Of a stretch of DNA of 64,000 nucleotides, positions 1 through 64,000 are shown piece by piece (within the stretch, counting starts at the first letter, position 1; every line of letters starts with the position of its first letter). Source of the stretch: Metabacillus litoralis (lineage in GTDB: Bacteria; Bacillota; Bacilli; Bacillales; Bacillaceae); contig NZ_CP033043.1 of assembly GCF_003667825.1 (NCBI RefSeq), positions 3,218,001 through 3,282,000 of the forward strand, in the 5' to 3' direction. The notes under the pieces were generated by a model. The model ran no database searches and was not told where the DNA came from. It saw only the letters and a program-made list of their open reading frames with translations. The position numbers and the translations under genes were made by a program.

Positions 1-1
1 T

Positions 2-1219
2 ATAAAAGAAGCTAATTCTTTGACAACTGACATCATTAGAGTGGGACAAACATTAAATGTACCAGGAAAAGCAACTGAACTCCCACCAGTAACAACCCAA
101 CCATCACAAGAAATAACAAAATATACTGTGGTGAGTGGTGATAGTTTATCTGTTATTGCAAAAAAATTTAATACTAATGTGGAGGCTATAAAAAAACAAA
201 ATTCTTTAACAACAGATATCATTTATCTTGGTCAATTGCTACTCATTCCGTCATCAAGTGAAGCTAAATCAAGTGAAGCTAAGTCAACTGTAGAAAATGA
301 AACAGCCTCTGGTACCTATAAGGTTGTGGCTGGTGATACTCTTTCCGGTATCGCAAAAGCATTTGGGCTATCAGTCTCCTTTATAAAAGAAATAAACAAC
401 CTAACATCTGATACGATTTACTTAGGGCAAACTCTACAATTAAAAAAGCAGCCAACAACGATTAACTATGTAGTTAAAAGTGGTGACACTCTTTCTGAAA
501 TTGCTAAAGAGCATGGTACGACAACAGAAGAAATGATTAGAATAAATCATTTAAATAGTACAAACCTTGCTGTTGGTCAAGTTCTTACCATTAACAGCAC
601 GAACGGGACCGCTTCTGCAACACCCGAAAGCTCCATTACTTATCGTACACATATTGTTCAGTCAGGTGATAATATTTGGAACCTTAGTGTAAAATATGGC
701 ATACCTCAAGCAGAGCTTTTAAGAGCAAATAATCTAACAACATCAAGTAGATTATCAATCGGGCAAAAACTAAAAATTCCTGTACATCAAATTGCAGTGC
801 AAAATACAGTTAGTGAACGACATGGAGAATATTTAACGTGGTGGACAGAGGCACAATATGTTTTTCCTATTGGCAAGGTTGCAACAGTCATTGATTTTCA
901 GACAGGCAAATCTTTTAAAGTAAAGCGTACAGTTGGAGCCAATCATGCTGACAGTGAAACACTAACAACAACTGATACAAATATAGCCAAAAGTATATGG
1001 GGAGGCTTTAGCTGGTCCACACGTGCTGTAATCGTTGAAGTTGACGGCCGTAAAATTGCTGCAAGTATGAGCTTTTATCCCCATGATGTAGACTACGTAC
1101 GAAATAATGGCATTAATGGGCATTTTGATATTCATTTTAAAGACTCCACAAGACATAAAGATGGTAAGATTGATCCTTACCACCAAGAAAAGATCCGTAT
1201 AGCTGCCGGTGTTGAATAA
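2..1219 (+). CDS. LysM-repeat cell-wall protein (5' end outside window)
   Basis: Reading frame is open from base 2, and the residues before the first possible TTG start (base 20) continue a LysM repeat (IKEANSLTTDIIRVGQTL), so the gene begins upstream of the window. At least four further LysM repeats follow, each with the YxVxxGDxLxxIA ... NxLxxxxIxxGQxLxIP pattern (about residues 33-77, 98-141, 147-190 and 210-255 counted from base 20), separated by Ser/Thr-rich linkers. LysM binds the glycan of peptidoglycan, so this is a cell-wall or spore-envelope protein. The last about 130 residues form a separate domain beginning EYLTWWTEAQYVFPIG with conserved His/Asp residues (NGHFDIHFKDSTRHKDG), often found after LysM repeats in Bacillaceae. 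Its function is not known to me; a hydrolytic role is possible but unproven. Confidence 0.85.
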   Translation: MKEANSLTTDIIRVGQTLNVPGKATELPPVTTQPSQEITKYTVVSGDSLSVIAKKFNTNVEAIKKQNSLTTDIIYLGQLLLIPSSSEAKSSEAKSTVENETASGTYKVVAGDTLSGIAKAFGLSVSFIKEINNLTSDTIYLGQTLQLKKQPTTINYVVKSGDTLSEIAKEHGTTTEEMIRINHLNSTNLAVGQVLTINSTNGTASATPESSITYRTHIVQSGDNIWNLSVKYGIPQAELLRANNLTTSSRLSIGQKLKIPVHQIAVQNTVSERHGEYLTWWTEAQYVFPIGKVATVIDFQTGKSFKVKRTVGANHADSETLTTTDTNIAKSIWGGFSWSTRAVIVEVDGRKIAASMSFYPHDVDYVRNNGINGHFDIHFKDSTRHKDGKIDPYHQEKIRIAAGVE

Positions 1220-1254
1220 AGATAACTAATATACCGTTGAGCTCAAGGCATAGA

Positions 1255-1278
1255 AAAAAGGGGCCTAATAGCCCCTTT
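1255..1278 (-). terminator. Rho-independent terminator of the YjcZ gene
   Basis: A GGGGC/GCCCC hairpin with loop CTAATA is followed on the minus strand by six T residues. It lies between convergent genes and may also stop the LysM gene, but the T-run favours the minus strand. Confidence 0.7.
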
Positions 1279-1285
1279 CCATTAA

Positions 1286-1435
1286 TTAGTACCAGCCATA
1301 TCCATAACCTGGATAACCCGCACCATAACCTGCACCGTATCCACCAGTGAAGCCACCAGCTCCAACAATAATTAAAAGAATAAATAAAACGACTAGTAAA
1401 GCAAAGCCGCCGCCATATCCTACTGTACCACTCAT
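1286..1435 (-). CDS. YjcZ-family sporulation miniprotein
   Basis: A 49-residue gene. It starts ATG after GGAGGTGAA and encodes MSGTVGYGGGFALLVVLFIL followed by LIIVGAGG and a Gly/Tyr-rich tail ending GYGYGWY. One hydrophobic segment (about residues 11-25) is flanked by Gly-rich ends, which is the hallmark of the YjcZ/YrhL-type small membrane proteins of spore formers. In the family, members are usually made late in sporulation and lie in spore membranes or coats; no sigma-E/K promoter was confirmed here. It is a stand-alone gene with its own terminator. Confidence 0.85.
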   Translation of the reverse strand: MSGTVGYGGGFALLVVLFILLIIVGAGGFTGGYGAGYGAGYPGYGYGWY

Positions 1436-1505
1436 TCTAGTTCACCTCCAGATGATTTACCTTAATACAATATGTAAAACGTCTAAAAGTGATCTAGGCA
1501 TTTGA

Positions 1506-3557
1506 CTAGTAGTCTTCTTTTGCTTCTTTAACTTTAAACTTATGAATCGTGTTCTCAAGCTCGTGAATTGTTTTGGATAAAGATGAGGCAAGATCGCCCA
1601 ATTCCTCAGCTGCAGCTGCTTGTTCTTCCGTCGTAGCCGTTACTTCCTCCGTTGTGGCAGAAGATTCTTCAGCTACTCCGACCATTTCACTGATTGCCTT
1701 TTCAACTTTTTCTTTATTACTATTAATTTTGCTGATTGACTCTTCAATATAATCAATTTCATTTATGATTGAGTCGGTACCAGATAAAATATTTTCAAAT
1801 GCTTGTTGAGTATCATGGATGGAAGTCGATTGCTCCTTAAATAGTGCAATCGTCGTTTTGACAAGCTCAACTGATTGTTTCGTTTGACTTAAAATACTAG
1901 TAATAACAGTTTCAATTCGTAAAGAAGAGCTTTTCGTTTGATCAGCAAGCTTACGGATTTCCTCAGCTACTACTGCAAAGCCTCTACCTGCTGCTCCTGC
2001 TCTTGCAGCCTCAATACTTGCGTTTAGTGAGAGTAGATTGGTTTCTTCACTTACGCTCTTAATCATTTCGACAATGTCCTTAATCTGGGCTATTTCTATA
2101 TTTAATTTGTCCATCGTTGTGTCAACCTGGCCAATATTTGTGCCCATTTCTTCACTTTTCTTTGTTAATTCTTTAATCGTTTCGATTGACTGACTACTTA
2201 ACTTTTTCGTTGTTTCAGTAATCGATGAAACTTTAACCATATTTCCTGCTACCTCGTTGATTTCACTTGATAGCTCCTTCATTTCACGATTTGTTTTCTC
2301 TGAATAATCAACCTGACTAACTGCTCCTCTAGCCACCTCATCAATTGCTGTTGCAATTTGTTCTGAGGCGGATGCAGATTCTGAAGCGATACGTTTTAGA
2401 TCATTCGAACGGTTAACAGCATAAGCAGAAACCTTTTTATTTTCTTCTATCATGATTGTTATATTATCAATCATATTGTTAAAGCTCGTTCCAAGCTGAC
2501 CTACTTCGTTTTTATATAAATAATCCGCACGATGGGTAAGGTCTCCCTTTTCAGCTTCCTTCATAATCTCGACGATTCGATGAATTGGTTTAATCATGCT
2601 TCTTGCTAAAAAGATACTAACAAAAACAGATAATAAGACAAACGCAAAAATAATGATATATACCAAATAAAGTACGTTTTGAATTTCTTTCATTAAATAA
2701 GATTTAGAAGTGGATACTGCTACATTCCAGCCATTTTCAGTTTCTTTAATAGAAATTAAATTGTCTTGTGCATTTTTATGATCTTCAAATTTTGTTCCGA
2801 TTAATTCTTCTTTATTACTTGAAATCACCATACCATCTTCGTTGAAGATCGTTATTTCTCTCGAAGAGACATCAAGGTCACTTTCAAACACCTTTTCAAA
2901 AAGTGTTCCATTAGCAACAAGGATTAGAGTTCCCGTGCGGTTATACTTACGAAATAAATATACGTTTTCGTAATTACCATCTATACCTGACTTCCAAAGT
3001 ACACCTCTTGATAGATTTTGAACTTCTTCCGAAAGAGTAGAATTTATACTCTCAATATTAGTATCTTTTGCATGACCCTCGTCTCCAAAGATCGTTTTTT
3101 CCTCATTAATAAAAAACATGGCTTTTGCATTGTTATTAGTTGAAGTAATGCTTAGAAAAAAGACTACCGCATCTTTATGCAAAAGGAACTTCTCATAATC
3201 TGTTAATCCTTCTACTGATTCAAATTTTTCCATTAGCTCTAAATTTGAAAAAGGCACTAACGTTAAATTTTCAATCTCTTTTAATGAGTTATTCACATTT
3301 TTTGTTACCTGTACACTAATATCTTCATTCATAGTAGAAACTTTATCTTCAATTGTATTCCTCGATACAAAGTAAACAACGTTTCCAATGATCAAACTAG
3401 GAATAATCGTAAATAAAAGCAAAAACATGATAATTCTTGATTTAAGTGTCATCCCATTCAAAAAATGAGGCGTTTTTATTACACTCTTTCTCTTTTTCTT
3501 GGAAGCTTCTTCTCTTGATGACGTCCGCTTTATTCTACTCTTTATTCGTTCCATCAT
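1506..3557 (-). CDS. Methyl-accepting chemotaxis protein, Cache type
   Basis: A 683-residue transmembrane chemoreceptor. It has an unusually long basic cytoplasmic leader (about 40 residues rich in K/R) before TM1 (about 42-65), then an extracellular region of about 225 residues typical of a double Cache sensor, TM2 (about 290-315), HAMP, and the signalling hairpin whose tip reads [15 protein letters not shown] (about 505-520). Glu/Gln-rich adaptation stretches flank the tip. It passes ligand state to CheA/CheW; the ligand cannot be told from sequence. The start is the first of two adjacent ATG codons, 6 bases after GGGGGGAG. There is no C-terminal pentapeptide tether. It is divergent from the receptor gene at 3843. 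Confidence 0.93.
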
Positions 3558-3781
3558 CTCTTTCTCCCCCCTTCTTAATTTAAATTGTTAGGAAAAGACA
3601 TGTAAAATTTATTACAAAGACAAAATTCCTAATCTTTTTCTAACAATTATGTATTCGCTTTCAATTATACTATATTTCGACCAAATTTTTCATAATATTT
3701 TAATATTTTCTCTCTTTTCTAGGAGAATTATCATGGTTACGCTTAAACTTACGCATAACTGTCTGTAGTACTCTATTCCTA

Positions 3782-3808
3782 TAAACAATTGTAGAATACT
3801 GTCGATAA
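3782..3808 (+). promoter_or_regulatory. Sigma-D (flagellar/chemotaxis) promoter
   Basis: TAAA at 3782-3785, exactly 15 bases, then GTCGATAA at 3801-3808. The Bacillus sigma-D consensus is TAAA-N15-GCCGATAT. It lies 34 bases before the TTG start of the receptor gene, a normal leader length. Confidence 0.65.
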
Positions 3809-3842
3809 AATCTAATATAAAACATTTTTTGGGGGGATTTCT

Positions 3843-5552
3843 TTGTTCAATCATCTTAGATGGAAAAACACCAAGATTGGAGGCAAGTACTTTTACGTAT
3901 TTTTAGTTGTCATTGTTACCTTTCTAGTTTCAATTTTTATTACGTACGGATTGCTTAATAAAACAAGTCAAACAATTGACCATTCATTAGCAAAAAATGA
4001 AATAGCTTTATATAGTTCAGACTTGGCTTCTCTTTATCATGAGAAGTACAGTCAAATTCCAGAATATTTACTTCTTGCTGATGAAGAAAGACTAATGAAT
4101 TATTTAGAAGACAGCCGAACATTTGTTGACATTGCAAAAAAGTTAAAAGCTCAATTAACAAACAAAGAACAAATTGACATTTTTAATAAAATCATCGAAA
4201 ACAATCATAAATTAGATGATTATTTCTTTAGTACGATTGTACCGAATGTCCAACAAATTAATTCAGAAGAATTTAACAAGCTACAAGGAGATGCTAGCTC
4301 ATTAAAAAATGAAACTAGTGAATTAAGCGAACAGTTAAAAACAATCGCAACAGAATCTAACAGAACTTCTTTAACAGAATCACAAAATGCCATATCTACT
4401 ACGATCAAATTATTAATGATCTCAGTCGCCGTAGCGATTATCGTTTCAACTATCTTACTCATTTTCATTAGCAGAAAAATTTCATCACATTTAAATCAAT
4501 TGGTTTTAACAAGTGAAGAAATTGCAGGTGGTAACCTAACGTTTGAACCTCTAACGAATGATGGAAATGATGAAATTGGAAAGCTGTCTCAAGCAATTAA
4601 TCACATGGGTAGTCGTTTAAGAGAAATGATCTTAGAAGTTTCTCATATCGCTTCAGATGTTGATCATCAAAGTTCCGCGTTTGCTGAATCTGCCTCAGAA
4701 CTAAAACAAGGCAGCACACAGGTGGCAAATACAATTGATGAATTAGCCTCAGGTGTTAACAACCAAGCAAACGAAGTATCAGATATCTCTGAACATATTA
4801 AGGAATTCAGTAATCGTTTAATTGAAATGAATCAGGACGGAAGCAAATTGGTGCAGTTTTCCGATGACATGTTAACAGTATCTGTAAACGGCGATCAGCA
4901 GATGAAGAGTTCTTTAGAGCAAATGAAGCTTATTCATATGATCGTTGAACGATCGGTTGAAAAAGTGAAAAACCTTGAATTGAAAACGGAATCAATCACA
5001 GAGCTTGTTACAGTCATTAAATCAATTGCAGAGCAAACAAATCTTCTCGCACTTAATGCCTCAATTGAAGCAGCAAGAGCTGGAGAAAGCGGGAAAGGCT
5101 TCGCTGTTGTAGCCTCAGAAGTTAAGAAACTCGCAAACGAAGTAACAGCTTCAATTGAAAACATTACTTCTATTGTTACTAGTATTAAAGAGGAGACAAC
5201 ATCAATATCAAATGAACTAAATAGTGGGTTTCAAAAGGTAAATGAAGGAACGGAACAAATTGAAGTAACAGGTAAGTACTTCTCAGATATTAAGGAAAAA
5301 GTTTACGATATGACAAATCGTGTAAAAAATATCTCATCAGCTTTTCATTATTTTGAACAAACAAGTCAAGAAATCAATCAATCCGTTGAACAAATTGCAG
5401 CCATATCTGAAGAATCAGCTGCAGGGTCAGAGGAAATCTCTGCTGCTATCTTCGAACAAACGCAATCAATTGATACTATTTCAACAAGTGCAAGCACGCT
5501 ATCAAAAATGGTGGTTCGAATGAATGAGATGATTGGTAAATTTAAGGTTTAA
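3843..5552 (+). CDS. Methyl-accepting chemotaxis protein, four-helix-bundle sensor
   Basis: A 569-residue chemoreceptor. TM1 is about residues 17-40, followed by an all-helical extracellular region of about 150 residues (4HB_MCP type), TM2 (about 190-212), HAMP, and the signalling hairpin with tip [18 protein letters not shown] near residue 400. The TTG start is 5-8 bases after a run of six G, a strong ribosome site. It is followed after 27 bases by a sugar-binding lipoprotein gene on the same strand, with a sigma-D-type promoter upstream of both. Inference: the receptor senses a sugar by docking the neighbouring binding protein, as Trg does with ribose- or galactose-binding proteins in enteric bacteria. 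Confidence 0.93.
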
Positions 5553-5579
5553 GTCAAACTAAAAGATGGAGGTCACAAG

Positions 5580-6641
5580 GTGCTTAGATACTACAAAAAA
5601 ACAAGCTTAAGTCTGCTCCTTTGTTTTGTTGTACTCATAACTACAGCCTGCTCGTCAACAGAAAAAGCAACATCAACAAAAACAGCAGGTAAACTTATTA
5701 CAAATGACAATGTCCCTTACGTTGGATTTTTATTAGATACTCTTGAAGAAGAAAGATGGTACAAAGATAAGCAATTATTTGAGGAACATATTAAGTCATT
5801 AGGTGGACAAGTAAAAACTCTTGCAGCCAATGGTCATGATGCTGTTCAACTAAAACAAGCTCAATTGTTAATTGAAGAAGGCGTTGATGTTTTAGTTGTT
5901 GTCCCACATAATGCAGAAGAAGCGGCAAAGATTGTGGAACTTGCTCATGAAAATAATATAAAAGTCATATCCTATGATCGACTTATTACTAAGAGTAACC
6001 TAGATTACTATATTTCCTTTGATAATGAAAAAGTAGGTGTTTTACAAGCAACCGAAATTGTAAAGAACACCTCAAAAGGGAAGTTTGCGTATATTGGTGG
6101 TGCAGAAACAGATAATAATGCTATTTTGTTTAGAAAAGGCGCTATGTCAGTTCTACAGCCATTAATTGATAAGGGAGACATTACCTTAATAGCAGATCAG
6201 TATACAGATGGATGGGATCCGAAAGTTGCTGAACAAAATATGAAAGAAGCATTAAAAAAATCAAGTAATCAAGTAGATGCAGTGGTTGCTGCAAATGATG
6301 GAACTGCAGGTGGAGTTATTTCAGCACTAGAAGCTGTCGGGCTAGCAGGCAAAATCCCCGTTTCAGGACAGGATGCTGAATTAAACGGTATTAAACGTAT
6401 TGTTGAAGGCACTCAAACGATGACGGTTTACAAACCGATTAATGTGATTGCGACCCAGGCAGCGGAAATGGCGTTTAAGGTTGCTAAAGGAGAAAATCCA
6501 AAAACGGATACTACCATTAATAATAATAAAATAGAAGTTCCTACGATTCTATTAGAGCCTACTGCCGTAACGAAGGAGACAATTGATTCAACTGTTGTGA
6601 AAGATGGCTACTTAGCTAAAGAAGATATTTATGGAAAGTAA
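5580..6641 (+). CDS. Xylose/sugar-binding lipoprotein (XylF-like)
   Basis: A 353-residue periplasmic-binding-type protein (Peripla_BP_4 family) tethered as a lipoprotein. The signal peptide ends in the lipobox LITTAC with Cys24 as the lipidated residue. The fold signatures VDVLVVVPHNAEEAAK, NDGTAGGVISAL, PVSGQDAE and QTMTVYKPI are those of D-xylose-binding proteins such as XylF/ChvE. The GTG start follows GGAGGTCACAAG. No ABC permease or ATPase gene is next to it: the next gene is convergent. It shares its transcription unit with the chemoreceptor at 3843, so a role as sensor subunit for sugar chemotaxis is more likely than transport. The exact sugar is inferred from family resemblance only. 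Confidence 0.85.
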   Translation: MLRYYKKTSLSLLLCFVVLITTACSSTEKATSTKTAGKLITNDNVPYVGFLLDTLEEERWYKDKQLFEEHIKSLGGQVKTLAANGHDAVQLKQAQLLIEEGVDVLVVVPHNAEEAAKIVELAHENNIKVISYDRLITKSNLDYYISFDNEKVGVLQATEIVKNTSKGKFAYIGGAETDNNAILFRKGAMSVLQPLIDKGDITLIADQYTDGWDPKVAEQNMKEALKKSSNQVDAVVAANDGTAGGVISALEAVGLAGKIPVSGQDAELNGIKRIVEGTQTMTVYKPINVIATQAAEMAFKVAKGENPKTDTTINNNKIEVPTILLEPTAVTKETIDSTVVKDGYLAKEDIYGK

Positions 6642-6671
6642 GGTTATAGGAAACTTTTTATAATCAGAAAG

Positions 6672-6710
6672 ACGCTGGTGACCTGAAATGTAAAGCTACC
6701 AGCGTTTTTT
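6672..6710 (+). terminator. Rho-independent terminator after the receptor/binding-protein operon
   Basis: ACGCTGGT and ACCAGCGT form an 8-bp stem with an 18-base loop, followed by six T residues on the plus strand. It separates convergent genes. Confidence 0.85.
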
Positions 6711-6720
6711 CTAATTTTTA

Positions 6721-9700
6721 TTAAACTGCAATTGTACCTTCTTGCTTCTTAACTTGATTTCTTTGCTTTTTTGATTTTCTAAAATAAAGAAGCTCATAAA
6801 CAACTGGAATCACTACAAGAGTTAAGAGTGTAGCTACACTTAGTCCCCCAATTACTACAATGGCAAGACTTGCAGAAACTAAGTTTCCTGACTCTGCTTC
6901 TTTAAATAGTAGTGGTAGCATAGCTGAAATAGTAGCTACTGCTGTCATAATGATTGGTCTCATACGAATGGTTGCAGCTTCAACTACTGCATCACGAATA
7001 ATCATCGTTTTCTCATTTTGCTTCACTCGATCAAGTAGGACGATCGCATTTGTTACAACAATTCCGATTAACATAAGTGCCCCAAGTAATGCTGTTACAT
7101 CAACGGAAATACCACTAATCATAATTCCTAGAATTGCACCAATTGCAGCTAGTGGAAGTGAGAACAGAATAGCAATCGGTGCACGAATTGTTTTAAACGT
7201 AATCACCATGATTAAGAACACAATTCCAATGGAAGCGAGCATTGTCATAAATAAGTCATTAAAGTCACTTGCTTGGTCTGCACTAGCCCCGCCAACAAAC
7301 ACGTCAATATCATCTGGAATGTCTATTCCTTCTGTTTCTTTATCTCCAAAAATCTTACTATTTACTTCAGTAGAAATTTCTGAAAGTTTTTCAGGATTTA
7401 CATTAGCTGTTACCCTCACATATTGCTCACCATCTTTATGGAATGTGCTAGTCGGCTCTTCAGTTTGTTGAAGCTGGGCAACCTTCGAAATAGTTGTCAT
7501 TCCGTTTGCTGTCATAATCGGAACTTCAGATAATTCTTTTTCCGTGTCAGGTGTGTAAACAGGCTCAAGCATGACCATTGTTTGTTGATCATTCACTTCA
7601 ATTGAACCAAGCGGCGTTTGATTCAGCATAACAGCTGCCTGTTGAGCGATTTGATCAGCCTTAGCCAGACTAGGATCAACAACAAAGGAATAAACAGTTT
7701 TTGTTTCATCCTGGTTCGATGAAACCTTTTCAACTCCATCAATATCCTTAATTTCTGCAGTGATCTTTTCTGAAAGATCCGTTAATTCCTCAACATCCTC
7801 ACCAATCACATCTACGGTAATCGATGTAGAACCGCCACTCATCATAGATGCTTCCGTCACTTCTAATGTAGCATCTTTATATTCTTCTTTCTGTGTGTTC
7901 ACCTTGTCTATAAATGCTTGCATATCTGCATCTTCTTTCAGAATTGCCATAATCTGAGTTTGGGTTGGATCTCCTACCTCACCATATTTTGCAGAATCCG
8001 CTGAGTTCCCAAGTTGTAAATAAACATTTTCAAGCTCATTTTGTTCCATTACAAATTCTTCAAGCTTTGCCGACTCTTCTTTTACTTTTTCTATTGGTGT
8101 TTCATTAGGATATTTTAACGACACATAAACATAATCTGCTTTTGTTTTATCTACAGAGCCTTTAGGAAGTAACATATAACCCCCGATTGACCCCGCGAAC
8201 AGAATAAATGATGTTAAAAGAACAACCCATTTATGATTCAGTGACCAAGTTAAAAATCTAGTAAACTTAACAGAAGGTTTGTGCTCTTTCATTTGTGCAT
8301 TCTTTAATAATCCTGCACTCATAACCGGAACAATTGTTAAAGCAACGATTAAGGATGCTAGTAATGAATAAGTGATTGTTAAGGCAAATGGTAATAGGAA
8401 ATCTTGTAAGCTACCTCCTATTAATCCCATCGGTAAAAAGACAGCAACTGTTGTTAACGTCGATGAAGTGATGGCAGATCCTACTTCTTTCGTTGCATCT
8501 ATGACCATTTTGACTGAAAACTTCTCCGTTTGTGCTCTTCTAAAGATGTTCTCTATCACAACAATACTATCATCTACTAAACGCCCTACCGCAACTGCCA
8601 CACCACCAAGTGTTAAAATATTTAATGTAACACCCGATTGCGCCAGTAGAAACAGTGTAAAACCTAATGACAATGGAATCGATACGATTGTAATTAATGT
8701 TGAGCGTAAATTACGTAAGAAGATCATTATAACTATTGTGGCAAAAAGTGCACCTAATAAAACTTCTTTAATCATACTGTGAACAGATGATTCAACCATA
8801 TCTGCTGAGGCTAAAACAACGGTTGTTTCCAACTGATCATATTTCTCGTTAATTTCCTCTGATACTTTCTCCGCTTCTTTACTGATCGTTACAGCATTCG
8901 ATTGACTGTCTTTTGTTATAACAAATGTTAAAGCATCAGATCCATTTACTTTTGTAAGATTGTTATCTTGTTTTTCTATTTTAATTTCTGCTATATCTTT
9001 TAAAGGAGCACCTATGATAACTTCTGTATTTTCTAGTTTTTCAATTGTATCAACATCACCAATCACTTTAATGTTAGATGCTTTTCCATCAATAGTGTTC
9101 TCAGCAATGGCTGCTGAAACAATCTGTCCCTGAAGCAATGTCATCACACTCTCAATGGACACCTGCTTTTCAGCCATCTTTTTCTCATCTAATTCAACGG
9201 ATACAAAAGAAGGAATAATACCGTTTGTTTGAATATCTGCTACACCATCAATGTTTTTAAAGTAAGGAACAATTTCATCTTGTGCATATTGTATGGTTTC
9301 TGGATTAATACCCTCGTCAAATGTTAAAGCAATGTATGATACCGGAATCATTGATGTATTAAGTTGGACTATATTGGGCTTCATTACATTCTGAGGTAAT
9401 TGAACATTCGCCAACGCTTCCTCAATTTCACGCTTTGCTTCTTTTTTATCAACACTAGATTCTAGATGAATATCAACTGATGAATAGCCATCACCAGTCG
9501 TTGAAAATACATTTTTTTTGCCATTTACTCCGTCTATCGCATTTTCTATTGGGGTGGTAACTTGATCCTCCATCGTGCTTGCATCCATTCCGTTCCCCAT
9601 CGTTACAACTGAGATAAACGGCTGATCTGCTGAGGGTAAAAATTCCATAGGCAAGCGAAAATAACTTAAAACTCCCATCACTAAAATCAACGTCGACATT

Positions 9701-9750
9701 AAGAAAACAGCTGCTTTGTTTTTAAATGACCATTTTGTAAACCATGACAT
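6721..9750 (-). CDS. RND-family efflux permease (AcrB/SwrC-like)
   Basis: About 1009 residues. It shows the AcrB architecture: TM1 (KNKAAVFLMSTLILVMGVLS), a large extracellular porter domain, a TM2-6 block containing GRLVDDSIVVIENIFRRA, a second porter domain, and a TM8-12 block ending in basic residues. It is a proton-driven exporter. In Bacillus the single RND pump SwrC exports surfactin and aids swarming; this protein is somewhat shorter than SwrC and could have another substrate. An ATG 21 bases upstream (9771) is in frame, but AAAAGGGAG lies between it and the ATG at 9750, so the downstream ATG is chosen. No membrane-fusion partner gene is adjacent, as is usual in Gram-positive RND pumps. 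Confidence 0.9.
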   Translation of the reverse strand: MSWFTKWSFKNKAAVFLMSTLILVMGVLSYFRLPMEFLPSADQPFISVVTMGNGMDASTMEDQVTTPIENAIDGVNGKKNVFSTTGDGYSSVDIHLESSVDKKEAKREIEEALANVQLPQNVMKPNIVQLNTSMIPVSYIALTFDEGINPETIQYAQDEIVPYFKNIDGVADIQTNGIIPSFVSVELDEKKMAEKQVSIESVMTLLQGQIVSAAIAENTIDGKASNIKVIGDVDTIEKLENTEVIIGAPLKDIAEIKIEKQDNNLTKVNGSDALTFVITKDSQSNAVTISKEAEKVSEEINEKYDQLETTVVLASADMVESSVHSMIKEVLLGALFATIVIMIFLRNLRSTLITIVSIPLSLGFTLFLLAQSGVTLNILTLGGVAVAVGRLVDDSIVVIENIFRRAQTEKFSVKMVIDATKEVGSAITSSTLTTVAVFLPMGLIGGSLQDFLLPFALTITYSLLASLIVALTIVPVMSAGLLKNAQMKEHKPSVKFTRFLTWSLNHKWVVLLTSFILFAGSIGGYMLLPKGSVDKTKADYVYVSLKYPNETPIEKVKEESAKLEEFVMEQNELENVYLQLGNSADSAKYGEVGDPTQTQIMAILKEDADMQAFIDKVNTQKEEYKDATLEVTEASMMSGGSTSITVDVIGEDVEELTDLSEKITAEIKDIDGVEKVSSNQDETKTVYSFVVDPSLAKADQIAQQAAVMLNQTPLGSIEVNDQQTMVMLEPVYTPDTEKELSEVPIMTANGMTTISKVAQLQQTEEPTSTFHKDGEQYVRVTANVNPEKLSEISTEVNSKIFGDKETEGIDIPDDIDVFVGGASADQASDFNDLFMTMLASIGIVFLIMVITFKTIRAPIAILFSLPLAAIGAILGIMISGISVDVTALLGALMLIGIVVTNAIVLLDRVKQNEKTMIIRDAVVEAATIRMRPIIMTAVATISAMLPLLFKEAESGNLVSASLAIVVIGGLSVATLLTLVVIPVVYELLYFRKSKKQRNQVKKQEGTIAV

Positions 9751-9941
9751 AATATAAAACTCCCTTTTCATATTTTTGGTGAATACGAGTAAACTCTCTT
9801 AACTCCTTCCTACTCATAAGTAAAATTCGTCTTATCCCGTTAGTTACTACAGTCATTATTTTAATAACAAAAAGTGGAAGCGTTAAATGACCTGAGGTGT
9901 AAAATCATCTACGACTTGAGACGTATTATGATTAAAAATAA

Positions 9942-9966
9942 AAAAAGACAGACGAGTGTCTGCCTT
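9942..9966 (-). terminator. Terminator of the GNAT gene
   Basis: CAGAC/GTCTG stem extended by an A-run/T-run pair gives a hairpin with T-tract in both directions, just after the stop codon of the minus-strand gene at 9985. Confidence 0.65.
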
Positions 9967-9984
9967 TTTCAACGCATTGTTATA

Positions 9985-10383
9985 TTATTTTTTTCTAGGG
10001 ATACTAAACCCATTATCAAAAGAAGTAAATCCGATTTTCGGATAATATTCCATTGCTTCAGGAGCAGAAAGCAATAAAAGAGAAACCTCTTCCCCAATTT
10101 CCTCTTGTAATAATTTTATAAGATTCTTACCTATTCCAGCTTTTTGATGATCTTTATCGACTGCAAGATCTGATAGATAGCAGCAATAACTGAAATCTGT
10201 AATCGCTCTAGCAACACCAATGACTTGATTGTCTGTTCGTGCCGTTATGATAACATCTGCCTGTTCGATCATTTTTTGGAGTCGGTCTAAATCATCAACA
10301 GGTCGTCGTATTCCGGAAGCTTTAAAAACTTGTGAAAGCTCAGCTGCACTAATTTTGTCATGGACTTTGTATGTATAATTCAT
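9985..10383 (-). CDS. GNAT-family N-acetyltransferase
   Basis: 132 residues covering a single GNAT fold. The acetyl-CoA pyrophosphate-binding motif A is clear in LSDLAVDKDHQKAGIGKNLI (about residues 70-90; Q/RxxGxG/A type), and the C-terminal motif B is in the YYPKIGFTSFDNGFSIP ending. It transfers an acetyl group from acetyl-CoA to an amine; the substrate is unknown. ATG start after AAGGGGAGATGTAG. It is a single gene with its own terminator; the first palindrome array begins about 200 bases upstream. Confidence 0.88.
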   Translation of the reverse strand: MNYTYKVHDKISAAELSQVFKASGIRRPVDDLDRLQKMIEQADVIITARTDNQVIGVARAITDFSYCCYLSDLAVDKDHQKAGIGKNLIKLLQEEIGEEVSLLLLSAPEAMEYYPKIGFTSFDNGFSIPRKK

Positions 10384-10587
10384 CTACATCTCCCCTTTGT
10401 GTTTTTTCTAAGTATATAATGAAGCGAATCGTTATAAAAGCGGTTTTTGGGAAAATTTCTCTTTAATCGGTTGTGGGGATACTTACTATTCGGCGAGGTT
10501 TGTAGTGTTAGGCGCTTTGAAAGACAGGAGAAATCAGCTCAAATAAGGAAGTATTTGTACATGATCTTGCTGGCGAGGGATATGTTT

Positions 10588-11607
10588 GTCTGGATTGAGG
10601 CACTGTTTCGAGACACAAGTTTGATCCTTCCAGCTCTGCTTCCTGTCTCGATACTGCCACTATCGAGACTCATTTTCTCTGCTCGCTCTGGCTTCTGTCC
10701 TGATTCACCTACTATCGAGACTCATTTTCTCTGCTCGCTCTGGTTTCTGTCCTGATTCACCTACTATCGGGACTCATTTTCTCTGCTTGCTCTTGTTTCT
10801 GTCCTGATTCACCTACTATCGGGACTCATTTTCTCTGCTTGCTCTGGTTTCTGTCCTGGTTCACCTACTATCGGGACTCATTTTCTCTGCTTGCTCTGTT
10901 TTCTGTCCTGATTCACCTACTATCGGGACTCATTTTCTCTGCTTGCTCTGGTTTCTGTCTCGATTCACCTACTATCGGGACTCATTTTCTCTGCTTGCTC
11001 TGTTTTCTGTCTCGATTCACCTACTATCGGGACCCATTTTCTCTGCTCGCTTTGGTTTCTGTCTCGATTCTGCCACTATCGAGACTCATTTTCTCTTCCC
11101 GCTCTGCTTTCTGTCCCGATACTGCCACTATCGAGACTCATTTTCTCTTCCCGCTCTGCTTTCTGTCCCGATACTGCCACTATCGAGACTCATTTTCTCT
11201 TCCCGCTCTGCTTTCTGTCCCGATACTGCCACTATCGAGACTCATTTTCTCTTCCCGCTCTGCTTTCTGTCCCGATACTGCCACTATCGAGACTCATTTT
11301 CTCTTCCCGCTCTGCTTTCTGTCTCGATTCACCTACTATCGGGACTCATCTTCTCTGGCTCGCTCTGGCTTCTGTCCCGATTCCCTCACTATCGGGACCC
11401 ATTTTCTCTGCTCGCTTTGATTTCTGTCCCGATTCTGCCACTATCGAGACTCATTTTCTCTTCCCGCTCTGCTTTCTGTCCCGATACTGCCACTATCGTG
11501 ACTCAATTAACTGCTCGCTTCTGTTTTTCTGTCCAGAAACACCCACTATCGAGACTCATTTTCTCTCCCCACTTCGATTTTTGTCCCGATTCTCTCTGTT
11601 TCGAGAC
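10588..11607. repeat. Tandem array A: about 20 copies of a 52-bp unit with a 25-bp palindrome
   Basis: Each unit holds an 8-base arm (GTCCTGAT, GTCTCGAT or GTCCCGAT), a 9-base loop (TCACCTACT, ACTGCCACT or TCTGCCACT) and the arm ATCGGGAC or ATCGAGAC, then a 27-base linker such as TCATTTTCTCTGCTTGCTCT plus 7 more bases. Palindromes start at 10645, 10697, 10749 and so on every 52 bases to 11321, then 11374, 11426, 11478, 11531 and 11583: three 53- or 52-base steps mark single-base insertions near the right end. A degenerate copy sits at 10588. Two sub-families are grouped: CACCTACT-type on the left, CTGCCACT-type in the middle. It is intergenic, and open frames through it are repeat artefacts. 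Confidence 0.95.
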
Positions 11608-11671
11608 GCAATTTATTTAGAACAATTCCTGTCCCCATAGAGACTGTAAGCAATACTAGTCCTATACAAAC

Positions 11672-11705
11672 AAAGCCCCCTTTTTAAAACAAAAAGGGGG
11701 CTTTT
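11672..11705 (-). terminator. Bidirectional terminator after the PfpI gene
   Basis: AAAGCCCCCTTTTT pairs with AAAAAGGGGGCTTT across loop AAAAC. The strong stem lies immediately after the stop codon at 11715. Confidence 0.85.
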
Positions 11706-11714
11706 CACCTTACA

Positions 11715-12239
11715 TTATTTATTCTCTAACACCTTAATAAATTCTCTCATATAGTCCGGTAGATCAGGTGGACGACGACTTGACACTAGGTGACCGTCGA
11801 CAACAACAGGTTCATCAAGCCACTTAGCACCGGCATTTTCCATATCATCACGGATTCCAGGTGTGCTTGTCACAGTTTTTCCGTTCAAAATTTTCGCAGA
11901 GATTAATACCCAGCCAGCATGACAGATTTGACCAATTGGTTTTTGATTTTCTTCCATATGCTGAACAATCTCGATTACTTCCTTAAAGCGTCGAAGCTTA
12001 TCAGGAGCCCAGCCGCCCGGAACGAGTAATGCGTCATAATCGCTTGGATTAATATCTTGAAATTGAAAATCAGAAGTAGCCGGAACACCGTATTTTCCTT
12101 TATAAGTAAAGTTCGCATCTTCACCTGCTAAATGAACAGTGGCTCCTTCTTCACGTAATCGATGAATTGGGTACCAAAGCTCCAAGTCTTCAAAATCTTC
12201 ATGAACAAAGCTTAGTATTTTTTTGCCTGAAAGTCTCAT
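11715..12239 (-). CDS. DJ-1/PfpI-family protein (class I glutamine-amidotransferase-like)
   Basis: 174 residues, the usual length for the PfpI/YraA/YfkM group. The nucleophile elbow is IGQICHAGW (Cys about residue 105), with LLVPGGWAPD forming the GG loop and the general DJ-1 pattern of a buried Glu near the N-terminus (HEDFEDLE). In the family, members act as proteases/deglycases or general stress proteins; the real substrate is uncertain. It is the last gene of a minus-strand series that includes the SorC/DeoR regulator and transketolase, but has its own 67-base leader, so co-transcription is not certain. Confidence 0.88.
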   Translation of the reverse strand: MRLSGKKILSFVHEDFEDLELWYPIHRLREEGATVHLAGEDANFTYKGKYGVPATSDFQFQDINPSDYDALLVPGGWAPDKLRRFKEVIEIVQHMEENQKPIGQICHAGWVLISAKILNGKTVTSTPGIRDDMENAGAKWLDEPVVVDGHLVSSRRPPDLPDYMREFIKVLENK

Positions 12240-12306
12240 ATCCTTTCCCCCTTCTTATACATAGTTTCACGATACCTTAACAATCCAAATAAAACAAATG
12301 ATTAAA

Positions 12307-13251
12307 CTAGACATCCATTTCGATTAACAGGCTTGCTGTATGTTGATCTGTAATTAACACATTGGCATATTTCCCTTTTAGTGCTCCGTATATAGCTTCC
12401 AGTTTTTTGGATCCACCCGCAACCAATATTGATTTCTCTTTTTTGGCTAATTCGTGGAGTTCTATACCGATTGTTCGATTGTTTAGACTTTCTACACAAA
12501 TCTCACCATTTTTATCAAAAAATCTAGAACAAATTTCTCCAGCTGCTCTTGATTGAATTAAATGTTGGTCTTCCTTTGATAGATATTCAGCTTGTAAAAG
12601 AACAGAGTCTACAACAGGTGTCCCAACACTAAATATGGCGATATTTGCCTGTTTACCAAGGTCGAGAATTTTATGAATATGTCGATCAGCTTCAATTGCT
12701 TGCTTTACTACAATATGATCTACAATTGCTGGTAACGGTAACAAAAATGTTTGGGTATTATATGCTTCACCAAACAAATGAATGATTTCTGACGCATATG
12801 TCTTTGTCTCTGAATGGCTAACCCCGCCATTCAGCTGAACAATTGTTGTATGGCTTAAGGGTCTTTGCTTCAGTCTTGTTGCAACTTCATAAATTGTCGT
12901 ACCCCATGATGTTGCAATCACATCATAATCTTTTACAATTTTGTTTAGATAGTCAGCTGCAACCTCACCTAGCTGTTTTTTTATATTCGTATTGTCATGT
13001 TCAGACATAGAGACAACAATCACTTCTTTTAGGCCGAACTTGTCTCTTAATCGTTCCGTCAATTGTTCACCAGCCTCTACAGGATTATGGATGGTAATCT
13101 CAACAATTCCGGAATCCTTCGCTTGTTTTAGCAATCTGGAAACAGTTGGTCTGGAAACGTCTAATTTTTTTGCAATCTCTTGCTGACTATAATCTAATTG
13201 ATAGTAAAGTCTAGCAGCTTCAATGATTTTATTAAGCTTATCTCTTTCCAT
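12307..13251 (-). CDS. deoR: SorC-family regulator, DeoR-type deoxyribonucleoside repressor
   Basis: 314 residues. An N-terminal helix-turn-helix (DYSQQEIAKKLDVSRPTVSR, about 18-37) is followed by a sugar-phosphate-binding domain with SWGTTIYEVA, VQLNGGVSHS, PLPAIVDH, ICSRFFDKNGEIC and ILVAGGSKK. This closely follows Bacillus subtilis DeoR, which represses deoC-nupC-pdp and is released by deoxyribose-5-phosphate. The GTG nine bases upstream overlaps the ribosome site AGGTG, so the ATG at 13251 is chosen. No deo catabolic genes lie nearby; its neighbour is transketolase, so the target genes may be elsewhere or the effector may be another sugar phosphate. Confidence 0.82.
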   Translation of the reverse strand: MERDKLNKIIEAARLYYQLDYSQQEIAKKLDVSRPTVSRLLKQAKDSGIVEITIHNPVEAGEQLTERLRDKFGLKEVIVVSMSEHDNTNIKKQLGEVAADYLNKIVKDYDVIATSWGTTIYEVATRLKQRPLSHTTIVQLNGGVSHSETKTYASEIIHLFGEAYNTQTFLLPLPAIVDHIVVKQAIEADRHIHKILDLGKQANIAIFSVGTPVVDSVLLQAEYLSKEDQHLIQSRAAGEICSRFFDKNGEICVESLNNRTIGIELHELAKKEKSILVAGGSKKLEAIYGALKGKYANVLITDQHTASLLIEMDV

Positions 13252-13299
13252 TTTCTGCACCTAATTAATTAGACTTTTTTTCTTGCGACAATGACATAC

Positions 13300-13335
13300 A
13301 AGAGGCTGACATCCATTTCCGTCAGTCAGCCTCTT
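13300..13335 (-). terminator. Hairpin after transketolase
   Basis: AAGAGGCTGAC pairs with GTCAGCCTCTT. The stem is strong but no long T-run follows on the minus strand, so it may be an incomplete terminator allowing read-through to deoR. Confidence 0.55.
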
Positions 13336-13346
13336 CATGTTCTATC

Positions 13347-15359
13347 TTATTCTTGGATTAACTTTTTCACACGCGCTACTACGTTTTCAACTGTAAAGCC
13401 GTATTCAGCTAGAATACGTTTTTCAGGAGCTGAAGCACCAAATGTATTGATTGCTAAAATATCTCCTTCGTCTCCAGTGTAACGATCCCAACCAAGTGGT
13501 GAAGCCATTTCTATTGCAAGACGTCTCTTCACTTCTTTTGGAAGAACAGAACGCTTGTATTCCTGAGATTGTGCCTCGAAGCGATCCCAAGCTGGCATAC
13601 TCACAACAGCTGCTTCAATACCTTCTTGAGCTAATACTTGTTGTGCTTCTATTGCTAAACCAACCTCTGAACCTGATGCTAGTAAAAGAACGTCTGCTGT
13701 TTCTTTATTAGCTGGTGAAATCACATATGCTCCTTTTTTCACACCTTCATAAGCTGTTTCGTTCGTACCTTTGATTGTTTTTAAGTTTTGACGAGTTAAC
13801 ACAAGCGCAGTTGGAGTAGATGTTGACTCAATTGCAGTTTTCCAAGCTGCTGCTGTTTCATTTCCATCAGCTGGACGTACAACAGAAAGATTAGGCATTG
13901 CACGTAATGATGGAAGCTGCTCGATTGGCTCATGTGTAGGGCCATCTTCACCAACAGCAATACTGTCATGTGTAAACACATATGTTACTGGTAAGTTCAT
14001 AAGAGCTGCAAGACGAATAGCTGGACGTAGGTAATCTGAGAATACGAAGAATGTTCCTCCGAATACATGTAAACCACCGTGTAATGCCATACCGTTTAAT
14101 GCTGCACCCATTGCAAACTCACGAACACCGAACCAAATGTTACGGCCACTGTAATCTTCACTTGTGAAATCACCGCTACCGCTAATTGTTGTTTTGTTTG
14201 AACCTGCTAAGTCTGCTGAACCACCAAAGAATGATGGAAGACCTTGTGCAATTCCGTTTAACACTTCACCAGAAGAAGCACGAGATGCTAGGCTTGAGCC
14301 TTCTTCATAAACTGGAATGTGTTGATCCCAACCTTCTGGAAGCTCACCACTCACTGCATGTTTAAATTGTTTTCCTAACTCAGGAAATTCTTTTTCATAT
14401 GCAGCTACTAGAGAATTCCACTCTTCTTCTTTCGCTTTTCCAGCTTCATGAACAGTTTTGTTGAAGTGGTCATAAACTTCACCTGGAACATGGAAGTCTT
14501 CTTCAAATGTCCAGTCGTAAGCTGCTTTCGTTAATTTAATTTCATCGGCACCTAGTGGAGAACCGTGAGAAGCTGATTTACCTGATTTGTTTGGTGAACC
14601 AAATCCGATTGTTGTTTTTACTTCAATTAATGTTGGACGATCTAAGTCTTGTTTCGCTTGTTCAATTGCTGCTGAAATTTCGTTCAAGTCATTTCCGTTT
14701 TCAACGCGAATAACTTGCCAGCCTTGTGCTGTGAAACGTTGTTCAACATTTTCAGAGAATGAGCGATCAAGGTCACCATCTAATGAAATATCGTTTGAAT
14801 CATATAATACAACTAGACGACCTAGTTTTAAGTGAGCTGCTAATGATGCTGCTTCAGAAGAAATACCTTCCATTAAGTCTCCATCACCACAGATTGCGTA
14901 AGTATAGTGATCCACTACATTATATGAAGGCTTGTTGTAAGTTTCAGCTAAATGACGCTCAGCCATTGCCATACCTACTGCCATTGCAATACCTTGTCCT
15001 AGAGGACCTGTTGTTGCATCTACACCTGGTGTGTGACCAAACTCAGGGTGTCCTGGAGTTTTGCTTCCCCATTGTCTAAATTCTTTTAAATCGTCCATTG
15101 TTACATCATAACCTGTTAAGTGAAGAAGGCTGTAAAGTAACATAGAGCCATGACCTGCTGAAAGAACAAAACGATCTCTGTTAAACCAGCTTGGGTTTGA
15201 TGGATTTACATTCATAAATTTTGTCCATAATGTGTAAGCCATAGGAGCTGCACCCATTGGCATTCCTGGATGTCCTGAATTAGCCTTTTCAATCGCGTCG
15301 ATTGACAAAGTACGGATTGTTTCAATTGATAACTTTTCTGTTTGTGTTAATTCACTCAT
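13347..15359 (-). CDS. tkt: Transketolase
   Basis: 670 residues, full length. It moves two-carbon units between sugar phosphates in the pentose phosphate pathway using thiamine diphosphate and a divalent metal. The N-terminal [17 protein letters not shown], the ThDP/metal motif [19 protein letters not shown] with the paired N (SNDISLDG), [15 protein letters not shown] and the transketolase C-terminal domain are all present. The start ATG overlaps the stop of the upstream phosphofructokinase-like gene by four bases (ATGA), with GGAGG in front, which indicates translational coupling. Confidence 0.97.
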
Positions 15360-16237
15360 TTTATTCCCTCCGATTGTTTCAATTCACTTATAATGACTTT
15401 ATTATCTTGGATAAGTAATTGACCTGATTTGTGATTTGACCTAACCCATTCTACAACTGATCTCTTTAATTGATTAGCAAGAAGTCGATCAACGGCAGTA
15501 GGATAAGGCCCACCACATTGTGACTCATCGATCACAACAGCCTTCCAATCAAGATCAAACTCTTCAAAATGCTTTCCTAATTCCTCTGGGTCTACAGAGT
15601 TATCCATTACAAAAAAGGTGTATCCTTCTTTATTCGCTTCCTTGTTCCTAATATGCTGTTTTAATCGATTAATCACATCGTCGTTCACTTGATCCACAAC
15701 CTCTGCATCTACTGCTAATGCTGTGTCGTTTAATAACCGTGAAGACTCAAATCCAGGTATTTGCACATTAAAAACGCGAACCTTACCATACGATAATGAA
15801 CTAGCTGTATCCCTAACACTTTCAATGCTTTCAACAATTGAATTTAAAGCAGTATCATAACCTAATGTTGCTTGTGAACCATTTATATTATTGTAATAGC
15901 TAATTGGTACTACTAATAATTTAGATGTAAAATGGTCCAGATTAGCTTTTGTGTCCCCTAATAAAATAACCTGATCAAGCTCAGATAATTCACTCGCAAT
16001 CTTATCTAGCTGTTCGTTCCATATATTAATAGAAAATCGATTCAATCTATACCGATTAAAGCCAAATGTATGAAGTGAATTTCTGTCAAGTTCAGTTTGT
16101 TGTATTTTTTTTGCTGAAGCATTCCATTCAATGCCGTAAACCTTATCCCCTTGACTAGATGCTTCTTCTACTAGGGTACGAACGATCTCTGTTGCACCTG
16201 CTGAAGCACAACCAAAATGAACTACACCTATCTTCAT
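15356..16237 (-). CDS. Phosphofructokinase-like protein lacking catalytic residues
   Basis: 293 residues that align with bacterial 6-phosphofructokinase (PfkA, about 320) over nearly their whole length: [20 protein letters not shown] matches the PfkA start; [20 protein letters not shown] (126-145) matches [20 protein letters not shown]; and [17 protein letters not shown] (241-257) matches RGGSPTAFDRVLASRL. The key residues are gone. The ATP-loop GGD is GCA, GGDGS is LGDTK (93-97), the catalytic TIDND is SYYNN (113-117, so the base Asp is Tyr), and the fructose-6-phosphate Arg of QRGG is Cys (241). Seen: PFK ancestry and the losses. Inference: a non-catalytic sugar-phosphate sensor or scaffold. 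ATG after AAGGGG; translationally coupled to tkt. Confidence 0.8.
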
Positions 16238-16298
16238 TATCGTTACCCCTTCTCAAGAAATTTCGTTCAACTCATAATGAACATTTGTAACAATGACT

Positions 16299-16304
16299 AG
16301 TATA
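16299..16304 (-). promoter_or_regulatory. Possible -10 box of the pfk-like/tkt operon
   Basis: TATACT on the minus strand, 62 bases before the ATG. A matching -35 is poor (TTTATC at 17 bases), so this is tentative. Confidence 0.3.
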
Positions 16305-16369
16305 CACGAAATAGTTGTAAAGATAAATATATAAAACACTAAATTATTAGAAATTTTACTTTTTCTATA

Positions 16370-16386
16370 TTGTAAACGCTTTACAA
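16370..16386. promoter_or_regulatory. Palindrome upstream of the pfk-like/tkt operon (cre-like operator)
   Basis: TTGTAAA-CGC-TTTACAA is a perfect 7-3-7 inverted repeat located 133 bases before the start codon. It resembles a catabolite-responsive element (TGWAARCGYTWNCA) but has one extra base between the half sites, so it could be a variant CcpA site or the operator of another sugar regulator. Confidence 0.4.
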
Positions 16387-16417
16387 CGCATTGAATTCTT
16401 ATCACTTTAAAAACAAC

Positions 16418-16454
16418 AAAAAACCGACCTCTCTATTTAATCTACGGTCGGTTT
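16418..16454 (-). terminator. Terminator overlapping the kinase stop codon
   Basis: AAACCGACC and GGTCGGTTT form the stem; the last codons (T-V-D-stop) of the histidine kinase lie inside it, and a T-run follows on the minus strand. Confidence 0.8.
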
Positions 16455-17588
16455 CTTTTCATTTATTGGAAGTGTTATGATAAAAGATGTTTTATTCTTA
16501 TATGACTCACAATATATCGTTCCATTGTGCTTTTCAATCAGAGATTTACACACATATAATCCAATTCCTGTGCCTAGACTCTTAGTCGTATAAAAGGGCT
16601 CAAAGATTGCTTCTTTTGTTTCTTCCGGAATTTCTGGTCCATTATTTGTAATGTTAAACAAGATAGAACCCTGCCTTGTTTCACTTTTAATACATAGTTT
16701 ACGATCTATTGAGTTATTATGTTTTAAAGCATCTATAGAATTTAAGATAATATTCACTAATACTTGTTTGATTTCATCTTTTACTGCAACGATTGTACAA
16801 GTAGGATCTATTGTCATTGATAACTTAACATCACCATCGACGATGCTAGGATAAAGAAACGCTGTGATTTCATCGAAAAGCTTCTTAACCACTATTTCTT
16901 CTTTCTGCTTATCAGCTACTTCCAACTTAGAAGCATGTAAGAATTGAGTGATTCTAAATTTTAATTGATCAAGCTCATGCTCTATAGTGTCCATATACTT
17001 TAAAGCGGGATTTTCATTTTTCAACAACTTTACAAAGCCCATAACTGATGTAAGGGGATTACGGAATTCATGTACAAAACTAGAGGACATTTGCCCAAGC
17101 AGGGATAACCTGTCTTTATGAGATTGATTAACAAACACCATTTTCTCTTTTATCTCAATATCTTTTAGTTCAGTATATCTAGTAACAGCATGATAACAAT
17201 AACGATCAAAGTGATCATTTATTTGGTTAATAATTGGTTGTAAATCGTTAATTGAAATTCCAGATTTAATAATATACTTTATTACCGTGCTTCTCCCAAC
17301 ATTTACATTGTAAACAAACTCACCAATATTACTCTTACTAAGGACCCGTTCCTTCGCCACTCTATAGGCTAGCTCTTTTATCTCTTCATCTTCGATAGAG
17401 CTTTTCAATGATTTCTTCACCAATAAGTACATTTGATGTCCGTTCCCACTCACTCTATCTTTAAAAATATCATCTTCGCGTAAAATGATGCTTTCTTTCC
17501 ATAATGATAAAAAGTCCTCTTCTGTTTCCTCAAGAAACTTAATTAATTTCTCTACAACAGAAAGAGTCGATCCAGACATAGAGTTCAA
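16437..17588 (-). CDS. Orphan soluble histidine kinase (sporulation-kinase-like)
   Basis: 383 residues without a membrane segment. Residues 1-150 are helical and resemble the RsbRD-type N-terminal sensor domain. The HisKA dimerisation domain holds the phospho-accepting His in SFVHEFRNPLTSVMGFVKLL (about 173-192), typical of the kinases that feed the Spo0F-Spo0B-Spo0A relay. The ATPase domain has the N box NIILNSIDAL, G1 NNGPEIP, F box FEPFYTTK and G2 GTGIGLYVCK. No response regulator gene is adjacent, again like KinA-E. The TTG start lies 6 bases after GGTGA; an ATG three codons later is an alternative. A role in the sporulation phosphorelay is inferred. Confidence 0.83.
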   Translation of the reverse strand: MNSMSGSTLSVVEKLIKFLEETEEDFLSLWKESIILREDDIFKDRVSGNGHQMYLLVKKSLKSSIEDEEIKELAYRVAKERVLSKSNIGEFVYNVNVGRSTVIKYIIKSGISINDLQPIINQINDHFDRYCYHAVTRYTELKDIEIKEKMVFVNQSHKDRLSLLGQMSSSFVHEFRNPLTSVMGFVKLLKNENPALKYMDTIEHELDQLKFRITQFLHASKLEVADKQKEEIVVKKLFDEITAFLYPSIVDGDVKLSMTIDPTCTIVAVKDEIKQVLVNIILNSIDALKHNNSIDRKLCIKSETRQGSILFNITNNGPEIPEETKEAIFEPFYTTKSLGTGIGLYVCKSLIEKHNGTIYCESYKNKTSFIITLPINEKKPTVD

Positions 17589-17794
17589 TATTTATCACCG
17601 CTTTCAATGAGTCAAAGGCCTATATAAAAAATTAGACAAAAAACGATAAAAACCCTTTCTATTTTTCATTTTTTTTTAAGGATGATTGATTATTTTTGAT
17701 TTTAATTTAATCACACCATAATCCAAAGGGAATTTTGTCTTATCCTTTCAATAGGTCATTTGAATGAGATTAAATGATGATTATCAAATGACGC

Positions 17795-17824
17795 TAAAAA
17801 AGAGCATTGAATATTCAATGCTCT
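17795..17824 (-). terminator. Terminator of the cobalamin-uptake operon
   Basis: AGAGCATTGAATATTCAATGCTCT is a perfect palindrome in two 12-base arms, followed on the minus strand by six T residues. Confidence 0.88.
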
Positions 17825-17836
17825 ACGCTTTACATA

Positions 17837-18526
17837 TTACTTACCCTCTAATAATCCATACTTTCTCCTGAACCTCTGGAGAATTTTCATCCAGCCTGTT
17901 GCAAAGAGTAGCAAGAAAAATACATTTGAGATAGCATGAGCTAAATCAAAATATAAACTTGCTCCATAATACGCCAAAATCTCCACTAGTTTTATTTCAT
18001 CACCGAGACTAACAAAATACCATAGGTTCATCACCCATCCGAATAATATCCCTGTTATAAATCCAAAGATTGCTCTTCCAATTGGTGACACTTGTATCCA
18101 TGTCCCGCGTAAAAATCCAGCACATAACCCTATCATTCCCCAGGCATACATTTGCCAAGGAGTCCATGGTCCTTGACCCAAAAATAGGTTCGAAACCAAA
18201 GCAGCAAGTGCACCAACGACAAACCCACTTTCTGCTCCGAAAACGAACCCTGTAACAATGATCACAAACGTTGTCGGCTGCACACTTGGAATTGAAGCAA
18301 ACGGGACACGGCTAACCGCAGCAATCGCTGCAAGAATGGCTAAAATAACAAGCTCCCTTCCCATAACCTTTCTTCGTTCAAAACGAATCATAAAAGGAAG
18401 GAATGTACCTAGCATAAATAGTACACTAACAAGAAGAAATTGCTGCTCCGCAATGAGTGTTCCGCAGAGTAGGATGAAGGTGATGATTAAGACAGAAATT
18501 AGTAGTATTATTTTTGGACGTCCCAA
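17837..18526 (-). CDS. ECF transporter substrate-binding (S) component, probably cobalamin
   Basis: 229 residues with about six to seven membrane segments. The region after ERRKVMGRELVILAILAA is the part that resembles known S components (AAVSRVPFASIPSVQPTTFVI, VVGALAALVSNLFLGQGPWTPWQMYAWG). The N-terminal two helices are an extension. S components bind the vitamin and dock on EcfT/EcfA. It starts at TTG inside the end of the ATPase gene (19-base overlap), with GAGGAGG upstream. Being the last gene of a cobalamin-riboswitch operon, the substrate is inferred to be cobalamin or a corrinoid precursor (CbrT-like). Confidence 0.85.
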   Translation of the reverse strand: MGRPKIILLISVLIITFILLCGTLIAEQQFLLVSVLFMLGTFLPFMIRFERRKVMGRELVILAILAAIAAVSRVPFASIPSVQPTTFVIIVTGFVFGAESGFVVGALAALVSNLFLGQGPWTPWQMYAWGMIGLCAGFLRGTWIQVSPIGRAIFGFITGILFGWVMNLWYFVSLGDEIKLVEILAYYGASLYFDLAHAISNVFFLLLFATGWMKILQRFRRKYGLLEGK

Positions 18527-20157
18527 GACAATCGAGCCTCCTCAACCGTTAAGGCATCAGGAATATGACTGCCTCTTGTCATTCGATTTACGACCGTTGT
18601 ATAAAATGCATTTCCTTGAAAAAAACGCTTAGAAGGGGCTTCTGTTGTAATAGACCCTTGAAACATCATGGCACATCTTGTTGAATAACTTGCCGCAAAT
18701 TCAATATCATGTGTAACCATTACGATCGTTAAACCTTGTTTTTGTAGTTCTTTTAGCAGCTCTCCGAATTGCTGTTTAGAATCTGGATCAAGCCCTTTCG
18801 TTGGTTCATCCACAAGAAGTAAGGAGGGCTGTGGCAACAGCACCCCAGCTAGGGCCGCCTTTTGCATTTCCCCTCCACTAACGTCATATGGATGCCGCAT
18901 TAAAAGATGCTCTAGGTTAAAAAGATCGAGCAACTCTTGCATCCTTTTTTCTCCAGCATTTACATGATGATATAAAATAATCTCTTTTAGCTCATCTTCA
19001 ATCGTATCTTGTAGAAAAAATAACTTAGGGTTTTGTGGGAGAAAGCCTATTTCATTAGGAAGTTGTTTTTTCACTTTTTTACCTTTGTAATAAATTGAAC
19101 CTCTCTGTGTTCTAGCTAAGCCTGCCATCACCTTTAAGAGCGTAGATTTTCCAGTACCATTAGCTCCGACTATTGTTAGCCATTCCCCTTCATATACGCT
19201 TAGGGATAAGTCATTTAATATTTTGTTCGTGTCCTTCGAATATTGGAAGTCAAGGTGCTTTACCTGTAAAAGTACATTTTGGTAGGGTATATTCTCTGTG
19301 GTTTCATTTGTAACTTTAACTTGCAAATTATTTAACCACTTCTTCCCTTCCTTAACAGACAAGGGGATCAAACCAGAATGTTTTTCAGAGCTTTGATCTA
19401 AAAATAATCTTGCAGGGCTTGGTAAGTAATTGTACATCGCATGATTCTTATCTAGTCCAAGCCTTTGAATAACACTACGCGGATGATCAAAGTAAAGCAT
19501 TTCACCTTTATCCAACACCATTGCTCGGTCGGCAATCGCAAATAGCTCTTCTAACCGATGCTCTGCAATAATAACTGTGATGCCAAATTCTTCATTCATC
19601 GTTTGAAGCATTCCGATAAACTCTCTTGCTGCAACAGGATCTAATTGAGACGTTGGCTCATCAAGTAATAATACCTTAGGCTCCGTTAACAGAACAGCCG
19701 CTAAGTTAACAAGCTGCTTTTGTCCTCCAGAAAGCTCATATGTTTTTTTATCAAGTAAACCTTCTATACCGAAGAAATGGACAATCTCTGCTACTCGCTT
19801 TCTCATCTCTTCTGTCGATACTCCCATATTTTCTAGCCCAAAAATAAGTTCTTCTAAAACCTTGTCCATCACGATTTGATTTTCTGGATCTTGAAAGACC
19901 ATGCCGATCCTTTTTGCAGCTTCTTCTGCTTCAATAGTTGAAAGGGAGTTATTCTCTATGAAGAAATCACCTTTTTTTTCTCCGTGTGGAGCAATTTCTC
20001 TCTTAATAAGCCGGAGTAAAGTAGATTTTCCACTTCCAGATGGACCACAAAGAACGATAAATTCCCCCTGTTCAACTGAAAATGAAACGTCCTTTAATAC
20101 AGGTTTTTTTTCATCAGGGTAAGTAAAGCTTATATTTTTTGCTTCCAAAAATGCCAT
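18508..20157 (-). CDS. ECF transporter ATPase, two fused nucleotide-binding domains
   Basis: 549 residues: two ABC ATPase domains in one chain (EcfA-EcfA' fusion). Domain 1 has Walker A GPSGSGKST (about 37-45), signature LSGGQKQ and Walker B VLLLDEPTS; domain 2 has Walker A GANGTGKST, signature VSGGEMQKAAL and Walker B LLLVDEPTK. Both keep the switch His (EHRLEEL, THDIEFA). It powers vitamin uptake together with EcfT and the S component. ATG start inside the end of ecfT (28-base overlap), so translation is likely coupled. A dedicated fused ATPase shows this is a group I (non-shared) ECF system. Confidence 0.93.
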   Translation of the reverse strand: MAFLEAKNISFTYPDEKKPVLKDVSFSVEQGEFIVLCGPSGSGKSTLLRLIKREIAPHGEKKGDFFIENNSLSTIEAEEAAKRIGMVFQDPENQIVMDKVLEELIFGLENMGVSTEEMRKRVAEIVHFFGIEGLLDKKTYELSGGQKQLVNLAAVLLTEPKVLLLDEPTSQLDPVAAREFIGMLQTMNEEFGITVIIAEHRLEELFAIADRAMVLDKGEMLYFDHPRSVIQRLGLDKNHAMYNYLPSPARLFLDQSSEKHSGLIPLSVKEGKKWLNNLQVKVTNETTENIPYQNVLLQVKHLDFQYSKDTNKILNDLSLSVYEGEWLTIVGANGTGKSTLLKVMAGLARTQRGSIYYKGKKVKKQLPNEIGFLPQNPKLFFLQDTIEDELKEIILYHHVNAGEKRMQELLDLFNLEHLLMRHPYDVSGGEMQKAALAGVLLPQPSLLLVDEPTKGLDPDSKQQFGELLKELQKQGLTIVMVTHDIEFAASYSTRCAMMFQGSITTEAPSKRFFQGNAFYTTVVNRMTRGSHIPDALTVEEARLSWDVQK

Positions 20158-21017
20158 CGAACTGTATCCCTCCCCTCAATAAATAGTGGGATGGCAAGAT
20201 ATAGAGTGAAAACGCCAAGATAAAACCATTCTCTTCCTTGGATAACTGGTGATTCTAAAATAGGATAAATGCTTAACACCCCATCTCCCAGCCACCAGCC
20301 TGCTACTGCTACACTTCCTATCAATAGTAACGTAAACAGTACAAGCCAATCTTGTATTTTCATTTTAAAAGGCGTATATTTGCTTCTTTTTTTTAGACCG
20401 TACCCACGTGCGGCCATAGAATCTGCGGTTTGAATGGCTTCCTCTAAAGACCATGTTAATAAAATTTGTATAAGTAAAATACCGTTCTTTGCACGAGTTC
20501 GAATTTTCCCCTCTGAAACAGACAAACCCTTCCCTTTTTGTACCGATTCTATTTCTCTTAATCTACGTTTTAACAATGGCACAAATCTCATAGAAAGCAT
20601 CGTTAGTAAAGCCCATTGAGGAAGTATCCTAGAGAAAAGAAATAAAAACTTCTCAGCTGTGATCACAAGGTTATACGAAGCAAATAAAACCAATAGCGTA
20701 AAGATTGATAATGCTAAAATCACTCCCTGTATAATTGCCTCTAACATGACAGGATTATGATATAAATAAAATAAAATATGAGTTCCTCTTCGATTGATTA
20801 AAGGATTAATAATTAGAAAGAAAATAGATAGAAAAAACATCATAACAAGCCAGCTTCTTAATGTTTTCCCCTTATCAAGCTGTAAATGAAAAAAAATGAA
20901 CAAAAGAGCTGCAACAAATAAAAACACCGGATGCTTATAAAGCATGACCAGTGCTGCTGCGCCCACATAATAAAAAAAACTAACAAAAGGATGAAAGCTA
21001 TGAATTCCTCTATTCAT
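20130..21017 (-). CDS. ECF transporter transmembrane component EcfT
   Basis: About 295 residues with several membrane segments near the N-terminus (SFFYYVGAAALVMLYKH onward), two near the C-terminus, and the cytoplasmic coupling-helix region. The family's Ala-Arg-Gly signature appears in DSMAARGYGLKKR (about residue 205), which grips the ATPases. The ATG at 21017 is preferred; an in-frame TTG at 21023 lies only 5 bases after GAGG and is a possible alternative. It directly follows the lipoprotein stop codon. It anchors the S component to the fused ATPase. Confidence 0.9.
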   Translation of the reverse strand: MNRGIHSFHPFVSFFYYVGAAALVMLYKHPVFLFVAALLFIFFHLQLDKGKTLRSWLVMMFFLSIFFLIINPLINRRGTHILFYLYHNPVMLEAIIQGVILALSIFTLLVLFASYNLVITAEKFLFLFSRILPQWALLTMLSMRFVPLLKRRLREIESVQKGKGLSVSEGKIRTRAKNGILLIQILLTWSLEEAIQTADSMAARGYGLKKRSKYTPFKMKIQDWLVLFTLLLIGSVAVAGWWLGDGVLSIYPILESPVIQGREWFYLGVFTLYLAIPLFIEGRDTVRWHFWKQKI

Positions 21018-21023
21018 GATCAA

Positions 21024-21836
21024 TTAATCCTCATTATAATTTGTTGTATAAATCCACTGAACAGTATCACCATTAGTGACTGCAATAACACCTGCGCTTC
21101 GGTTTAACGTCGAACCATTTCTTTTTACAGTCCAGCCACTAAATTGACCTCTGTCAAATTCAAATAAATTATCAATACCCTCCACATACGCAGATGAACC
21201 GCTTCCTGTTACACTAACAGGTATACCTTTTTGTTTTAAGATCGTTAATGTCACATCCAAAACTGTGTTTCCTTCACTCATCACAACCTTTGTAGCAGGA
21301 AGAATGGTTCCTTTTTCACTATCACCTACAATTGAAATGGTAACCGTAGGCTTTGGTTCTTCCTTTTTCGGTGGTGGAGTGGTTGATTGTTCTTTTGTAG
21401 CAGTCGTTGTATCTTGTCTCGTTGATTCATTTGTAGCTTTTTTTGTTGTTGTTTCAGTCTTTTGAGTAGTGCTTTGTACTTTTTCTGTTTCTTTCTTTTC
21501 AGAAGTGTTTGTTGTACTAGTCGTTGTATTAGAAGACTTGCTTTGTGATGATGTAGAAGATGGTTCTTTTGTTTCTTCTTTTTTATCTTCTTTAACAACA
21601 GCCGTTGTTTCTTCTGTAGTTTTCTCTTCCGTTTGCACTTCTTGTTTATCTTCCGATTCGACTTCTTTTGTGGAATCAGCTAGTTGTTCAGCTTCTTGAT
21701 CACTCTTATCGTTTGACTGCGTTTCCTCACTTGCTTCTTCATTTAATACCGGTGATACTTCGTCTTTTTCACATGCTGCAGTAAAGAATAAAATTGTTGA
21801 GAACACGATCAGCAGAAAGGTTTTCATTTTTGACAA
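21024..21836 (-). CDS. DUF4430 lipoprotein of the cobalamin operon
   Basis: 270 residues. A signal peptide ends in FTAAC with Cys22 as the lipid anchor. Residues about 25-165 are a low-complexity Glu/Lys then Ser/Thr-rich spacer, and the C-terminal about 100 residues (TVTISIVGDSEKG ... WTVKRNGSTLNRSAG ... DTVQWIY) are a DUF4430 domain. DUF4430 is also the C-terminal beta domain of animal intrinsic factor and transcobalamin, so a corrinoid-binding role is plausible. The spacer would let the domain reach through the wall. TTG start 7 bases after GGAGGTG. Its place just before EcfT suggests it hands ligand to the transporter (inference). Confidence 0.85.
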   Translation of the reverse strand: MSKMKTFLLIVFSTILFFTAACEKDEVSPVLNEEASEETQSNDKSDQEAEQLADSTKEVESEDKQEVQTEEKTTEETTAVVKEDKKEETKEPSSTSSQSKSSNTTTSTTNTSEKKETEKVQSTTQKTETTTKKATNESTRQDTTTATKEQSTTPPPKKEEPKPTVTISIVGDSEKGTILPATKVVMSEGNTVLDVTLTILKQKGIPVSVTGSGSSAYVEGIDNLFEFDRGQFSGWTVKRNGSTLNRSAGVIAVTNGDTVQWIYTTNYNED

Positions 21837-21888
21837 AGCGTTACACCTCCAATTGTTTTTCTAATACGATCATCCATAAATGGGAAAC

Positions 21889-21909
21889 GCCCCTCCAAAT
21901 GGAGAGGGC
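21889..21909 (-). terminator. Intra-operon hairpin
   Basis: GCCCCTCC and GGAGAGGGC pair imperfectly across AAAT between the surface-protein and lipoprotein genes. Followed by a weak T-tract, so it may attenuate or mark an mRNA end. Confidence 0.4.
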
Positions 21910-21935
21910 ATTTCATTTCGTTATATTTCATTTCG

Positions 21936-23762
21936 TTATTGTTGTTGTCTTTTTCTAACATACAAACTAGTTATTCCTATAATAAGTAAAGCAAGACCAA
22001 TTAATGCCATGTTATAGCTTTGGGTAGCAGTATTTGGTAGAGGATAACCTTTCGTTTTTTCTGGTTGATCATTTTTAGTCGTACTAATATTTTCAGATGT
22101 ATCTTTATCAACATCGTCCTTCACTACAACAGGAGTTTCATTGTTGTCAGCAGGAGTCTCTGTGTTTTTCTTTTCAAGATTTAGGCTATATAAAGATCCT
22201 TTTCCATTTAAAAATAATTGATACGCAACAATTCCTCTATAGCCTTGATCTGTTGTAAATGAGTCACTAGTGTCTCCACCTTGCCAATCAAAGCCACCAT
22301 CATTATTTTGGTAGGAAAGCAAAAAGTCGATTAAACTAACACCGTCTTTTGAGAACAGACTACTATGTGAATCAATTGATAATGCCGATAGCGCAATAAC
22401 TAGTTGTGCAGCTGTTGAGCTGTTATCAATTTTTGAATTTTTGTATTGAGCTGATAGATATTTTACAGCTTCATCTACGGCACTCTTCACATCCGCGTTT
22501 GATTCAACATATGGAGCAAGTGCAGTTAATACCATAGCCGTTGTATCACTGTCACTCGTTGCTTCACCACTCCATGTCCAGCCACCATCATCGTTTTGGT
22601 TCTTCAGCAATTCATTGACCAATGCTTCTCGCGTCCATTTAGCTGAAGATGGAACTTCAAAGTTAGCACTATCTAATGCAATAAGGGCATAAGCTACCCC
22701 ATTTAATCCCTGCTTTGTTACATTTCCATTATAGATAGCTTGAACAAGATTATACCCTTCGATATTTGTTGGATCTTCACCTGCTGCTAAAGCACCCAAT
22801 GTTAGTCGCTCATAATCTGTAATTTTTGAAAAACTTCCTTGACGTTCGGTTAATTGTTTTTTCAAGTTTGCTAGATAGCTAGCCGGCAATGTTTTTCCTG
22901 CCTTTTTCAAAGCCACTGCCTGCCAGTCTCCAACCTCTTGTTTTAAAACATATTGACTCGCTGCATTTATTGCATTATTAAGGGCAGCTTGATCAAATTT
23001 CTCAACTGGCTGTTGTTCCTCTTCAGGTTGCTGCTCTTCCTCTGTAGGTTCTTCTGCCGGTGTTTCCCAAGATTCATATTTTAATGTTACTTTATCAGCT
23101 TTTTGAAGCTTGTAACTGTCAACTCCAACTGATGCCATCTCATCATTGACATAAAATGCCCAATAATAAGTACCTTCAGCAGCTAATCCTCCGATACTTG
23201 TAATCATCACGCCATATTCAGATGTTTCATATTCGATGTTTTCTTGTCCGTAACCAATCTTTAATAAATCAAATGCAGTTGGTTGATCAATGAACGCAAT
23301 TGATGAAGGCTCAGGTAAAATCACATGATCTTTATTACCAACTATTTGCAGTGACACGCTATTTTCAGAAGGCTTTGTCCAATCAGTATAACGAAAGCTT
23401 ATCTCGTCACCCTCTTGTACAACATAACTGTCTGCGCCAACTTGTGCTTGAACACCATTAACATAAAATGCCCAATAATATGGGTCGGTTGCTTTTAATC
23501 CGTTAATACCTGTGATAAAAACTCCATATTCCCCTTCAGTATACTCAATCTGGCTCTCGCCAACAGCTTGAACAAGTACATCAAATGCAGTTGTATCCTC
23601 TGCAAATGTATAGTTTGTTTCATCTAGTAATAGTTCATTGTTATTCCCAACAACTGATATTGTTTCCCCTTCTGCAGCAAATACAGTTGTCTGAAAGGTG
23701 CTAACGAATAAGGTAGAAACGAAAAGGACAGATAATATAATATGCTTTACTTTGTTGAACAA
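21936..23762 (-). CDS. Sortase-anchored corrinoid-binding-like surface protein (2x DUF4430 plus alpha/alpha barrel)
   Basis: 608 residues. Signal peptide (cleavage near VFA-A, residue 29), then two DUF4430 domains (about 33-112 and 117-197; both contain YYWAFYVN), an acidic Glu/Gln/Pro linker, a prenyltransferase/squalene-cyclase-like alpha barrel (about 225-500; repeats QNDDGGWTWSG and QNNDGGFDWQGG), a charged spacer, and the wall-sorting signal LPNTA (575-579), a hydrophobic helix and a basic tail. Human intrinsic factor has the same two modules in the reverse order. LPNTA is the motif of class D sortases. TTG start 7 bases after AGGAGA. It is the first gene under the cobalamin riboswitch, which supports a vitamin B12-capturing role. 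Confidence 0.88.
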   Translation of the reverse strand: MFNKVKHIILSVLFVSTLFVSTFQTTVFAAEGETISVVGNNNELLLDETNYTFAEDTTAFDVLVQAVGESQIEYTEGEYGVFITGINGLKATDPYYWAFYVNGVQAQVGADSYVVQEGDEISFRYTDWTKPSENSVSLQIVGNKDHVILPEPSSIAFIDQPTAFDLLKIGYGQENIEYETSEYGVMITSIGGLAAEGTYYWAFYVNDEMASVGVDSYKLQKADKVTLKYESWETPAEEPTEEEQQPEEEQQPVEKFDQAALNNAINAASQYVLKQEVGDWQAVALKKAGKTLPASYLANLKKQLTERQGSFSKITDYERLTLGALAAGEDPTNIEGYNLVQAIYNGNVTKQGLNGVAYALIALDSANFEVPSSAKWTREALVNELLKNQNDDGGWTWSGEATSDSDTTAMVLTALAPYVESNADVKSAVDEAVKYLSAQYKNSKIDNSSTAAQLVIALSALSIDSHSSLFSKDGVSLIDFLLSYQNNDGGFDWQGGDTSDSFTTDQGYRGIVAYQLFLNGKGSLYSLNLEKKNTETPADNNETPVVVKDDVDKDTSENISTTKNDQPEKTKGYPLPNTATQSYNMALIGLALLIIGITSLYVRKRQQQ

Positions 23763-23796
23763 CGTGTTCTCTCCTATCTATAAAAATTTATTGAGG

Positions 23797-23822
23797 CAAA
23801 AAAAAAGCCTCTATGTAAGAGG
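23797..23822 (-). terminator. Riboswitch expression-platform terminator
   Basis: CCTCT/AGAGG stem followed on the minus strand by ten T residues, located between the riboswitch aptamer and the first gene. A second hairpin (GTTAAGAAAAG with its partner, about 23833-23860) lies between and may act as antiterminator or anti-antiterminator. Confidence 0.75.
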
Positions 23823-23887
23823 ATTGCAGTCGTTAAGAAAAAAATGTCTTTTCTTAACACCCTCCTATCCGCGTAGTACGAGGTAAA

Positions 23888-24048
23888 AAAATAGGCAGGT
23901 CTCCTGACTTATGATCAACATCCTCACAGCCTTCCCATCTTATAGACAGTGGCAAATTTGTAAAGACTCTCATTTACAGTGGCGGGACCGCGCCGGACTT
24001 TCACCAGACTTCCCTTTTCATGATAGGATAATACTACCAACCTATTTT
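23888..24048 (-). ncRNA. Cobalamin riboswitch
   Basis: On the minus strand the conserved blocks appear in order: GGGAAGTCTGGTGAAAGTCC, GCGGTCCCGCCACTG, GCCACTG, TGGGAAGG and the B12 box AAGTCAGGAGACCTGCC (23892-23910 region). It would turn the operon off when adenosylcobalamin is plentiful, via the downstream T-rich terminator. Confidence 0.95.
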
Positions 24049-24205
24049 TATCATATTCATTTTAACTGTTTTAATCATAGTCTAGTATGAAAATGGTGTC
24101 AATATATGTAGGAGTCTGCATATATATGGTAGAAACTACAAAAAATCCATTTTTCCTTTCATTCATATAATATAGCGTTATTTATTCCCTGGTTGACTCA
24201 AAAAG

Positions 24206-24243
24206 AAAAAGCCATGATCTTTGAATCATGATCATGACTTTTT
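24206..24243 (-). terminator. Terminator of the GTPase-rpmG operon
   Basis: On the minus strand AAAAAGTCATGAT pairs with ATCATGGCTTTTT and ends in a T-rich tract just after the rpmG stop codon. Confidence 0.8.
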
Positions 24244-24246
24244 CGC

Positions 24247-24396
24247 TTATTTTGTTTCTCTATGCACTGTATATTTCTTTAATCGTGGGCAATATTTTTT
24301 AAGTTCAATTCGATCGGGGTTATTACGCTTATTTTTTGTTGTAATATAATTCCGATCACCAGTTTCTGTACATGCTAATGTAATTTTTACTCTCAT
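24247..24396 (-). CDS. rpmG: Ribosomal protein L33, cysteine-poor (zinc-independent) paralogue
   Basis: 49 residues. [20 protein letters not shown] is followed by [20 protein letters not shown] and the usual HRETK end. Zinc-binding L33 has two CxxC pairs; here the second Cys of each pair is replaced (C9-T-E-T12 and C36-P-R-L39), so zinc cannot be held in the normal way. In Bacillus subtilis such C-minus paralogues are induced by zinc limitation and replace the zinc form on the ribosome. ATG after AAGGAGGAAATCTTA. It follows the COG0523 GTPase gene by 27 bases, in a unit with a Zur-type box, which fits zinc-sparing expression. Confidence 0.93.
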
Positions 24397-24423
24397 TAAG
24401 ATTTCCTCCTTGGAAAAATAAAA

Positions 24424-25614
24424 TTAATTTTCTGCAGTAAAAGCTGGAAGAGGATCGTTAAAAGAAGACCAATCCTGTTTCATTTCATCGTTTGTTAATA
24501 AGCATTCATCTAGAGCTTTTTCAATCAATTCACGGTTCATGCCGATCCCAATCATAACAAGCTCTGTTAATCGATCACCGTATGTGTTATCCCACTTTGC
24601 TAATAACTCAGGTTCTTCTTTTAAAAATTGATCCTGCTCTGCCTTTGAATAAGAAGCAATCCAATTTCCTGCTCCCTGAATGATAATAGAGGGACCAGCC
24701 TGTGAGAGAAGTCCTGTTATATCATTACGTGAAGCAAGCCAGAAAAACCCCTTAGCCCTAACGACGTCGACAGGCCAATTTTCAAGCCAAGTCATAAACC
24801 TTTCAGGATGAAACGGTATTTTCCTCTTATATACAAAAGAGGTGATTCCGTATTCCTCTGTTTCAGGTATATGTTCGTGCATAAGCTCTTGTATCCACCC
24901 TGCGGATTGGCTAGCTTGTTCGAAATCAAAAAGGTTCGTATCTAAAATTCTTGTGATTGGTACCTTTGAAAAAATAGATTCAATGATTGTGGCATCAGGA
25001 TTCAATTTATGGAGAACCGCTTTTAATTCATCTATATCTTCTCGCTCTACTAAATCTAATTTGTTTAATACAAGAATGTTAGCAAATTCTATTTGATCAA
25101 TTAACAAATCTACTACCTCCCTTGTATCTGTTGGATCTATTGCTTCGTTACGGTCAAGCAGACTCTCCCCAGAGGAATAGTCAAGCCAAAACCGATAAGC
25201 ATCTACAACAGTTACCATTGCATCTAGTTCACATATTTCAGTTAAGTTTGTCCCTAATTCTTCATCTATATATGTGAATGTCTGGGCTACAGGAATAGGC
25301 TCAGAAATACCGGATGATTCAATAACCAGATAATCTAAATGCCCTTGTTTCACTAATTTTTTCACCTCTATAATGAGGTCTTCTCTCAGTGTACAGCATA
25401 TACAGCCATTCTGAAGCTCAACAAGATTCTCCTCCGTACGGGAAAATCCACCTTGTTTAATAAGTAAGGCATCAATATTCACTTCACTCATATCATTAAC
25501 TATAACGGCTATTCTCCTATTATCTTTGTTACTTAAGAGGTGATTTAATAATGTCGTTTTTCCAGCACCTAAATAGCCACTTAAGACCGTTACTGGTATC
25601 TTTCTATTTTCCAT
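24424..25614 (-). CDS. yciC: COG0523 (CobW/YciC-like) metallochaperone GTPase
   Basis: 396 residues. The P-loop GYLGAGKT (13-20), the metal-binding CICC (71-74), ESSGISEP (switch/Walker B region) and the guanine-specificity motif NKLD are all present, with a CobW C-terminal domain. Zinc-regulated members of the family deliver zinc to essential enzymes when the metal is scarce. The CobW name might suggest cobalamin synthesis, and the B12-uptake operon is next door, but the Zur-type boxes upstream and the zinc-independent L33 downstream point to zinc. Similar to B. subtilis YciC (ZagA) by size, motifs and regulation; the symbol is by that resemblance. Confidence 0.87.
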   Translation of the reverse strand: MENRKIPVTVLSGYLGAGKTTLLNHLLSNKDNRRIAVIVNDMSEVNIDALLIKQGGFSRTEENLVELQNGCICCTLREDLIIEVKKLVKQGHLDYLVIESSGISEPIPVAQTFTYIDEELGTNLTEICELDAMVTVVDAYRFWLDYSSGESLLDRNEAIDPTDTREVVDLLIDQIEFANILVLNKLDLVEREDIDELKAVLHKLNPDATIIESIFSKVPITRILDTNLFDFEQASQSAGWIQELMHEHIPETEEYGITSFVYKRKIPFHPERFMTWLENWPVDVVRAKGFFWLASRNDITGLLSQAGPSIIIQGAGNWIASYSKAEQDQFLKEEPELLAKWDNTYGDRLTELVMIGIGMNRELIEKALDECLLTNDEMKQDWSSFNDPLPAFTAEN

Positions 25615-25635
25615 GTCATCCTCCTACACAAAACA

Positions 25636-25652
25636 AAATGATTACGATTTAT
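25636..25652. promoter_or_regulatory. Second, degenerate Zur half-box
   Basis: On the minus strand TAAATCGTAAT-C-ATT matches the left half of the Zur box perfectly, but the right half decays. It lies 22 bases before the GTPase start codon. Confidence 0.5.
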
Positions 25653-25696
25653 AATTTATAATTTTATGTAACTTATCAGAAAAAAACACAAAAAAC

Positions 25697-25718
25697 AAAT
25701 CGTAACAGTTACGTTTTA
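25697..25718. promoter_or_regulatory. Zur operator
   Basis: CGTAACAGTTACG is a perfect 6-1-6 inverted repeat within an AAAT...TTTA frame, close to the Bacillus Zur box TCGTAATNATTACGA. It lies just downstream of the -10 box, where bound Zur would block initiation. Confidence 0.75.
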
Positions 25719-25721
25719 TAT

Positions 25722-25748
25722 ATTATACTATCTTCCGTCGATATGCAA
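25722..25748 (-). promoter_or_regulatory. Promoter of the Zur-type GTPase operon
   Basis: -10 TATAAT at 25722-25727 and -35 TTGCAT at 25743-25748 on the minus strand, spacer 15 bases (short). The Zur box begins four bases past the -10. Confidence 0.5.
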
Positions 25749-25798
25749 TAAGTTTAATAAAAAAGTTTTAAAAAGAGAATTTCGGGAATAACATAAAT

Positions 25799-25832
25799 AA
25801 GAAAGGCTGACACCTAAATGCCAGCCTTTCTG
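25799..25832 (-). terminator. Terminator of the endopeptidase gene
   Basis: AGAAAGGCTG pairs with CAGCCTTTCT with a 12-base loop; the T-tract on the minus strand is interrupted (CTTATTTAT). Confidence 0.65.
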
Positions 25833-25838
25833 TTTCTA

Positions 25839-27035
25839 TTATAAATTCACACGCATAACGCGACCATTAAATTTTTGTGCCCAGTAACCACTAGACATAT
25901 TAGCGATTGCAACACCAGTCGAGCTTTGAGAACCAATGAATTTACCGCCACCTACATAAATACCAACATGTCCATCTTTTTTATATGTATCAAAGAATAC
26001 CATATCTCCAGGTTGCATGCTGCTTGTTGGAACTCTTGTACCAGTATTTTTAAGAATTTCCGTACTTGCTCCAACTCTTACTCCCACAGTTGAGAATGCC
26101 CAGCTTACGAATCCAGAGCAATCAAATCGACCATTAGCGATATCATAAGAATTTCTTCCGCCACCAAATACATAAACAGAATTTCCAATATATTTATAAC
26201 CAGCACTAATTAAATCATTAACAGTACCGTTAGGATTTACAGGTGTGTCTTCAAATGTAACTGTATTATTTGAAGTACCTTTTGCCGTTGTAACAGAATT
26301 AGATGAGTTTGTGGTTGTAGCAGCTGCCTTTGCAGCCTCTTCTGCAGCTGCTAATGCTGCTGCTTTTTGTTTTAAGCTGTTAATTGCAGCTTCTTTTGCT
26401 GTTTTTTCATCTTGAAGTTCTTTTCTTAATTGATCATTTTGTTGCTTTTGTGCCAGGATATCAGCCTGCATGCCTTCTAAATCTGCTCTTAAGTTTTCAA
26501 GGTCTGAAAGCACTTCCACTTTTGCAACCTTCTTTTCATTTAACTCTTTTTCATCAGCTTCTTGCTGTGAGATCATCGAACGATCTGCTTCTACAATTTT
26601 CCCTACCGCAAGTGCACGGTTTAGAAAATCACCGAAACTAGTAGATCCTAGTAAAACATCGATATATTCAACATTCCCACCACTGTGTTGGTAAGAAATT
26701 GCACGTTGCTTTAAAATTTCTGTACGTTCTTTAATAGCTTCTTCTAGTTTAGCGATCTCAGAATCCATAGCGTTTATTTCGTCTTGAGAAGTTTGAATCT
26801 GCTCTTCTGTTTGCTTAATCTTAGCTTCGTTATCTTTTATTGCTGCATCAACGCGTTCACTTTGTTTCTTTAAATTTTCTAACTCTGCTTGTACTTCTTG
26901 TACATCCTGAGTATGATCTTTAATTTCTTTTTGAACTTCTGTACTTGTTTCAGCGTTAACCGAAGGAATTGCAAATGAACTGCCTAATCCAATCATGACA
27001 GCTAAATTCATGATAACTAGTTTCTTTTTCGACAT
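25839..27035 (-). CDS. Secreted NlpC/P60 peptidoglycan endopeptidase, CwlO-like
   Basis: 398 residues. Signal peptide (to about residue 29, INA-type site), long coiled coil (about 30-250) and a C-terminal NlpC/P60 domain (about 275-398) with catalytic Cys in GRFDCSGFVSWAF and His in GHVGIYVGGGKF. The coiled coil includes the CwlO-like stretch FGDFLNRALAVGKIVEADRS. CwlO cuts D-glutamyl-diaminopimelate bonds in the lateral wall and is activated by FtsEX; this protein is shorter than B. subtilis CwlO (473) but has the same order of parts. ATG after AGGGGAAGAGA. The gene is monocistronic with a 424-base leader region and a terminator. WalR control is expected by analogy, but I found no clear WalR box. 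Confidence 0.88.
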   Translation of the reverse strand: MSKKKLVIMNLAVMIGLGSSFAIPSVNAETSTEVQKEIKDHTQDVQEVQAELENLKKQSERVDAAIKDNEAKIKQTEEQIQTSQDEINAMDSEIAKLEEAIKERTEILKQRAISYQHSGGNVEYIDVLLGSTSFGDFLNRALAVGKIVEADRSMISQQEADEKELNEKKVAKVEVLSDLENLRADLEGMQADILAQKQQNDQLRKELQDEKTAKEAAINSLKQKAAALAAAEEAAKAAATTTNSSNSVTTAKGTSNNTVTFEDTPVNPNGTVNDLISAGYKYIGNSVYVFGGGRNSYDIANGRFDCSGFVSWAFSTVGVRVGASTEILKNTGTRVPTSSMQPGDMVFFDTYKKDGHVGIYVGGGKFIGSQSSTGVAIANMSSGYWAQKFNGRVMRVNL

Positions 27036-27459
27036 TCTCTTCCCCTACTTTCGTTTCTCGTACATGAATCATTCTATGTATCTATTTTTATACAATACTA
27101 TTTTACTTATTTAGCCACAATTAGAAGTATATCATCAAAAAATGACAAAACTATGTTGTTAATATTACATTTATATTTCAAAAGTAACAAAATGTAGCTT
27201 TTTTTCGCCTCAAAAAAGCACATTTACAACTGTAACATAGTTCATATCCTAATTCTAGTATTTATCTATTAATAGAATTAATAGGGCTAAAAATGTATAA
27301 AAAAAGAGATAAATTGATTGTAGTAGGTTAAAAGGAGGGAGAAAAGAAGTGTATCAATGAGGAATCTTACCTAAACTCAATTTAAGTTAGTTCTTCTCCT
27401 CTCCCAGATTGTGACAATTTTTTCACTACTTTATCCACTATCATGAAGCGGACACATGA
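27036..27459. other. Intergenic region upstream of the endopeptidase
   Basis: About 424 bases with no convincing gene. It holds AT-rich leader/promoter sequence for the CwlO-like gene on the minus strand and an imperfect inverted repeat (GGAGGGAGAAAAGAAG with CTTCTCCTCTCCC, about 27332-27410). No clear known regulatory site was recognised. Confidence 0.4.
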
Positions 27460-28560
27460 TTATTCTTCTTGTGTCCTCTTCATCACTTCAAATTTCTCTT
27501 CGGCCTTGTATTCACCATTCACTATAATATGTAGTATATGTTCTCCACCATAATGTTTTCTTGTTGATAAATCCCTAAAAGAATGTGTTTTTGTATAAAT
27601 TTTTTCCTCTCCTGGTGAGATGGAAGTTTCGGATATTTTAAATGATTTTATCGAATGCTTTCCATTTGCTTTTACAAAATCGATCGCATATTCAAGTCTA
27701 AGCTTTCTTGGTTCTTTATCCATTGATATAACATGAAACGAAAATGTAATAGCTTCTCCTATTACCACTTTTTTTGTAACAGTTAAATTTGAGACATGAA
27801 TATGCTCATTTTTCCCCAGATCAAATAATTCAAGTGCCTCTGGAACACCTTTCTTTAATAATGTACGTAATCCCGTTTTAACAATCCAATTCGTTCGATC
27901 ATTTGTACCGAGCCATCTTTTTGCTAAATGAAGGACAAGCTCAGGATGATCTTTTGAAATATCATTTATATTATTGGCGACACTTTTTCTTACATATAGA
28001 GAAGGATCTTCCTTTAGATTTTCTAGTATTGGAAAGATGGGTGAAGGGTCTTTTTTCAAGTTTGTTAAGACAATCCCCCACGGAAGCCTTGGACGAGAAC
28101 CCTCGCTTGCGAGCCTTCTGACATGCTCATTTTCATGTGAACTCCATTCTAAAAATTGCTCCATCATTTTAGGTTGATTTTCCATCACAAAAGGCCTTAC
28201 TGCAAATTCGGAAGTTGAAAACACAGTGAAATACTCAAGTGCTTCCATCGATTTCTCCCAACTATGTAATCCATTAACCTCTACGTAATCCTGAAAAATG
28301 ATACCACCAAGACTTCCTTGAAAAGAAGGAGCCACTTTTTTTAATAGTGCCACAGCTTCACCAAATTCTTGAGGTAAACTTTGAGATAAACTCAAAGTAA
28401 TACGACGGACACGTTGTTTTAATGCCAGTTCATCCCAACCTTTTGCATAAACAGATGATAAAAATTCTACTTGATTAAAAAGTGGATCATATTCTTGTAA
28501 TTCCTTACTCAGCTTCTTCATAAATTGTTCATTAAATAAAGCTCGAAGTTCTTCTGCCAT
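27460..28560 (-). CDS. AlkC-like HEAT-repeat DNA alkylation repair protein
   Basis: 366 residues. Residues about 90-235 are HEAT-like helical repeats (HENEHVRRLASEGSRPRLPWG, then DPSLYVRKSVANNINDISKDHPELV), the pattern of AlkC/AlkD DNA glycosylases that remove N3-alkylpurines without base flipping. The C-terminal about 110 residues are a beta domain (VTKKVVIGEAITFSFHV ... HILHIIVNGEYKAEEKF) like the Ig-like domain that AlkC but not AlkD carries. A GTG 15 bases upstream (28575) is in frame, but AAGGAG lies between, so the ATG at 28560 is the start. Assignment to AlkC rests on the repeat plus Ig layout. Confidence 0.82.
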   Translation of the reverse strand: MAEELRALFNEQFMKKLSKELQEYDPLFNQVEFLSSVYAKGWDELALKQRVRRITLSLSQSLPQEFGEAVALLKKVAPSFQGSLGGIIFQDYVEVNGLHSWEKSMEALEYFTVFSTSEFAVRPFVMENQPKMMEQFLEWSSHENEHVRRLASEGSRPRLPWGIVLTNLKKDPSPIFPILENLKEDPSLYVRKSVANNINDISKDHPELVLHLAKRWLGTNDRTNWIVKTGLRTLLKKGVPEALELFDLGKNEHIHVSNLTVTKKVVIGEAITFSFHVISMDKEPRKLRLEYAIDFVKANGKHSIKSFKISETSISPGEEKIYTKTHSFRDLSTRKHYGGEHILHIIVNGEYKAEEKFEVMKRTQEE

Positions 28561-28660
28561 GGATAACTCCTTCACCCTTTTGTTTGTTCGTATAAAAAAT
28601 TATATCATGGAGATTTATTAGAGTTAAAATAAGTAAAAATGGAAGTCCACAAACAAAATA

Positions 28661-28688
28661 AAAAACAGGTAATCTTTCACCACCTGTC
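28661..28688 (-). terminator. Terminator of the chemosensory operon
   Basis: ACAGGT/ACCTGT stem followed on the minus strand by six T residues, one base after the LuxR-type gene stop codon. It marks the end of the cheW-to-luxR unit. Confidence 0.85.
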
Positions 28689-28689
28689 C

Positions 28690-30762
28690 TTACTCCATTC
28701 CATATTTAATTCGGTAAATCTTAGCCATTGCTTGAACCCGATCCGTAACGTTTAGTTTCTTAAATATATTTGTTATATGGTTTTTCACAGTATGAACACT
28801 TATATTTAAATAGCTGCCCACTTCCTGGTTGTTTAAACCTTCTAGTATTAAAAAAAGAATTTCTTTCTCTCTTGAAGTTAATTTTAATTCTAGAATGACG
28901 CTTTTTATATCAACAAGATCATTAATTTGTTGTTCATCAGCAAGTTCCATTTCCCCTACCTGTTTTAAATTAGATAGGTGATTCAGTTCCATTCTTGCTT
29001 CTAAATCAGGACTTACCTGCTGAATGGCCATTTTCATTTCATCATCAAGAAAAGATAGAGCTAAATTTTTATCTATTCTTTTAACAATTGTCTGGTAAAT
29101 AAATGTTATCATTTTCACTTCTATACTTGTATTCACTTGTTTTGTAGAAACATCCATACACTTTTCTAACAAATGAAGTACTTTTGAATTCTTTAATTTA
29201 CTTTTCAAGAACTCCAAGCGATATGTCATAACCTTACAAGCATTCATAAGTTGTTCCACAGATGTTTCAGGTATTGATAGTGATTGTGAAAGTTGTCTTA
29301 CCATTTTCATCGCTTCTAATGTATTCAAGTAATTTTGTTTATTTAATTCCTCTAAACTAGAGTGAAGTAAATTGATTGTTTCTAAATGGTTATTATCTAG
29401 TAGTTCTTCATCGTTATTTTGCTCTATTTTGATGCACCTAGACAATAACCGAGCAATGATGTGTAGACTCATTGACACTTCTTCATACTTTTTTCTATCC
29501 TTAATTTCTACTGTTAATATACCAATACAATTCTTCTCAACATAGATTGGTTGATGAAAGACCATACTCTGTTCATTTATCCGCTTCAGCTGTTGAAGGT
29601 TGCTTCCTTCACTAATAAGCTCATGGCAAACCTTTTTATGCTCTTCAAGTAGTGGGTCATTCAAAGCACCTCTACTAATTGTTTCCCCATTTTCTACTGT
29701 AAAACTCGAGAAGTTATGATTGTTTATGTTCTGACAAAAATCAAGAACCTTGTACATGATATTTTTAACATCATCTGTATGAAGTGCAACCTCTAACAGG
29801 TCTAATAAACCATAAAAAGCAAGCTGCAGTTGTTTTTCCTGCTGTAGGGCTTCGTCACTTGCTTTCCGTTCTGAGTAGAGATAAACAATAAACTGAAGAA
29901 TATCAAGCAGCTCTTGACTAATCATTCGGTCTTCTGTCGATCCGCCAAACATAAGACCTTCCACAATACCGTTTTTCTTTATAGGAAAAATAAATAATTG
30001 ATTTGGATATAAGTGAAATTGTTGAAAAAAATCACTACGATTTGTAAGGCCCATATCGGACAAAAACATTTTTTCCCCCATAACAACAGCTTTCCCCAAC
30101 AAGCCTTCCCCGATATAAAATGTATTTCCTTTTAATTTTTCAATACTCTGACCTTGTACAGCTTTGATCATAAATTTGGCATGATCTATTTTTTCTGATA
30201 GTCCAATAAAATCTATTCTATTTAATTGGAGAATTTGTGTAAAAAGATGAGATAAAAAGTGGTCATTCTCACTCAAATTCCCTTTTGACTGTCTTAAATG
30301 TGTTAAAATATCAATTACTTTTCTTTGAACTTGGGCTTGTTTTTCATTCTCCTCAAAACTTTTTATCACGAAGGAGATTGAATCTATTTTATTGACTAAC
30401 TCTGTCTTTTCTTCTTGATTTATCGAAGTTATAGAAAGATCTACTAAGTTACTTTCCTTATTTCCTTCCAAAAATGGTCCTGCCACAAGTATATAGTTTG
30501 CTTTGGTAGAAGAAATAACTGGGGATAAGATAAACTTTAAATTTAATGTTTCTTCACTCCAAGAAAAAATAGTTGATTTCGAAATCAACTGTCCTGTGTT
30601 AATTATTTCTTTTTGAAAAGAATCAACATCGCTAACTTTATAGAATGGTGTTTCATCTACTCTGTTCACTGACATCAAAATTTGCCCGTCCTGATCAATA
30701 ACGGATATCGGAAATCCACTGGATGTGGAGAATATTTGCAATAAATTTTTGAACATATTCAT
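28690..30762 (-). CDS. LuxR-type transcriptional activator with sensory domains
   Basis: 690 residues. The N-terminal part resembles a PAS/PocR-like sensor (SGFPISVIDQDGQI), followed by at least one GAF domain (about 155-310) and a second sensor-like region (about 345-450), a helical linker, and a C-terminal LuxR helix-turn-helix (about 625-688: LTSREKEILFLILEGLNNQE, then SVHTVKNHITNIFKKLNV). No receiver domain, so it is not a classical response regulator. An upstream TTG (30780) is in frame, but GGGG lies between, so the ATG at 30762 is chosen. It is the last gene of the che operon, after a STAS gene, and is the only DNA-binding protein there, so it is a candidate output (inference). Confidence 0.85.
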   Translation of the reverse strand: MNMFKNLLQIFSTSSGFPISVIDQDGQILMSVNRVDETPFYKVSDVDSFQKEIINTGQLISKSTIFSWSEETLNLKFILSPVISSTKANYILVAGPFLEGNKESNLVDLSITSINQEEKTELVNKIDSISFVIKSFEENEKQAQVQRKVIDILTHLRQSKGNLSENDHFLSHLFTQILQLNRIDFIGLSEKIDHAKFMIKAVQGQSIEKLKGNTFYIGEGLLGKAVVMGEKMFLSDMGLTNRSDFFQQFHLYPNQLFIFPIKKNGIVEGLMFGGSTEDRMISQELLDILQFIVYLYSERKASDEALQQEKQLQLAFYGLLDLLEVALHTDDVKNIMYKVLDFCQNINNHNFSSFTVENGETISRGALNDPLLEEHKKVCHELISEGSNLQQLKRINEQSMVFHQPIYVEKNCIGILTVEIKDRKKYEEVSMSLHIIARLLSRCIKIEQNNDEELLDNNHLETINLLHSSLEELNKQNYLNTLEAMKMVRQLSQSLSIPETSVEQLMNACKVMTYRLEFLKSKLKNSKVLHLLEKCMDVSTKQVNTSIEVKMITFIYQTIVKRIDKNLALSFLDDEMKMAIQQVSPDLEARMELNHLSNLKQVGEMELADEQQINDLVDIKSVILELKLTSREKEILFLILEGLNNQEVGSYLNISVHTVKNHITNIFKKLNVTDRVQAMAKIYRIKYGME

Positions 30763-30858
30763 TTTACCAACCCCCAACAAAACACAACTCTCTACTATAT
30801 ATTTCGGTAAAAAACATCCTTTTCTTGATGGTAATTCTAACCACTTTATTTATATTGG

Positions 30859-31200
30859 CTATATTAATGATTGAAAATAATTTTCCGCCTCTTCTAGTGT
30901 TTTGTATAACCCCATAAAAGTATGAAATCTTACAATAGTAAAAATCTCATCCAATGGGGGATTTACACCTGATATAACTAACTCTTTTCCTTCTTTTTTT
31001 GCCTTTATCGCTGCATCCGCAATAACACCTAATGAAGTGCTATTTAAGTATTTTACGTTTTCTAAATCCAAGATAACATGCTGACGTGATTTTAATAAAT
31101 GTGCTTGGATATCCTCTTTAAATGATTCATTATTCTTAATTGTAATTTCGGTATCCTTAACTTTTAAGATATCCACGAGTTCTTTATGAATTAACTCCAC
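30859..31200 (-). CDS. STAS-domain anti-sigma-factor antagonist-like protein
   Basis: 113 residues, one STAS domain. The switch region VILDLENVKYLNSTSLGVIA corresponds to the DSSGLG phosphorylation loop of SpoIIAA/RsbV, with N-S-T-S replacing D-S-S-G. Ser can still be phosphorylated but the Asp is gone. Start is uncertain: GTG at 31200 follows GAAAGG by 9 bases, while upstream TTG (31239) and ATG (31209) have poor ribosome sites. Located between cheB and the LuxR-type gene. It could be the target of one of the two HATPase kinases encoded upstream (inference). Confidence 0.8.
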   Translation of the reverse strand: MELIHKELVDILKVKDTEITIKNNESFKEDIQAHLLKSRQHVILDLENVKYLNSTSLGVIADAAIKAKKEGKELVISGVNPPLDEIFTIVRFHTFMGLYKTLEEAENYFQSLI

Positions 31201-31242
31201 AATGACCATCCTTTCTTTATTAGTTGCTATTTCTACCAATAT

Positions 31243-32280
31243 TTACAACAATGCATGTCTTATTTTATCGTACATTTTAAACAATGGAGCCTGTTCATCT
31301 GATAATCCAGCTTCATCAATCACTTTTGGCATACCATAGACAACACATGTTTCTTTTGATTCAGTAAGGACTAGTCCTCCTAGTTGTTTCACCTTCCGAC
31401 AACCGCGCAACCCATCATCACCCATTCCAGTCAAAATGACAGCGAGCAATCGTTCTTTGTATAGATGAGCAGCTGATAATAATGTAACATCTACAGAAGG
31501 CTTATATAATGTTTCCATACCTGCTGAAATCTTTAATTTTATTTGATATAAGTTTCTTTCATTTTTATAAATTGTTGTCTGTAGCCCCGCAGGAGCAATG
31601 TATACTGTACCAGGCTTAAGTATTTCATTATGCTCTGCCTCTTTTACCTTAAGGTGACATAATGAATCAAAACGATCTGCCAAAGGCTTCGTAAAGCCTG
31701 GTGGCATATGTTGAACAACCACAATAGGAAGGTGAAAATCAGACGGAAATTTCGTTAGTATCGTTTGTAATGCTGACGGTCCTCCTGTGGAAGTACCAAT
31801 AAAAAGAAGGTCTTTGCTCATTTCGATCATTTCTTCTATGTGCACTTTATTGTCTGGAACAACTTCTTCCTTTTGTATCAGGACTGGTAACTTCGCTGAA
31901 ACTGCTACAAGTAATCTTTGATAAAAATCGTCAAGAAATTCAGAAGATGTATGATTAACTAGTACCTCTTTTATAACAAAATCTACAGCTCCTAATTCAA
32001 AGGCTTCAAGTGTAGAATCTGCCCCATTGCTTAGCATTACAACTGGTACTGGATTTTCATTCATTAATCTTCGTAGCGTTTGAAGTCCATCCAATTCCGG
32101 CATTTCAATATCGAGTGTTACAATAGAAGGCTTTAGCTGCTTTACCTTTTCGATTGCATCCAACCCGTTTCTTGCTCTTCCAATGACAAAAAAATCAGGG
32201 CTTGCCTCTATTAAAGTGGAAATAGTTTTCCTCATAAAAGCAGAATCATCCACAACTAACACTCCATATTTCCCATCCAT
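31243..32280 (-). CDS. cheB: CheB receptor methylesterase/glutamine deamidase
   Basis: 345 residues: receiver domain (VLVVDDSAFMRK, phospho-Asp in VTLDIEMPELDG, K in DFVIKE) followed by the methylesterase domain with catalytic Ser in GTSTGGPSAL, His in VVQHMPPGFTKP and Asp in TGMGDDGLRG. It removes methyl groups from receptor Glu residues to reset adaptation and is activated by CheA phosphotransfer. The ATG at 32280 lies 7 bases after AAAGGGG; the 17-codon upstream extension overlaps cheR and is discarded. It follows cheR by 4 bases. Confidence 0.95.
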   Translation of the reverse strand: MDGKYGVLVVDDSAFMRKTISTLIEASPDFFVIGRARNGLDAIEKVKQLKPSIVTLDIEMPELDGLQTLRRLMNENPVPVVMLSNGADSTLEAFELGAVDFVIKEVLVNHTSSEFLDDFYQRLLVAVSAKLPVLIQKEEVVPDNKVHIEEMIEMSKDLLFIGTSTGGPSALQTILTKFPSDFHLPIVVVQHMPPGFTKPLADRFDSLCHLKVKEAEHNEILKPGTVYIAPAGLQTTIYKNERNLYQIKLKISAGMETLYKPSVDVTLLSAAHLYKERLLAVILTGMGDDGLRGCRKVKQLGGLVLTESKETCVVYGMPKVIDEAGLSDEQAPLFKMYDKIRHALL

Positions 32281-32284
32281 TTTG

Positions 32285-33091
32285 TTACCCCTTTCGATAG
32301 TAGAAGGTCCCATCTGTACTGATTGTCTCAAAACCTATCCCCATTGTAGATATGTTTTCTGCATGACCTAGAAAGAGAAATCCTCCTTTTTTAAGTGAGT
32401 GATAAAATGAGGTTGCCACCTTTTTAACCGTTTCAGCATCAAAATAAATTAAAACGTTCCGGCAAAATATAACGTCATACGAACCTTCATTTCTCATATT
32501 TTCTTCATCAAGTAGATTTAAGTACTTAAAAGTGATCATATCTTTTATGTCCTTTTTCACACTATAATGAGTTTCAGTTTCTTCAAAATAGGTGTCAAGC
32601 CATCTTTGAGGAATCCGTCTAAAGGATAGTGATTTTTTATGGTACATTCCGTTAGTGGCTGTTTGTAGAACCTTTTTATTTATATCTGTTGCTGTGATCG
32701 TGACCCTATCCTCTACTGAAATACCGAGCTCTTTTAACATCATTGCAAGAGAATACGGTTCTTCCCCTGTGGAGCAGGCAGCACTCCAAATTTTTATTGG
32801 TTGTTCAAGTACTCTTTCTTTTTTCAGTATTGGTATTACTTTATTTTGGAAAACATGGAGCTGTTTATCTTCACGATAAAAATAAGTTTCATTAATCGTT
32901 AACAGTTCTACAAGAATATCCCACTCTTTAGGGGTTTCCTCTAAAAGACGCATGTAACTCCATAATGTTACATTTAATTCTTCGAGCCGTTTTGAAATTT
33001 TTGCTTCTAAAGAAGAAATATTATTCAAGTAATTTAATCCACAATACTCATAAACTAATTGAGCTAATTGCTTTAGCGCAAAATTTTCCAT
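32285..33091 (-). CDS. cheR: CheR receptor methyltransferase
   Basis: 268 residues. N-terminal helical domain plus SAM-binding domain: WSAACSTGEEPYSLAM (motif I), TATDINKKVL, YDVIFCRNVLIYFD and the C-terminal GGFLFLGHAEN are diagnostic of CheR. It methylates Glu residues of chemoreceptors using S-adenosylmethionine. ATG start preceded by AAGGGAG. It is separated from the giant receptor gene by 115 bases containing a long hairpin, and followed by cheB. Confidence 0.95.
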   Translation of the reverse strand: MENFALKQLAQLVYEYCGLNYLNNISSLEAKISKRLEELNVTLWSYMRLLEETPKEWDILVELLTINETYFYREDKQLHVFQNKVIPILKKERVLEQPIKIWSAACSTGEEPYSLAMMLKELGISVEDRVTITATDINKKVLQTATNGMYHKKSLSFRRIPQRWLDTYFEETETHYSVKKDIKDMITFKYLNLLDEENMRNEGSYDVIFCRNVLIYFDAETVKKVATSFYHSLKKGGFLFLGHAENISTMGIGFETISTDGTFYYRKG

Positions 33092-33133
33092 AGTGAGTAT
33101 CTCCCTTTTCCTAATCTATTGATGCATAAATAG

Positions 33134-33199
33134 TATGAAGGGTCAGACACTTTTAAACAGTGTGATAGAATATATTCAACTGTAAGATCTGACCCTTAT
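33134..33199 (-). other. Long hairpin between giant receptor and cheR
   Basis: On the minus strand AAGGGTCAGA pairs with TCTGACCCTT, with additional internal pairing (ACAGT/ACTGT). No T-run follows, so it is more likely an mRNA processing or stability element that uncouples receptor and cheR expression than a terminator. Confidence 0.5.
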
Positions 33200-33206
33200 T
33201 TTACTA

Positions 33207-36200
33207 TTAGTTTACTGACTGAAGTGTACGTTGCATGTCCTTGTTCGTATCCTTGATGGTTGATGATAGTCTTGTTACTCCATCAATATCTTTCGCACTT
33301 TGCTTAAACATAGCACTAGTTTCATTCATTACTTTTTCTAGCTCAAGAATTTCATTTAATTGTAGCTTTGTTGCTTCAGTTATTTCTTCAGATTGATTTT
33401 TAACAGCCTGAATAAGCTTTACAACATCATCACTTTCTGTAGTCAATCCTTTTGTTTCTGTCGTAACAATTGTCATTTGATCCGCGATATTGGCAATACT
33501 CTTTGTAATGTCTTTGATCAGTGCCGTTTGCTCTGATGTTGATTGGGTCACAAGTTCAGCTTGATTTGTGACATCACTTGTAATTGAAACAATTGATCTA
33601 GTTTGTTTTGTTTGCTCTTCAATTGCTGAAGTAATTTGGAGCATTTGCTCTTTTGCAGATCGGATATCATTTGTAATTTCTTCAGCTCCACCTGCTTGTT
33701 CAATCGTAGCATTTGTGACCATTTCTGCTTGATTTGCCATAGATTGAGCAGATTGCACTACGCTTTCCGCTTGTTTTGCTTGTTCAACCGTTGCAACTGT
33801 TACTTGTCTTACTTGTTCACGGGCTTCTACAACACCTGTGATAATTTCTTCTACTCCTGTTACTTGTTCTTTTACTGATTCTGTTACTTGATTTGCTTGG
33901 TTCGTAATGGATTCAACTGCATTTACAACATCTTGTGCTTTTTTCGCTTGCTCATCAGTTGCTAACGTGATTTGTCTCACCTGTTCACGGGCATTCGTTA
34001 CACCTTTAATGATCTCTGTTACACCAGCTTTTTGCTCAATCATTGCTGTTGTAACTTGCTCAGCTTGATTTGTAACATTTGCCATTGCTTTTACCATCTC
34101 TTCAGATTGCTTTGTTTGTTCAACTGTAGCTGTAGTAATCTGCTTCACTTGCTCACGAGCATTGAGCACACTTTTGATAATATCTTCTACTCCAGCAGCT
34201 TGTTCTTTCATTGAATCTGTTACTTGTTTTGTTTGCTCAACCATACTACTAACTTCAGTAATAATCATTTGAGATTGTTTTGCTTGTTCCTCTGTTGCTA
34301 CTGTAATCTGCCTTACTTGCTCTCTTGAATTACGAACACCCTCGATTATTTCATCCACAGCAATAGCTTGCTCATTCGTTGCATTTGTCACAAGCTCAGC
34401 CTGCTTTGTAACATTCGCAACCGATTTTACAATGCTTTGAGACTGCTGTGCTTGCTCTTCCGTTGCTGTTGTGATTTGCTTTACTTGCTCACGTGCGTTA
34501 ACAACACTGTTAATAATTTCAGTTACTCCTGCTGCTTGTTCTTTTATTGCTTGAGTAACTTGTTCAACTTGATTTGTCATACTTTCTATTGAGCCAACAA
34601 TATGTTGAGATTGCTTCGCTTGTTCTGATGTTGCATCTGTAATTTGTCTTACTTGGTTTCTTGCATTCAGAACACCTTTAATAATTTCTTCCACTCCAGC
34701 TGTTTGTTCAACCGTTGCTTTTGTTACTAAATCTGCTTGTGTTGTTACATTTTCAACAGATTTTACGATATCCTGTGCTTGTACAGCTTGCTGAGTAGTT
34801 GCAGTGGTAATTTGAGAAATTTCTGTAGTAATATTTTCAACACCATCTACAATTCGAATAATGGCATCACTAGCACTGTCTGATAGCTTATAGCCCTGTT
34901 CAACTTTTTCTTCACCAATTTCAATTGCCTTTATCGCATCAGACGTTTCACCTTGAATACCTTTAATTAACGTAGCAATCTCCTTTGTCGCGGATGCCGT
35001 TCTTTCTGCTAGCTTACGAACTTCATCTGCTACAACACTAAACCCTTTTCCATGCTCACCAGCTCTAGCTGCTTCAATCGCAGCATTTAACGCAAGTAGA
35101 TTTGTTTGCTCTGCAATATCATCTATCACTTCAATAATGCTACCAATTTCATCTGAGCTTTTTCCTAAACTTTGCATAACCGTAGAAGCTTGCTTAACAA
35201 CTATTCCAATTTCTTTCATCCCATCGACTGATTGTAAAACGGCATCACGACCATTTTGTGCTTCATGTGCTACGTTTACTGTTAGTGAATTAACATTTTC
35301 AGCATTTGCTGCCACTTGTTCAATAGAGGCAGCCATTTCTTGAATAGACTGATTTGTTTCTTTTGCCGAACTTGTTAAGCTTTCTGCATTTACGGAAACG
35401 CCTTTTATTGATTTACCCATTTGCTCAATAGAGGCAGATACTTGCTCAACAGAGCTTGCTGTACTTTGTGCATTTCCTGCTACCTGTTGTATTGACGCTG
35501 CAAGCTCTTGGATAGAAGCTGCTGACTCCTCAGCTGATTTATTCAAGCTTTCTGCATTCACTGAAACACCTTGTACTTGACTACCCATTTCTTCAATAGC
35601 TGCAGATACTTCCTCAACAGCCATTGCTGTACTTCTTGAATTACCAGCCACTTGTTCGATCGACGCGGCCATCTCCTGAATTGCATCATTTGTTTCTTTT
35701 GCTGAATTTGTTAAGCTAACTGCATTTGCTGCCACACCTTTAACCGAATCACCGATTTGCTCAATTGAAACAGAAACTTGCTCAACAGAACTTGCTGCGC
35801 TTTGTGAATTCCCTGAAACTTGTTGAACAGATGCAGCCATTTCTTGAATAGAAGCACTAGTAGAATCAACTGAAACTGCTAAAACTTCAGCATTTTGATT
35901 AACTCCTTTAATTTGACTACCCATTTCCTCGATCGCAGCTGACACTTCTTCAACTGATGCAGAAGTACTTTCTGCATTTTTTGACATCTGCAGAGTGGAT
36001 GCAGCCATTTCTTGGAGTCCATCATTTGTTTGTTTAGCTGAGTCTGTTAAACTAACAGCATTATTCGCCACTTGCTCAATTGAAACAGCCATCTCTTCTA
36101 TTGCTGCGGATACTTCTTCAACAGAATTTGATGTACTGCGTGTATTCCCAGCAACTTGTTGAATAGATGCAGCTAGTTCTTGAATTGCCGCAGTCGTATC

Positions 36201-36929
36201 TGTAGCAGACAATGTTAAGCTTTCTGCGTTTGCTTCAACACCTTTAATTGATTTCCCCATTTGCTCGATTGAAACGGAAATTTGTTCTACAGAAGCTGCT
36301 GTTTTCTCAGAATTCCCCGATACTTGCTGAATAGATGCTGCTAATTCTTGAATAGCCTCACTCGTGCTTTTTGCAGAATCAGTTAGACTTTCAGCATTTG
36401 TTGCAACTCCTACAATCGATTTGCTCATTTGTTCCATCGATGCTGAAACATTTTCAATAGATTTTGATGTTTCAACTGAATTTCCTGATACTTGTTCAAC
36501 TGATGCAGCAATTTCCTGGATAGAGTGTGATGCATCTTTTGCAGATCCTGTTAGTATATTTGCATTTTGTGCAACTGCGGTAATTTGGCTAGCCATTTCT
36601 TCCATTGCAGCAGTAATTTCATTTAGTGATTTTGAGCTGCTTGTTACATTATGATCCAAACCTTTGATTGAATGAAGAATACCTTCTAATGAAGAAAAAG
36701 ATTTTGCAGTAGACTTTCTTAGGTTTTCTGCATTTGAAACAACACCATTTATTGATCTAGAAATCGTCGACATCATGTTCCCTGTTTGATTTAAAGATGC
36801 TGCCTGTTGATCGTTTCCGGTTGAAATTTGTGTCATAACATTATTTAATTGAATAATATCTTGCTCTAAATTTGACGATACTCTCGTTAGTTGCTCCATA
36901 GGTACTTTTGTTTTTTTAAAGAAACTCAT
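33207..36929 (-). CDS. Giant soluble chemoreceptor built of 56-residue repeats
   Basis: 1240 residues, no membrane segment, sensor domain or HAMP visible. The canonical signalling tip [20 protein letters not shown] (about 606-625) lies at the exact midpoint. The N-terminal arm has about eight 56-residue repeats ([10 protein letters not shown] ... [11 protein letters not shown] ... [12 protein letters not shown]), and the C-terminal arm about seven 56-residue repeats ([10 protein letters not shown] ... REQVRQIT ... EQAKQSQ). 56 residues are eight heptads, so both arms can zip as an antiparallel coiled coil about 85 heptads long. ATG at 36929 after AGGAGG; an upstream TTG is discarded. It sits between cheA and cheR, so it is surely the partner of this CheA. 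Soluble receptors signal from the cytoplasm; what it senses is unknown. Confidence 0.92.
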
Positions 36930-36975
36930 AGCCAAAGGCCTCCTAGTCGTTTAATAGATTCTTACTTTTTGTCAT

Positions 36976-39534
36976 TTATGGCTGTGATACTAGCTCTGCA
37001 GGAAGATCTTGCAGATTAATTGATTGTAAGATCTCATTAAATTCAAGAATTATAACAACTCTATCTTCTAGCTTGCTTATTCCTTTAATGAGATTTGAAT
37101 GATTATATTGACTACCTGACGGTGGTTGTTCAATAAGACTATTTGTTGTTTTTAACACTTGTGTTACTTCATCTACAAGGAAACCAACATCATGCTGGTT
37201 ATTTTCAACAACGATGATTCTTGATTTCTTTGTTTGTGACTGTTCTTGCAAATTAAACTTTCTCCTTAAGTCAATAACAGGGAGCATTTTTCCTCTTAAA
37301 TTAATGATTCCTAATAGATCCTTAGGTGCATTGACGACTTTTGTCATAGCAGGAACGGAGACAATATCTTTAGCACGTTGGATGTCAATTCCATATTCCT
37401 CTGTATCTAGCTTAAAGGTGACAAATTGACGTTCGTCTTCTAGTTCTTTTCGTTTATTATCTGTAGCTGTTTCAGTATCTTGTGTACCTTGTTCACGTAC
37501 GACTGAGGAAACGTCTAAAATGAGTGCAACACTTCCATCACCCATGATCGTTGCACCAGCTATATATGGTGGTGAACCAATATAAGGGCCAAGTGATTTA
37601 ATGACAATTTCTTGATTACCAATTGTTTTATCAGCTATAATGCCAATTCGTTTGTCTGCAATTCCTACAACAATGACAAATTCACGTTTCTTTTCTTCCG
37701 CCGCCTCTTCAGATGGATCCAACCCTAGTTTTTCCTTCATTCTCACAAGTGGCAGGACCCTTCCTCTCACAAGGCCAACTTCTTTTTCTTTAATTGTTTG
37801 AATATCTTCTTTATTTAATCGAATAATTTCAAGAACATTTACCAGTGGAATCGCAAATGTTTTTTGTCCAAACTTGACTAATAAGGAACTAATAATAGCC
37901 AATGTAAGTGGCAACTTAATTGTAAAAGTGGTCCCAGCTCCAATTGTTGAATCAATATCGATTAAGCCATTTAGCTTCTCAATATGTGCACGAACGATAT
38001 CCATCCCAACACCACGACCAGATATGTCTGTGATTTTCTCAGCTGTTGAAATACCTGATTTAAAGATGAGGAACATTGCCTCTTTATCATCTAATTTAGC
38101 TGCCTCTTCTTCAGAAATTGTTCCCTTATTAATGGCTGTTTGTTTGATCTTATCTGGGTCAATTCCTTTTCCATCATCACGTATTGAAATAACAATATGA
38201 TTTTCTTCATGTGCGGCACGAAGTTCAATTTTACCTTTTCTTGATTTGCCTAAGCGTTCACGTTCATCAGCTGGTTCAATTCCATGGTCAATTGAATTCC
38301 GAAGCAAATGAATGATTGGGTCGCTAATTTCTTCTATTAAAGTTCGATCAAGCTCTGTTTCTTTTCCAGTCATAACAAAGTCAATTTCTTTATTTGCTTT
38401 TTGTGTTGTGTCCCTCACCATACGGGGGAACCGATTGAAAAGTTGTTCAATTGGTAGCATTCTTGTTTTCATCATGCCTTCTTGAAGTTCAGTGATCACA
38501 CGACTTAAATGATTTGTTACCTCGTCGAGTGTTTCCATATCATCTTCTTGACGCGTATCACGGTCTGCCAATCGACCACGAACATCAACTAATCTTGTTT
38601 GGTCAATCACTAATTCGCCTACTAAATTCATTAAGTGTTCAAGCTTATCCACATCTACTCGAACGGTAGGATTAATTTTTGCCTTTTGGTTTCCTACAGG
38701 CTTTTCTTCCAGCACTTGTTCTAATTGTGTTTTTTGAATCGGAACAGCCAGCTCTTTTTGATGTAAATTCATATTTTCTTCTGTTATTTGATTGATGTTC
38801 ACATGCTTGATATCAGATATTTGGTTAATCATTTCAAGAATTTCTTGTTTTGTTTGCATGGTGAGAAGAATAAAAATCATTTCACCTTCAAAGCCTTCAG
38901 ACTTCTCCATCTCATCAATAGAAGGAAAAGCAGCAACAATCTCCCCTGCTTCTTTTAAATTATTATGAATTAAAAGTGCTCTTACATTTTTCATCAATGC
39001 TTCATTTGAGAGCTTAATCGAGACCTCCAATGCATTATGACCAAAGGCTAGGCCACTAATCACTACATTTTTGGTGTAATCATCTAACTCGGTTATGATT
39101 TGATCTTTTGAAGGTTTCGCATTTTGGATTTCTTCATCGTTCATTTCTTGTGGATGAAATTCATTCAACTTATCAACATAAGGTTGAATGTTAATTTCAT
39201 CAAGATTTCCATTTAAAATGCCATCTTTTAAAACTTGGATAAAATCGATGCTTTCAAAAATCACATTAACTAGTTTAGGTGTAACAGCTAGCTTTTGGTT
39301 TCGAACCTGATCAAAAACATTTTCTAGATAATGAGTAAATTCTTTCATTTGCTCAAAGCCCATTGATGCCGATGACCCCTTAAGTGTATGAGCGGCTCGA
39401 AATATATTCTGAATCGTTTCAATTTTTTCAGGGTGCTGTTCTAGCACTAATATCTCTGAATCTAGTATTTGTAATTGTTCATCCACCTCATCAAGGAATA
39501 CTCCCAGATAGGCAGATAAGTCAAAATCAGCCAT
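36976..39534 (-). CDS. cheA: CheA histidine kinase with an additional C-terminal CheW domain
   Basis: 852 residues (typical CheA about 670). P1 Hpt domain with phospho-His49 (IFRAAHTLKGSS), CheY-binding P2 region (about 150-250), P3 dimerisation helices (about 290-350), P4 ATPase (HLLRNSIDHGIEP, DDGKGIDP, GRGVGMDIV) and P5 coupling domain (about 535-670). After a linker follows a second complete CheW-like domain (about 695-845: FVTFKLDTEEYGIDIQRAKD, INLRGKMLPVIDLR). So the kinase carries its own adaptor. ATG after AGGAGGTCAAT, 20 bases after cheW. Confidence 0.95.
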   Translation of the reverse strand: MADFDLSAYLGVFLDEVDEQLQILDSEILVLEQHPEKIETIQNIFRAAHTLKGSSASMGFEQMKEFTHYLENVFDQVRNQKLAVTPKLVNVIFESIDFIQVLKDGILNGNLDEINIQPYVDKLNEFHPQEMNDEEIQNAKPSKDQIITELDDYTKNVVISGLAFGHNALEVSIKLSNEALMKNVRALLIHNNLKEAGEIVAAFPSIDEMEKSEGFEGEMIFILLTMQTKQEILEMINQISDIKHVNINQITEENMNLHQKELAVPIQKTQLEQVLEEKPVGNQKAKINPTVRVDVDKLEHLMNLVGELVIDQTRLVDVRGRLADRDTRQEDDMETLDEVTNHLSRVITELQEGMMKTRMLPIEQLFNRFPRMVRDTTQKANKEIDFVMTGKETELDRTLIEEISDPIIHLLRNSIDHGIEPADERERLGKSRKGKIELRAAHEENHIVISIRDDGKGIDPDKIKQTAINKGTISEEEAAKLDDKEAMFLIFKSGISTAEKITDISGRGVGMDIVRAHIEKLNGLIDIDSTIGAGTTFTIKLPLTLAIISSLLVKFGQKTFAIPLVNVLEIIRLNKEDIQTIKEKEVGLVRGRVLPLVRMKEKLGLDPSEEAAEEKKREFVIVVGIADKRIGIIADKTIGNQEIVIKSLGPYIGSPPYIAGATIMGDGSVALILDVSSVVREQGTQDTETATDNKRKELEDERQFVTFKLDTEEYGIDIQRAKDIVSVPAMTKVVNAPKDLLGIINLRGKMLPVIDLRRKFNLQEQSQTKKSRIIVVENNQHDVGFLVDEVTQVLKTTNSLIEQPPSGSQYNHSNLIKGISKLEDRVVIILEFNEILQSINLQDLPAELVSQP

Positions 39535-39554
39535 ATTGACCTCCTTATAACGTT

Positions 39555-39995
39555 CTATGAGTGCTCATATAGAACTTTCTCTAAATGAAGAATCCCAATA
39601 ACTTGCTCATTAAGCTTTGCAAAGCCAGTAAAGATATCTTCATCTACTTTCAAACCAGGTGGGGGTTCTACGTTTTCCTCTTCAAATTTCGTCACCATTC
39701 TTACTTCATCGACCATTAATCCTATGTTTTCATTTTTGCCTTGAACAATAACAATCCGATTTTTTTTGTTTCTTTCTGAAATTGGTAATTCAAAACGCTT
39801 ATGAATACTAACAACCGGAATAATGCTTCCGCGTAAGTTAATAACTCCTTCAATCATTTCATTAATTCCAGGAATGCTTGTAATGGCTGGAACTCGTAGA
39901 ATTTCAACCACTTCTTCTATGGATAATGAATAAAGTTGTTGATTTACGGAAAATACGACAAATTGAACCTTGCCTATGTCAGAAGCAACCGCCAA
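39555..39995 (-). CDS. cheW: CheW adaptor
   Basis: 146 residues, a single CheW domain: KVQFVVFSVNQQLYSLSIEE, EGVINLRGSIIPVVSIHKRF and GLMVDEVRMV. It links receptors to CheA. TTG start 8 bases after AAGGAGG. First gene after a 362-base gap that contains the terminator of the cheX-cheY unit, so a promoter for cheW-cheA-receptor-cheR-cheB-STAS-luxR is expected in that gap. Confidence 0.95.
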   Translation of the reverse strand: MAVASDIGKVQFVVFSVNQQLYSLSIEEVVEILRVPAITSIPGINEMIEGVINLRGSIIPVVSIHKRFELPISERNKKNRIVIVQGKNENIGLMVDEVRMVTKFEEENVEPPPGLKVDEDIFTGFAKLNEQVIGILHLEKVLYEHS

Positions 39996-40312
39996 ATTGA
40001 TCGCCTCCTTGTATTTATTTGATAGCCTTATTGTGAGGGATGTATTAGATTATGAGTATTGGAGTGGATTCCTATTTTTCTACAAAAGTCGACATGCTTA
40101 TATAGGATTTGAGACCTATTAAAGGATCAAGAATATAGTTTCAAAGTTTCACTCTTTCATTTTATAGGAATTGTTTCCTGTATTTTTATAGGATTATCTA
40201 TCTAAAACTTATTTTTACGCCAAATGTGATTGAGGATTATACGTTGGAGACTAAAACTCAAATTTAGGGAGGTTATGAAAAACACCAACATCATATAATT
40301 CTTTTCTAACAG
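39996..40312. promoter_or_regulatory. Leader region of the cheW-cheA operon
   Basis: About 317 bases without a convincing gene between the cheXY terminator and cheW. A promoter must lie here, but no clear sigma-A or sigma-D element stood out. Repeated TCCTATA/CCTATAAA words occur several times on the minus strand (about 40060-40200) without a recognised role. Confidence 0.35.
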
Positions 40313-40345
40313 AAAAAAGCCAGACCCAAAGGGTATGGCTTTTTC
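40313..40345 (-). terminator. Terminator of cheX-cheY
   Basis: On the minus strand AAAAAGCCA pairs with TGGCTTTTTT with a 13-base loop; located 13 bases after the cheY stop codon. Confidence 0.88.
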
Positions 40346-40357
40346 TACGTCCGTATA

Positions 40358-40717
40358 TTAGGAACAAAATTTCTGAAGTGCTTCTGTAATTCGATCTGGA
40401 GAAAATGGTTTCACTAAGAAATCTTTTGCTCCTGCTTGAATTGCCTCAACAACCATTTGCTGCTGTCCCATTGCCGAGCACATGATTACTGTTGCATTTG
40501 GGTCAAAAGCTTTAATTTCGCGAACAGCTTGGACTCCATCCATAACAGGCATTGTGATATCCATAGTCACTAAGTCCGGCTTAAGATCTTTATATTTTTG
40601 TACAGCTACTTCACCGTTTTCAGCTTCACCAACTACTTCATGTCCTGCTTTTGTGATCATATCTTTTAGCTGCATTCTCATGAATGCTGCATCATCTGTT
40701 ACTAGTATTCTTGCCAT
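40358..40717 (-). CDS. cheY: CheY response regulator
   Basis: 119 residues, a lone receiver domain highly like Bacillus CheY: acidic pair D8-D9, phospho-Asp53 in VTMDITMPVMDG, Thr/Ser switch in IMCSAMGQQ and Lys in FLVKPF. Phosphorylated by CheA it would act on the flagellar switch or another target. Co-directional with and 28 bases after cheX, ended by its own terminator, so cheX and cheY form a short transcription unit within the locus. Confidence 0.95.
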   Translation of the reverse strand: MARILVTDDAAFMRMQLKDMITKAGHEVVGEAENGEVAVQKYKDLKPDLVTMDITMPVMDGVQAVREIKAFDPNATVIMCSAMGQQQMVVEAIQAGAKDFLVKPFSPDRITEALQKFCS

Positions 40718-40745
40718 TTGTCTTGCCCCTTCCTTTAAAGCAGCC

Positions 40746-41198
40746 TTAGTCTAACATTAAGCCAACTGCTAATTTGTTACCATTTTGAAATGTTACCTCT
40801 ACTTCTATTGCTTCTCTAAATCCCGAAAGTGTTGAATTTCCGTCCATAATGGTTGGAGCGGTAATGTCAATGGTCACACCTTTTGAAAAAATATGCGTAC
40901 AGAGCCCGCCAGATAGCATATTCCCTAGTTCACCAGAAAAAGATTTTAACATTTCACCCTCTAGTGCCATTCCAAACATTACTTCTCCAATTGAGCCAAA
41001 AACATCAGCATCTGCTTTATACAGGATTTTTCCCTTAACAGACCCTGTTACCCCAACAAGAACTCCATATTGTAAGGATAATTCTTTTTGCACGATAGGT
41101 ACTGAAACATCTTCATATGGAATAGGAACAATCTGTTTAATCGAGTCGAGTATTCCTTCCTGTAAGTCTTCTAATGTTGATGATACAGTCGTACTCAA
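40746..41198 (-). CDS. cheX: CheX-like CheY-phosphate phosphatase
   Basis: 150 residues. The CheC/CheX/FliY phosphatase signature lies in SFSGELGNMLSGGLCTHIF (Glu and Asn of ExxN), with GSVKGKILYKAD before it and a C-terminal NGNKLAVGLML strand, matching CheX. It dephosphorylates CheY. The start is TTG at 41198, 6-7 bases after GGAGGTG; a GTG at 41234 is discarded because that ribosome site lies inside its frame. It is paired with cheY, making a kinase-independent off switch for the signal. Confidence 0.85.
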   Translation of the reverse strand: MSTTVSSTLEDLQEGILDSIKQIVPIPYEDVSVPIVQKELSLQYGVLVGVTGSVKGKILYKADADVFGSIGEVMFGMALEGEMLKSFSGELGNMLSGGLCTHIFSKGVTIDITAPTIMDGNSTLSGFREAIEVEVTFQNGNKLAVGLMLD

Positions 41199-41297
41199 TA
41201 AAAACACCTCCTGTTTATTGGTTGTTGGTCTCACTATTAATTTTTTATTCTATTAACTGGTATACTTAAATTATATCTAAGACTTTTTTCTTATTAT

Positions 41298-41326
41298 ATA
41301 GTACATCATTCCTAGGAATGGCTCAA
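41298..41326 (-). promoter_or_regulatory. Sigma-A promoter of cheX-cheY
   Basis: -35 TTGAGC (41321-41326) and -10 TACTAT (41298-41303) on the minus strand, spacer exactly 17 bases, about 100 bases before the cheX start. Confidence 0.5.
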
Positions 41327-41366
41327 TAATAAGGTGGAGTTATTGTAGAAATTTGCGGATTTTTAT

Positions 41367-41402
41367 TAAAAAAATTGCGCCCGAAAATTTGGACGCAATT
41401 TT
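41367..41402 (-). terminator. Terminator after the second partner-switching triad
   Basis: ATTGCG(TCC) pairs with (GGG)CGCAAT and is followed by seven T residues on the minus strand, directly after the STAS gene stop codon. Confidence 0.9.
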
Positions 41403-41408
41403 ATATGA

Positions 41409-41684
41409 TTACTTTAAGTTAAAAAGTGTATTAAGCTTTGTGATATGTAACAGTTTTTGAACTTTATCATTTGCATTTAATAGTTCCATTTTCTTTTTCT
41501 GTGCATTTGCCACTTCATAGACGGAAACAAAAATAGAAATACCAATACTGTCTACATAGTCGACATTTTTCAAATCAATTAGTAAACCTTGCTTACTCTT
41601 ATTCAATGTATCGAGCAGAGCAGTTAATATCTTTTGATTATTCCTGAAATTCAATTCTGAATGTTCAATATAAAATGTGTCCAT
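41409..41684 (-). CDS. STAS-domain antagonist, second triad
   Basis: 91 residues, one STAS domain. The switch loop LKNVDYVDSIGISIFVSVYE keeps Asp-Ser-x-Gly, where Ser is the expected phosphorylation site. The ATG at 41684 lies 5 bases after AAGGAAGG; a 13-codon extension overlapping the phosphatase gene is discarded. It follows the PAS-LOV-PP2C gene by 11 bases and completes a phosphatase-kinase-antagonist set with the HATPase gene at 43163. Confidence 0.87.
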   Translation of the reverse strand: MDTFYIEHSELNFRNNQKILTALLDTLNKSKQGLLIDLKNVDYVDSIGISIFVSVYEVANAQKKKMELLNANDKVQKLLHITKLNTLFNLK

Positions 41685-41695
41685 AACAACCTTCC

Positions 41696-43159
41696 TTATG
41701 ATAATTTTACATAAATAAAGCAAACATCATCTTCATGTTCCGTTAACATTAGGCGTTTTTTTATTTTATCTAAATTCTTACGTTCAATAAACTCAGCGGA
41801 AAAACCGCTTCCATTTTCCGCTAGGATTTCATTCATTCCATCAGTATGCAGAAACAGTTCACTATTTGATTGATAATATATGGTGCTCATCCTAAAATCA
41901 TAGTTCTTTAGAATGCCTACTGGAATAGAAGTAGAATCGAACAATTTCACAGTATGTTCATTTTTCAAATAAAAATCGGGATGACCTGCATTTATATAAT
42001 CAATTCTTCTTTTTTTAGTATCTATCAAAAGGTAGATACATGTAAAGTAAAATTTTCCAAATTCTTCATTCTTTTCTAAAAACAAGCTAATTTGATGATG
42101 ATTCAATTTCGCTAAGACCTCTTTAGGATCTATTATCTGCTGCTCAAGGAGAAAGTTTATTTCTGCGTTAATAGACATTGTAATTAGAGACGGCGCTATT
42201 CCATGTCCCATTACATCCATGATCATCACGACATATTGATCCTCATTTATCTGATGCCATTTGTAATAATCCCCTCCTAATTTATTAGAAGGACGATAAA
42301 AGCCCTCAATTTCAATTAGATTGTTCGTTAAAGGGTGACTAAGGAGCATTTGCTGCAAATTTCTCGCTAAACTTAAATCAATAGAAATATCTAGCTCCAT
42401 CATTTTTCTTTTTGTTATATCAACTTGTATACCAATAAAGTGAGTAAGCTCCTCATTTGGTGAAAAAACTGGACTAATCGTTAGTTCATTCCAAAAGGTT
42501 GAGCCATCTTTTCGGTAATTAAGAATTTCGCAGTGAATTTCCTTCTTCTTTTCAACCGCTTCTCTTAGACTAGATATCGTATGTTCACTAGTTTCCGGTC
42601 CTTGGAGAAATCGGCAGTTTTGACCGATTATTTCTTCACTTCTATAACCTGTTATCTCCTGAAAAGATTTGTTTGCAAAGATAATAGGATTATCATGCTG
42701 ATTAGGGTCCGTTATAATGATTCCAACACCTGTTTGATGAACAGCCTCCGCTAATAGAAAATTTTGTTCCCGCAATTGCTTTTTTTCATTCCTCAAGGCC
42801 ATTAGATTTCCAACATCTTTTAGGACAAACCATATGTATTCCTTTGAATCATGTATGATTGTATCAAACCAGAAGCTGTAATAATGCTTTTTTGAATTAC
42901 TTGAGATGGCTGTGATGATCATATCCTTATGAATATCACCAGCCTGCATCATTGGGTACTGTTCTTTTAACAATTGAAGGGATTTTTCCGTTAGAAAGTG
43001 AAACTCCGAGTAATGTTTACCTGTAAAATCATCTTGATGGTAGCCCAAAACATTTTGAGCTTTTTCATTAACGTAAACATATCTCCCCTTTTTATCCATG
43101 ACAAAAACGATCTCAGGGTAATGTTTAAATAGTTTCTCGAAAATAGTTTGTTCCTTCAT
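41696..43159 (-). CDS. PAS-LOV-PP2C (SpoIIE-type) phosphatase, predicted blue-light sensor
   Basis: 487 residues. PAS domain (about 8-120), then a LOV domain (about 135-250), then a SpoIIE/RsbU PP2C phosphatase (about 265-487). LOV hallmarks: GQNCRFLQG (179-187) with the photoreactive Cys182, N163 in FANKSF, N224 in FWNEL and the flavin-contact Gln245 in GIQVDIT. Phosphatase metal sites: LGGDYYKW, DVMGHGIAPS, NAGHPD, HTDGMNE and EDDVCF are all intact. Such phosphatases dephosphorylate STAS antagonists. It is 11 bases from a STAS gene and 3 bases from a HATPase kinase gene. Blue-light control of the phosphatase is inferred from the conserved residues. Confidence 0.9.
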   Translation of the reverse strand: MKEQTIFEKLFKHYPEIVFVMDKKGRYVYVNEKAQNVLGYHQDDFTGKHYSEFHFLTEKSLQLLKEQYPMMQAGDIHKDMIITAISSNSKKHYYSFWFDTIIHDSKEYIWFVLKDVGNLMALRNEKKQLREQNFLLAEAVHQTGVGIIITDPNQHDNPIIFANKSFQEITGYRSEEIIGQNCRFLQGPETSEHTISSLREAVEKKKEIHCEILNYRKDGSTFWNELTISPVFSPNEELTHFIGIQVDITKRKMMELDISIDLSLARNLQQMLLSHPLTNNLIEIEGFYRPSNKLGGDYYKWHQINEDQYVVMIMDVMGHGIAPSLITMSINAEINFLLEQQIIDPKEVLAKLNHHQISLFLEKNEEFGKFYFTCIYLLIDTKKRRIDYINAGHPDFYLKNEHTVKLFDSTSIPVGILKNYDFRMSTIYYQSNSELFLHTDGMNEILAENGSGFSAEFIERKNLDKIKKRLMLTEHEDDVCFIYVKLS

Positions 43160-43162
43160 TTG

Positions 43163-43576
43163 TTAGCCCTTATCCAGGTGATAGGCCAAAGAAACTTTAC
43201 GTCCGTTATCGGAATAGCTTATCATATCTGAACATTTTTTCATGATGGCTATTCCTCTGCCTCTAATACTTCTAATATTATTTTCAAAATACTGATCAGG
43301 ATTACCGATATGTTCTAACTTTTCTTTATAATCAAATCCTTCTCCTTTATGATCACATTCAACAGAGAAACATTTTTCTTTCACTTCTAAATTTAAAGTT
43401 ATTGGAATAGCTTGGTTTTCTTTCGTTCCATGCTCTAACGCATTGTTAACTGCTTCCATAATTGAAAAAATAATCACTGTTTTTTTTGCCCTTGCACATT
43501 TTTCAATAAATGCCTCGATGTCAGGCAAGCTTTGCTGAAATTGGTCGTGATCAGTAAAAACAAATGATTTTTTCAT
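43163..43576 (-). CDS. RsbW-like HATPase (anti-sigma/serine kinase type), second triad
   Basis: 137 residues, a single HATPase_c fold without HisKA. N box EAVNNALEHG, G1-like DHKGEGFDY and G2 IRGRGIAIMKK are those of the RsbW/SpoIIAB/BtrW serine-kinase family. It is expected to phosphorylate the Ser of the STAS protein encoded at 41409. No sigma factor gene is adjacent, so its other partner is unknown. ATG after AGGGG. Confidence 0.87.
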   Translation of the reverse strand: MKKSFVFTDHDQFQQSLPDIEAFIEKCARAKKTVIIFSIMEAVNNALEHGTKENQAIPITLNLEVKEKCFSVECDHKGEGFDYKEKLEHIGNPDQYFENNIRSIRGRGIAIMKKCSDMISYSDNGRKVSLAYHLDKG

Positions 43577-43684
43577 AAAATAATCCCCTAGTATCGTTTA
43601 TTTTCTCTGGTAAGATATGTTTATTTTTTAAAAACAGTTTTTCCTAATTTCTTGTAAGTATGCAGAAATAGCATTATGTAGGAA

Positions 43685-43714
43685 AGCACGATACTTAGTT
43701 TCAAGTATCGTGCT
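43685..43714 (-). terminator. Terminator after the membrane receptor
   Basis: AGCACGATACTT pairs perfectly with AAGTATCGTGCT across AGTTTC, right after the receptor stop codon. It splits the locus after the first triad plus receptor. Confidence 0.85.
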
Positions 43715-43720
43715 TCTATT

Positions 43721-45412
43721 TTACAATTTAAAGACTGTAAGCTCTTGCTTTAATTGTTCAGCCATCTTTGCTAGCTCTCTTGCGCTTTCTGACACTTCCT
43801 CTATCGTCGCGCTTTGCTCTTCAGTGGACGCTGCAGCTTCCTCAGATAAAGCTGCTGATGCTTCAATCACTTCTGTAACCTTTTCAATTGACTCAAGAAC
43901 AGAGCTTGTATAATTTCTTAGTTCTGAAAAGATGTTTTTCACCTGTGAAACTCCTTGCTCCGTTTCCTGTACATTGGATACTATTCTATGAAGAGATTCT
44001 CCACCTTTTTCGATTAATCCGACCTGTTCTTTTACGGAGACAAGATTTGTTTCCATTGTATTTACAGTCACTTTTGTTTCTGACTGAATATCTTCAATTA
44101 GTGTTGTAATTTGGTTAGCTGCGTTATTCGATTGCTCTGCAAGCTTACGAACTTCATCTGCTACAACAGCAAATCCCTTCCCATTTTCACCGGCTCTTGC
44201 CGCTTCGATCGCAGCATTCAATGCTAGTAAGTTTGTTTGATTAGATATGTCTGAAATCACTGTAATAATACTACCAATTTCCTCAGAACGTTTACCAAGC
44301 TTTTGGATGGATTCTGTAGCAAATTCAACAGTATTCGTTACTTTCCCAAGATGCTGTATCGCTTCATTGATTGCCATATTTCCTTGACCAGCTTCTGTTG
44401 TTGAACGCTTTGCCAATTCGAGAGTTCCATCAATAATTTGACCGCCCACTTCAACATGACTTGCTGTTTCTTTCATTCTATCTAATATATTATTAGCTTC
44501 AGAGGATTGCTTCGAAACTCCTGCTGCAATTTCTGTTGTTGTACTAGCAATTTGAGAACTCATTTCCCCTGTTACGTCTGCACTTGCTGATAACTCCTCT
44601 GAAGTTGCTGCTGTTTGATCAGCTGTTTCAATCACCTTTGCGATAAGGTTCTTCAGATTCGTTTTCATTAGATTGATTGATTGTGATAACTCACCAATTT
44701 CATCGTTCAGTTTAGTGTTAATTTCATTACCGGTTAAGTCACCATCAGCAATTTGCTTAGAAAGTACAGTCATTTTTTGTAATGGTTGAATTTGACGATG
44801 AATCACCCACCACATAATAAGAGCAATAACGATTAATGCAACGACCCCCTCAACCAATAGTTGAAATTGAAAGTTAGAGGTCATTGTTTCGTAAGCTTCA
44901 GTAGAATGACCAACAAAAAACATTCCAATGATTTCGCCTGCAGAATTTTTAATAGGTTCATAAACAGTAACTAAATTTTTCCCGACTACATTAGCTTCTC
45001 CGATATATGTTTCACCTTTGGCTAATGTCACAGCAGCAACAGCATCTGAAACCTTTGTTCCAACTGCTCTCTCTCCAGCTTCATTTTTAACATTTGTGGT
45101 AACCCTTGTATCTCCTTGGAAGACCGTCACAGCATTACTAGTTAGTTCACCAATGGAATCTACAATCTCTTCGTTATCGTTTACCTTTGTATCGCCTTTA
45201 TATAGCTCATCACCTTTTAATGTCCATTCACCAGGGTATTGTTGATCGATTAGTCCTTTTGCTACTTTTAAATCAGTATCTAAATTCTCTTCAGCAAGAT
45301 CTAGTACTTCTTTTTTAACCGTATAAACAGATTGAAAGATTAAGATTGACGTGCCAATAAGGAAAAGAATGAGAAACCAAAGAGTTAACTTTCCTTTTAC
45401 ACCTAATTTCAT
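43721..45412 (-). CDS. Membrane chemoreceptor with single-Cache sensor
   Basis: 563 residues. TM1 (about 12-34), an extracellular region of about 150 residues of sCache_3 type (ending [18 protein letters not shown]), TM2 (about 190-210), HAMP, and signalling hairpin with tip [18 protein letters not shown] near residue 405. The start ATG overlaps the stop of the preceding STAS gene (ATGA); an upstream 17-codon extension is discarded. It is translationally coupled to a STAS antagonist, which is not the usual place for a receptor. Confidence 0.92.
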
Positions 45413-45774
45413 AGCTCTCTTCCTTCCTTTACTTTTCTTTGCGCTTCTTCTAAACTCGAACAAATAATAAATAACTTATTTAGCTTAGCAATCGTAAATA
45501 GCTCTCGAATAAAGCTGTTTTCAATAATTAAAAAGGTCGTTTTATCAGAATCGATGTAATTCAAGAAGGTAATAAATAACCCCATGCCGGTACTATCAAC
45601 CATTTTTACAGCTGTAAGGTCGAATACATAGTTTGTGGCTTCTGGATTGATTTTTTCAAGGATAGCTTCCTTCGATTCCTGCGTATTTCCATATGTTAGT
45701 TTTCCTGATAACCTGAAAAGCTGATATTCTTTTGTTTGTTCCATTTCTATTGTTTCATTTCTAGTTTCGTCCAA
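45409..45774 (-). CDS. STAS-domain antagonist, first triad
   Basis: 121 residues, one STAS domain with [20 protein letters not shown] holding the Asp-Ser-Thr-Gly switch loop. TTG start 8 bases after AAAGGGG; an ATG ten codons later is possible. It begins 1 base after the HATPase gene and its stop overlaps the receptor start. With the GAF-PP2C phosphatase and the HATPase upstream it forms the first partner-switching triad. Confidence 0.88.
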
Positions 45775-45775
45775 T

Positions 45776-46195
45776 TTAGGTGCCCCTTTCTTTCTTAACT
45801 AAAACCGTAAATAGACCATCTTCATCATTTTGATGAAAAGAGATACTGTCTACTAGCTCTCTTACCATAAGCAGTCCCCGTCCACGTTCCTGTAAAAGGA
45901 TATCTTCAAGCTCATGAGTAAAGACTTCACCTTTCACGCCACCACATTCATCAGTTATATGGATGATGTACTCTGAATGAGTCATTTCAACATGTGCATA
46001 AATAGAATAAAGTGATGACGGAGCAGAAAAGGTTTTCACCGTTGCTTCAAAAGAATTTATTAGTAGTTCATGAGCAATAAAGCAAATATGGTCTCTTACA
46101 GAACATTGATAAAGTGATAGTTGCTCCCTAATTTTTTGCTCTAGTTTCTCAATTTCATTTAAATCACATGGAATTTTAACATTTAACGTAAACAT
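45776..46195 (-). CDS. RsbW-like HATPase (serine kinase/anti-sigma type), first triad
   Basis: 139 residues, a single HATPase_c domain. N box HELLINSFEA, G1-like TDECGGVKG and G2 QERGRGLLMVREL match the RsbW/SpoIIAB family. Predicted to phosphorylate the STAS protein at 45409 and to be held or released according to the phosphatase at 46208. It begins 12 bases after the phosphatase gene. Confidence 0.87.
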   Translation of the reverse strand: MFTLNVKIPCDLNEIEKLEQKIREQLSLYQCSVRDHICFIAHELLINSFEATVKTFSAPSSLYSIYAHVEMTHSEYIIHITDECGGVKGEVFTHELEDILLQERGRGLLMVRELVDSISFHQNDEDGLFTVLVKKERGT

Positions 46196-46207
46196 AAATA
46201 CCCCACA

Positions 46208-47407
46208 TTATTTAACCGAAATTGATACCGCACAAATATCGTCGTTTAATGTTTTTAATCGACTTACTTGGTCCTTCAGCAACGGAATGATGGATACTTG
46301 ATTGCTAACATACTCTTTATATCGATCCATTAATGCTAAAATAAGTTGCTGCGAATCGTTTTTTTCGATTAAATGATCAAGTACTCCATCCGAGTAAAGG
46401 AGAATTTCACATGGATTTTGATAGGTTACACTCGCTTCTACATAGGGTAACTCATCCAATATTCCTAATGGTACGCCACCTTCCTCCAACATCTCAGAAG
46501 TTCCGTTATGATTGACTAGCATTCCTGCGGGGTGTCCGGCATTATAATACTTAATCACATTGTTGTTCGTATCAATTACTAGATAAATACCTGTTATAAA
46601 GGTGGTAACCTTGGAATTATTCTGAAACCACTCTTTTATTAAACGATTTAACTCACACATTACTTCATAAGGAGAGTTCACATCATTTACAATATTTTTT
46701 AAAATAGGTGTAATCGCCATTCCAATCATTGCAGATGAAACTCCATGTCCCATAACATCCAGGACAATCGCTGTGTACACACCATCCTTTACTTTACACC
46801 ATCGGCATAAATCTCCCGATAAATGGGAGGAAGGAGTGTAAAGGAAATCAATCTCTATCCGTTCATCATCTATTTTTTCACTTAAAAAAGAAGTTTGAAT
46901 GTTCTTCGCTAACTGCAGCTCTAGTGTTATTTGTTCTTCATATTGTTTTAGCTTTGAATATGCCTCTTCCAGACTAATGGTATTACTGATAAAGCTTGCA
47001 TACATCTCCAAAACAGAGATGTCCTTTTCACTTAAACTATTAGGAAGGGGATCTAGGGCACATAATGTTCCAAATACGGATCCATCTTGCATGTAAATCG
47101 GCACTCCTGCATATGATCCAATTGAAAAGGCATCTGTTACAGCCATACTTTTAAACGGCTCTTTATTTTCTGCATCTTTTACTAATAAAGGTTTTTTATT
47201 GTTAGCCACAATATGGCAGTACGACATTTCGACTGGTTCGTCCACATGACGAGGAATTGGACATCCGCCTTCCAGATTGAATTTTTCTAGTATTTTAAAT
47301 CGGTTATTTCTAGTAGATGCGACAAAAAATGAACGAGCCGTTATCGTTTTACTCATTAATTGCATGACGTTTAAAGCAGCTTGTTCAAACTTTTTTAATT
47401 TACTCAT
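46208..47407 (-). CDS. GAF-PP2C (SpoIIE-type) phosphatase, first triad
   Basis: 399 residues. GAF sensor (about 1-155; SYAGVPIYMQDGSVFGTLCA), coiled-coil linker (about 158-178), and SpoIIE/RsbU phosphatase (about 185-399) with metal-site motifs SGDLCRW, LDVMGHGVSSAM, NAGHPAGM, YSDGVLDH and NDDICAV, all intact. Expected to dephosphorylate the STAS antagonist two genes downstream when its GAF ligand is bound. First gene of the locus: ATG after AAGGGAG, with a promoter region containing sigma-A-like and sigma-D-like elements. Confidence 0.9.
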   Translation of the reverse strand: MSKLKKFEQAALNVMQLMSKTITARSFFVASTRNNRFKILEKFNLEGGCPIPRHVDEPVEMSYCHIVANNKKPLLVKDAENKEPFKSMAVTDAFSIGSYAGVPIYMQDGSVFGTLCALDPLPNSLSEKDISVLEMYASFISNTISLEEAYSKLKQYEEQITLELQLAKNIQTSFLSEKIDDERIEIDFLYTPSSHLSGDLCRWCKVKDGVYTAIVLDVMGHGVSSAMIGMAITPILKNIVNDVNSPYEVMCELNRLIKEWFQNNSKVTTFITGIYLVIDTNNNVIKYYNAGHPAGMLVNHNGTSEMLEEGGVPLGILDELPYVEASVTYQNPCEILLYSDGVLDHLIEKNDSQQLILALMDRYKEYVSNQVSIIPLLKDQVSRLKTLNDDICAVSISVK

Positions 47408-47475
47408 AGATCTCCCTTATTCCTGTGGATTTTACATGCTGTTTACTAAGATAACAATAAAGAGTCTTTCTTCTT

Positions 47476-47502
47476 ATATCGACATAATTCTACATTTTTT
47501 TA
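47476..47502 (-). promoter_or_regulatory. Sigma-D-type promoter of the chemosensory/partner-switch locus
   Basis: On the minus strand TAAA (47499-47502), exactly 15 bases, then GTCGATAT (47476-47483), a 7/8 match to the -10 consensus GCCGATAT. About 70 bases before the first gene. Confidence 0.6.
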
Positions 47503-47514
47503 TGTTTTTGTCAA
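47487..47514 (-). promoter_or_regulatory. Overlapping sigma-A promoter
   Basis: TTGACA (47509-47514), 16-base spacer and TAGAAT (47487-47492) on the minus strand, interleaved with the sigma-D elements. Confidence 0.5.
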
Positions 47515-47520
47515 AATAAA

Positions 47521-47551
47521 AAATGTTAGCTTGTTTTACAAACTAACATTT
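47521..47551 (-). terminator. Terminator of the hydrolase gene
   Basis: AAATGTTAG pairs with CTAACATTT, with a T-rich tract following on the minus strand. It abuts the promoter of the locus below. Confidence 0.8.
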
Positions 47552-47556
47552 CATCT

Positions 47557-48498
47557 TCACTTTTTATTCAATTGTTTTTGCAGCCATTGTAAAAGATCTT
47601 TAAACACTTCATCACGATTTACTTCGTTTAACATTTCATGACGACCATCTTTATAGATTTTACAATCAATTTCAACTATTCCATGCTTTTTCATTTGTTT
47701 TATCAATCCTGATACTCCTTTTGAATAGTTTCCAACAGGATCCATATCTCCGCTGAAAAGATAAAATGGTATATTCTTTTGAACCTTTTTTACTTCTTTA
47801 TCTTCCTGGATGCGTTTAAGTCCATCATATAGATCGTAATAAAAGCTTGTTGTTGCCGGTTTTCCACAATAAGTATCATCCATGTAATTCTTTATTTGTT
47901 GAGAATCACGGGACAACCATTCAAACTCTGTTTCAGCATTTACAAACCTTTTATTATAACTGCCAGTTGTTAATCGATTTAACAATTTACTCTCAGCCTG
48001 GCTACCATACTTTTTAATTTGTGACTTTGCAAGGAGTTTCGCAATTGATAATGCAATGGGGGAGTTCCCACCTGTACCTGACAAGATTACACCGTGAATA
48101 TCCGTTTGAAAGCGTTGTAGAAAACGTCTAACTAAAAAAGAGCCCATACTATGACCCATTAAAAATATAGGGATAGAGGGGTACTGCTCACGAACATGAT
48201 CATAAACTTCCTTTAAATCTTCTACCACTTTCTCAAACCCATTATTTTCTGCAAAGTAACCACTATTTCCACTTTTTTCTCCTGTTCGTCCATGTCCCCG
48301 ATGATCATTTCCAACCAAATAAATTCCATTAGAAACTAAGAATTGAGCAAATGTTTCATAACGTTTAATATGTTCAGCCATTCCATGTGACAACTGGATA
48401 ACTGCTCTTGGTTTCTTTGTTTCATCCGACCATTTCACAACAAAAATTTCATGTCCATCTTTCATTGGTAACCAGTATTCTTTTTTCAACTCATCCAC
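47557..48498 (-). CDS. Alpha/beta hydrolase, lysophospholipase/monoacylglycerol lipase type
   Basis: 313 residues. Serine_hydrolase_4 fold: oxyanion region VIQLSHGMAEHIKRYE, HRGHGRTG, nucleophile elbow FLMGHSMGSFLVRRF, Asp in SGDMDPVG and His in DGRHEMLNE. Family members remove an acyl chain from lysophospholipids or monoacylglycerols. It resembles YtpA-type phospholipases of Bacillus; substrate not proven. Monocistronic, with a terminator. Confidence 0.87.
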   Translation of the reverse strand: MDELKKEYWLPMKDGHEIFVVKWSDETKKPRAVIQLSHGMAEHIKRYETFAQFLVSNGIYLVGNDHRGHGRTGEKSGNSGYFAENNGFEKVVEDLKEVYDHVREQYPSIPIFLMGHSMGSFLVRRFLQRFQTDIHGVILSGTGGNSPIALSIAKLLAKSQIKKYGSQAESKLLNRLTTGSYNKRFVNAETEFEWLSRDSQQIKNYMDDTYCGKPATTSFYYDLYDGLKRIQEDKEVKKVQKNIPFYLFSGDMDPVGNYSKGVSGLIKQMKKHGIVEIDCKIYKDGRHEMLNEVNRDEVFKDLLQWLQKQLNKK

Positions 48499-48542
48499 TC
48501 CTTAATAAGGGAGTTATAGCACTCTCCTCCCCCCTTCACAGC

Positions 48543-50207
48543 CTACCTTTCATCTACCGGTGTAACAGCATCTTTTAATTCTTGATCTAATTGTACCTGA
48601 TAATACTTCATTTGATCTTCCGTCCAATTTAATTTTTTTGCCATGAACAGGATCACTTTTTCCTTCCAGGTAATCACCCAGTTACGATCAAAAAATAAAG
48701 CTCCTGTCCGGCGGATAAAGAAATCAACCGGCTTCACCACCATTTCATGCTCGATGGCGTACATAAGCTGAGCATATACACCCCTTGATAAACCCATTTC
48801 CTCATGACTATGATAGCTATTGCTGTACTCAAAAACTAAATCCACATTTGATCCGTATTGCTTTGCTAAAAAATGACCTTCTTCTTTCGTAAAACCGTAT
48901 TTAACTGCTTCTACCTCTTTTTTCTTAATAAAAGCCATAAATCCCTTCGAACCGCCAACATTACCACCTGAGATTGGATATGTTTTCGTTTGAGAACGTT
49001 TGAAGGAAACGCCCTGTGAGGATTCACTGATTCTCTTTGAAACGAGATCCACTACTGACTCAGCCATTTTTCGATAGCCTGTTAATTTTCCACCAGCAAT
49101 TGTTATAAGCCCACTGTCAGCTTCCCAAATCTCATCCTTACGAGAAATCTCAGAAGGGTCTTTTCCTTTTTCGTAAATCAATGGACGCACTCCAGCCCAG
49201 CTTGATTCAACATCTTCCTTTGATAATTTCACATTCGGAAACATATACGTTATGCTGTTTAAAATATAATCTCGGTCTTCTGCAAGCATTTTTGGATTGG
49301 CTGTGTCTTCCTCGAAAAATGTATCTGTTGTCCCTACATACGTTTTCCCATCACGTGGAATAGCAAAAACCATTCGGCCGTCTGGTGTATCAAAATAAAC
49401 AGCTTGCTGAAGGGGAAAAGCAGATTGATCAAGTACTAAGTGAACTCCTTTAGTTAAACGGAGCTGTTTGTTATTTCTCGAATAATCCTTGTTCCGTACA
49501 TCATCCACCCAAGGACCAGCTGCATTTACAACTTTCTTGGCTGAGATGGTATATTGCGTATGTGTGAGCATATCCATCACTGTCGCACCTGACACTTTAT
49601 TATCTTTATATAAAAGATCAACTGCTTTTGCATAATTTACGATATGAGCTCCATTTTGAACAGCTGCCTTTAATACTTCAATCGTTAACCTTGCATCATC
49701 TGTTCGATATTCAACATAATAGCCCCCACCTTTTAACCCCTTTTTCTTAAGTAACGGCTCTTTACGTAATGTATCCTTTGCAGACAACATTTTACGGCGT
49801 TCTCCCTTTTTTACACTTGCTAAAAAATCATAAAATCGTAACGCAACGGAGGTAGTGAATGTGCCAAAGGTTCCTCCTTGGTGTATCGGCAACAGCATCC
49901 ATTCAGGGGTTGTGACATGTGGTCCATTTTCATACACAATTGCACGTTCTTTCCCAACCTCAGCCACCATCGCTACTTGAAATTGTTTTAAATATCTTAA
50001 TCCACCATGAACAAGTTTTGTTGAACGACTCGATGTTCCTGCAGAAAAATCCTGCATTTCAACAACTGCGACCTTCATCCCGCGAAGGACAGCATCCAAC
50101 GCAATCCCAGCCCCTGTAATTCCTCCCCCAATAACGAGCAAGTCGTATTCCTGTTTATCCATCGTTTCAAGAAGTGCACCTCTTGTTATACTTGAAAACT
50201 TCATCAT
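48543..50207 (-). CDS. glpD: Aerobic glycerol-3-phosphate dehydrogenase
   Basis: 554 residues, near-identical in length to B. subtilis GlpD (555) and collinear with it. FAD-binding [17 protein letters not shown] near the N-terminus, [29 protein letters not shown] and [14 protein letters not shown] are diagnostic. It oxidises glycerol-3-phosphate to dihydroxyacetone phosphate at the membrane and feeds electrons to menaquinone. It lies downstream of glpP with a terminator in the 197-base leader, which indicates GlpP-dependent antitermination. Confidence 0.96.
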
Positions 50208-50261
50208 TTCGACATCCCCTTAGCGTCAAATGTAAGGCTTAATAAAAGGACGGATTACTAA

Positions 50262-50317
50262 CAAAAAAGAGACCAAACAACATCATAGACAAGTGACTAT
50301 AATGTAGTTTGGTCTCT
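50262..50317 (-). terminator. Leader terminator upstream of glpD (GlpP antitermination site)
   Basis: AGAGACCAAAC pairs with GTTTGGTCTCT and is followed by a T-run on the minus strand. In B. subtilis GlpP with glycerol-3-phosphate overrides the glpD leader terminator; this hairpin has the right place. It could also simply end glpP transcription. Confidence 0.75.
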
Positions 50318-50404
50318 CCGATTCTCTAACCGTCTTATTAACTTATTTTTATTGTAGCATTTTCCGTGCGGTATGGAAAGATTTCTGTTCAATACGAACA
50401 CAGT

Positions 50405-50947
50405 CTACTTGCTGAATTTCCATAGCTCTCTTTTAGAAGTGGTAATCGCATCAGCACCCGCCTCAAGTGCCTTTTCCACTTCTTCCGGTGTCCGAATAAG
50501 ACCTCCGGCAAGAATCTTTGTTTTTGTTCGTTCCTTTACCTCTTGAATCATCCACGGCATTGCCCCTGGGAGCACCTCAATGTAATCAGGCTTTGTTTTT
50601 TCAAGTAAACGATAGCTTCTTTCCAAAGCATGTGAATCAATTAAAAACATTCGTTGAATGGCGACAACACCCTTTTGCTTTGCTTTTAAAATCACATTAG
50701 ATTTTGTAGAAATAAGACCATACGGATCAAACTCCTGGCATATGTATTCAGCAGCATAATCATCATTTTTCAGCCCATGTATTAAATCAACATGGTAAAT
50801 CAACTTTTTATGATGCTGCTCTGCTAATTTATGAAAATTGCCTAATTGAGAAATGTGAGTTTCAAGGAATATTCCGATCTCATAATCACTTTGTAAAAAT
50901 TTCTCAAACTGTTTGATTGAGGAAAAAGCCGGTAAAATTTTTTGCAT
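50405..50947 (-). CDS. glpP: Glycerol uptake operon antiterminator GlpP
   Basis: 180 residues, a small TIM-barrel RNA-binding regulator. IGIFLETHISQLGNF, KKLIYHVDLIHGLKNDDYAA, VAIQRMFLIDSHALE, YIEVLPGAMPWMI and KILAGGLIRTPEEVEKALEA are typical. With bound glycerol-3-phosphate it lets RNA polymerase pass leader terminators and stabilises glpD mRNA. ATG after AAAGGAAAGG. In B. subtilis glpP sits with glpFK; here it is directly upstream of glpD and no glpF/glpK is nearby. Confidence 0.93.
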   Translation of the reverse strand: MQKILPAFSSIKQFEKFLQSDYEIGIFLETHISQLGNFHKLAEQHHKKLIYHVDLIHGLKNDDYAAEYICQEFDPYGLISTKSNVILKAKQKGVVAIQRMFLIDSHALERSYRLLEKTKPDYIEVLPGAMPWMIQEVKERTKTKILAGGLIRTPEEVEKALEAGADAITTSKRELWKFSK

Positions 50948-51147
50948 GGTAGTTCCTTTCCTTTAAATAAAAGTTCTATACCAAGCTTAAATTTAAATAA
51001 CGGATTTGTAAATAAAAGGTTTTGGCATGAATCTGAAAAGCAAAAAATGGATAGGGATATGATTTCGTTAGTTTATAAGGAAAAGTCACGTTTCTACTAA
51101 CTTTCATTTATAAGAACTTTTCCCCTTTCTAGCATTTTAGTAGTAAG

Positions 51148-51183
51148 AAAACGACCGTGGTATACCCAATCCCACGATCGTTA
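51148..51183 (-). terminator. Terminator of the fbpA operon
   Basis: AACGACCGTGG pairs with CCCACGATCGTT (one G-T/mismatch position) 3 bases after the fbpA stop codon; T-rich tract on the minus strand. Confidence 0.75.
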
Positions 51184-51186
51184 TTT

Positions 51187-51366
51187 TCACCTTAATCCGC
51201 TATGCACATGATGTCCCGTTACTGCTTTATACTCACTCTCCAACTCACTAAGAGTTAGTTCATATAATTGACGATTATCTGAAGATTTATAGTAATCTAG
51301 CCTTAACAATTGCTGAATGACCTGTTCCTTTTTCAAGCGAATTGCTTTTTTAAAGATTTCACCCAT
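51187..51366 (-). CDS. fbpA: Fur-regulated basic protein FbpA
   Basis: 59 residues. MGEIFKKAIRLKKEQVIQQL, then LYELTLSELESEYK, matches the FbpA family (59 residues in B. subtilis). The ATG at 51366 lies 6 bases after AAAGGAGTGG; a 19-codon extension is discarded. In B. subtilis FbpA-C act with the small RNA FsrA in the iron-sparing response to lower production of iron-rich proteins. Here it is the last gene of an apparent Fur-controlled unit, and a candidate FsrA-like RNA lies about 1.5 kb upstream. Confidence 0.82.
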   Translation of the reverse strand: MGEIFKKAIRLKKEQVIQQLLRLDYYKSSDNRQLYELTLSELESEYKAVTGHHVHSGLR

Positions 51367-51403
51367 ATTCGTCCACTCCTTTATTAAAGAATGATAGGAA
51401 AAT

Positions 51404-51823
51404 CTACAAAAATTGACTTTCAATCTCCATTTGATGAAGAAAGTGCTCTAATCTTACTTTAAGTTCCGATGACTCTTTTAAGCATTTTGTGCTATGCAAA
51501 AAAGAGGGTTCATCACCTTTCCCCAGCGACTGATCTATTTGAAACTTTAAATGATTTATTTTTAATTCAATATCCACTAATGAAGCTAGATAACCTTTCG
51601 TAAAATATTTATCTAAATCGTCCAGAGCCATATAAAAATGCCAATGTCTATTTAAGATGACTAAAATATACCACCCTGTATCAAAAAGAAATTTTTTATC
51701 ATTTGTCACTTCAATAAAGTCCTCTTTTTTAATTTCAAGAACATCTGAGTGATCTCCGTCCGGACAAAAACAATCAACTATATGCTCAAACGATTTGGTT
51801 ACAATTAAATAATGATGATGCAT
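51404..51823 (-). CDS. Uncharacterised protein of the Fur-regulated operon
   Basis: 139 residues, not recognised. It starts MHHHYLIVTKSFEHIVDCFC and is rich in His, Asp and Cys at the N-terminus (HHH, CFCPDGDH). The middle has aromatic beta-like stretches (FLFDTGWYILVILNRHWHFYM), and the end is helical. No signal peptide or membrane segment. ATG 7 bases after AAGGAGG; 12 bases after the preceding gene and 37 before fbpA. The clustered His/Cys could bind metal, but this is a guess. Function unknown; expected to be made under iron limitation because of the operon. Confidence 0.75.
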   Translation of the reverse strand: MHHHYLIVTKSFEHIVDCFCPDGDHSDVLEIKKEDFIEVTNDKKFLFDTGWYILVILNRHWHFYMALDDLDKYFTKGYLASLVDIELKINHLKFQIDQSLGKGDEPSFLHSTKCLKESSELKVRLEHFLHQMEIESQFL

Positions 51824-51835
51824 GTACTTTCCTCC

Positions 51836-52594
51836 TTAATGCCAGTTATTTTTAATTCTGTTCGGTCTTACCGGATGATCCTCCTGACATCTGTCAGTAA
51901 ATGGACAATTAACACAATCACTTAATGAACCGTTTTGAACCAATTCTTTCATATATTCCAAATACATAACACCTTTTGGAATATCCTTCACAGAAGGAGT
52001 TGTAACAAATACTTCTCCCTCCATTAAAGAGTAAATCTCAATTCTTTCTGGTAAAATGCCAAAAGCTTCGTAAGAGAAAACGGCTAGTAAATGAGTGTAA
52101 AGATCTATTAATTCCTGGTCTGCATCCACAAGGAATTTTTTAATAGTAAATGACTTTATTGACCATTCAACCAATTCAAGTGTAATGGAAAACTGCATCT
52201 CCAATCCCTTCATATATGTATGAAGCTTCTCATATAAAATCAAAGGTGGTATGTCATGGTCTTTGGTAGAAAGAAACTGCAAAAGATGATCAGTTGTTTT
52301 GGCCAAAACCATATAATATTTCTCTTTAGACTGAAAGTAGCGAAGACTAACATTACTCCAATAACGATCAATTAACTTAAAGGCCATTAACTTTGTCTGT
52401 TCTTTTACTGGCAACTGATAATAAGCCTGAACAACTCCATTAATAAGTAATTGAACAATCTGTCTCCACCTTATATCACTTTCTTTTCCCTCTAGAGTTT
52501 GCTGGTAATAAATTTTATATGGACATTTAATAAATGACTCTAAATGCTCATCAGTCATCGGACTTATATAAGTCTGGTTGTTTTTATGTACCAT
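51836..52594 (-). CDS. PD-(D/E)XK-like four-cysteine protein, possibly Fe-S
   Basis: 252 residues. ESFIKCPYKIYYQ near the N-terminus (C24) and DCVNCPFTDRC near the C-terminus (C227-x2-C230-x5-C236) reproduce the Cys spacing of the iron-sulphur staple of AddB and Cas4 nucleases. QELIDLYTHLLAVFSYEA resembles their QxxxY helix. The catalytic GxxD and D-x-K segments are not clear (KSFTIKKFLVDAD at the expected place), so the nuclease may be inactive. ATG 7 bases after AAGGAAGGG. It lies downstream of two Fur-like boxes in an operon ending with fbpA. An Fe-S protein in a Fur-repressed unit would be an odd choice, so it could bind zinc or sense iron instead. Function unknown. Confidence 0.65.
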   Translation of the reverse strand: MVHKNNQTYISPMTDEHLESFIKCPYKIYYQQTLEGKESDIRWRQIVQLLINGVVQAYYQLPVKEQTKLMAFKLIDRYWSNVSLRYFQSKEKYYMVLAKTTDHLLQFLSTKDHDIPPLILYEKLHTYMKGLEMQFSITLELVEWSIKSFTIKKFLVDADQELIDLYTHLLAVFSYEAFGILPERIEIYSLMEGEVFVTTPSVKDIPKGVMYLEYMKELVQNGSLSDCVNCPFTDRCQEDHPVRPNRIKNNWH

Positions 52595-52621
52595 TTAGAA
52601 TCCCTTCCTTTTTCCGCTAAA

Positions 52622-52652
52622 TGAAATTCGTTCTCATTGTTAATCATAATCA
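52622..52652. promoter_or_regulatory. Two adjacent Fur-like boxes
   Basis: TGTTAATCATAATCA (52638-52652) matches the 7-1-7 Fur box TGATAATNATTATCA at 12 of 14 fixed positions. TGAAATTCGTTCTCA (52622-52636) is weaker. They overlap the stop codon of the 41-residue gene and precede the four-Cys gene. Confidence 0.5.
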
Positions 52653-52765
52653 AGTAGACCTGCTCCACAGCAGGGACAGACCGGATCATCATGATTTTCT
52701 GTACATTCGAGAAAACCGCAAAGTGCACAATAATTAAATATAATGATGGGCGTTGTCTGTTCCAT
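52640..52765 (-). CDS. 41-residue cysteine-rich protein, Fur-controlled
   Basis: A small gene with sequence MEQTTPIIIFNYCALCGFLE followed by CTENHDD and CPCCGAGLLDYD. Six Cys: C13-x2-C16, C21, C30-x-C32-C33. Two knuckles CALCG and CPCCG are the pattern of rubredoxin-like or zinc-ribbon folds. Start is the second of two adjacent ATG codons, 6 bases after AAGGAG. The promoter has a Fur box in its spacer and a near-perfect Fur box between promoter and gene, so it is expected to be made only when iron is low. First gene of the unit that ends with fbpA. Function unknown; an iron-handling or zinc-binding adaptor are both possible. Confidence 0.75.
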   Translation of the reverse strand: MEQTTPIIIFNYCALCGFLECTENHDDPVCPCCGAGLLDYD

Positions 52766-52783
52766 CATACACTCCTTGTAGAT

Positions 52784-52802
52784 GAAAATGATTATCATTA
52801 TC
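52784..52802. promoter_or_regulatory. Fur box
   Basis: GAAAATGATTATCATTATC differs from the classical 19-bp Fur box GATAATGATTATCATTATC by one base. It lies 19 bases before the 41-residue gene. Confidence 0.88.
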
Positions 52803-52812
52803 CTTTGAGGAT

Positions 52813-52842
52813 ATTTTAAATGAAAACAATTCTCAATGTCAA
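52813..52842 (-). promoter_or_regulatory. Promoter of the 41-residue protein/fbpA operon
   Basis: TTGACA (52837-52842), 18-base spacer, TAAAAT (52813-52818) on the minus strand. A Fur-like box occupies the spacer. Confidence 0.65.
52821..52835. promoter_or_regulatory. Fur-like box in promoter spacer
   Basis: TGAAAACAATTCTCA, 7-1-7 arrangement with 11 of 14 fixed positions matching TGATAATNATTATCA. Confidence 0.6.
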
Positions 52843-52924
52843 GCAGATCTTATGACTTTGTTTTTAGACGTAATACATGAGAAAAATGAACAGAAATGTT
52901 TTCGTGGAAACATTTAATGGCATA

Positions 52925-52955
52925 CAAAAAAGCTTGGTGACCAGCCAAGCTTTTT
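52925..52955 (-). terminator. Terminator of the candidate sRNA
   Basis: AAAAAGCTTGGC pairs with GCCAAGCTTTTTT in a near-perfect palindrome with T-run on the minus strand. Confidence 0.88.
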
Positions 52956-53068
52956 CACTATATAGGGGGTTGGGGAAAATCGAGTTTCAAGATGAATCAA
53001 GGCAACCCTGCTTTGAACGACCGCTTAGTGACGACTATGTAAAGTAAGGTGTAATTGATTATCTCTAT
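52925..53068 (-). ncRNA. Candidate Fur-regulated small RNA, FsrA-like
   Basis: A strong promoter with a Fur box in it (53075-53103) drives minus-strand transcription into a region with no credible gene. The predicted transcript of about 140 bases carries a C-rich single-stranded stretch CCCCAACCCCC (52965-52975), followed directly by a strong Rho-independent terminator (52925-52955). FsrA of B. subtilis has exactly this build: Fur-repressed, C-rich segments that pair with Shine-Dalgarno sequences, and an intrinsic terminator. Its protein partner fbpA is in the adjacent operon. Start point is inferred. Confidence 0.62.
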
Positions 53069-53074
53069 AATCAT

Positions 53075-53103
53075 ATGATAATGATTCTCAATATCATTGT
53101 CAA
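53075..53103 (-). promoter_or_regulatory. Promoter of the candidate sRNA, with Fur box
   Basis: -35 TTGACA (53098-53103), spacer exactly 17 bases, -10 TATCAT (53075-53080) on the minus strand. The Fur box TGATAATGATTCTCA (53076-53090), 13 of 14 fixed positions, overlaps the -10. Confidence 0.75.
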
Positions 53104-53216
53104 TGGCTTTTATTAATTTTATTAGTTTTTTTTGTTTATTGATGGAGAGCACTAGGTGCAAGTAGTCTTTGTGTACTGTTGGTTTCACGTTTCTTTTCAC
53201 TTTTTATGATCGGCTT

Positions 53217-55685
53217 AGAGAAATTCGGCTATTATCGGGAGACATTTTGGTCTCAAGGCCTGATTTGTGTCCCGATTCTTATACTATTGAGACACATTTT
53301 GTTTCCACGACCTGTTTTTTGTCCCGATTCCTCTTCTATCGGGACACATTTTGTTTCCTCGACCTGTTTTTTGTCCCGATTCCTCTACTATCGGGACACA
53401 TTTTGGTCTCATGACCGGATTTCTGTCCCGATTCCTCTACTATCGGGACACATTTTGTTTCCACGACCTGATTTCTGTCCCGATTCCTCTACTATCGAGA
53501 CACATCTTGTTCTCATGACCTGATTTGTGTCCGGATTCCTCCACTATCGGGACACATTTTGATCCCATGACCTAATTTTTGTCCCGATTCCTCTTCTATC
53601 GGGACACACTTTGATCCCACGACCTAATTTGTGGCCCGATTCCTCTACTATCGGGACACATCTTGATCAATTGACCTGTTTTTTGTCCCGATTCCTCTAC
53701 TATCGGGACACACTTTGATCCCATGACCTGATTTCTGTCCCGATTCCTCTACTATCGAGACACATCTTGATTCCACGACCTGATTTGTGGCCCGATTCCT
53801 CCACTATCGGGACACATTTCGATCCCATGACCTGATTTCTGTCCCGATTCCTCTACTATCGAGACACACCTTGATCCCATGACCTGATTTCTGTCCCGAT
53901 TCCTCTACTATCGAGACACATCTTGATCCCATGACCTGATTTCTGTCCCGATTCCTCTACTATCGAGACACATCTTGATCCCATGACCTGATTTCTGTCC
54001 CGATTCCTCTACTATCGAGACACATCTTGATCCCATGACCTGATTTGTGGCCCGATTCCTCCATTATCGGGACACATTTCGATCCCATGACCTAATTTTT
54101 GTCCCGATTCCTCTTCTATCGGGACACACTTTGATCCCACGACCTAATTTGTGTCCCGATTCCTCTACTATCGGGACACATCTTGATCAATTGACCTGTT
54201 TTTTGTCCCGATTCCTCTACTATCGGGACACACTTTGATCCCATGACCTGATTTCTGTCCCGATTCCTCTACTATCGAGACACATCTTGATTCCACGACC
54301 TGATTTGTGGCCCGATTCCTCCACTATCGGGACACATTTCGATCCCATGACCTGATTTCTGTCCCGATTCCTCTACTATCGAGACACACCTTGATCCCAT
54401 GACCTGATTTCTGTCCCGATTCCTCTTCTATCGAGACACATCTTGATCCCATGACCTGATTTCTGTCCCGATTCCTCTACTATCGAGACACATCTTGATC
54501 CCACGACCTGATTTGTGTCCCGATTCCTCCACTATCGGGACACATTTCGATCCCATGACCTAATTTGTGTCCAAATTCCTCTACTATTGGGACACACCTT
54601 GATCCCTCGACCTGATTTGTGTCCCAATGCCTCTACTATCGGGACACACCTTGATCCCTCGACCTGATTTGTGTCACGATTCCTCTTCTATCGAGACACA
54701 CCTTGATCCCATGACCTGATTTCTGTCCCGATTCCTCTACTATCGAGACACATCTTGATCCCATGACCTGATTTGTGTCCAGATTCCTCCACTATCGGGA
54801 CACATTTCGATCCCATGACCTAATTTGTGTCCAGATTCCTCTTCTATCGGGACACACTTTGATCCCACGACCTAATTTGTGTCCCGATTCCTCTACTATC
54901 GGGACACATCTTGATCAATTGACCTGTTTTTTGTCCCGATTCCTCTACTATCGGGACACACCTTGATCCCATGACCTGATTTCTGTCCCGATTCCTCTTC
55001 TATCGAGACACATCTTGATTCCACGACCTGATTTGTGGCCCGATTCCTCCACTATCGGGACACATTTCGATCCCATGACCTGATTTCTGTCCCGATTCCT
55101 CTACTATCGAGACACACCTTGATCCCATGACCTGATTTCTGTCCCGATTCCTCTTCTATCGAGACACATCTTGATCCCATGACCTGATTTCTGTCCCGAT
55201 TCCTCTTCTATCGGGACACATCTTGATCCCACGACCTGATTTGTGGCCCGATTCCTCCACTATCGGGACACATTTCGATCCCATGACCTGTATTTTGTCC
55301 CGATTCCTCTACTATCGAGACACATCTTGATCCCACGACCTGATTTCTGTCCCGATTCCTCTTCTATCGAGACACACCTTGATCCCACGACCTAATTTAT
55401 GTCCCGATTCCTCCACTATCGGGACACATTTCAATCCCACGACCTGATTTCTGTCCCGATTCCTCTACTATCGAGACACATCTTGATCCCATAACCTGAT
55501 TTGTGTTCCGATTCCTCCACTATCGGGACACATTTCAATCCCACGACCGGTTTCTTGTCCCGATTCCTCTTCTATCGAGACACATTTTAATCCCACGACC
55601 GGTTTCTTGTCCCGATTCCTCTTCTATCGAGACAAGGTTTGCACTCCAGAACTGATCCTTGTTCTGATTCTGTCTTTCTGCGTGC
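53217..55685. repeat. Tandem array B: 46 regular copies of a 52-bp unit with a 25-bp palindrome
   Basis: Each unit holds GTCCCGAT, a 9-base loop (TCCTCTACT, TCCTCTTCT or TCCTCCACT) and ATCGGGAC or ATCGAGAC, then a 27-base linker such as ACATCTTGATCCCATGACCT plus 7 bases. Palindromes start at 53269 and recur exactly every 52 bases through 55609: 45 steps, no insertion or deletion. Degenerate copies flank both ends (about 53217 and 55661). Blocks are duplicated: 53581-53905 recurs at 54101 (10 units later) with a single mismatch, and again, less exactly, at 54829 (14 units later), marked by the rare linker GATCAATTGACCTG. It is in the same orientation and of the same family as the array at 10588. 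Open frames inside are artefacts. Confidence 0.97.
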
Positions 55686-55708
55686 AATTCTTGTTTGTTA
55701 ACTTTCAT

Positions 55709-55743
55709 TAAAGAGACCTCTCCCTTCCGAAGTCAGAGTCTCG
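55709..55743 (-). terminator. Terminator of the aldehyde dehydrogenase gene
   Basis: GAGACTCT pairs with AGAG(G)GTCTC with one bulge and a short T-tract on the minus strand, just after the stop codon. Confidence 0.6.
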
Positions 55744-55744
55744 C

Positions 55745-57139
55745 TTATTTCATTAACCTCTTCATTAATTTCAACCCATTTTTTGCATTAGGATATCGAA
55801 AATGAAAGTCAAATCGATTTGTTTGTTTGAGGACACTTTTATAATGTGAAAATGCTGTAAAGCTCGATTGACCATGGTAGGTACCCATACCGCTTTCTCC
55901 GACACCTCCAAAAGGAAGATACGGGGTGGCAATATGCATAAGTGTGTCGTTAATACATCCACCACCGAATGAAATAGATTCTGTTACCTTCTTCTCCATT
56001 TCTTCAGATGTCGTAAATAAATACAAAGCTAACGGCTTAGGACGATCTGTTACAAAATCAATCACAGTACGGATATTTTCATATTCAAGCACAGGGAAGA
56101 TTGGTCCGAAGATTTCGTCTGTCATAACACCAGAAGCCATACTCTTCGGTTCTAACAGGGTTGGCTCTATTTTCAAGCTTGTCTCGTCAGTGTCGCCTCC
56201 AAATAATAGTGAGCCGTCAGACAAATAGTTCTTTAATCGTTGAAAATGACGATTATTTACAATTCTTGTAAACTCCTCATTTTCTAATGGTTTATCTCCA
56301 TAAAAATCTACAATAACCTTCTTAATTTCAGTTAGGAACAAATCTTTAACTTTCTTATGAACAAATAAATAATCAGGAGCAATACAGGTCTGACCTGCAT
56401 TAATAAATTTACCAAAGGCAATCCGTTTTGCAGCCAATTCAATATTTGCTGTTTCATCTACGATACAAGGACTTTTTCCACCCAATTCAAGTGTAATTGG
56501 AATTAATCGTTTTGCAGCAGCTTCCATTACGACTTTTCCAACAGGGACACTTCCTGTAAAAAAGATATAATCAAGCTCTTGATCTAGTAAATAAGTCGTC
56601 GTTTCAACACCACCTTCAAGTACAGCTATGTATTCAGAAGAAAAGGTGTCTTTTATCATTTCAGCAAGCAATTTTGAAGTGTGCGGGGTTAATTCTGAAG
56701 GTTTTAATACCGCTGTGTTTCCTGCTGCAATTGCACCAATTAAAGGAGCTAGTTGTAGCTGAAAAGGATAATTCCATGGAGCTATAATAAGCGTTACTCC
56801 ATATGGTTCTGCCACTTTAAACCCCTTTGAGCCAATATGTGTTTTGGCTGTTTTTACTTTTTCCGGCTTCATCCATTTATGAATATGTTTTAATGTAAAG
56901 CTTATTTCCTCTAAAAGAAATCCGATCTCAGTGACATAGGCCTCTGTTTCTGATTTATTTAAATCCCGTTTGAGAGCGATGCATATCTTCTCTTCATTTT
57001 TTCTAATTTGTTCAGCAAGCTTCTTTAGCATATTCACTCGAAAATCTTTTGATTTTGTTTGTCCTTTGCGAAAAAATTCCTTTTGCCTTCTTACAGTATT
57101 TTCGACTGTAGTAAGTGATTGCTCCTTTATCTGTGTCAT
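55745..57139 (-). CDS. Aldehyde dehydrogenase (class 3/YwdH-like)
   Basis: 464 residues. NAD(P)-dependent oxidation of aldehydes to acids. The catalytic Cys is in FINAGQTCIAPDYLFV (about residue 246), the general-base Glu in LELGGKSPCIV, the cofactor site in FFTGSVPVGK and APWNYPFQL. Short length without an extra N-terminal segment and a C-terminal hydrophobic-basic tail place it in the class 3 group with B. subtilis YwdH, which acts on medium/long-chain or aromatic aldehydes. ATG after AGGAGGACTTTTTT. Monocistronic; array B starts right after its terminator. Confidence 0.92.
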   Translation of the reverse strand: MTQIKEQSLTTVENTVRRQKEFFRKGQTKSKDFRVNMLKKLAEQIRKNEEKICIALKRDLNKSETEAYVTEIGFLLEEISFTLKHIHKWMKPEKVKTAKTHIGSKGFKVAEPYGVTLIIAPWNYPFQLQLAPLIGAIAAGNTAVLKPSELTPHTSKLLAEMIKDTFSSEYIAVLEGGVETTTYLLDQELDYIFFTGSVPVGKVVMEAAAKRLIPITLELGGKSPCIVDETANIELAAKRIAFGKFINAGQTCIAPDYLFVHKKVKDLFLTEIKKVIVDFYGDKPLENEEFTRIVNNRHFQRLKNYLSDGSLLFGGDTDETSLKIEPTLLEPKSMASGVMTDEIFGPIFPVLEYENIRTVIDFVTDRPKPLALYLFTTSEEMEKKVTESISFGGGCINDTLMHIATPYLPFGGVGESGMGTYHGQSSFTAFSHYKSVLKQTNRFDFHFRYPNAKNGLKLMKRLMK

Positions 57140-57232
57140 AAAAAAGTCCTCCTAATACGCTTCATCACTTATTGTTAATATAGACATCTTACATTCTTAG
57201 TATCAAAAAGAGGTGTGCCTAATGCTATAGAA

Positions 57233-57257
57233 AGAGACTTAATCTTGTGATTAAGCC
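57233..57257 (-). terminator. Terminator of the MFS transporter gene
   Basis: GGCTTAATC pairs with GATTAAGTC across ACAA, followed by TCTTTCT on the minus strand. Confidence 0.75.
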
Positions 57258-57262
57258 TTTTA

Positions 57263-58489
57263 TTACAGTGACTGTGCTCGCTTGCCTTGCACAGTAGTGT
57301 TCATAAGTCCCCATTTCATTGATAAGATCATCCCTATGAATCCAGCTCCACCAGCCGTTAAAAACACTGAAACATAGGCACCTTCATGACTAAACAGACC
57401 CGCAATAAATGGACCAAGAAAAATACCTAACGCATAAATTGCTTGAAAGAGACCCATTGCAGTTGCACGTTTATTGTTTGGAATCGTTTGAATGGCCATG
57501 CCCATTAATAATGGTATCGTCATTCCTTGTGCACATCCATTTAAAGCTTGAGATACATATAGAATAGGTAGACTGCTGATAAACGGTATTATAGCAGAAA
57601 ATATACATGTACCTAAAAAGCCTATCATTAATATTGTCCATTTTTGAAAACGAGCAATCAAATAGCTACCTGTCACAATCGGTGCAATAGCATGTGGTAT
57701 CATGAAACTAAACACAAGAAAAAGCAATGTTTCACTTTCGGCACCTATTGTTAGAGCATAATCAGGGGTAAAGCCAAACATCGTAATAAATAAGACTGCA
57801 TGAGCAATTGCAGATAAAATGGCTGCTTTTAACACAATCTTTTCTCTAAAAACTTCTGTCAGTTCGTGTTTTTCAATCTTCTTAGTATTCTTTTCACCAC
57901 TTACCTCTCTCACTTGTAAGGAAAGTATAATCCCTATCGTACCAATAACTCCACCTAACCAAAAAGGTGCCTTCCAACCCCAATGACTAACAAGATAACC
58001 ACTTAGCCCCATACTAATTAGTTGGGATGATACAGTTATAAACTGGACATTACCCATAGCCTTTGTTGTGTCTTCTTGTTTAAAATAACTAGCATATAAT
58101 ACAGTAAAAGCCACCCACATCGAAGCAGTTACTCCTGAAACAAACCTGGCTAATAACGCAAAGCCAAGGCTTTCTGTCAAAGCAAAACCAAAGCAGCTAA
58201 TAACCCCTGTAATGAGTCCGATCATGACAAACGGCTTTCGAATTTGTAGTCGATCTGAAATAATCCCTACCGGAAGACGTAGTAAAATTTGCATGATCCC
58301 ATAACTGCCAACGATAAACCCTACTAATGTATAAGTCCCACCTAAGAAGTCCAAATAAGAAACAAACACTGGAACATAAATATACAGAGAGAACCAATAG
58401 ATAAAGGTTATGATAATAAATAACATATGGTCATAGACTGAAACTTTAATAACGCTTATAACACGATACCTCCTAAAACAAACTTTCAT
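57263..58489 (-). CDS. Major facilitator superfamily exporter
   Basis: 408 residues with 12 predicted membrane helices. The loop 2-3 motif GIISDRLQIRKPFVMIG is the MFS signature (G-x-x-x-D-R). It resembles drug/metabolite exporters of the DHA1 type; the substrate is unknown. The start is unclear: the only strong ribosome site (AGGAGG) lies 5 codons inside the frame and no standard start codon follows at a proper distance, while the first ATG (58489) has AAGG directly touching it. The homologous region seems to begin near VIKVSVYDHMLFII, so an unusual start or a small error is possible. Confidence 0.85.
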   Translation of the reverse strand: MKVCFRRYRVISVIKVSVYDHMLFIIITFIYWFSLYIYVPVFVSYLDFLGGTYTLVGFIVGSYGIMQILLRLPVGIISDRLQIRKPFVMIGLITGVISCFGFALTESLGFALLARFVSGVTASMWVAFTVLYASYFKQEDTTKAMGNVQFITVSSQLISMGLSGYLVSHWGWKAPFWLGGVIGTIGIILSLQVREVSGEKNTKKIEKHELTEVFREKIVLKAAILSAIAHAVLFITMFGFTPDYALTIGAESETLLFLVFSFMIPHAIAPIVTGSYLIARFQKWTILMIGFLGTCIFSAIIPFISSLPILYVSQALNGCAQGMTIPLLMGMAIQTIPNNKRATAMGLFQAIYALGIFLGPFIAGLFSHEGAYVSVFLTAGGAGFIGMILSMKWGLMNTTVQGKRAQSL

Positions 58490-58531
58490 CCTTATATGTA
58501 TGTTATCTTTTTTTCACATATTTTTAAATGA

Positions 58532-58566
58532 TAAAAAGCCTGTTCCATTTTTCTCTAGAACAGGCT
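58532..58566 (-). terminator. Terminator of uppP
   Basis: AGCCTGTTC pairs with GAACAGGCT, followed by a T-run on the minus strand. Confidence 0.88.
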
Positions 58567-58573
58567 ACAAAAA

Positions 58574-59413
58574 TTAAAAGTATACAATCCATATCACAAT
58601 AACTAATAAAATTCGATAAATCGCAAAGGGCATTAACTTGATTTTATTAATGAGCTTTAGGAAAAAGCGAATTGAAAGAAGAGCAAATACAAAGGCACTA
58701 ATAAATCCTGCGATAAAAAATGGCATGGCTTCAATAGAAAAGTATTGCCAGTTTTTCAAAAGAGAGATCGCGCTTGCTCCCGCCATGATTGGTACTGCCA
58801 TAATAAAAGTAAAATCAGCTGCAGCACGGTGGCTCATTCCGAGTAGAACTCCTCCTGAAATGGTTGATCCAGAACGTGAAAATCCAGGCCATAATGAAAG
58901 ACATTGTATTAATCCAACAGAAAATGCTTGTTTATAAGTAATTTGATCAACTGTCTCAATTTTTACTTCCTTTGGACCAAAAAGATCGGCTGCGATCATT
59001 AAGACTGCCCCAACAACTAAACCGATTAACACAGTTGTAATAGAAAATAAATGTTCATCAATATAATCCTCGAAAAGAACACCTAGCACACCGGCTGGGA
59101 TTAAGCCTACAATGACTTGAGTAAGCTTTAAACGTCTTGTTCCTTCCGTAGATTCAGCTGTTTTTTTGCTCAATCTACCTAAACCCAACATTTGGATAAA
59201 GCGGTCCTTAAAGACGACCACTACAGCTAAAATGGAGCCTAGTTGTATAACAATTTTAAACGTATTTGCTACATATTTACCTAAAAAATCTTCCGATTGT
59301 AACCACATATCGTCGACAATAATCATATGACCAGTTGAAGAAACGGGTGCAAATTCAGTTAACCCTTCTACTAAGCCAAGTATAACAGCCTTTAAGAGTG
59401 TAAGAATATCCAT
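58574..59413 (-). CDS. uppP: Undecaprenyl-diphosphatase
   Basis: 279 residues, a membrane protein with about eight helices. The two BacA/UppP active-site motifs are clear: GLVEGLTEFAPVSSTGHM (about 14-31; EGLTE and SSTGH) and LWPGFSRSGSTISGGVLLG (about 170-188). It recycles the lipid carrier for cell-wall synthesis and gives bacitracin resistance. The ATG at 59413 is 8 bases after AGGAG; a six-codon upstream extension is discarded. Monocistronic. Confidence 0.95.
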   Translation of the reverse strand: MDILTLLKAVILGLVEGLTEFAPVSSTGHMIIVDDMWLQSEDFLGKYVANTFKIVIQLGSILAVVVVFKDRFIQMLGLGRLSKKTAESTEGTRRLKLTQVIVGLIPAGVLGVLFEDYIDEHLFSITTVLIGLVVGAVLMIAADLFGPKEVKIETVDQITYKQAFSVGLIQCLSLWPGFSRSGSTISGGVLLGMSHRAAADFTFIMAVPIMAGASAISLLKNWQYFSIEAMPFFIAGFISAFVFALLSIRFFLKLINKIKLMPFAIYRILLVIVIWIVYF

Positions 59414-59476
59414 CTTGTAAGCTCCTATCATTCTTTTAATCGTTAAACCACAAAAGTAAGTATAACGTTAAAATTG

Positions 59477-60544
59477 TCAGGAGGGAATCTCTTTTTTATT
59501 TTCGCCTTGCTCACCAAACATCATAATTTTATTTCGCCCACTAGCCTTTGCTGAATACAAAGCTTGGTCTGCCTGTTCTAATACTAGTTCAGCTAGTTGG
59601 CCTGGTTGAGACTCGGATATACCAAAGCTTGCAGTAAGTTTTCCTACTACCTTAAACTGATGTTGGCTAATTAAGAGTTTTAGCTTTTCAGCTAGCTTTA
59701 ATGTTTTATCAATCGTCTCTTTTTTTGTAATGACAATGAATTCTTCTCCACCCCACCGAGCAAAAAAATCGCTTTTGTTTAAACCACAACTAATGATCCT
59801 AGAAATTTCTATTAAAACTGAATCACCGACACTATGTCCATACTGATCATTCACTTTTTTGAAATAATCAATATCAAAAAAGATAATAGAATACGTTTTA
59901 CTTTCAGAATTAAGCTTTTCAAACAACTGGTGAACAGCCCGTCTATTCTCAATACCGGTTAACATATCCTTAAAAGCCATTTGCTCAAGCATTGAAGTCC
60001 TAACAGATGCATCAAGGCCTTTTCTAGCGAAAAAAAGTATAACAATATAAACAAACATTGCTAACTGGTAGTTTATAAGTGAGTTAATCATATCAACCTG
60101 TATAATGCTCAAAGAAGATAGAATGATTGCTGTTGTCATAGACCATAAAACAATGGATAACACGATTCCGTAAATTCCATAGAATGTAATAAAAATATAA
60201 ATATAAATCATCGGTGTCCAAACTGCAGCATCACTAATCGAATAATGTTGACTCTGAACACTTTCCACATGTAAAGACCAGTATGTTAGCAATAAGTGAA
60301 CAATAGACACTGATATAAAAATTGTAAGTTCAACGACTCTAAAGAAAATTCTCTTCAAGATTAAAAAGTAGGAACTTATAAAAAGGATTAAGTATGAAGC
60401 TACTATAGTTCTATCTAGAAAGTTAAATTCATTCCAACTATGAAGACCAAATAATAGAGACAGTAAAACAATAGGTATGACATATAAATACAGCTTTCGT
60501 TTTTGATTTTCAAATGTTGATAGATCACTATACAAGACCGTCAT
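59477..60544 (-). CDS. Membrane diguanylate cyclase (GGDEF)
   Basis: 355 residues. About six membrane helices (residues 20-175) without an obvious sensor fold, then a GGDEF domain with the active-site loop FARWGGEEF (about 275) and the substrate motif FFDIDYFKKVNDQYGHSVGD, so c-di-GMP synthesis is expected. The inhibitory I-site RxxD is degenerate (NKSD in front of FFARWGGEEF). The leader carries a c-di-GMP-I riboswitch followed by a terminator, so product feedback seems to act on the mRNA rather than on the protein. The start is uncertain: ATG is only 2 bases from GGAG; a TTG three codons later lies at 11 bases. Confidence 0.9.
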   Translation of the reverse strand: MTVLYSDLSTFENQKRKLYLYVIPIVLLSLLFGLHSWNEFNFLDRTIVASYLILFISSYFLILKRIFFRVVELTIFISVSIVHLLLTYWSLHVESVQSQHYSISDAAVWTPMIYIYIFITFYGIYGIVLSIVLWSMTTAIILSSLSIIQVDMINSLINYQLAMFVYIVILFFARKGLDASVRTSMLEQMAFKDMLTGIENRRAVHQLFEKLNSESKTYSIIFFDIDYFKKVNDQYGHSVGDSVLIEISRIISCGLNKSDFFARWGGEEFIVITKKETIDKTLKLAEKLKLLISQHQFKVVGKLTASFGISESQPGQLAELVLEQADQALYSAKASGRNKIMMFGEQGENKKEIPS

Positions 60545-60551
60545 CGCTCCT

Positions 60552-60582
60552 AAAAAAAGAACTAATCCACCGATTAGTTCTT
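60552..60582 (-). terminator. Riboswitch terminator before the diguanylate cyclase
   Basis: GAACTAATC pairs with GATTAGTTC, followed by seven T residues and then directly the ribosome site. CTAATCGGT in its stem can instead pair with ACCGATTTA of the riboswitch end, giving the on/off choice. Confidence 0.85.
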
Positions 60583-60587
60583 CTTTA

Positions 60588-60688
60588 TATTAAATCGGTA
60601 ACTGGCAAGCATATTCCTCAGAACTTAGCCCCTGTAGCTTTGCGTCTCTACCTTTCAGTAGATTTGCCCTTAACTATTTAGTTGGAGT
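60588..60688 (-). ncRNA. c-di-GMP-I (GEMM) riboswitch
   Basis: On the minus strand: GGGCAAA, GAAAGGTAG, GACGCAAAGC, CAGGGGCTAA, then GCCAG and TTACCGA, in the order and spacing of the class I c-di-GMP aptamer (conserved GACGCAAAGC and tetraloop GAAA with receptor). Located 44 bases before the GGDEF gene. Confidence 0.9.
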
Positions 60689-60794
60689 TGAGAAATACAG
60701 GAATATATTCCTTGATACTTTTTACCTATAAACCTATTCTATACTAATATGGATAAATCTACAAGTAATATGAATTCTTTGTTTATAGCTAATT

Positions 60795-60832
60795 TTAAAA
60801 AGGAAAACCTATAAAGGTTCTCCTCCTTTTTT
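60795..60832 (-). terminator. Terminator of the dioxygenase gene
   Basis: AAAGGAGGAGAACCT pairs imperfectly with AGGTTTTCCTTTTT on the minus strand, directly after the stop codon. Confidence 0.65.
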
Positions 60833-60833
60833 C

Positions 60834-61811
60834 CTATTCCTTTACGATCTCCTTTGTACTACGAACAGTATCAATTGGACGAACCAGCTTTTCAATTTGT
60901 TCCCGTTTTGGCTCTAGAAATGGAGGTAATGACAGCTTTTCTCCTAGAGTTTCATAAGGTTCATCTCCCATAAAGCCTGGTCCATCAGTTGCAAATTCAA
61001 AAAGTATATGGGGTGCAACTCTTGCATATAGTGATTCGAAGAAGTGACGATTCACATAGCCTGAAGTTGGAAAACCGATGCTTTGCATATGACTAATCCA
61101 CTCTTCTAACACTACGCGGTCTTCAACACGGAAGGCAACATGATGAACAGTGCCATAGCCCTGAATTCCATGAGGGAGTACATCATTATGCTCTAAAATG
61201 ACCTGTGCTCCATTTCCCCCTTCGCCAACTTCAAATAGGTGAAATGATCCTTCCTGTGCCACTTCCTTAAAGCCAAGTGCTTTCTCTAGTACCTCTTTCA
61301 TTTGTTCCACATTATTTACTCGAATGAAAATAGGTCCTAAACCAGTAATAGCATGCTCTAGAGGAATCGGCCCTTTTTGCCATGGTGTACCAGAGGCAAC
61401 TCCTTCATTTTTTTCATCTGAAATTAATTGATATTGTTGATCATCGAAGTCTACAAAGGATAATGATTTTTTCCCAAACTGCTCTTTAATTCCTGTGTGT
61501 TTAACTTCCAGGCGATCAAAACGTTTTACCCAATAATCCAATGAAGCATCTGTTGGAACTCGAAATGATGTTTTGGAAATTTCATTTGTCCCGTGTACTC
61601 CTTTTGGAATTCCAGGGAAGTCAAAGAATGTCATGTCAGTCCCTGCACTTCCTACATCATCAGCAAAAAATAAGTGATATGTCTGGATATCATCCTGATT
61701 TACAGTTTTCTTAACTAAACGCATTCCTAACACATATGTGAAGAACTCATAATTTTTCTCAGCACTACTTGTTATAGCCGTTACATGATGAATACCTTTT
61801 AATTGATTCAT
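60834..61811 (-). CDS. mhqO: Ring-cleaving extradiol dioxygenase (MhqO-like, VOC fold)
   Basis: 325 residues made of two glyoxalase/VOC domains (about 4-150 and 155-280). Metal-ligand candidates are His of GIHHVTA (about residue 8), His of TVHHVAFRVED and Glu of HILFEFATDGPGF. This matches the hydroquinone-specific dioxygenases MhqA/MhqE/MhqO of B. subtilis (about 312-320 residues), which open hydroquinones formed from quinone stress. An MhqR-type operator lies 84 bases upstream. ATG after GGAGGATCACA. Monocistronic. Which Mhq paralogue it is remains open. Confidence 0.85.
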   Translation of the reverse strand: MNQLKGIHHVTAITSSAEKNYEFFTYVLGMRLVKKTVNQDDIQTYHLFFADDVGSAGTDMTFFDFPGIPKGVHGTNEISKTSFRVPTDASLDYWVKRFDRLEVKHTGIKEQFGKKSLSFVDFDDQQYQLISDEKNEGVASGTPWQKGPIPLEHAITGLGPIFIRVNNVEQMKEVLEKALGFKEVAQEGSFHLFEVGEGGNGAQVILEHNDVLPHGIQGYGTVHHVAFRVEDRVVLEEWISHMQSIGFPTSGYVNRHFFESLYARVAPHILFEFATDGPGFMGDEPYETLGEKLSLPPFLEPKREQIEKLVRPIDTVRSTKEIVKE

Positions 61812-61894
61812 TGTGATCCTCCATTATTTTGTATTGTTTATATTTTAACTACAAGTTGTTAGTAACATTCCTCACAAAATATCTCTAAATAAAA

Positions 61895-61912
61895 TATCTT
61901 GAATTAAAGATA
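61895..61912. promoter_or_regulatory. MhqR-type operator
   Basis: TATCTTGAATTAAAGATA closely matches the known MhqR box TATCTCGAATTCGAGATA (15 of 18) with inverted-repeat arms. Upstream of the dioxygenase gene on the minus strand. Confidence 0.65.
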
Positions 61913-61985
61913 ATATATCATAGAAAAACCTTTTTTTCAAATAATAGATAATCGGCTTACTTCCAAGGCCAATTCATGAATGTAT

Positions 61986-62015
61986 AAAAAAAGACAGGGA
62001 TCCCCCTGTCTTTTT
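61986..62015 (-). terminator. Terminator of cysJI
   Basis: AAAAAGACAGGG pairs with CCCTGTCTTTTT, 6 bases after the cysI stop codon. Confidence 0.9.
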
Positions 62016-62021
62016 CCTATA

Positions 62022-63740
62022 TTAATCGTGGAAGTTCGTTCCGTCTGTTGTTTCTCCGATAATACCTGCGCGAATGACAAAGTCCCCAAAGTGCTCATTT
62101 TCTTCACGTTCCTTCGCATAGCGAGGGATAATCGTATTTAGCTCTTTTAAAATTTCTTCTTCACCAATGTTTTCACGGTACATTTTGCTTAAACGGCTTC
62201 CGTCATGTGCTGCACCAAGATACATATTGTATTTACCAGGTGCTTTACCGATAAAGCCGATTTCACCTAATGCGTGACGGGCACATCCGTTTGGACAGCC
62301 TGTCATACGAATGGTAATTTCTTTATCTTTTAAACCGTTTTGATCCACAATCTCATCGATTTTATCAATTAATTTTGGTAAGTAACGTTCTGCTTCAGCC
62401 ATTGCTAGACCACATGTTGGTAAAGCAACACATGCTAATGCACTACGACGTAATGCCGAATAATGCTTACCATCAGTTAAACCGTATTTTTCAATAAGTT
62501 CACTGATTTTTTTCTTTTTCTGACTTGATACATTTCCAATGATCAGGTTTTGGTTTGCTGTTAAACGGAAGTCACCTGTGTGAATTTTAGCAATTTCTCT
62601 AATACCTGTCATAAGCTTGTAGTCGTCATAATCTGTTACACGTCCACCTTCAATAAATAGCGTGAAGTTCCATTTTCCTTTCACACCTTTTTCCCAACCA
62701 TAGCGATCTCCGTTATGATCGAAAGTGAATGGCTTCGCTTCTTCTAAACTCCAGCCAAGACGATTTTCTAACTCTTCTTTTACGTTTTCAAGTCCTAGGC
62801 GATCGACCGTATATTTGAAACGTGCATTTTTACGTACAGAACGATTTCCATAGTCACGTTGAATTGTAATAATCTTTTCTGCTACATCATAAGCCTGTTC
62901 TGGTTTAATGAAACCAATAACTTTCGCAAGCTGTGGATATGTTTCTTTATCACCATGACTCATTCCCATACCACCGCCAATTGCTACGTTAAAACCAACA
63001 AGCTTGTCGTTTTCAACAACGGCGATATAGCCTAAGTCTTGAGAAAAAATATCCACATCATTTGATGGTGGTACCGCAATACCAATTTTAAATTTACGTG
63101 GTAAATAAAGTGGACCGTACATTGGTTCTAGCTCATCAGTATCTGGTGTACCAGCTACTCTTTCTTCATCAAGCCATATTTCATGATAAGCTCTTGTACG
63201 TGGTAATAAATCATCACTTAATTTTTTCGACCATTCGTACACTTCTTGATGGACGTTCGATTGATACGGATTTGCCACACACATTACGTTACGGTTAACG
63301 TCCCCACATGCGGCGATTGTGTCTAACAATGAAGCATGAATACCTTGAATCGTTTTCTTCATGTTCCATTTTAAAATCCCATGCATTTGGAACGTCATAC
63401 GAGTTGTTAGCTTTAACGTACCGTTTCCGTATTTTTGTGCAAGGTCGTCCATAACAAGCCACTGGTTTGGTGTTGCAACACCACCAGGTAAACGAACACG
63501 TAGCATAAATTGATAAGCTGGTTCTAATTTTTGTTTTTGACGCTCATTTCGAAGATCACGGTCATCTTGTAAATAGCTGCCGTGATGCTTCATTAAGCGG
63601 TTATCATCATCTGAAATACCTGAGCTTAATGGCTCAAGCATAGATTCTTTAAGCGTTCCACGCAAATAGTCACTTCGTTCTTTAATACCCTCAACATCAC
63701 TTGGTGGGCCTTCTGGTGCTTTTAATATTTTGTTCGCCAT
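62022..63740 (-). CDS. cysI: Sulfite reductase hemoprotein (beta) subunit
   Basis: 572 residues (B. subtilis CysI 571). It reduces sulfite to sulfide with six electrons from CysJ, using siroheme and a 4Fe-4S cluster. Cluster Cys are in [20 protein letters not shown] and [14 protein letters not shown] (C-x5-C and C-x3-C pattern). Siroheme-binding Arg residues are in [11 protein letters not shown] and TTRMTFQ. ATG after AAGGAGACTAGCAAC, 27 bases after cysJ. Fe-S/siroheme enzyme of assimilatory sulfate reduction. Confidence 0.96.
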
Positions 63741-63767
63741 GTTGCTAGTCTCCTTTCAATCAAAAAA

Positions 63768-64000
63768 TCAATATACATCGCGTTGATAGCGTTTATTTTG
63801 TTTCATATCTGCAAGGTAGGCTTCCGCTTTTTCACGGCTTAATCCGCCTTCTTTTTCAATAATTTCGATCAGTGTATTGTTAACATCTTTCGCCATATGA
63901 TTTTTATCACCGCAAACGTACACAACAGCCCCTTCTTCAAGCCATTGGAACAACTCTTTGCTGTGCTCTTGCATGCGATTCTGTACATAAACCTTCTCTT
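63768..64000 (-). CDS. cysJ: Sulfite reductase flavoprotein (alpha) subunit, C-terminal part only
   Basis: The frame is open to the window edge, so only the last about 77 residues are seen: KVYVQNRMQEHSKELFQWLE, VVYVCGDKNHMAKDV and the end AYLADMKQNKRYQRDVY. This is the NADPH-binding end of CysJ-type diflavin reductases, which pass electrons from NADPH via FAD and FMN to CysI. The internal ATG at 63974 is not the start. Together with cysI it forms the cysJI operon. Confidence 0.92.
   Translation of the reverse strand, partial: EKVYVQNRMQEHSKELFQWLEEGAVVYVCGDKNHMAKDVNNTLIEIIEKEGGLSREKAEAYLADMKQNKRYQRDVY

Follow-up and report, generated by a model that had tools for sequence, protein, structure and literature searches.

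A CheA clade of Bacillus-like bacteria with an extra CheW domain, often encoded beside partner-switch genes

Judged from gene neighborhoods, CheW, a CheA carrying an additional CheW domain (fused CheA) and a receptor make up a recurring system of Bacillus-like bacteria, which in most cases includes a STAS protein as well. Partner switches usually control sigma factors and, as a signaling family, are usually kept apart from chemosensory arrays. Here, components of both kinds are observed with intact motifs and in conserved linkage, together with a recurrent palindrome upstream of the che core. The window referred to below is a 64,000-nucleotide stretch of Metabacillus litoralis (NZ_CP033043.1, 3,218,001 to 3,282,000), and feature positions count from its first base.

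Results

Architecture of the locus. All 16 genes listed by the first-pass annotation are present on the minus strand, and the listed order is that of transcription. Pfam supports the PP2C (SpoIIE), HATPase_c_2, STAS, sCache-HAMP-MCP, CheX, receiver, CheW, CheA (Hpt, P2, dimerization, HATPase and two CheW stretches), giant MCP, CheR, CheB and GerE-type HTH assignments.

46208..47407, minus: GAF-PP2C phosphatase, unit 1 (Pfam SpoIIE, 117.7 bits; GAF)
45776..46195, minus: small HATPase (switch kinase) 1, with N-box Glu/Asn and GRG; outside the conserved HATPase group
45409..45774, minus: STAS protein 1, DSTGMG site
43721..45412, minus: membrane receptor, sCache_3-HAMP-MCPsignal; its start ATG overlaps the STAS 1 stop
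43684..43715, minus: terminator-like hairpin after the membrane receptor (shuffle test)
43163..43576, minus: small HATPase 2, weakly RsbW-like, far under model cutoffs
41696..43159, minus: PAS-LOV-PP2C phosphatase (YtvA family model, GxNCRFL motif)
41409..41723, minus: STAS protein 2, DSIGIS site
41365..41406, minus: terminator-like hairpin after STAS 2 (shuffle test)
41299..41314, minus: weaker, 9.7-bit operator-like site upstream of cheX
40746..41234, minus: CheX-type CheY-P phosphatase (profile match)
40358..40717, minus: CheY-type single receiver (Pfam)
40305..40355, minus: terminator-like hairpin after cheY (shuffle test)
40164..40181, minus: second candidate operator upstream of cheW (matrix scan)
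40058..40075, minus: candidate LuxR operator, a palindrome about 80 bases upstream of cheW (matrix scan)
39555..39995, minus: CheW (Pfam)
36976..39534, minus: CheA with P1, P2, P3, P4, P5 and an extra C-terminal CheW domain (Pfam), which defines the fused clade
33207..36929, minus: giant cytoplasmic receptor without a sensor domain; tip of the hairpin near residue 627 of 1242, 56-residue repeats
32285..33091, minus: CheR methyltransferase (Pfam)
31243..32331, minus: CheB methylesterase with receiver (Pfam)
30859..31239, minus: STAS protein 3, NSTSLG site; the STAS protein conserved with the CheA core
28690..30756, minus: LuxR-type regulator with a long N-terminal part (GerE-type HTH, Pfam)
28655..28695, minus: terminator-like hairpin after LuxR (shuffle test)

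The ATGA overlap of STAS 1 and the membrane receptor reads as described, and the catalytic motifs (HATPase Glu-Asn and GRG, STAS serine, CheA phospho-histidine) are likewise intact in the sequence. The reported lack of sigma factor and flagellar genes also stands: none of 25 genome-wide sigma-70 region 2 matches falls in the window, and no flagellar family was found among the 17 locus proteins scanned with Pfam. The proposed single operon is unlikely. The membrane receptor, STAS 2, cheY and LuxR are each followed by a strong terminator-like hairpin, for each of which 0/200 shuffles fold equally well, so that the locus probably comprises four co-directional transcription units. Upstream of these units, sigma-D promoter searches returned loose matches only, with up to three mismatches, and the sigma-B promoter pattern had no match. 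The other CheA of this genome (900787-902811, with cheB and cheW as neighbors) is presumed to be the flagellar one, which would make the window system a second chemosensory system.

A fused CheA clade linked to switch genes. Fused CheAs form one clade with support of 0.979 in a single FastTree run on CheA cores without the extra CheW domain (31 fused and 46 others), and the cluster occurs in relatives of Bacillus, Lysinibacillus and Paenibacillus. The 31 loci are distinct, L150 and L153 being taken as the same as L121 and L066 and counted once; one search round behind them took the best 80 of at least 586 matches, with 12 fused loci among these. When genes on the same strand and no more than 10 kb away are counted, 23/31 loci have a STAS gene, 18/31 a HATPase gene and 15/31 a PP2C gene. 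Each count is 0/84 around ordinary CheAs, a set of 84 from 88 fetched non-fused loci (L194, L205, L207 and L208 had no passing CheA frame) whose shortest member spans 11.5 kb and of which 12 fall below 15 kb. Because these controls are mostly clostridial, 20 further Bacillales loci with ordinary CheA were added, and STAS, HATPase and PP2C were again each at 0/20. The 23/31 STAS linkage against 0/84 and 0/20 rules out chance clustering. Given the common descent of the fused loci, the linkage counts are not independent of one another.

At least five arrangements of the switch genes were seen, all of them same-strand: HATPase-STAS-PP2C, STAS-HATPase-PP2C, STAS-PP2C-HATPase, HATPase-STAS-EAL and HATPase-STAS-LuxR. 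Minimal clusters (L122, L123) consist of cheW, cheA-cheW, MCP, HATPase, STAS and PAS-PP2C only, and in a profile scan neither of them contained a LuxR, CheY or c-di-GMP gene that could offer STAS another target. Eight of the 31 loci, among them L149, which ends at a contig edge, have no STAS, HATPase or PP2C gene within 10 kb; the array can therefore exist without the switch. Motifs are well kept: a serine, which we take to be the phosphorylation site, occupies the corresponding position in 30/32 listed STAS proteins (it is missing from the additional copy that lies upstream in L065 and in L067), the HATPase GRG motif occurs in 21/21 and Glu-Asn is visible in 19/21 (in the stretch inspected, it is not visible for L069 and L155), and the CheA phospho-histidine motif is found in 30/31, the CheA of L149 being split. 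The earlier proposal that the locus joins both signaling logics thus survives for its core, where genes are indeed conserved together (STAS beside CheW, fused CheA and receptor), and finds no support for the upstream PP2C-HATPase-STAS modules and cheX as conserved parts.

The conserved STAS protein of the window is STAS 3, a STAS-only protein encoded directly after cheB within the che cluster, a setting that it shares with CheS. It resembles ordinary anti-anti-sigma factors, TM1442 and SpoIIAA being the closest relatives of solved structure. PP2C, HATPase and STAS with a phosphorylatable serine, the components of a partner switch, are found in the window and its relatives; in the window, the HATPases and PP2Cs belong to the upstream modules rather than to STAS 3, and the conserved HATPase type is absent, with two unrelated HATPases present instead.

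Upstream units. Two complete PP2C-HATPase-STAS modules plus cheX occur in 3/31 loci, the window and two close relatives of one genus, a count for which upstream DNA is missing in L060 and shortened in L149. Units 1 and 2 may be a light and ligand switch in its own right, inserted beside the core in one small lineage, a reading that we rate a little below an even chance and that is compatible with the other readings of unit 4. Beyond this narrow distribution, it agrees with their own terminator-like hairpins, with the missing operator upstream of both (2.1 and 2.7 bits) and with the trees, in which STAS 1, STAS 2, HATPase 1 and HATPase 2 lie outside the conserved groups. Against it, a LOV-motif PP2C relative (39% over 473 aa) is encoded directly upstream of cheW in L147 (Halalkalibacter wakoensis), and the modules could replace the usual HATPase that STAS 3 lacks in the window. 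The GAF-PP2C has no full-length relative among the 31 loci beyond the window and its two close relatives, and the sCache receptor found matches of at most 39% identity elsewhere. The PAS-LOV-PP2C carries GxNCRFL, presumably the LOV flavin-cysteine motif and as such the mark of a LOV photoreceptor; its LOV part scores 184 bits against the YtvA family model, under the cutoff of 250. A receiver domain ahead of PP2C as a direct link to CheA was considered and dropped, the PP2C proteins examined (by eye and by scanning) having PAS domains. The short PP2C protein of L062 has only about 16 residues ahead of its PP2C domain.

LuxR and its candidate operator. The annotation had cast LuxR as the output of the locus. 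The recurrence of a candidate operator upstream of the che core instead suggests that LuxR controls the che genes. In 13/13 giant-receptor loci, cheW is preceded at a distance of 77-94 bases by an operator half-site (33 half-sites against 4.8, with the near-copies L058 and L059 included and both strands counted). A site of at least 12 bits precedes the che core in 15/18 loci with LuxR, 13 loci having supplied the 19 sites of the matrix and hence not being independent tests; outside the matrix set, near-copies of the window excluded, 6/8 LuxR loci reach 12 bits, with L124 and L125 belonging to one genus and L154 and L155 lying close in the CheA tree. Operator-like sites also occur in 6/13 loci without a full LuxR gene. 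Pfam detects PocR or GAF domains in some LuxR relatives, not in the window protein, and a homologue search found 2 proteins among 8000 candidates scored.

A broad LuxR regulon was rejected for want of any genome-wide enrichment of the operator pattern relative to its control: 26/26 versus 19/20 in the own genome, 23/15 versus 21/18 in G054, 20/20 versus 25/22 in G067 and 22/24 versus 34/30 in the non-carrier G062. Upstream of MCP genes (30 loci fetched from 33 matches, 25 with enough upstream DNA), one of the 25 loci scored at least 14 bits (0.04 expected) and three scored at least 11 bits (0.57 expected). Searching also turned up candidate sites upstream of the receptor gene L336 and, twice, of a dCache-GGDEF gene of the own genome. 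A 20.3-bit candidate lies about 110 bases upstream of basal-body rod family (Pfam) genes, which we take to be flhO-type, in all three carriers, between divergent genes. One perfect site, upstream of a gene judged by eye to be thiL-like, is shared by the three carriers and the non-carrier alike, which argues against assigning every site to LuxR.

The giant receptor. With arms of about 625 residues each, this receptor is a helical hairpin whose full length amounts to about 177 heptads (1242/7); it has neither a sensor domain nor a predicted membrane span. It is present in some species (13 giant-receptor loci); a homologue search listed 37 matches of 711-840 aa, its candidates filled by other receptors, and so gives no measure of the spread of the giants. 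Arm length is near constant among homologues down to 48% identity. One homologue has two fewer of the 56-residue repeats in each arm. Receptor hairpins generally change length symmetrically, and the giant receptor, with its near-constant arms and this shorter homologue, offers a natural test of that rule.

Discussion

Our favored reading, put forward tentatively and by analogy with CheS in rhizobia, is that of a second chemosensory system in which a switched STAS protein tunes the CheA array. In the protein contacts and signaling direction that we infer, receptors would activate the CheA-CheW array, a small HATPase kinase would phosphorylate the STAS 3 serine, and a PAS-, LOV- or GAF-PP2C would remove that phosphate on a redox, light or small-ligand signal. 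Unphosphorylated STAS might then bind the array or CheA and shift phosphotransfer, like CheS in Sinorhizobium. CheA phosphate would pass to a CheY-type receiver, in the window cheY with its phosphatase cheX, and elsewhere to receivers of c-di-GMP enzymes or to a CheY encoded outside the locus, while LuxR, by binding the palindrome upstream of the che core, would set the amount of array made. As to final output, CheA keeps its phospho-histidine and P2 domain, so that it may signal through a CheY-type receiver, the flagellar one included; a non-flagellar target, as first proposed, is plausible for the window system. Several observations weigh against this reading: 8/31 arrays have no switch genes nearby, the conserved HATPase type is missing from the window, STAS 3 is similar to ordinary anti-anti-sigma factors, and LuxR and the c-di-GMP enzymes adjoining some clusters are competing STAS targets. 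Against its LuxR part stand the lack of genome-wide operator enrichment and the operator-like sites in 6/13 loci without a full LuxR gene.

The switch might instead be an output arm beside the array, with unphosphorylated STAS binding a c-di-GMP enzyme or LuxR and CheA reaching the same target via a receiver, which we consider rather unlikely. Same-strand c-di-GMP enzyme genes within 10 kb in 5/31 loci (L064, L068, L069, L071, L147) and another at the edge of L148 speak for it, as do the receiver-GGDEF-EAL gene between STAS and HATPase in L069, the receiver-HD-GYP gene of L071 and the two operator-like sites of the dCache-GGDEF gene; in Pseudomonas, the HsbA partner switch is reported to be part of the HptB cascade, and the diguanylate cyclase HsbD intersects with that cascade (PMC5085249). 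However, 26/31 loci have no c-di-GMP gene within 10 kb, the minimal clusters lack both LuxR and c-di-GMP genes in the profile scan, and the GGDEF upstream site has no counterpart in the G054 and G067 lists at up to one mismatch.

An unlikely elaboration of array gating by the switch (light, redox or ligand to STAS to CheA) has the sensor-less receptor hairpin, with a fixed length of about 90 nm, serve as a spacer or ruler between the array and another structure.

In B. subtilis, PAS-PP2C and LOV proteins act on SigB. That the switch acts on SigB or on some other sigma factor whose gene lies elsewhere, the che neighborhood reflecting a shared signal only, is quite improbable: the catalytic motifs look canonical and HATPase 2 is weakly RsbW-like, but the window has no sigma gene, HATPases 1 and 2 sit on very long branches and not near RsbW or SpoIIAB, and sigma, HATPase and STAS matches near 4.385 and 2.312 Mb, with PP2C too at 4.385 Mb, presumably mark apparently complete SigB and SigF switches of their own.

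With a CheA clade mostly linked to the switch, whether a STAS switch can gate CheA becomes testable in relatives of Bacillus, Lysinibacillus and Paenibacillus, soil bacteria that are not pathogens, and the candidate operator gives a direct handle on the timing of system production.

Among known systems, the RsbU/RsbW/RsbV-type switch shares PP2C, HATPase and STAS with intact motifs, whereas the window switch adjoins CheA, CheW and a receptor and has no sigma factor beside it. The genes of the SigB stressosome (RsbR/RsbS/RsbT-RsbU-RsbV-RsbW-SigB) are absent at the locus; a set resembling that cascade, to which we assign these names by presumption, lies about 1.1 Mb away. Nor are there flagellar structural genes around cheA, as in a flagellar chemotaxis operon, among the 17 proteins scanned. 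The Bacillus cereus RsbK-RsbM-SigB pathway, as described in PMC4574943, likewise feeds sensor methylation into a partner switch, but it relies on a hybrid kinase with no CheA array and acts on SigB. PMC6943060 describes MCP length classes from 24H to 64H, the longest named; the giant receptor shares the hairpin with a conserved tip, whereas its approximately 177 heptads go far beyond 64H and it has no sensor domain or predicted membrane span. Giant receptors of this kind were not found in the literature searched. CheAs with two CheW domains are almost all of class F5, with some F1 and one F10, according to PMC10782961, in whose main text the word STAS does not occur; the second CheW domain is common to both, and here it marks a Bacillales clade linked to partner-switch genes. 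CheS, as described in PMC12654446 and PMC4214558, is a STAS-only protein of an alphaproteobacterial che cluster that binds CheA. Both proteins have one STAS domain and genes that belong to a che cluster, whereas the Bacillales protein is usually accompanied by a HATPase kinase and a PP2C, and its binding to CheA is conjectural. Among the matches listed from open-licence PMC full texts, seen in part, none describes CheA clustered with a partner switch in Bacillales.

Organization of the locus

The minus-strand region 28690-47407 encodes 16 proteins in the order given by the first-pass annotation, with Pfam agreeing on their families, and no sigma factor gene lies within the window, as had also been stated. 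Strong terminator-like hairpins 3' of the membrane receptor, STAS 2, cheY, and LuxR genes suggest four co-directional units instead of the single operon proposed then (STAS and HATPase genes are numbered in transcription order).

Units of the locus
Unit 1, minus strand: GAF-PP2C, HATPase 1, STAS 1, sCache receptor
Unit 2, minus strand: HATPase 2, PAS-LOV-PP2C, STAS 2
Unit 3, minus strand: cheX, cheY
Unit 4, minus strand: cheW, cheA-cheW, giant receptor (33207-36929), cheR, cheB, STAS 3 (30859-31239), LuxR-type regulator (28690-30756)

The stretch that separates the giant receptor gene from cheR (33092-33206) contains an inverted repeat, AAGGGTCAGA...TCTGACCCTT.

Linkage of the fused CheA to a partner switch

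The CheA of unit 4 carries an extra C-terminal CheW domain. Small home-made profiles from the window and its relatives, with several matches cross-checked by Pfam, were used to detect same-strand genes within 10 kb of such fused CheAs. All 31 distinct fused loci had CheW and receptor genes; the counts for the others were STAS (23), HATPase (18), LuxR (18), PP2C (15), CheR (12), and CheB (12); STAS, HATPase, and PP2C occurred together in 14 and were all missing from 8. The same count at 84 non-fused CheA loci gave no STAS, HATPase, or PP2C gene and two LuxR genes, and none of the four was found at 20 Bacillales loci with ordinary CheA. For STAS, Fisher's test yielded p = 9e-18, with related loci entering as non-independent observations. 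Gene orders vary among the fused loci, which argues for linkage maintained by selection.

Genes resembling nosD, nosL, and nosY by eye lie 3' of the PP2C gene in locus L063, and similar-sized genes occur in that order 3' of PP2C in L065 and L067. RND-pump-like and membrane-fusion-like genes, also recognized by eye, lie next to two clusters (L066:11978-16368 and L122:1-4234).

Spread and ancestry of the fused CheA

Long CheAs with the extra domain were found in 3/80 family genomes, all of one genus, in 10/397 genomes drawn from the order (13 places), in 7/398 class genomes, and in 2/398 phylum genomes; each count includes the M. litoralis genome, and one class genome, G518, was counted twice. 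Named carriers among the best 80 of at least 586 matches in a genome-contig scan include Halalkalibacter wakoensis, Bacillus wudalianchiensis, Ureibacillus thermosphaericus, Caryophanon latum, Schinkia azotoformans, Lysinibacillus antri, three Paenibacillus, and a Cohnella. When proteins were searched for the extra CheW part, 59 clusters came up; every one has CheA kinase domains, and P2 and Hpt are present in 58. The named ones we take to belong to the Bacillales in the broad sense.

With the extra domain removed, the 31 fused CheAs formed one clade (support, 0.979) apart from 46 others in a tree that, like all trees here, is one FastTree run. Thirty of the 31 retain the phospho-histidine motif, the exception being the split gene of L149. 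At 48% identity, L127 and L128 are the closest non-fused relatives in the tree; in L128, cheA is immediately followed by a GGDEF-EAL gene. The 5.23-Mb, single-contig M. litoralis genome holds a single further CheA (900787-902811; 40% identical), adjoining cheB and cheW and presumed to be the flagellar one. Elsewhere, it carries what we take to be SigB and SigF switches of its own.

Two subtypes and an extremely long receptor

Thirteen fused loci encode a giant receptor, 12 of them with CheR and CheB (L149 is cut); the other 18 have ordinary receptors of 515 to 553 aa, each with at least two hydrophobic segments, and neither CheR nor CheB. The giant receptor is a hairpin of almost constant length. 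Pfam found no sensor domain in it, and a simple scan found no hydrophobic segment in those of the window, L058-L062, L069, and L121. The window protein keeps a heptad period of 3.5 throughout (8/8 blocks of 140 residues), and all 13 giants confine prolines to the last few residues or the first 13, which in L061 are counted from where the alignment starts. Homologues 48 to 97% identical to the window protein align without internal gaps and with small end differences, except for one single-residue insertion in L121. The N arm measures 625 to 626 residues in 11/13 (L061 deviates through an extended start call) and the C arm 612 to 616 in 12, L149 stopping at the contig end. In L069, the arms have 513 and 501 residues, 112 fewer in the N arm and 114 fewer at the C-terminal end than in the window protein. 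Internal repeats have a period of 56 residues, i.e., eight heptads, so the L069 receptor is, judged by alignment, two repeats shorter in each arm. An α-helix rises 0.15 nm per residue, which would make an arm about 93 nm long. The MCP classes listed in one source run from 24H to 64H (PMC6943060).

LuxR and its candidate operator

The half-site TAGGAA, which we take to resemble GerE sites, lies 77 to 94 bases upstream of cheW in all 13 giant-receptor loci, 8 of which have an extra one at 157 to 189. On both strands of 18 upstream regions, 33 half-sites were counted versus 4.8 expected, and 19 of these went into an operator matrix. Sites scoring 12 bits or more precede a che-core gene in 15/18 loci with a full LuxR gene (all but L069, L070, and L126) and in 6/13 without one (L062, L068, L122, L147, L148, and L149; in L062 and the last three, the fetched DNA stops where LuxR could come next); shuffling gives a rate of 0.0067 for each 330-base region, of which every locus contributes several. 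Of eight LuxR loci that did not contribute to the matrix, six match; L124, L125, and the three named Paenibacillus loci have the site in the interval separating LuxR from the leading che gene. LuxR, earlier taken as the output, thus most likely regulates the genes of the array; given a feedback loop, it would play both roles. Across whole genomes, the pattern was not enriched in any of three carriers, nor in G062, a non-carrier; this counts against a large regulon.

In three carriers, flhO-type genes of the flagellar basal body are preceded, at a distance of about 110 bases, by a 20-bit operator-like palindrome lying between divergent genes (L272, near 3849513 in M. litoralis; L304 and L305 in its close relatives G054 and G067). 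In M. litoralis, two adjacent operator-like sites of 14.0 and 12.6 bits precede a dCache-GGDEF gene (L282, near 1197114), and a receptor gene (L280/L336, near 4642552) has one of 16.2 bits 66 bases upstream. A weaker operator-like site (11.4 bits) lies 78 bases upstream of another receptor gene, this one within the window (3843-5552).

The conserved switch and its possible action

In trees of these small proteins, with modest support and RsbS left out of the STAS set, STAS 3 clusters with STAS proteins of other fused loci, STAS 1 and STAS 2 group on long branches with SpoIIAA and RsbV, and both HATPases fall outside the conserved HATPase group, a type absent from the window. Complete units 1 and 2 were seen at no locus besides those of the window, G054, and G067 (L060 lacks its upstream DNA, and that of L149 is short). 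The two modules therefore look like a local addition, with STAS 3 as the conserved link: the joint conservation anticipated for the locus holds for STAS 3 with the CheA core and finds no support for units 1 and 2. L147 has a PP2C relative with a LOV motif upstream of cheW. A second STAS upstream of LuxR (L065:5948-6289 and L067:13839-14180) has Glu at the position of the serine presumed to be phosphorylatable, which is what a built-in phospho-mimic would show.

In the following readings of what the switch acts on, all contacts are inferred. As the main rival, STAS and CheA would converge on c-di-GMP enzymes, whose genes adjoin some fused loci. The best reading, still a tentative one, is that the STAS switch tunes the CheA array; its main support is the minimal cluster of L122 and L123 (cheW, cheA-cheW, MCP, HATPase, STAS, and PAS-PP2C), where the profile scan revealed no alternative STAS target. 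Such tuning would follow the model of CheS, which is reported to bind CheA and to raise the efficiency of the sink receiver (PMC12654446, PMC4214558).
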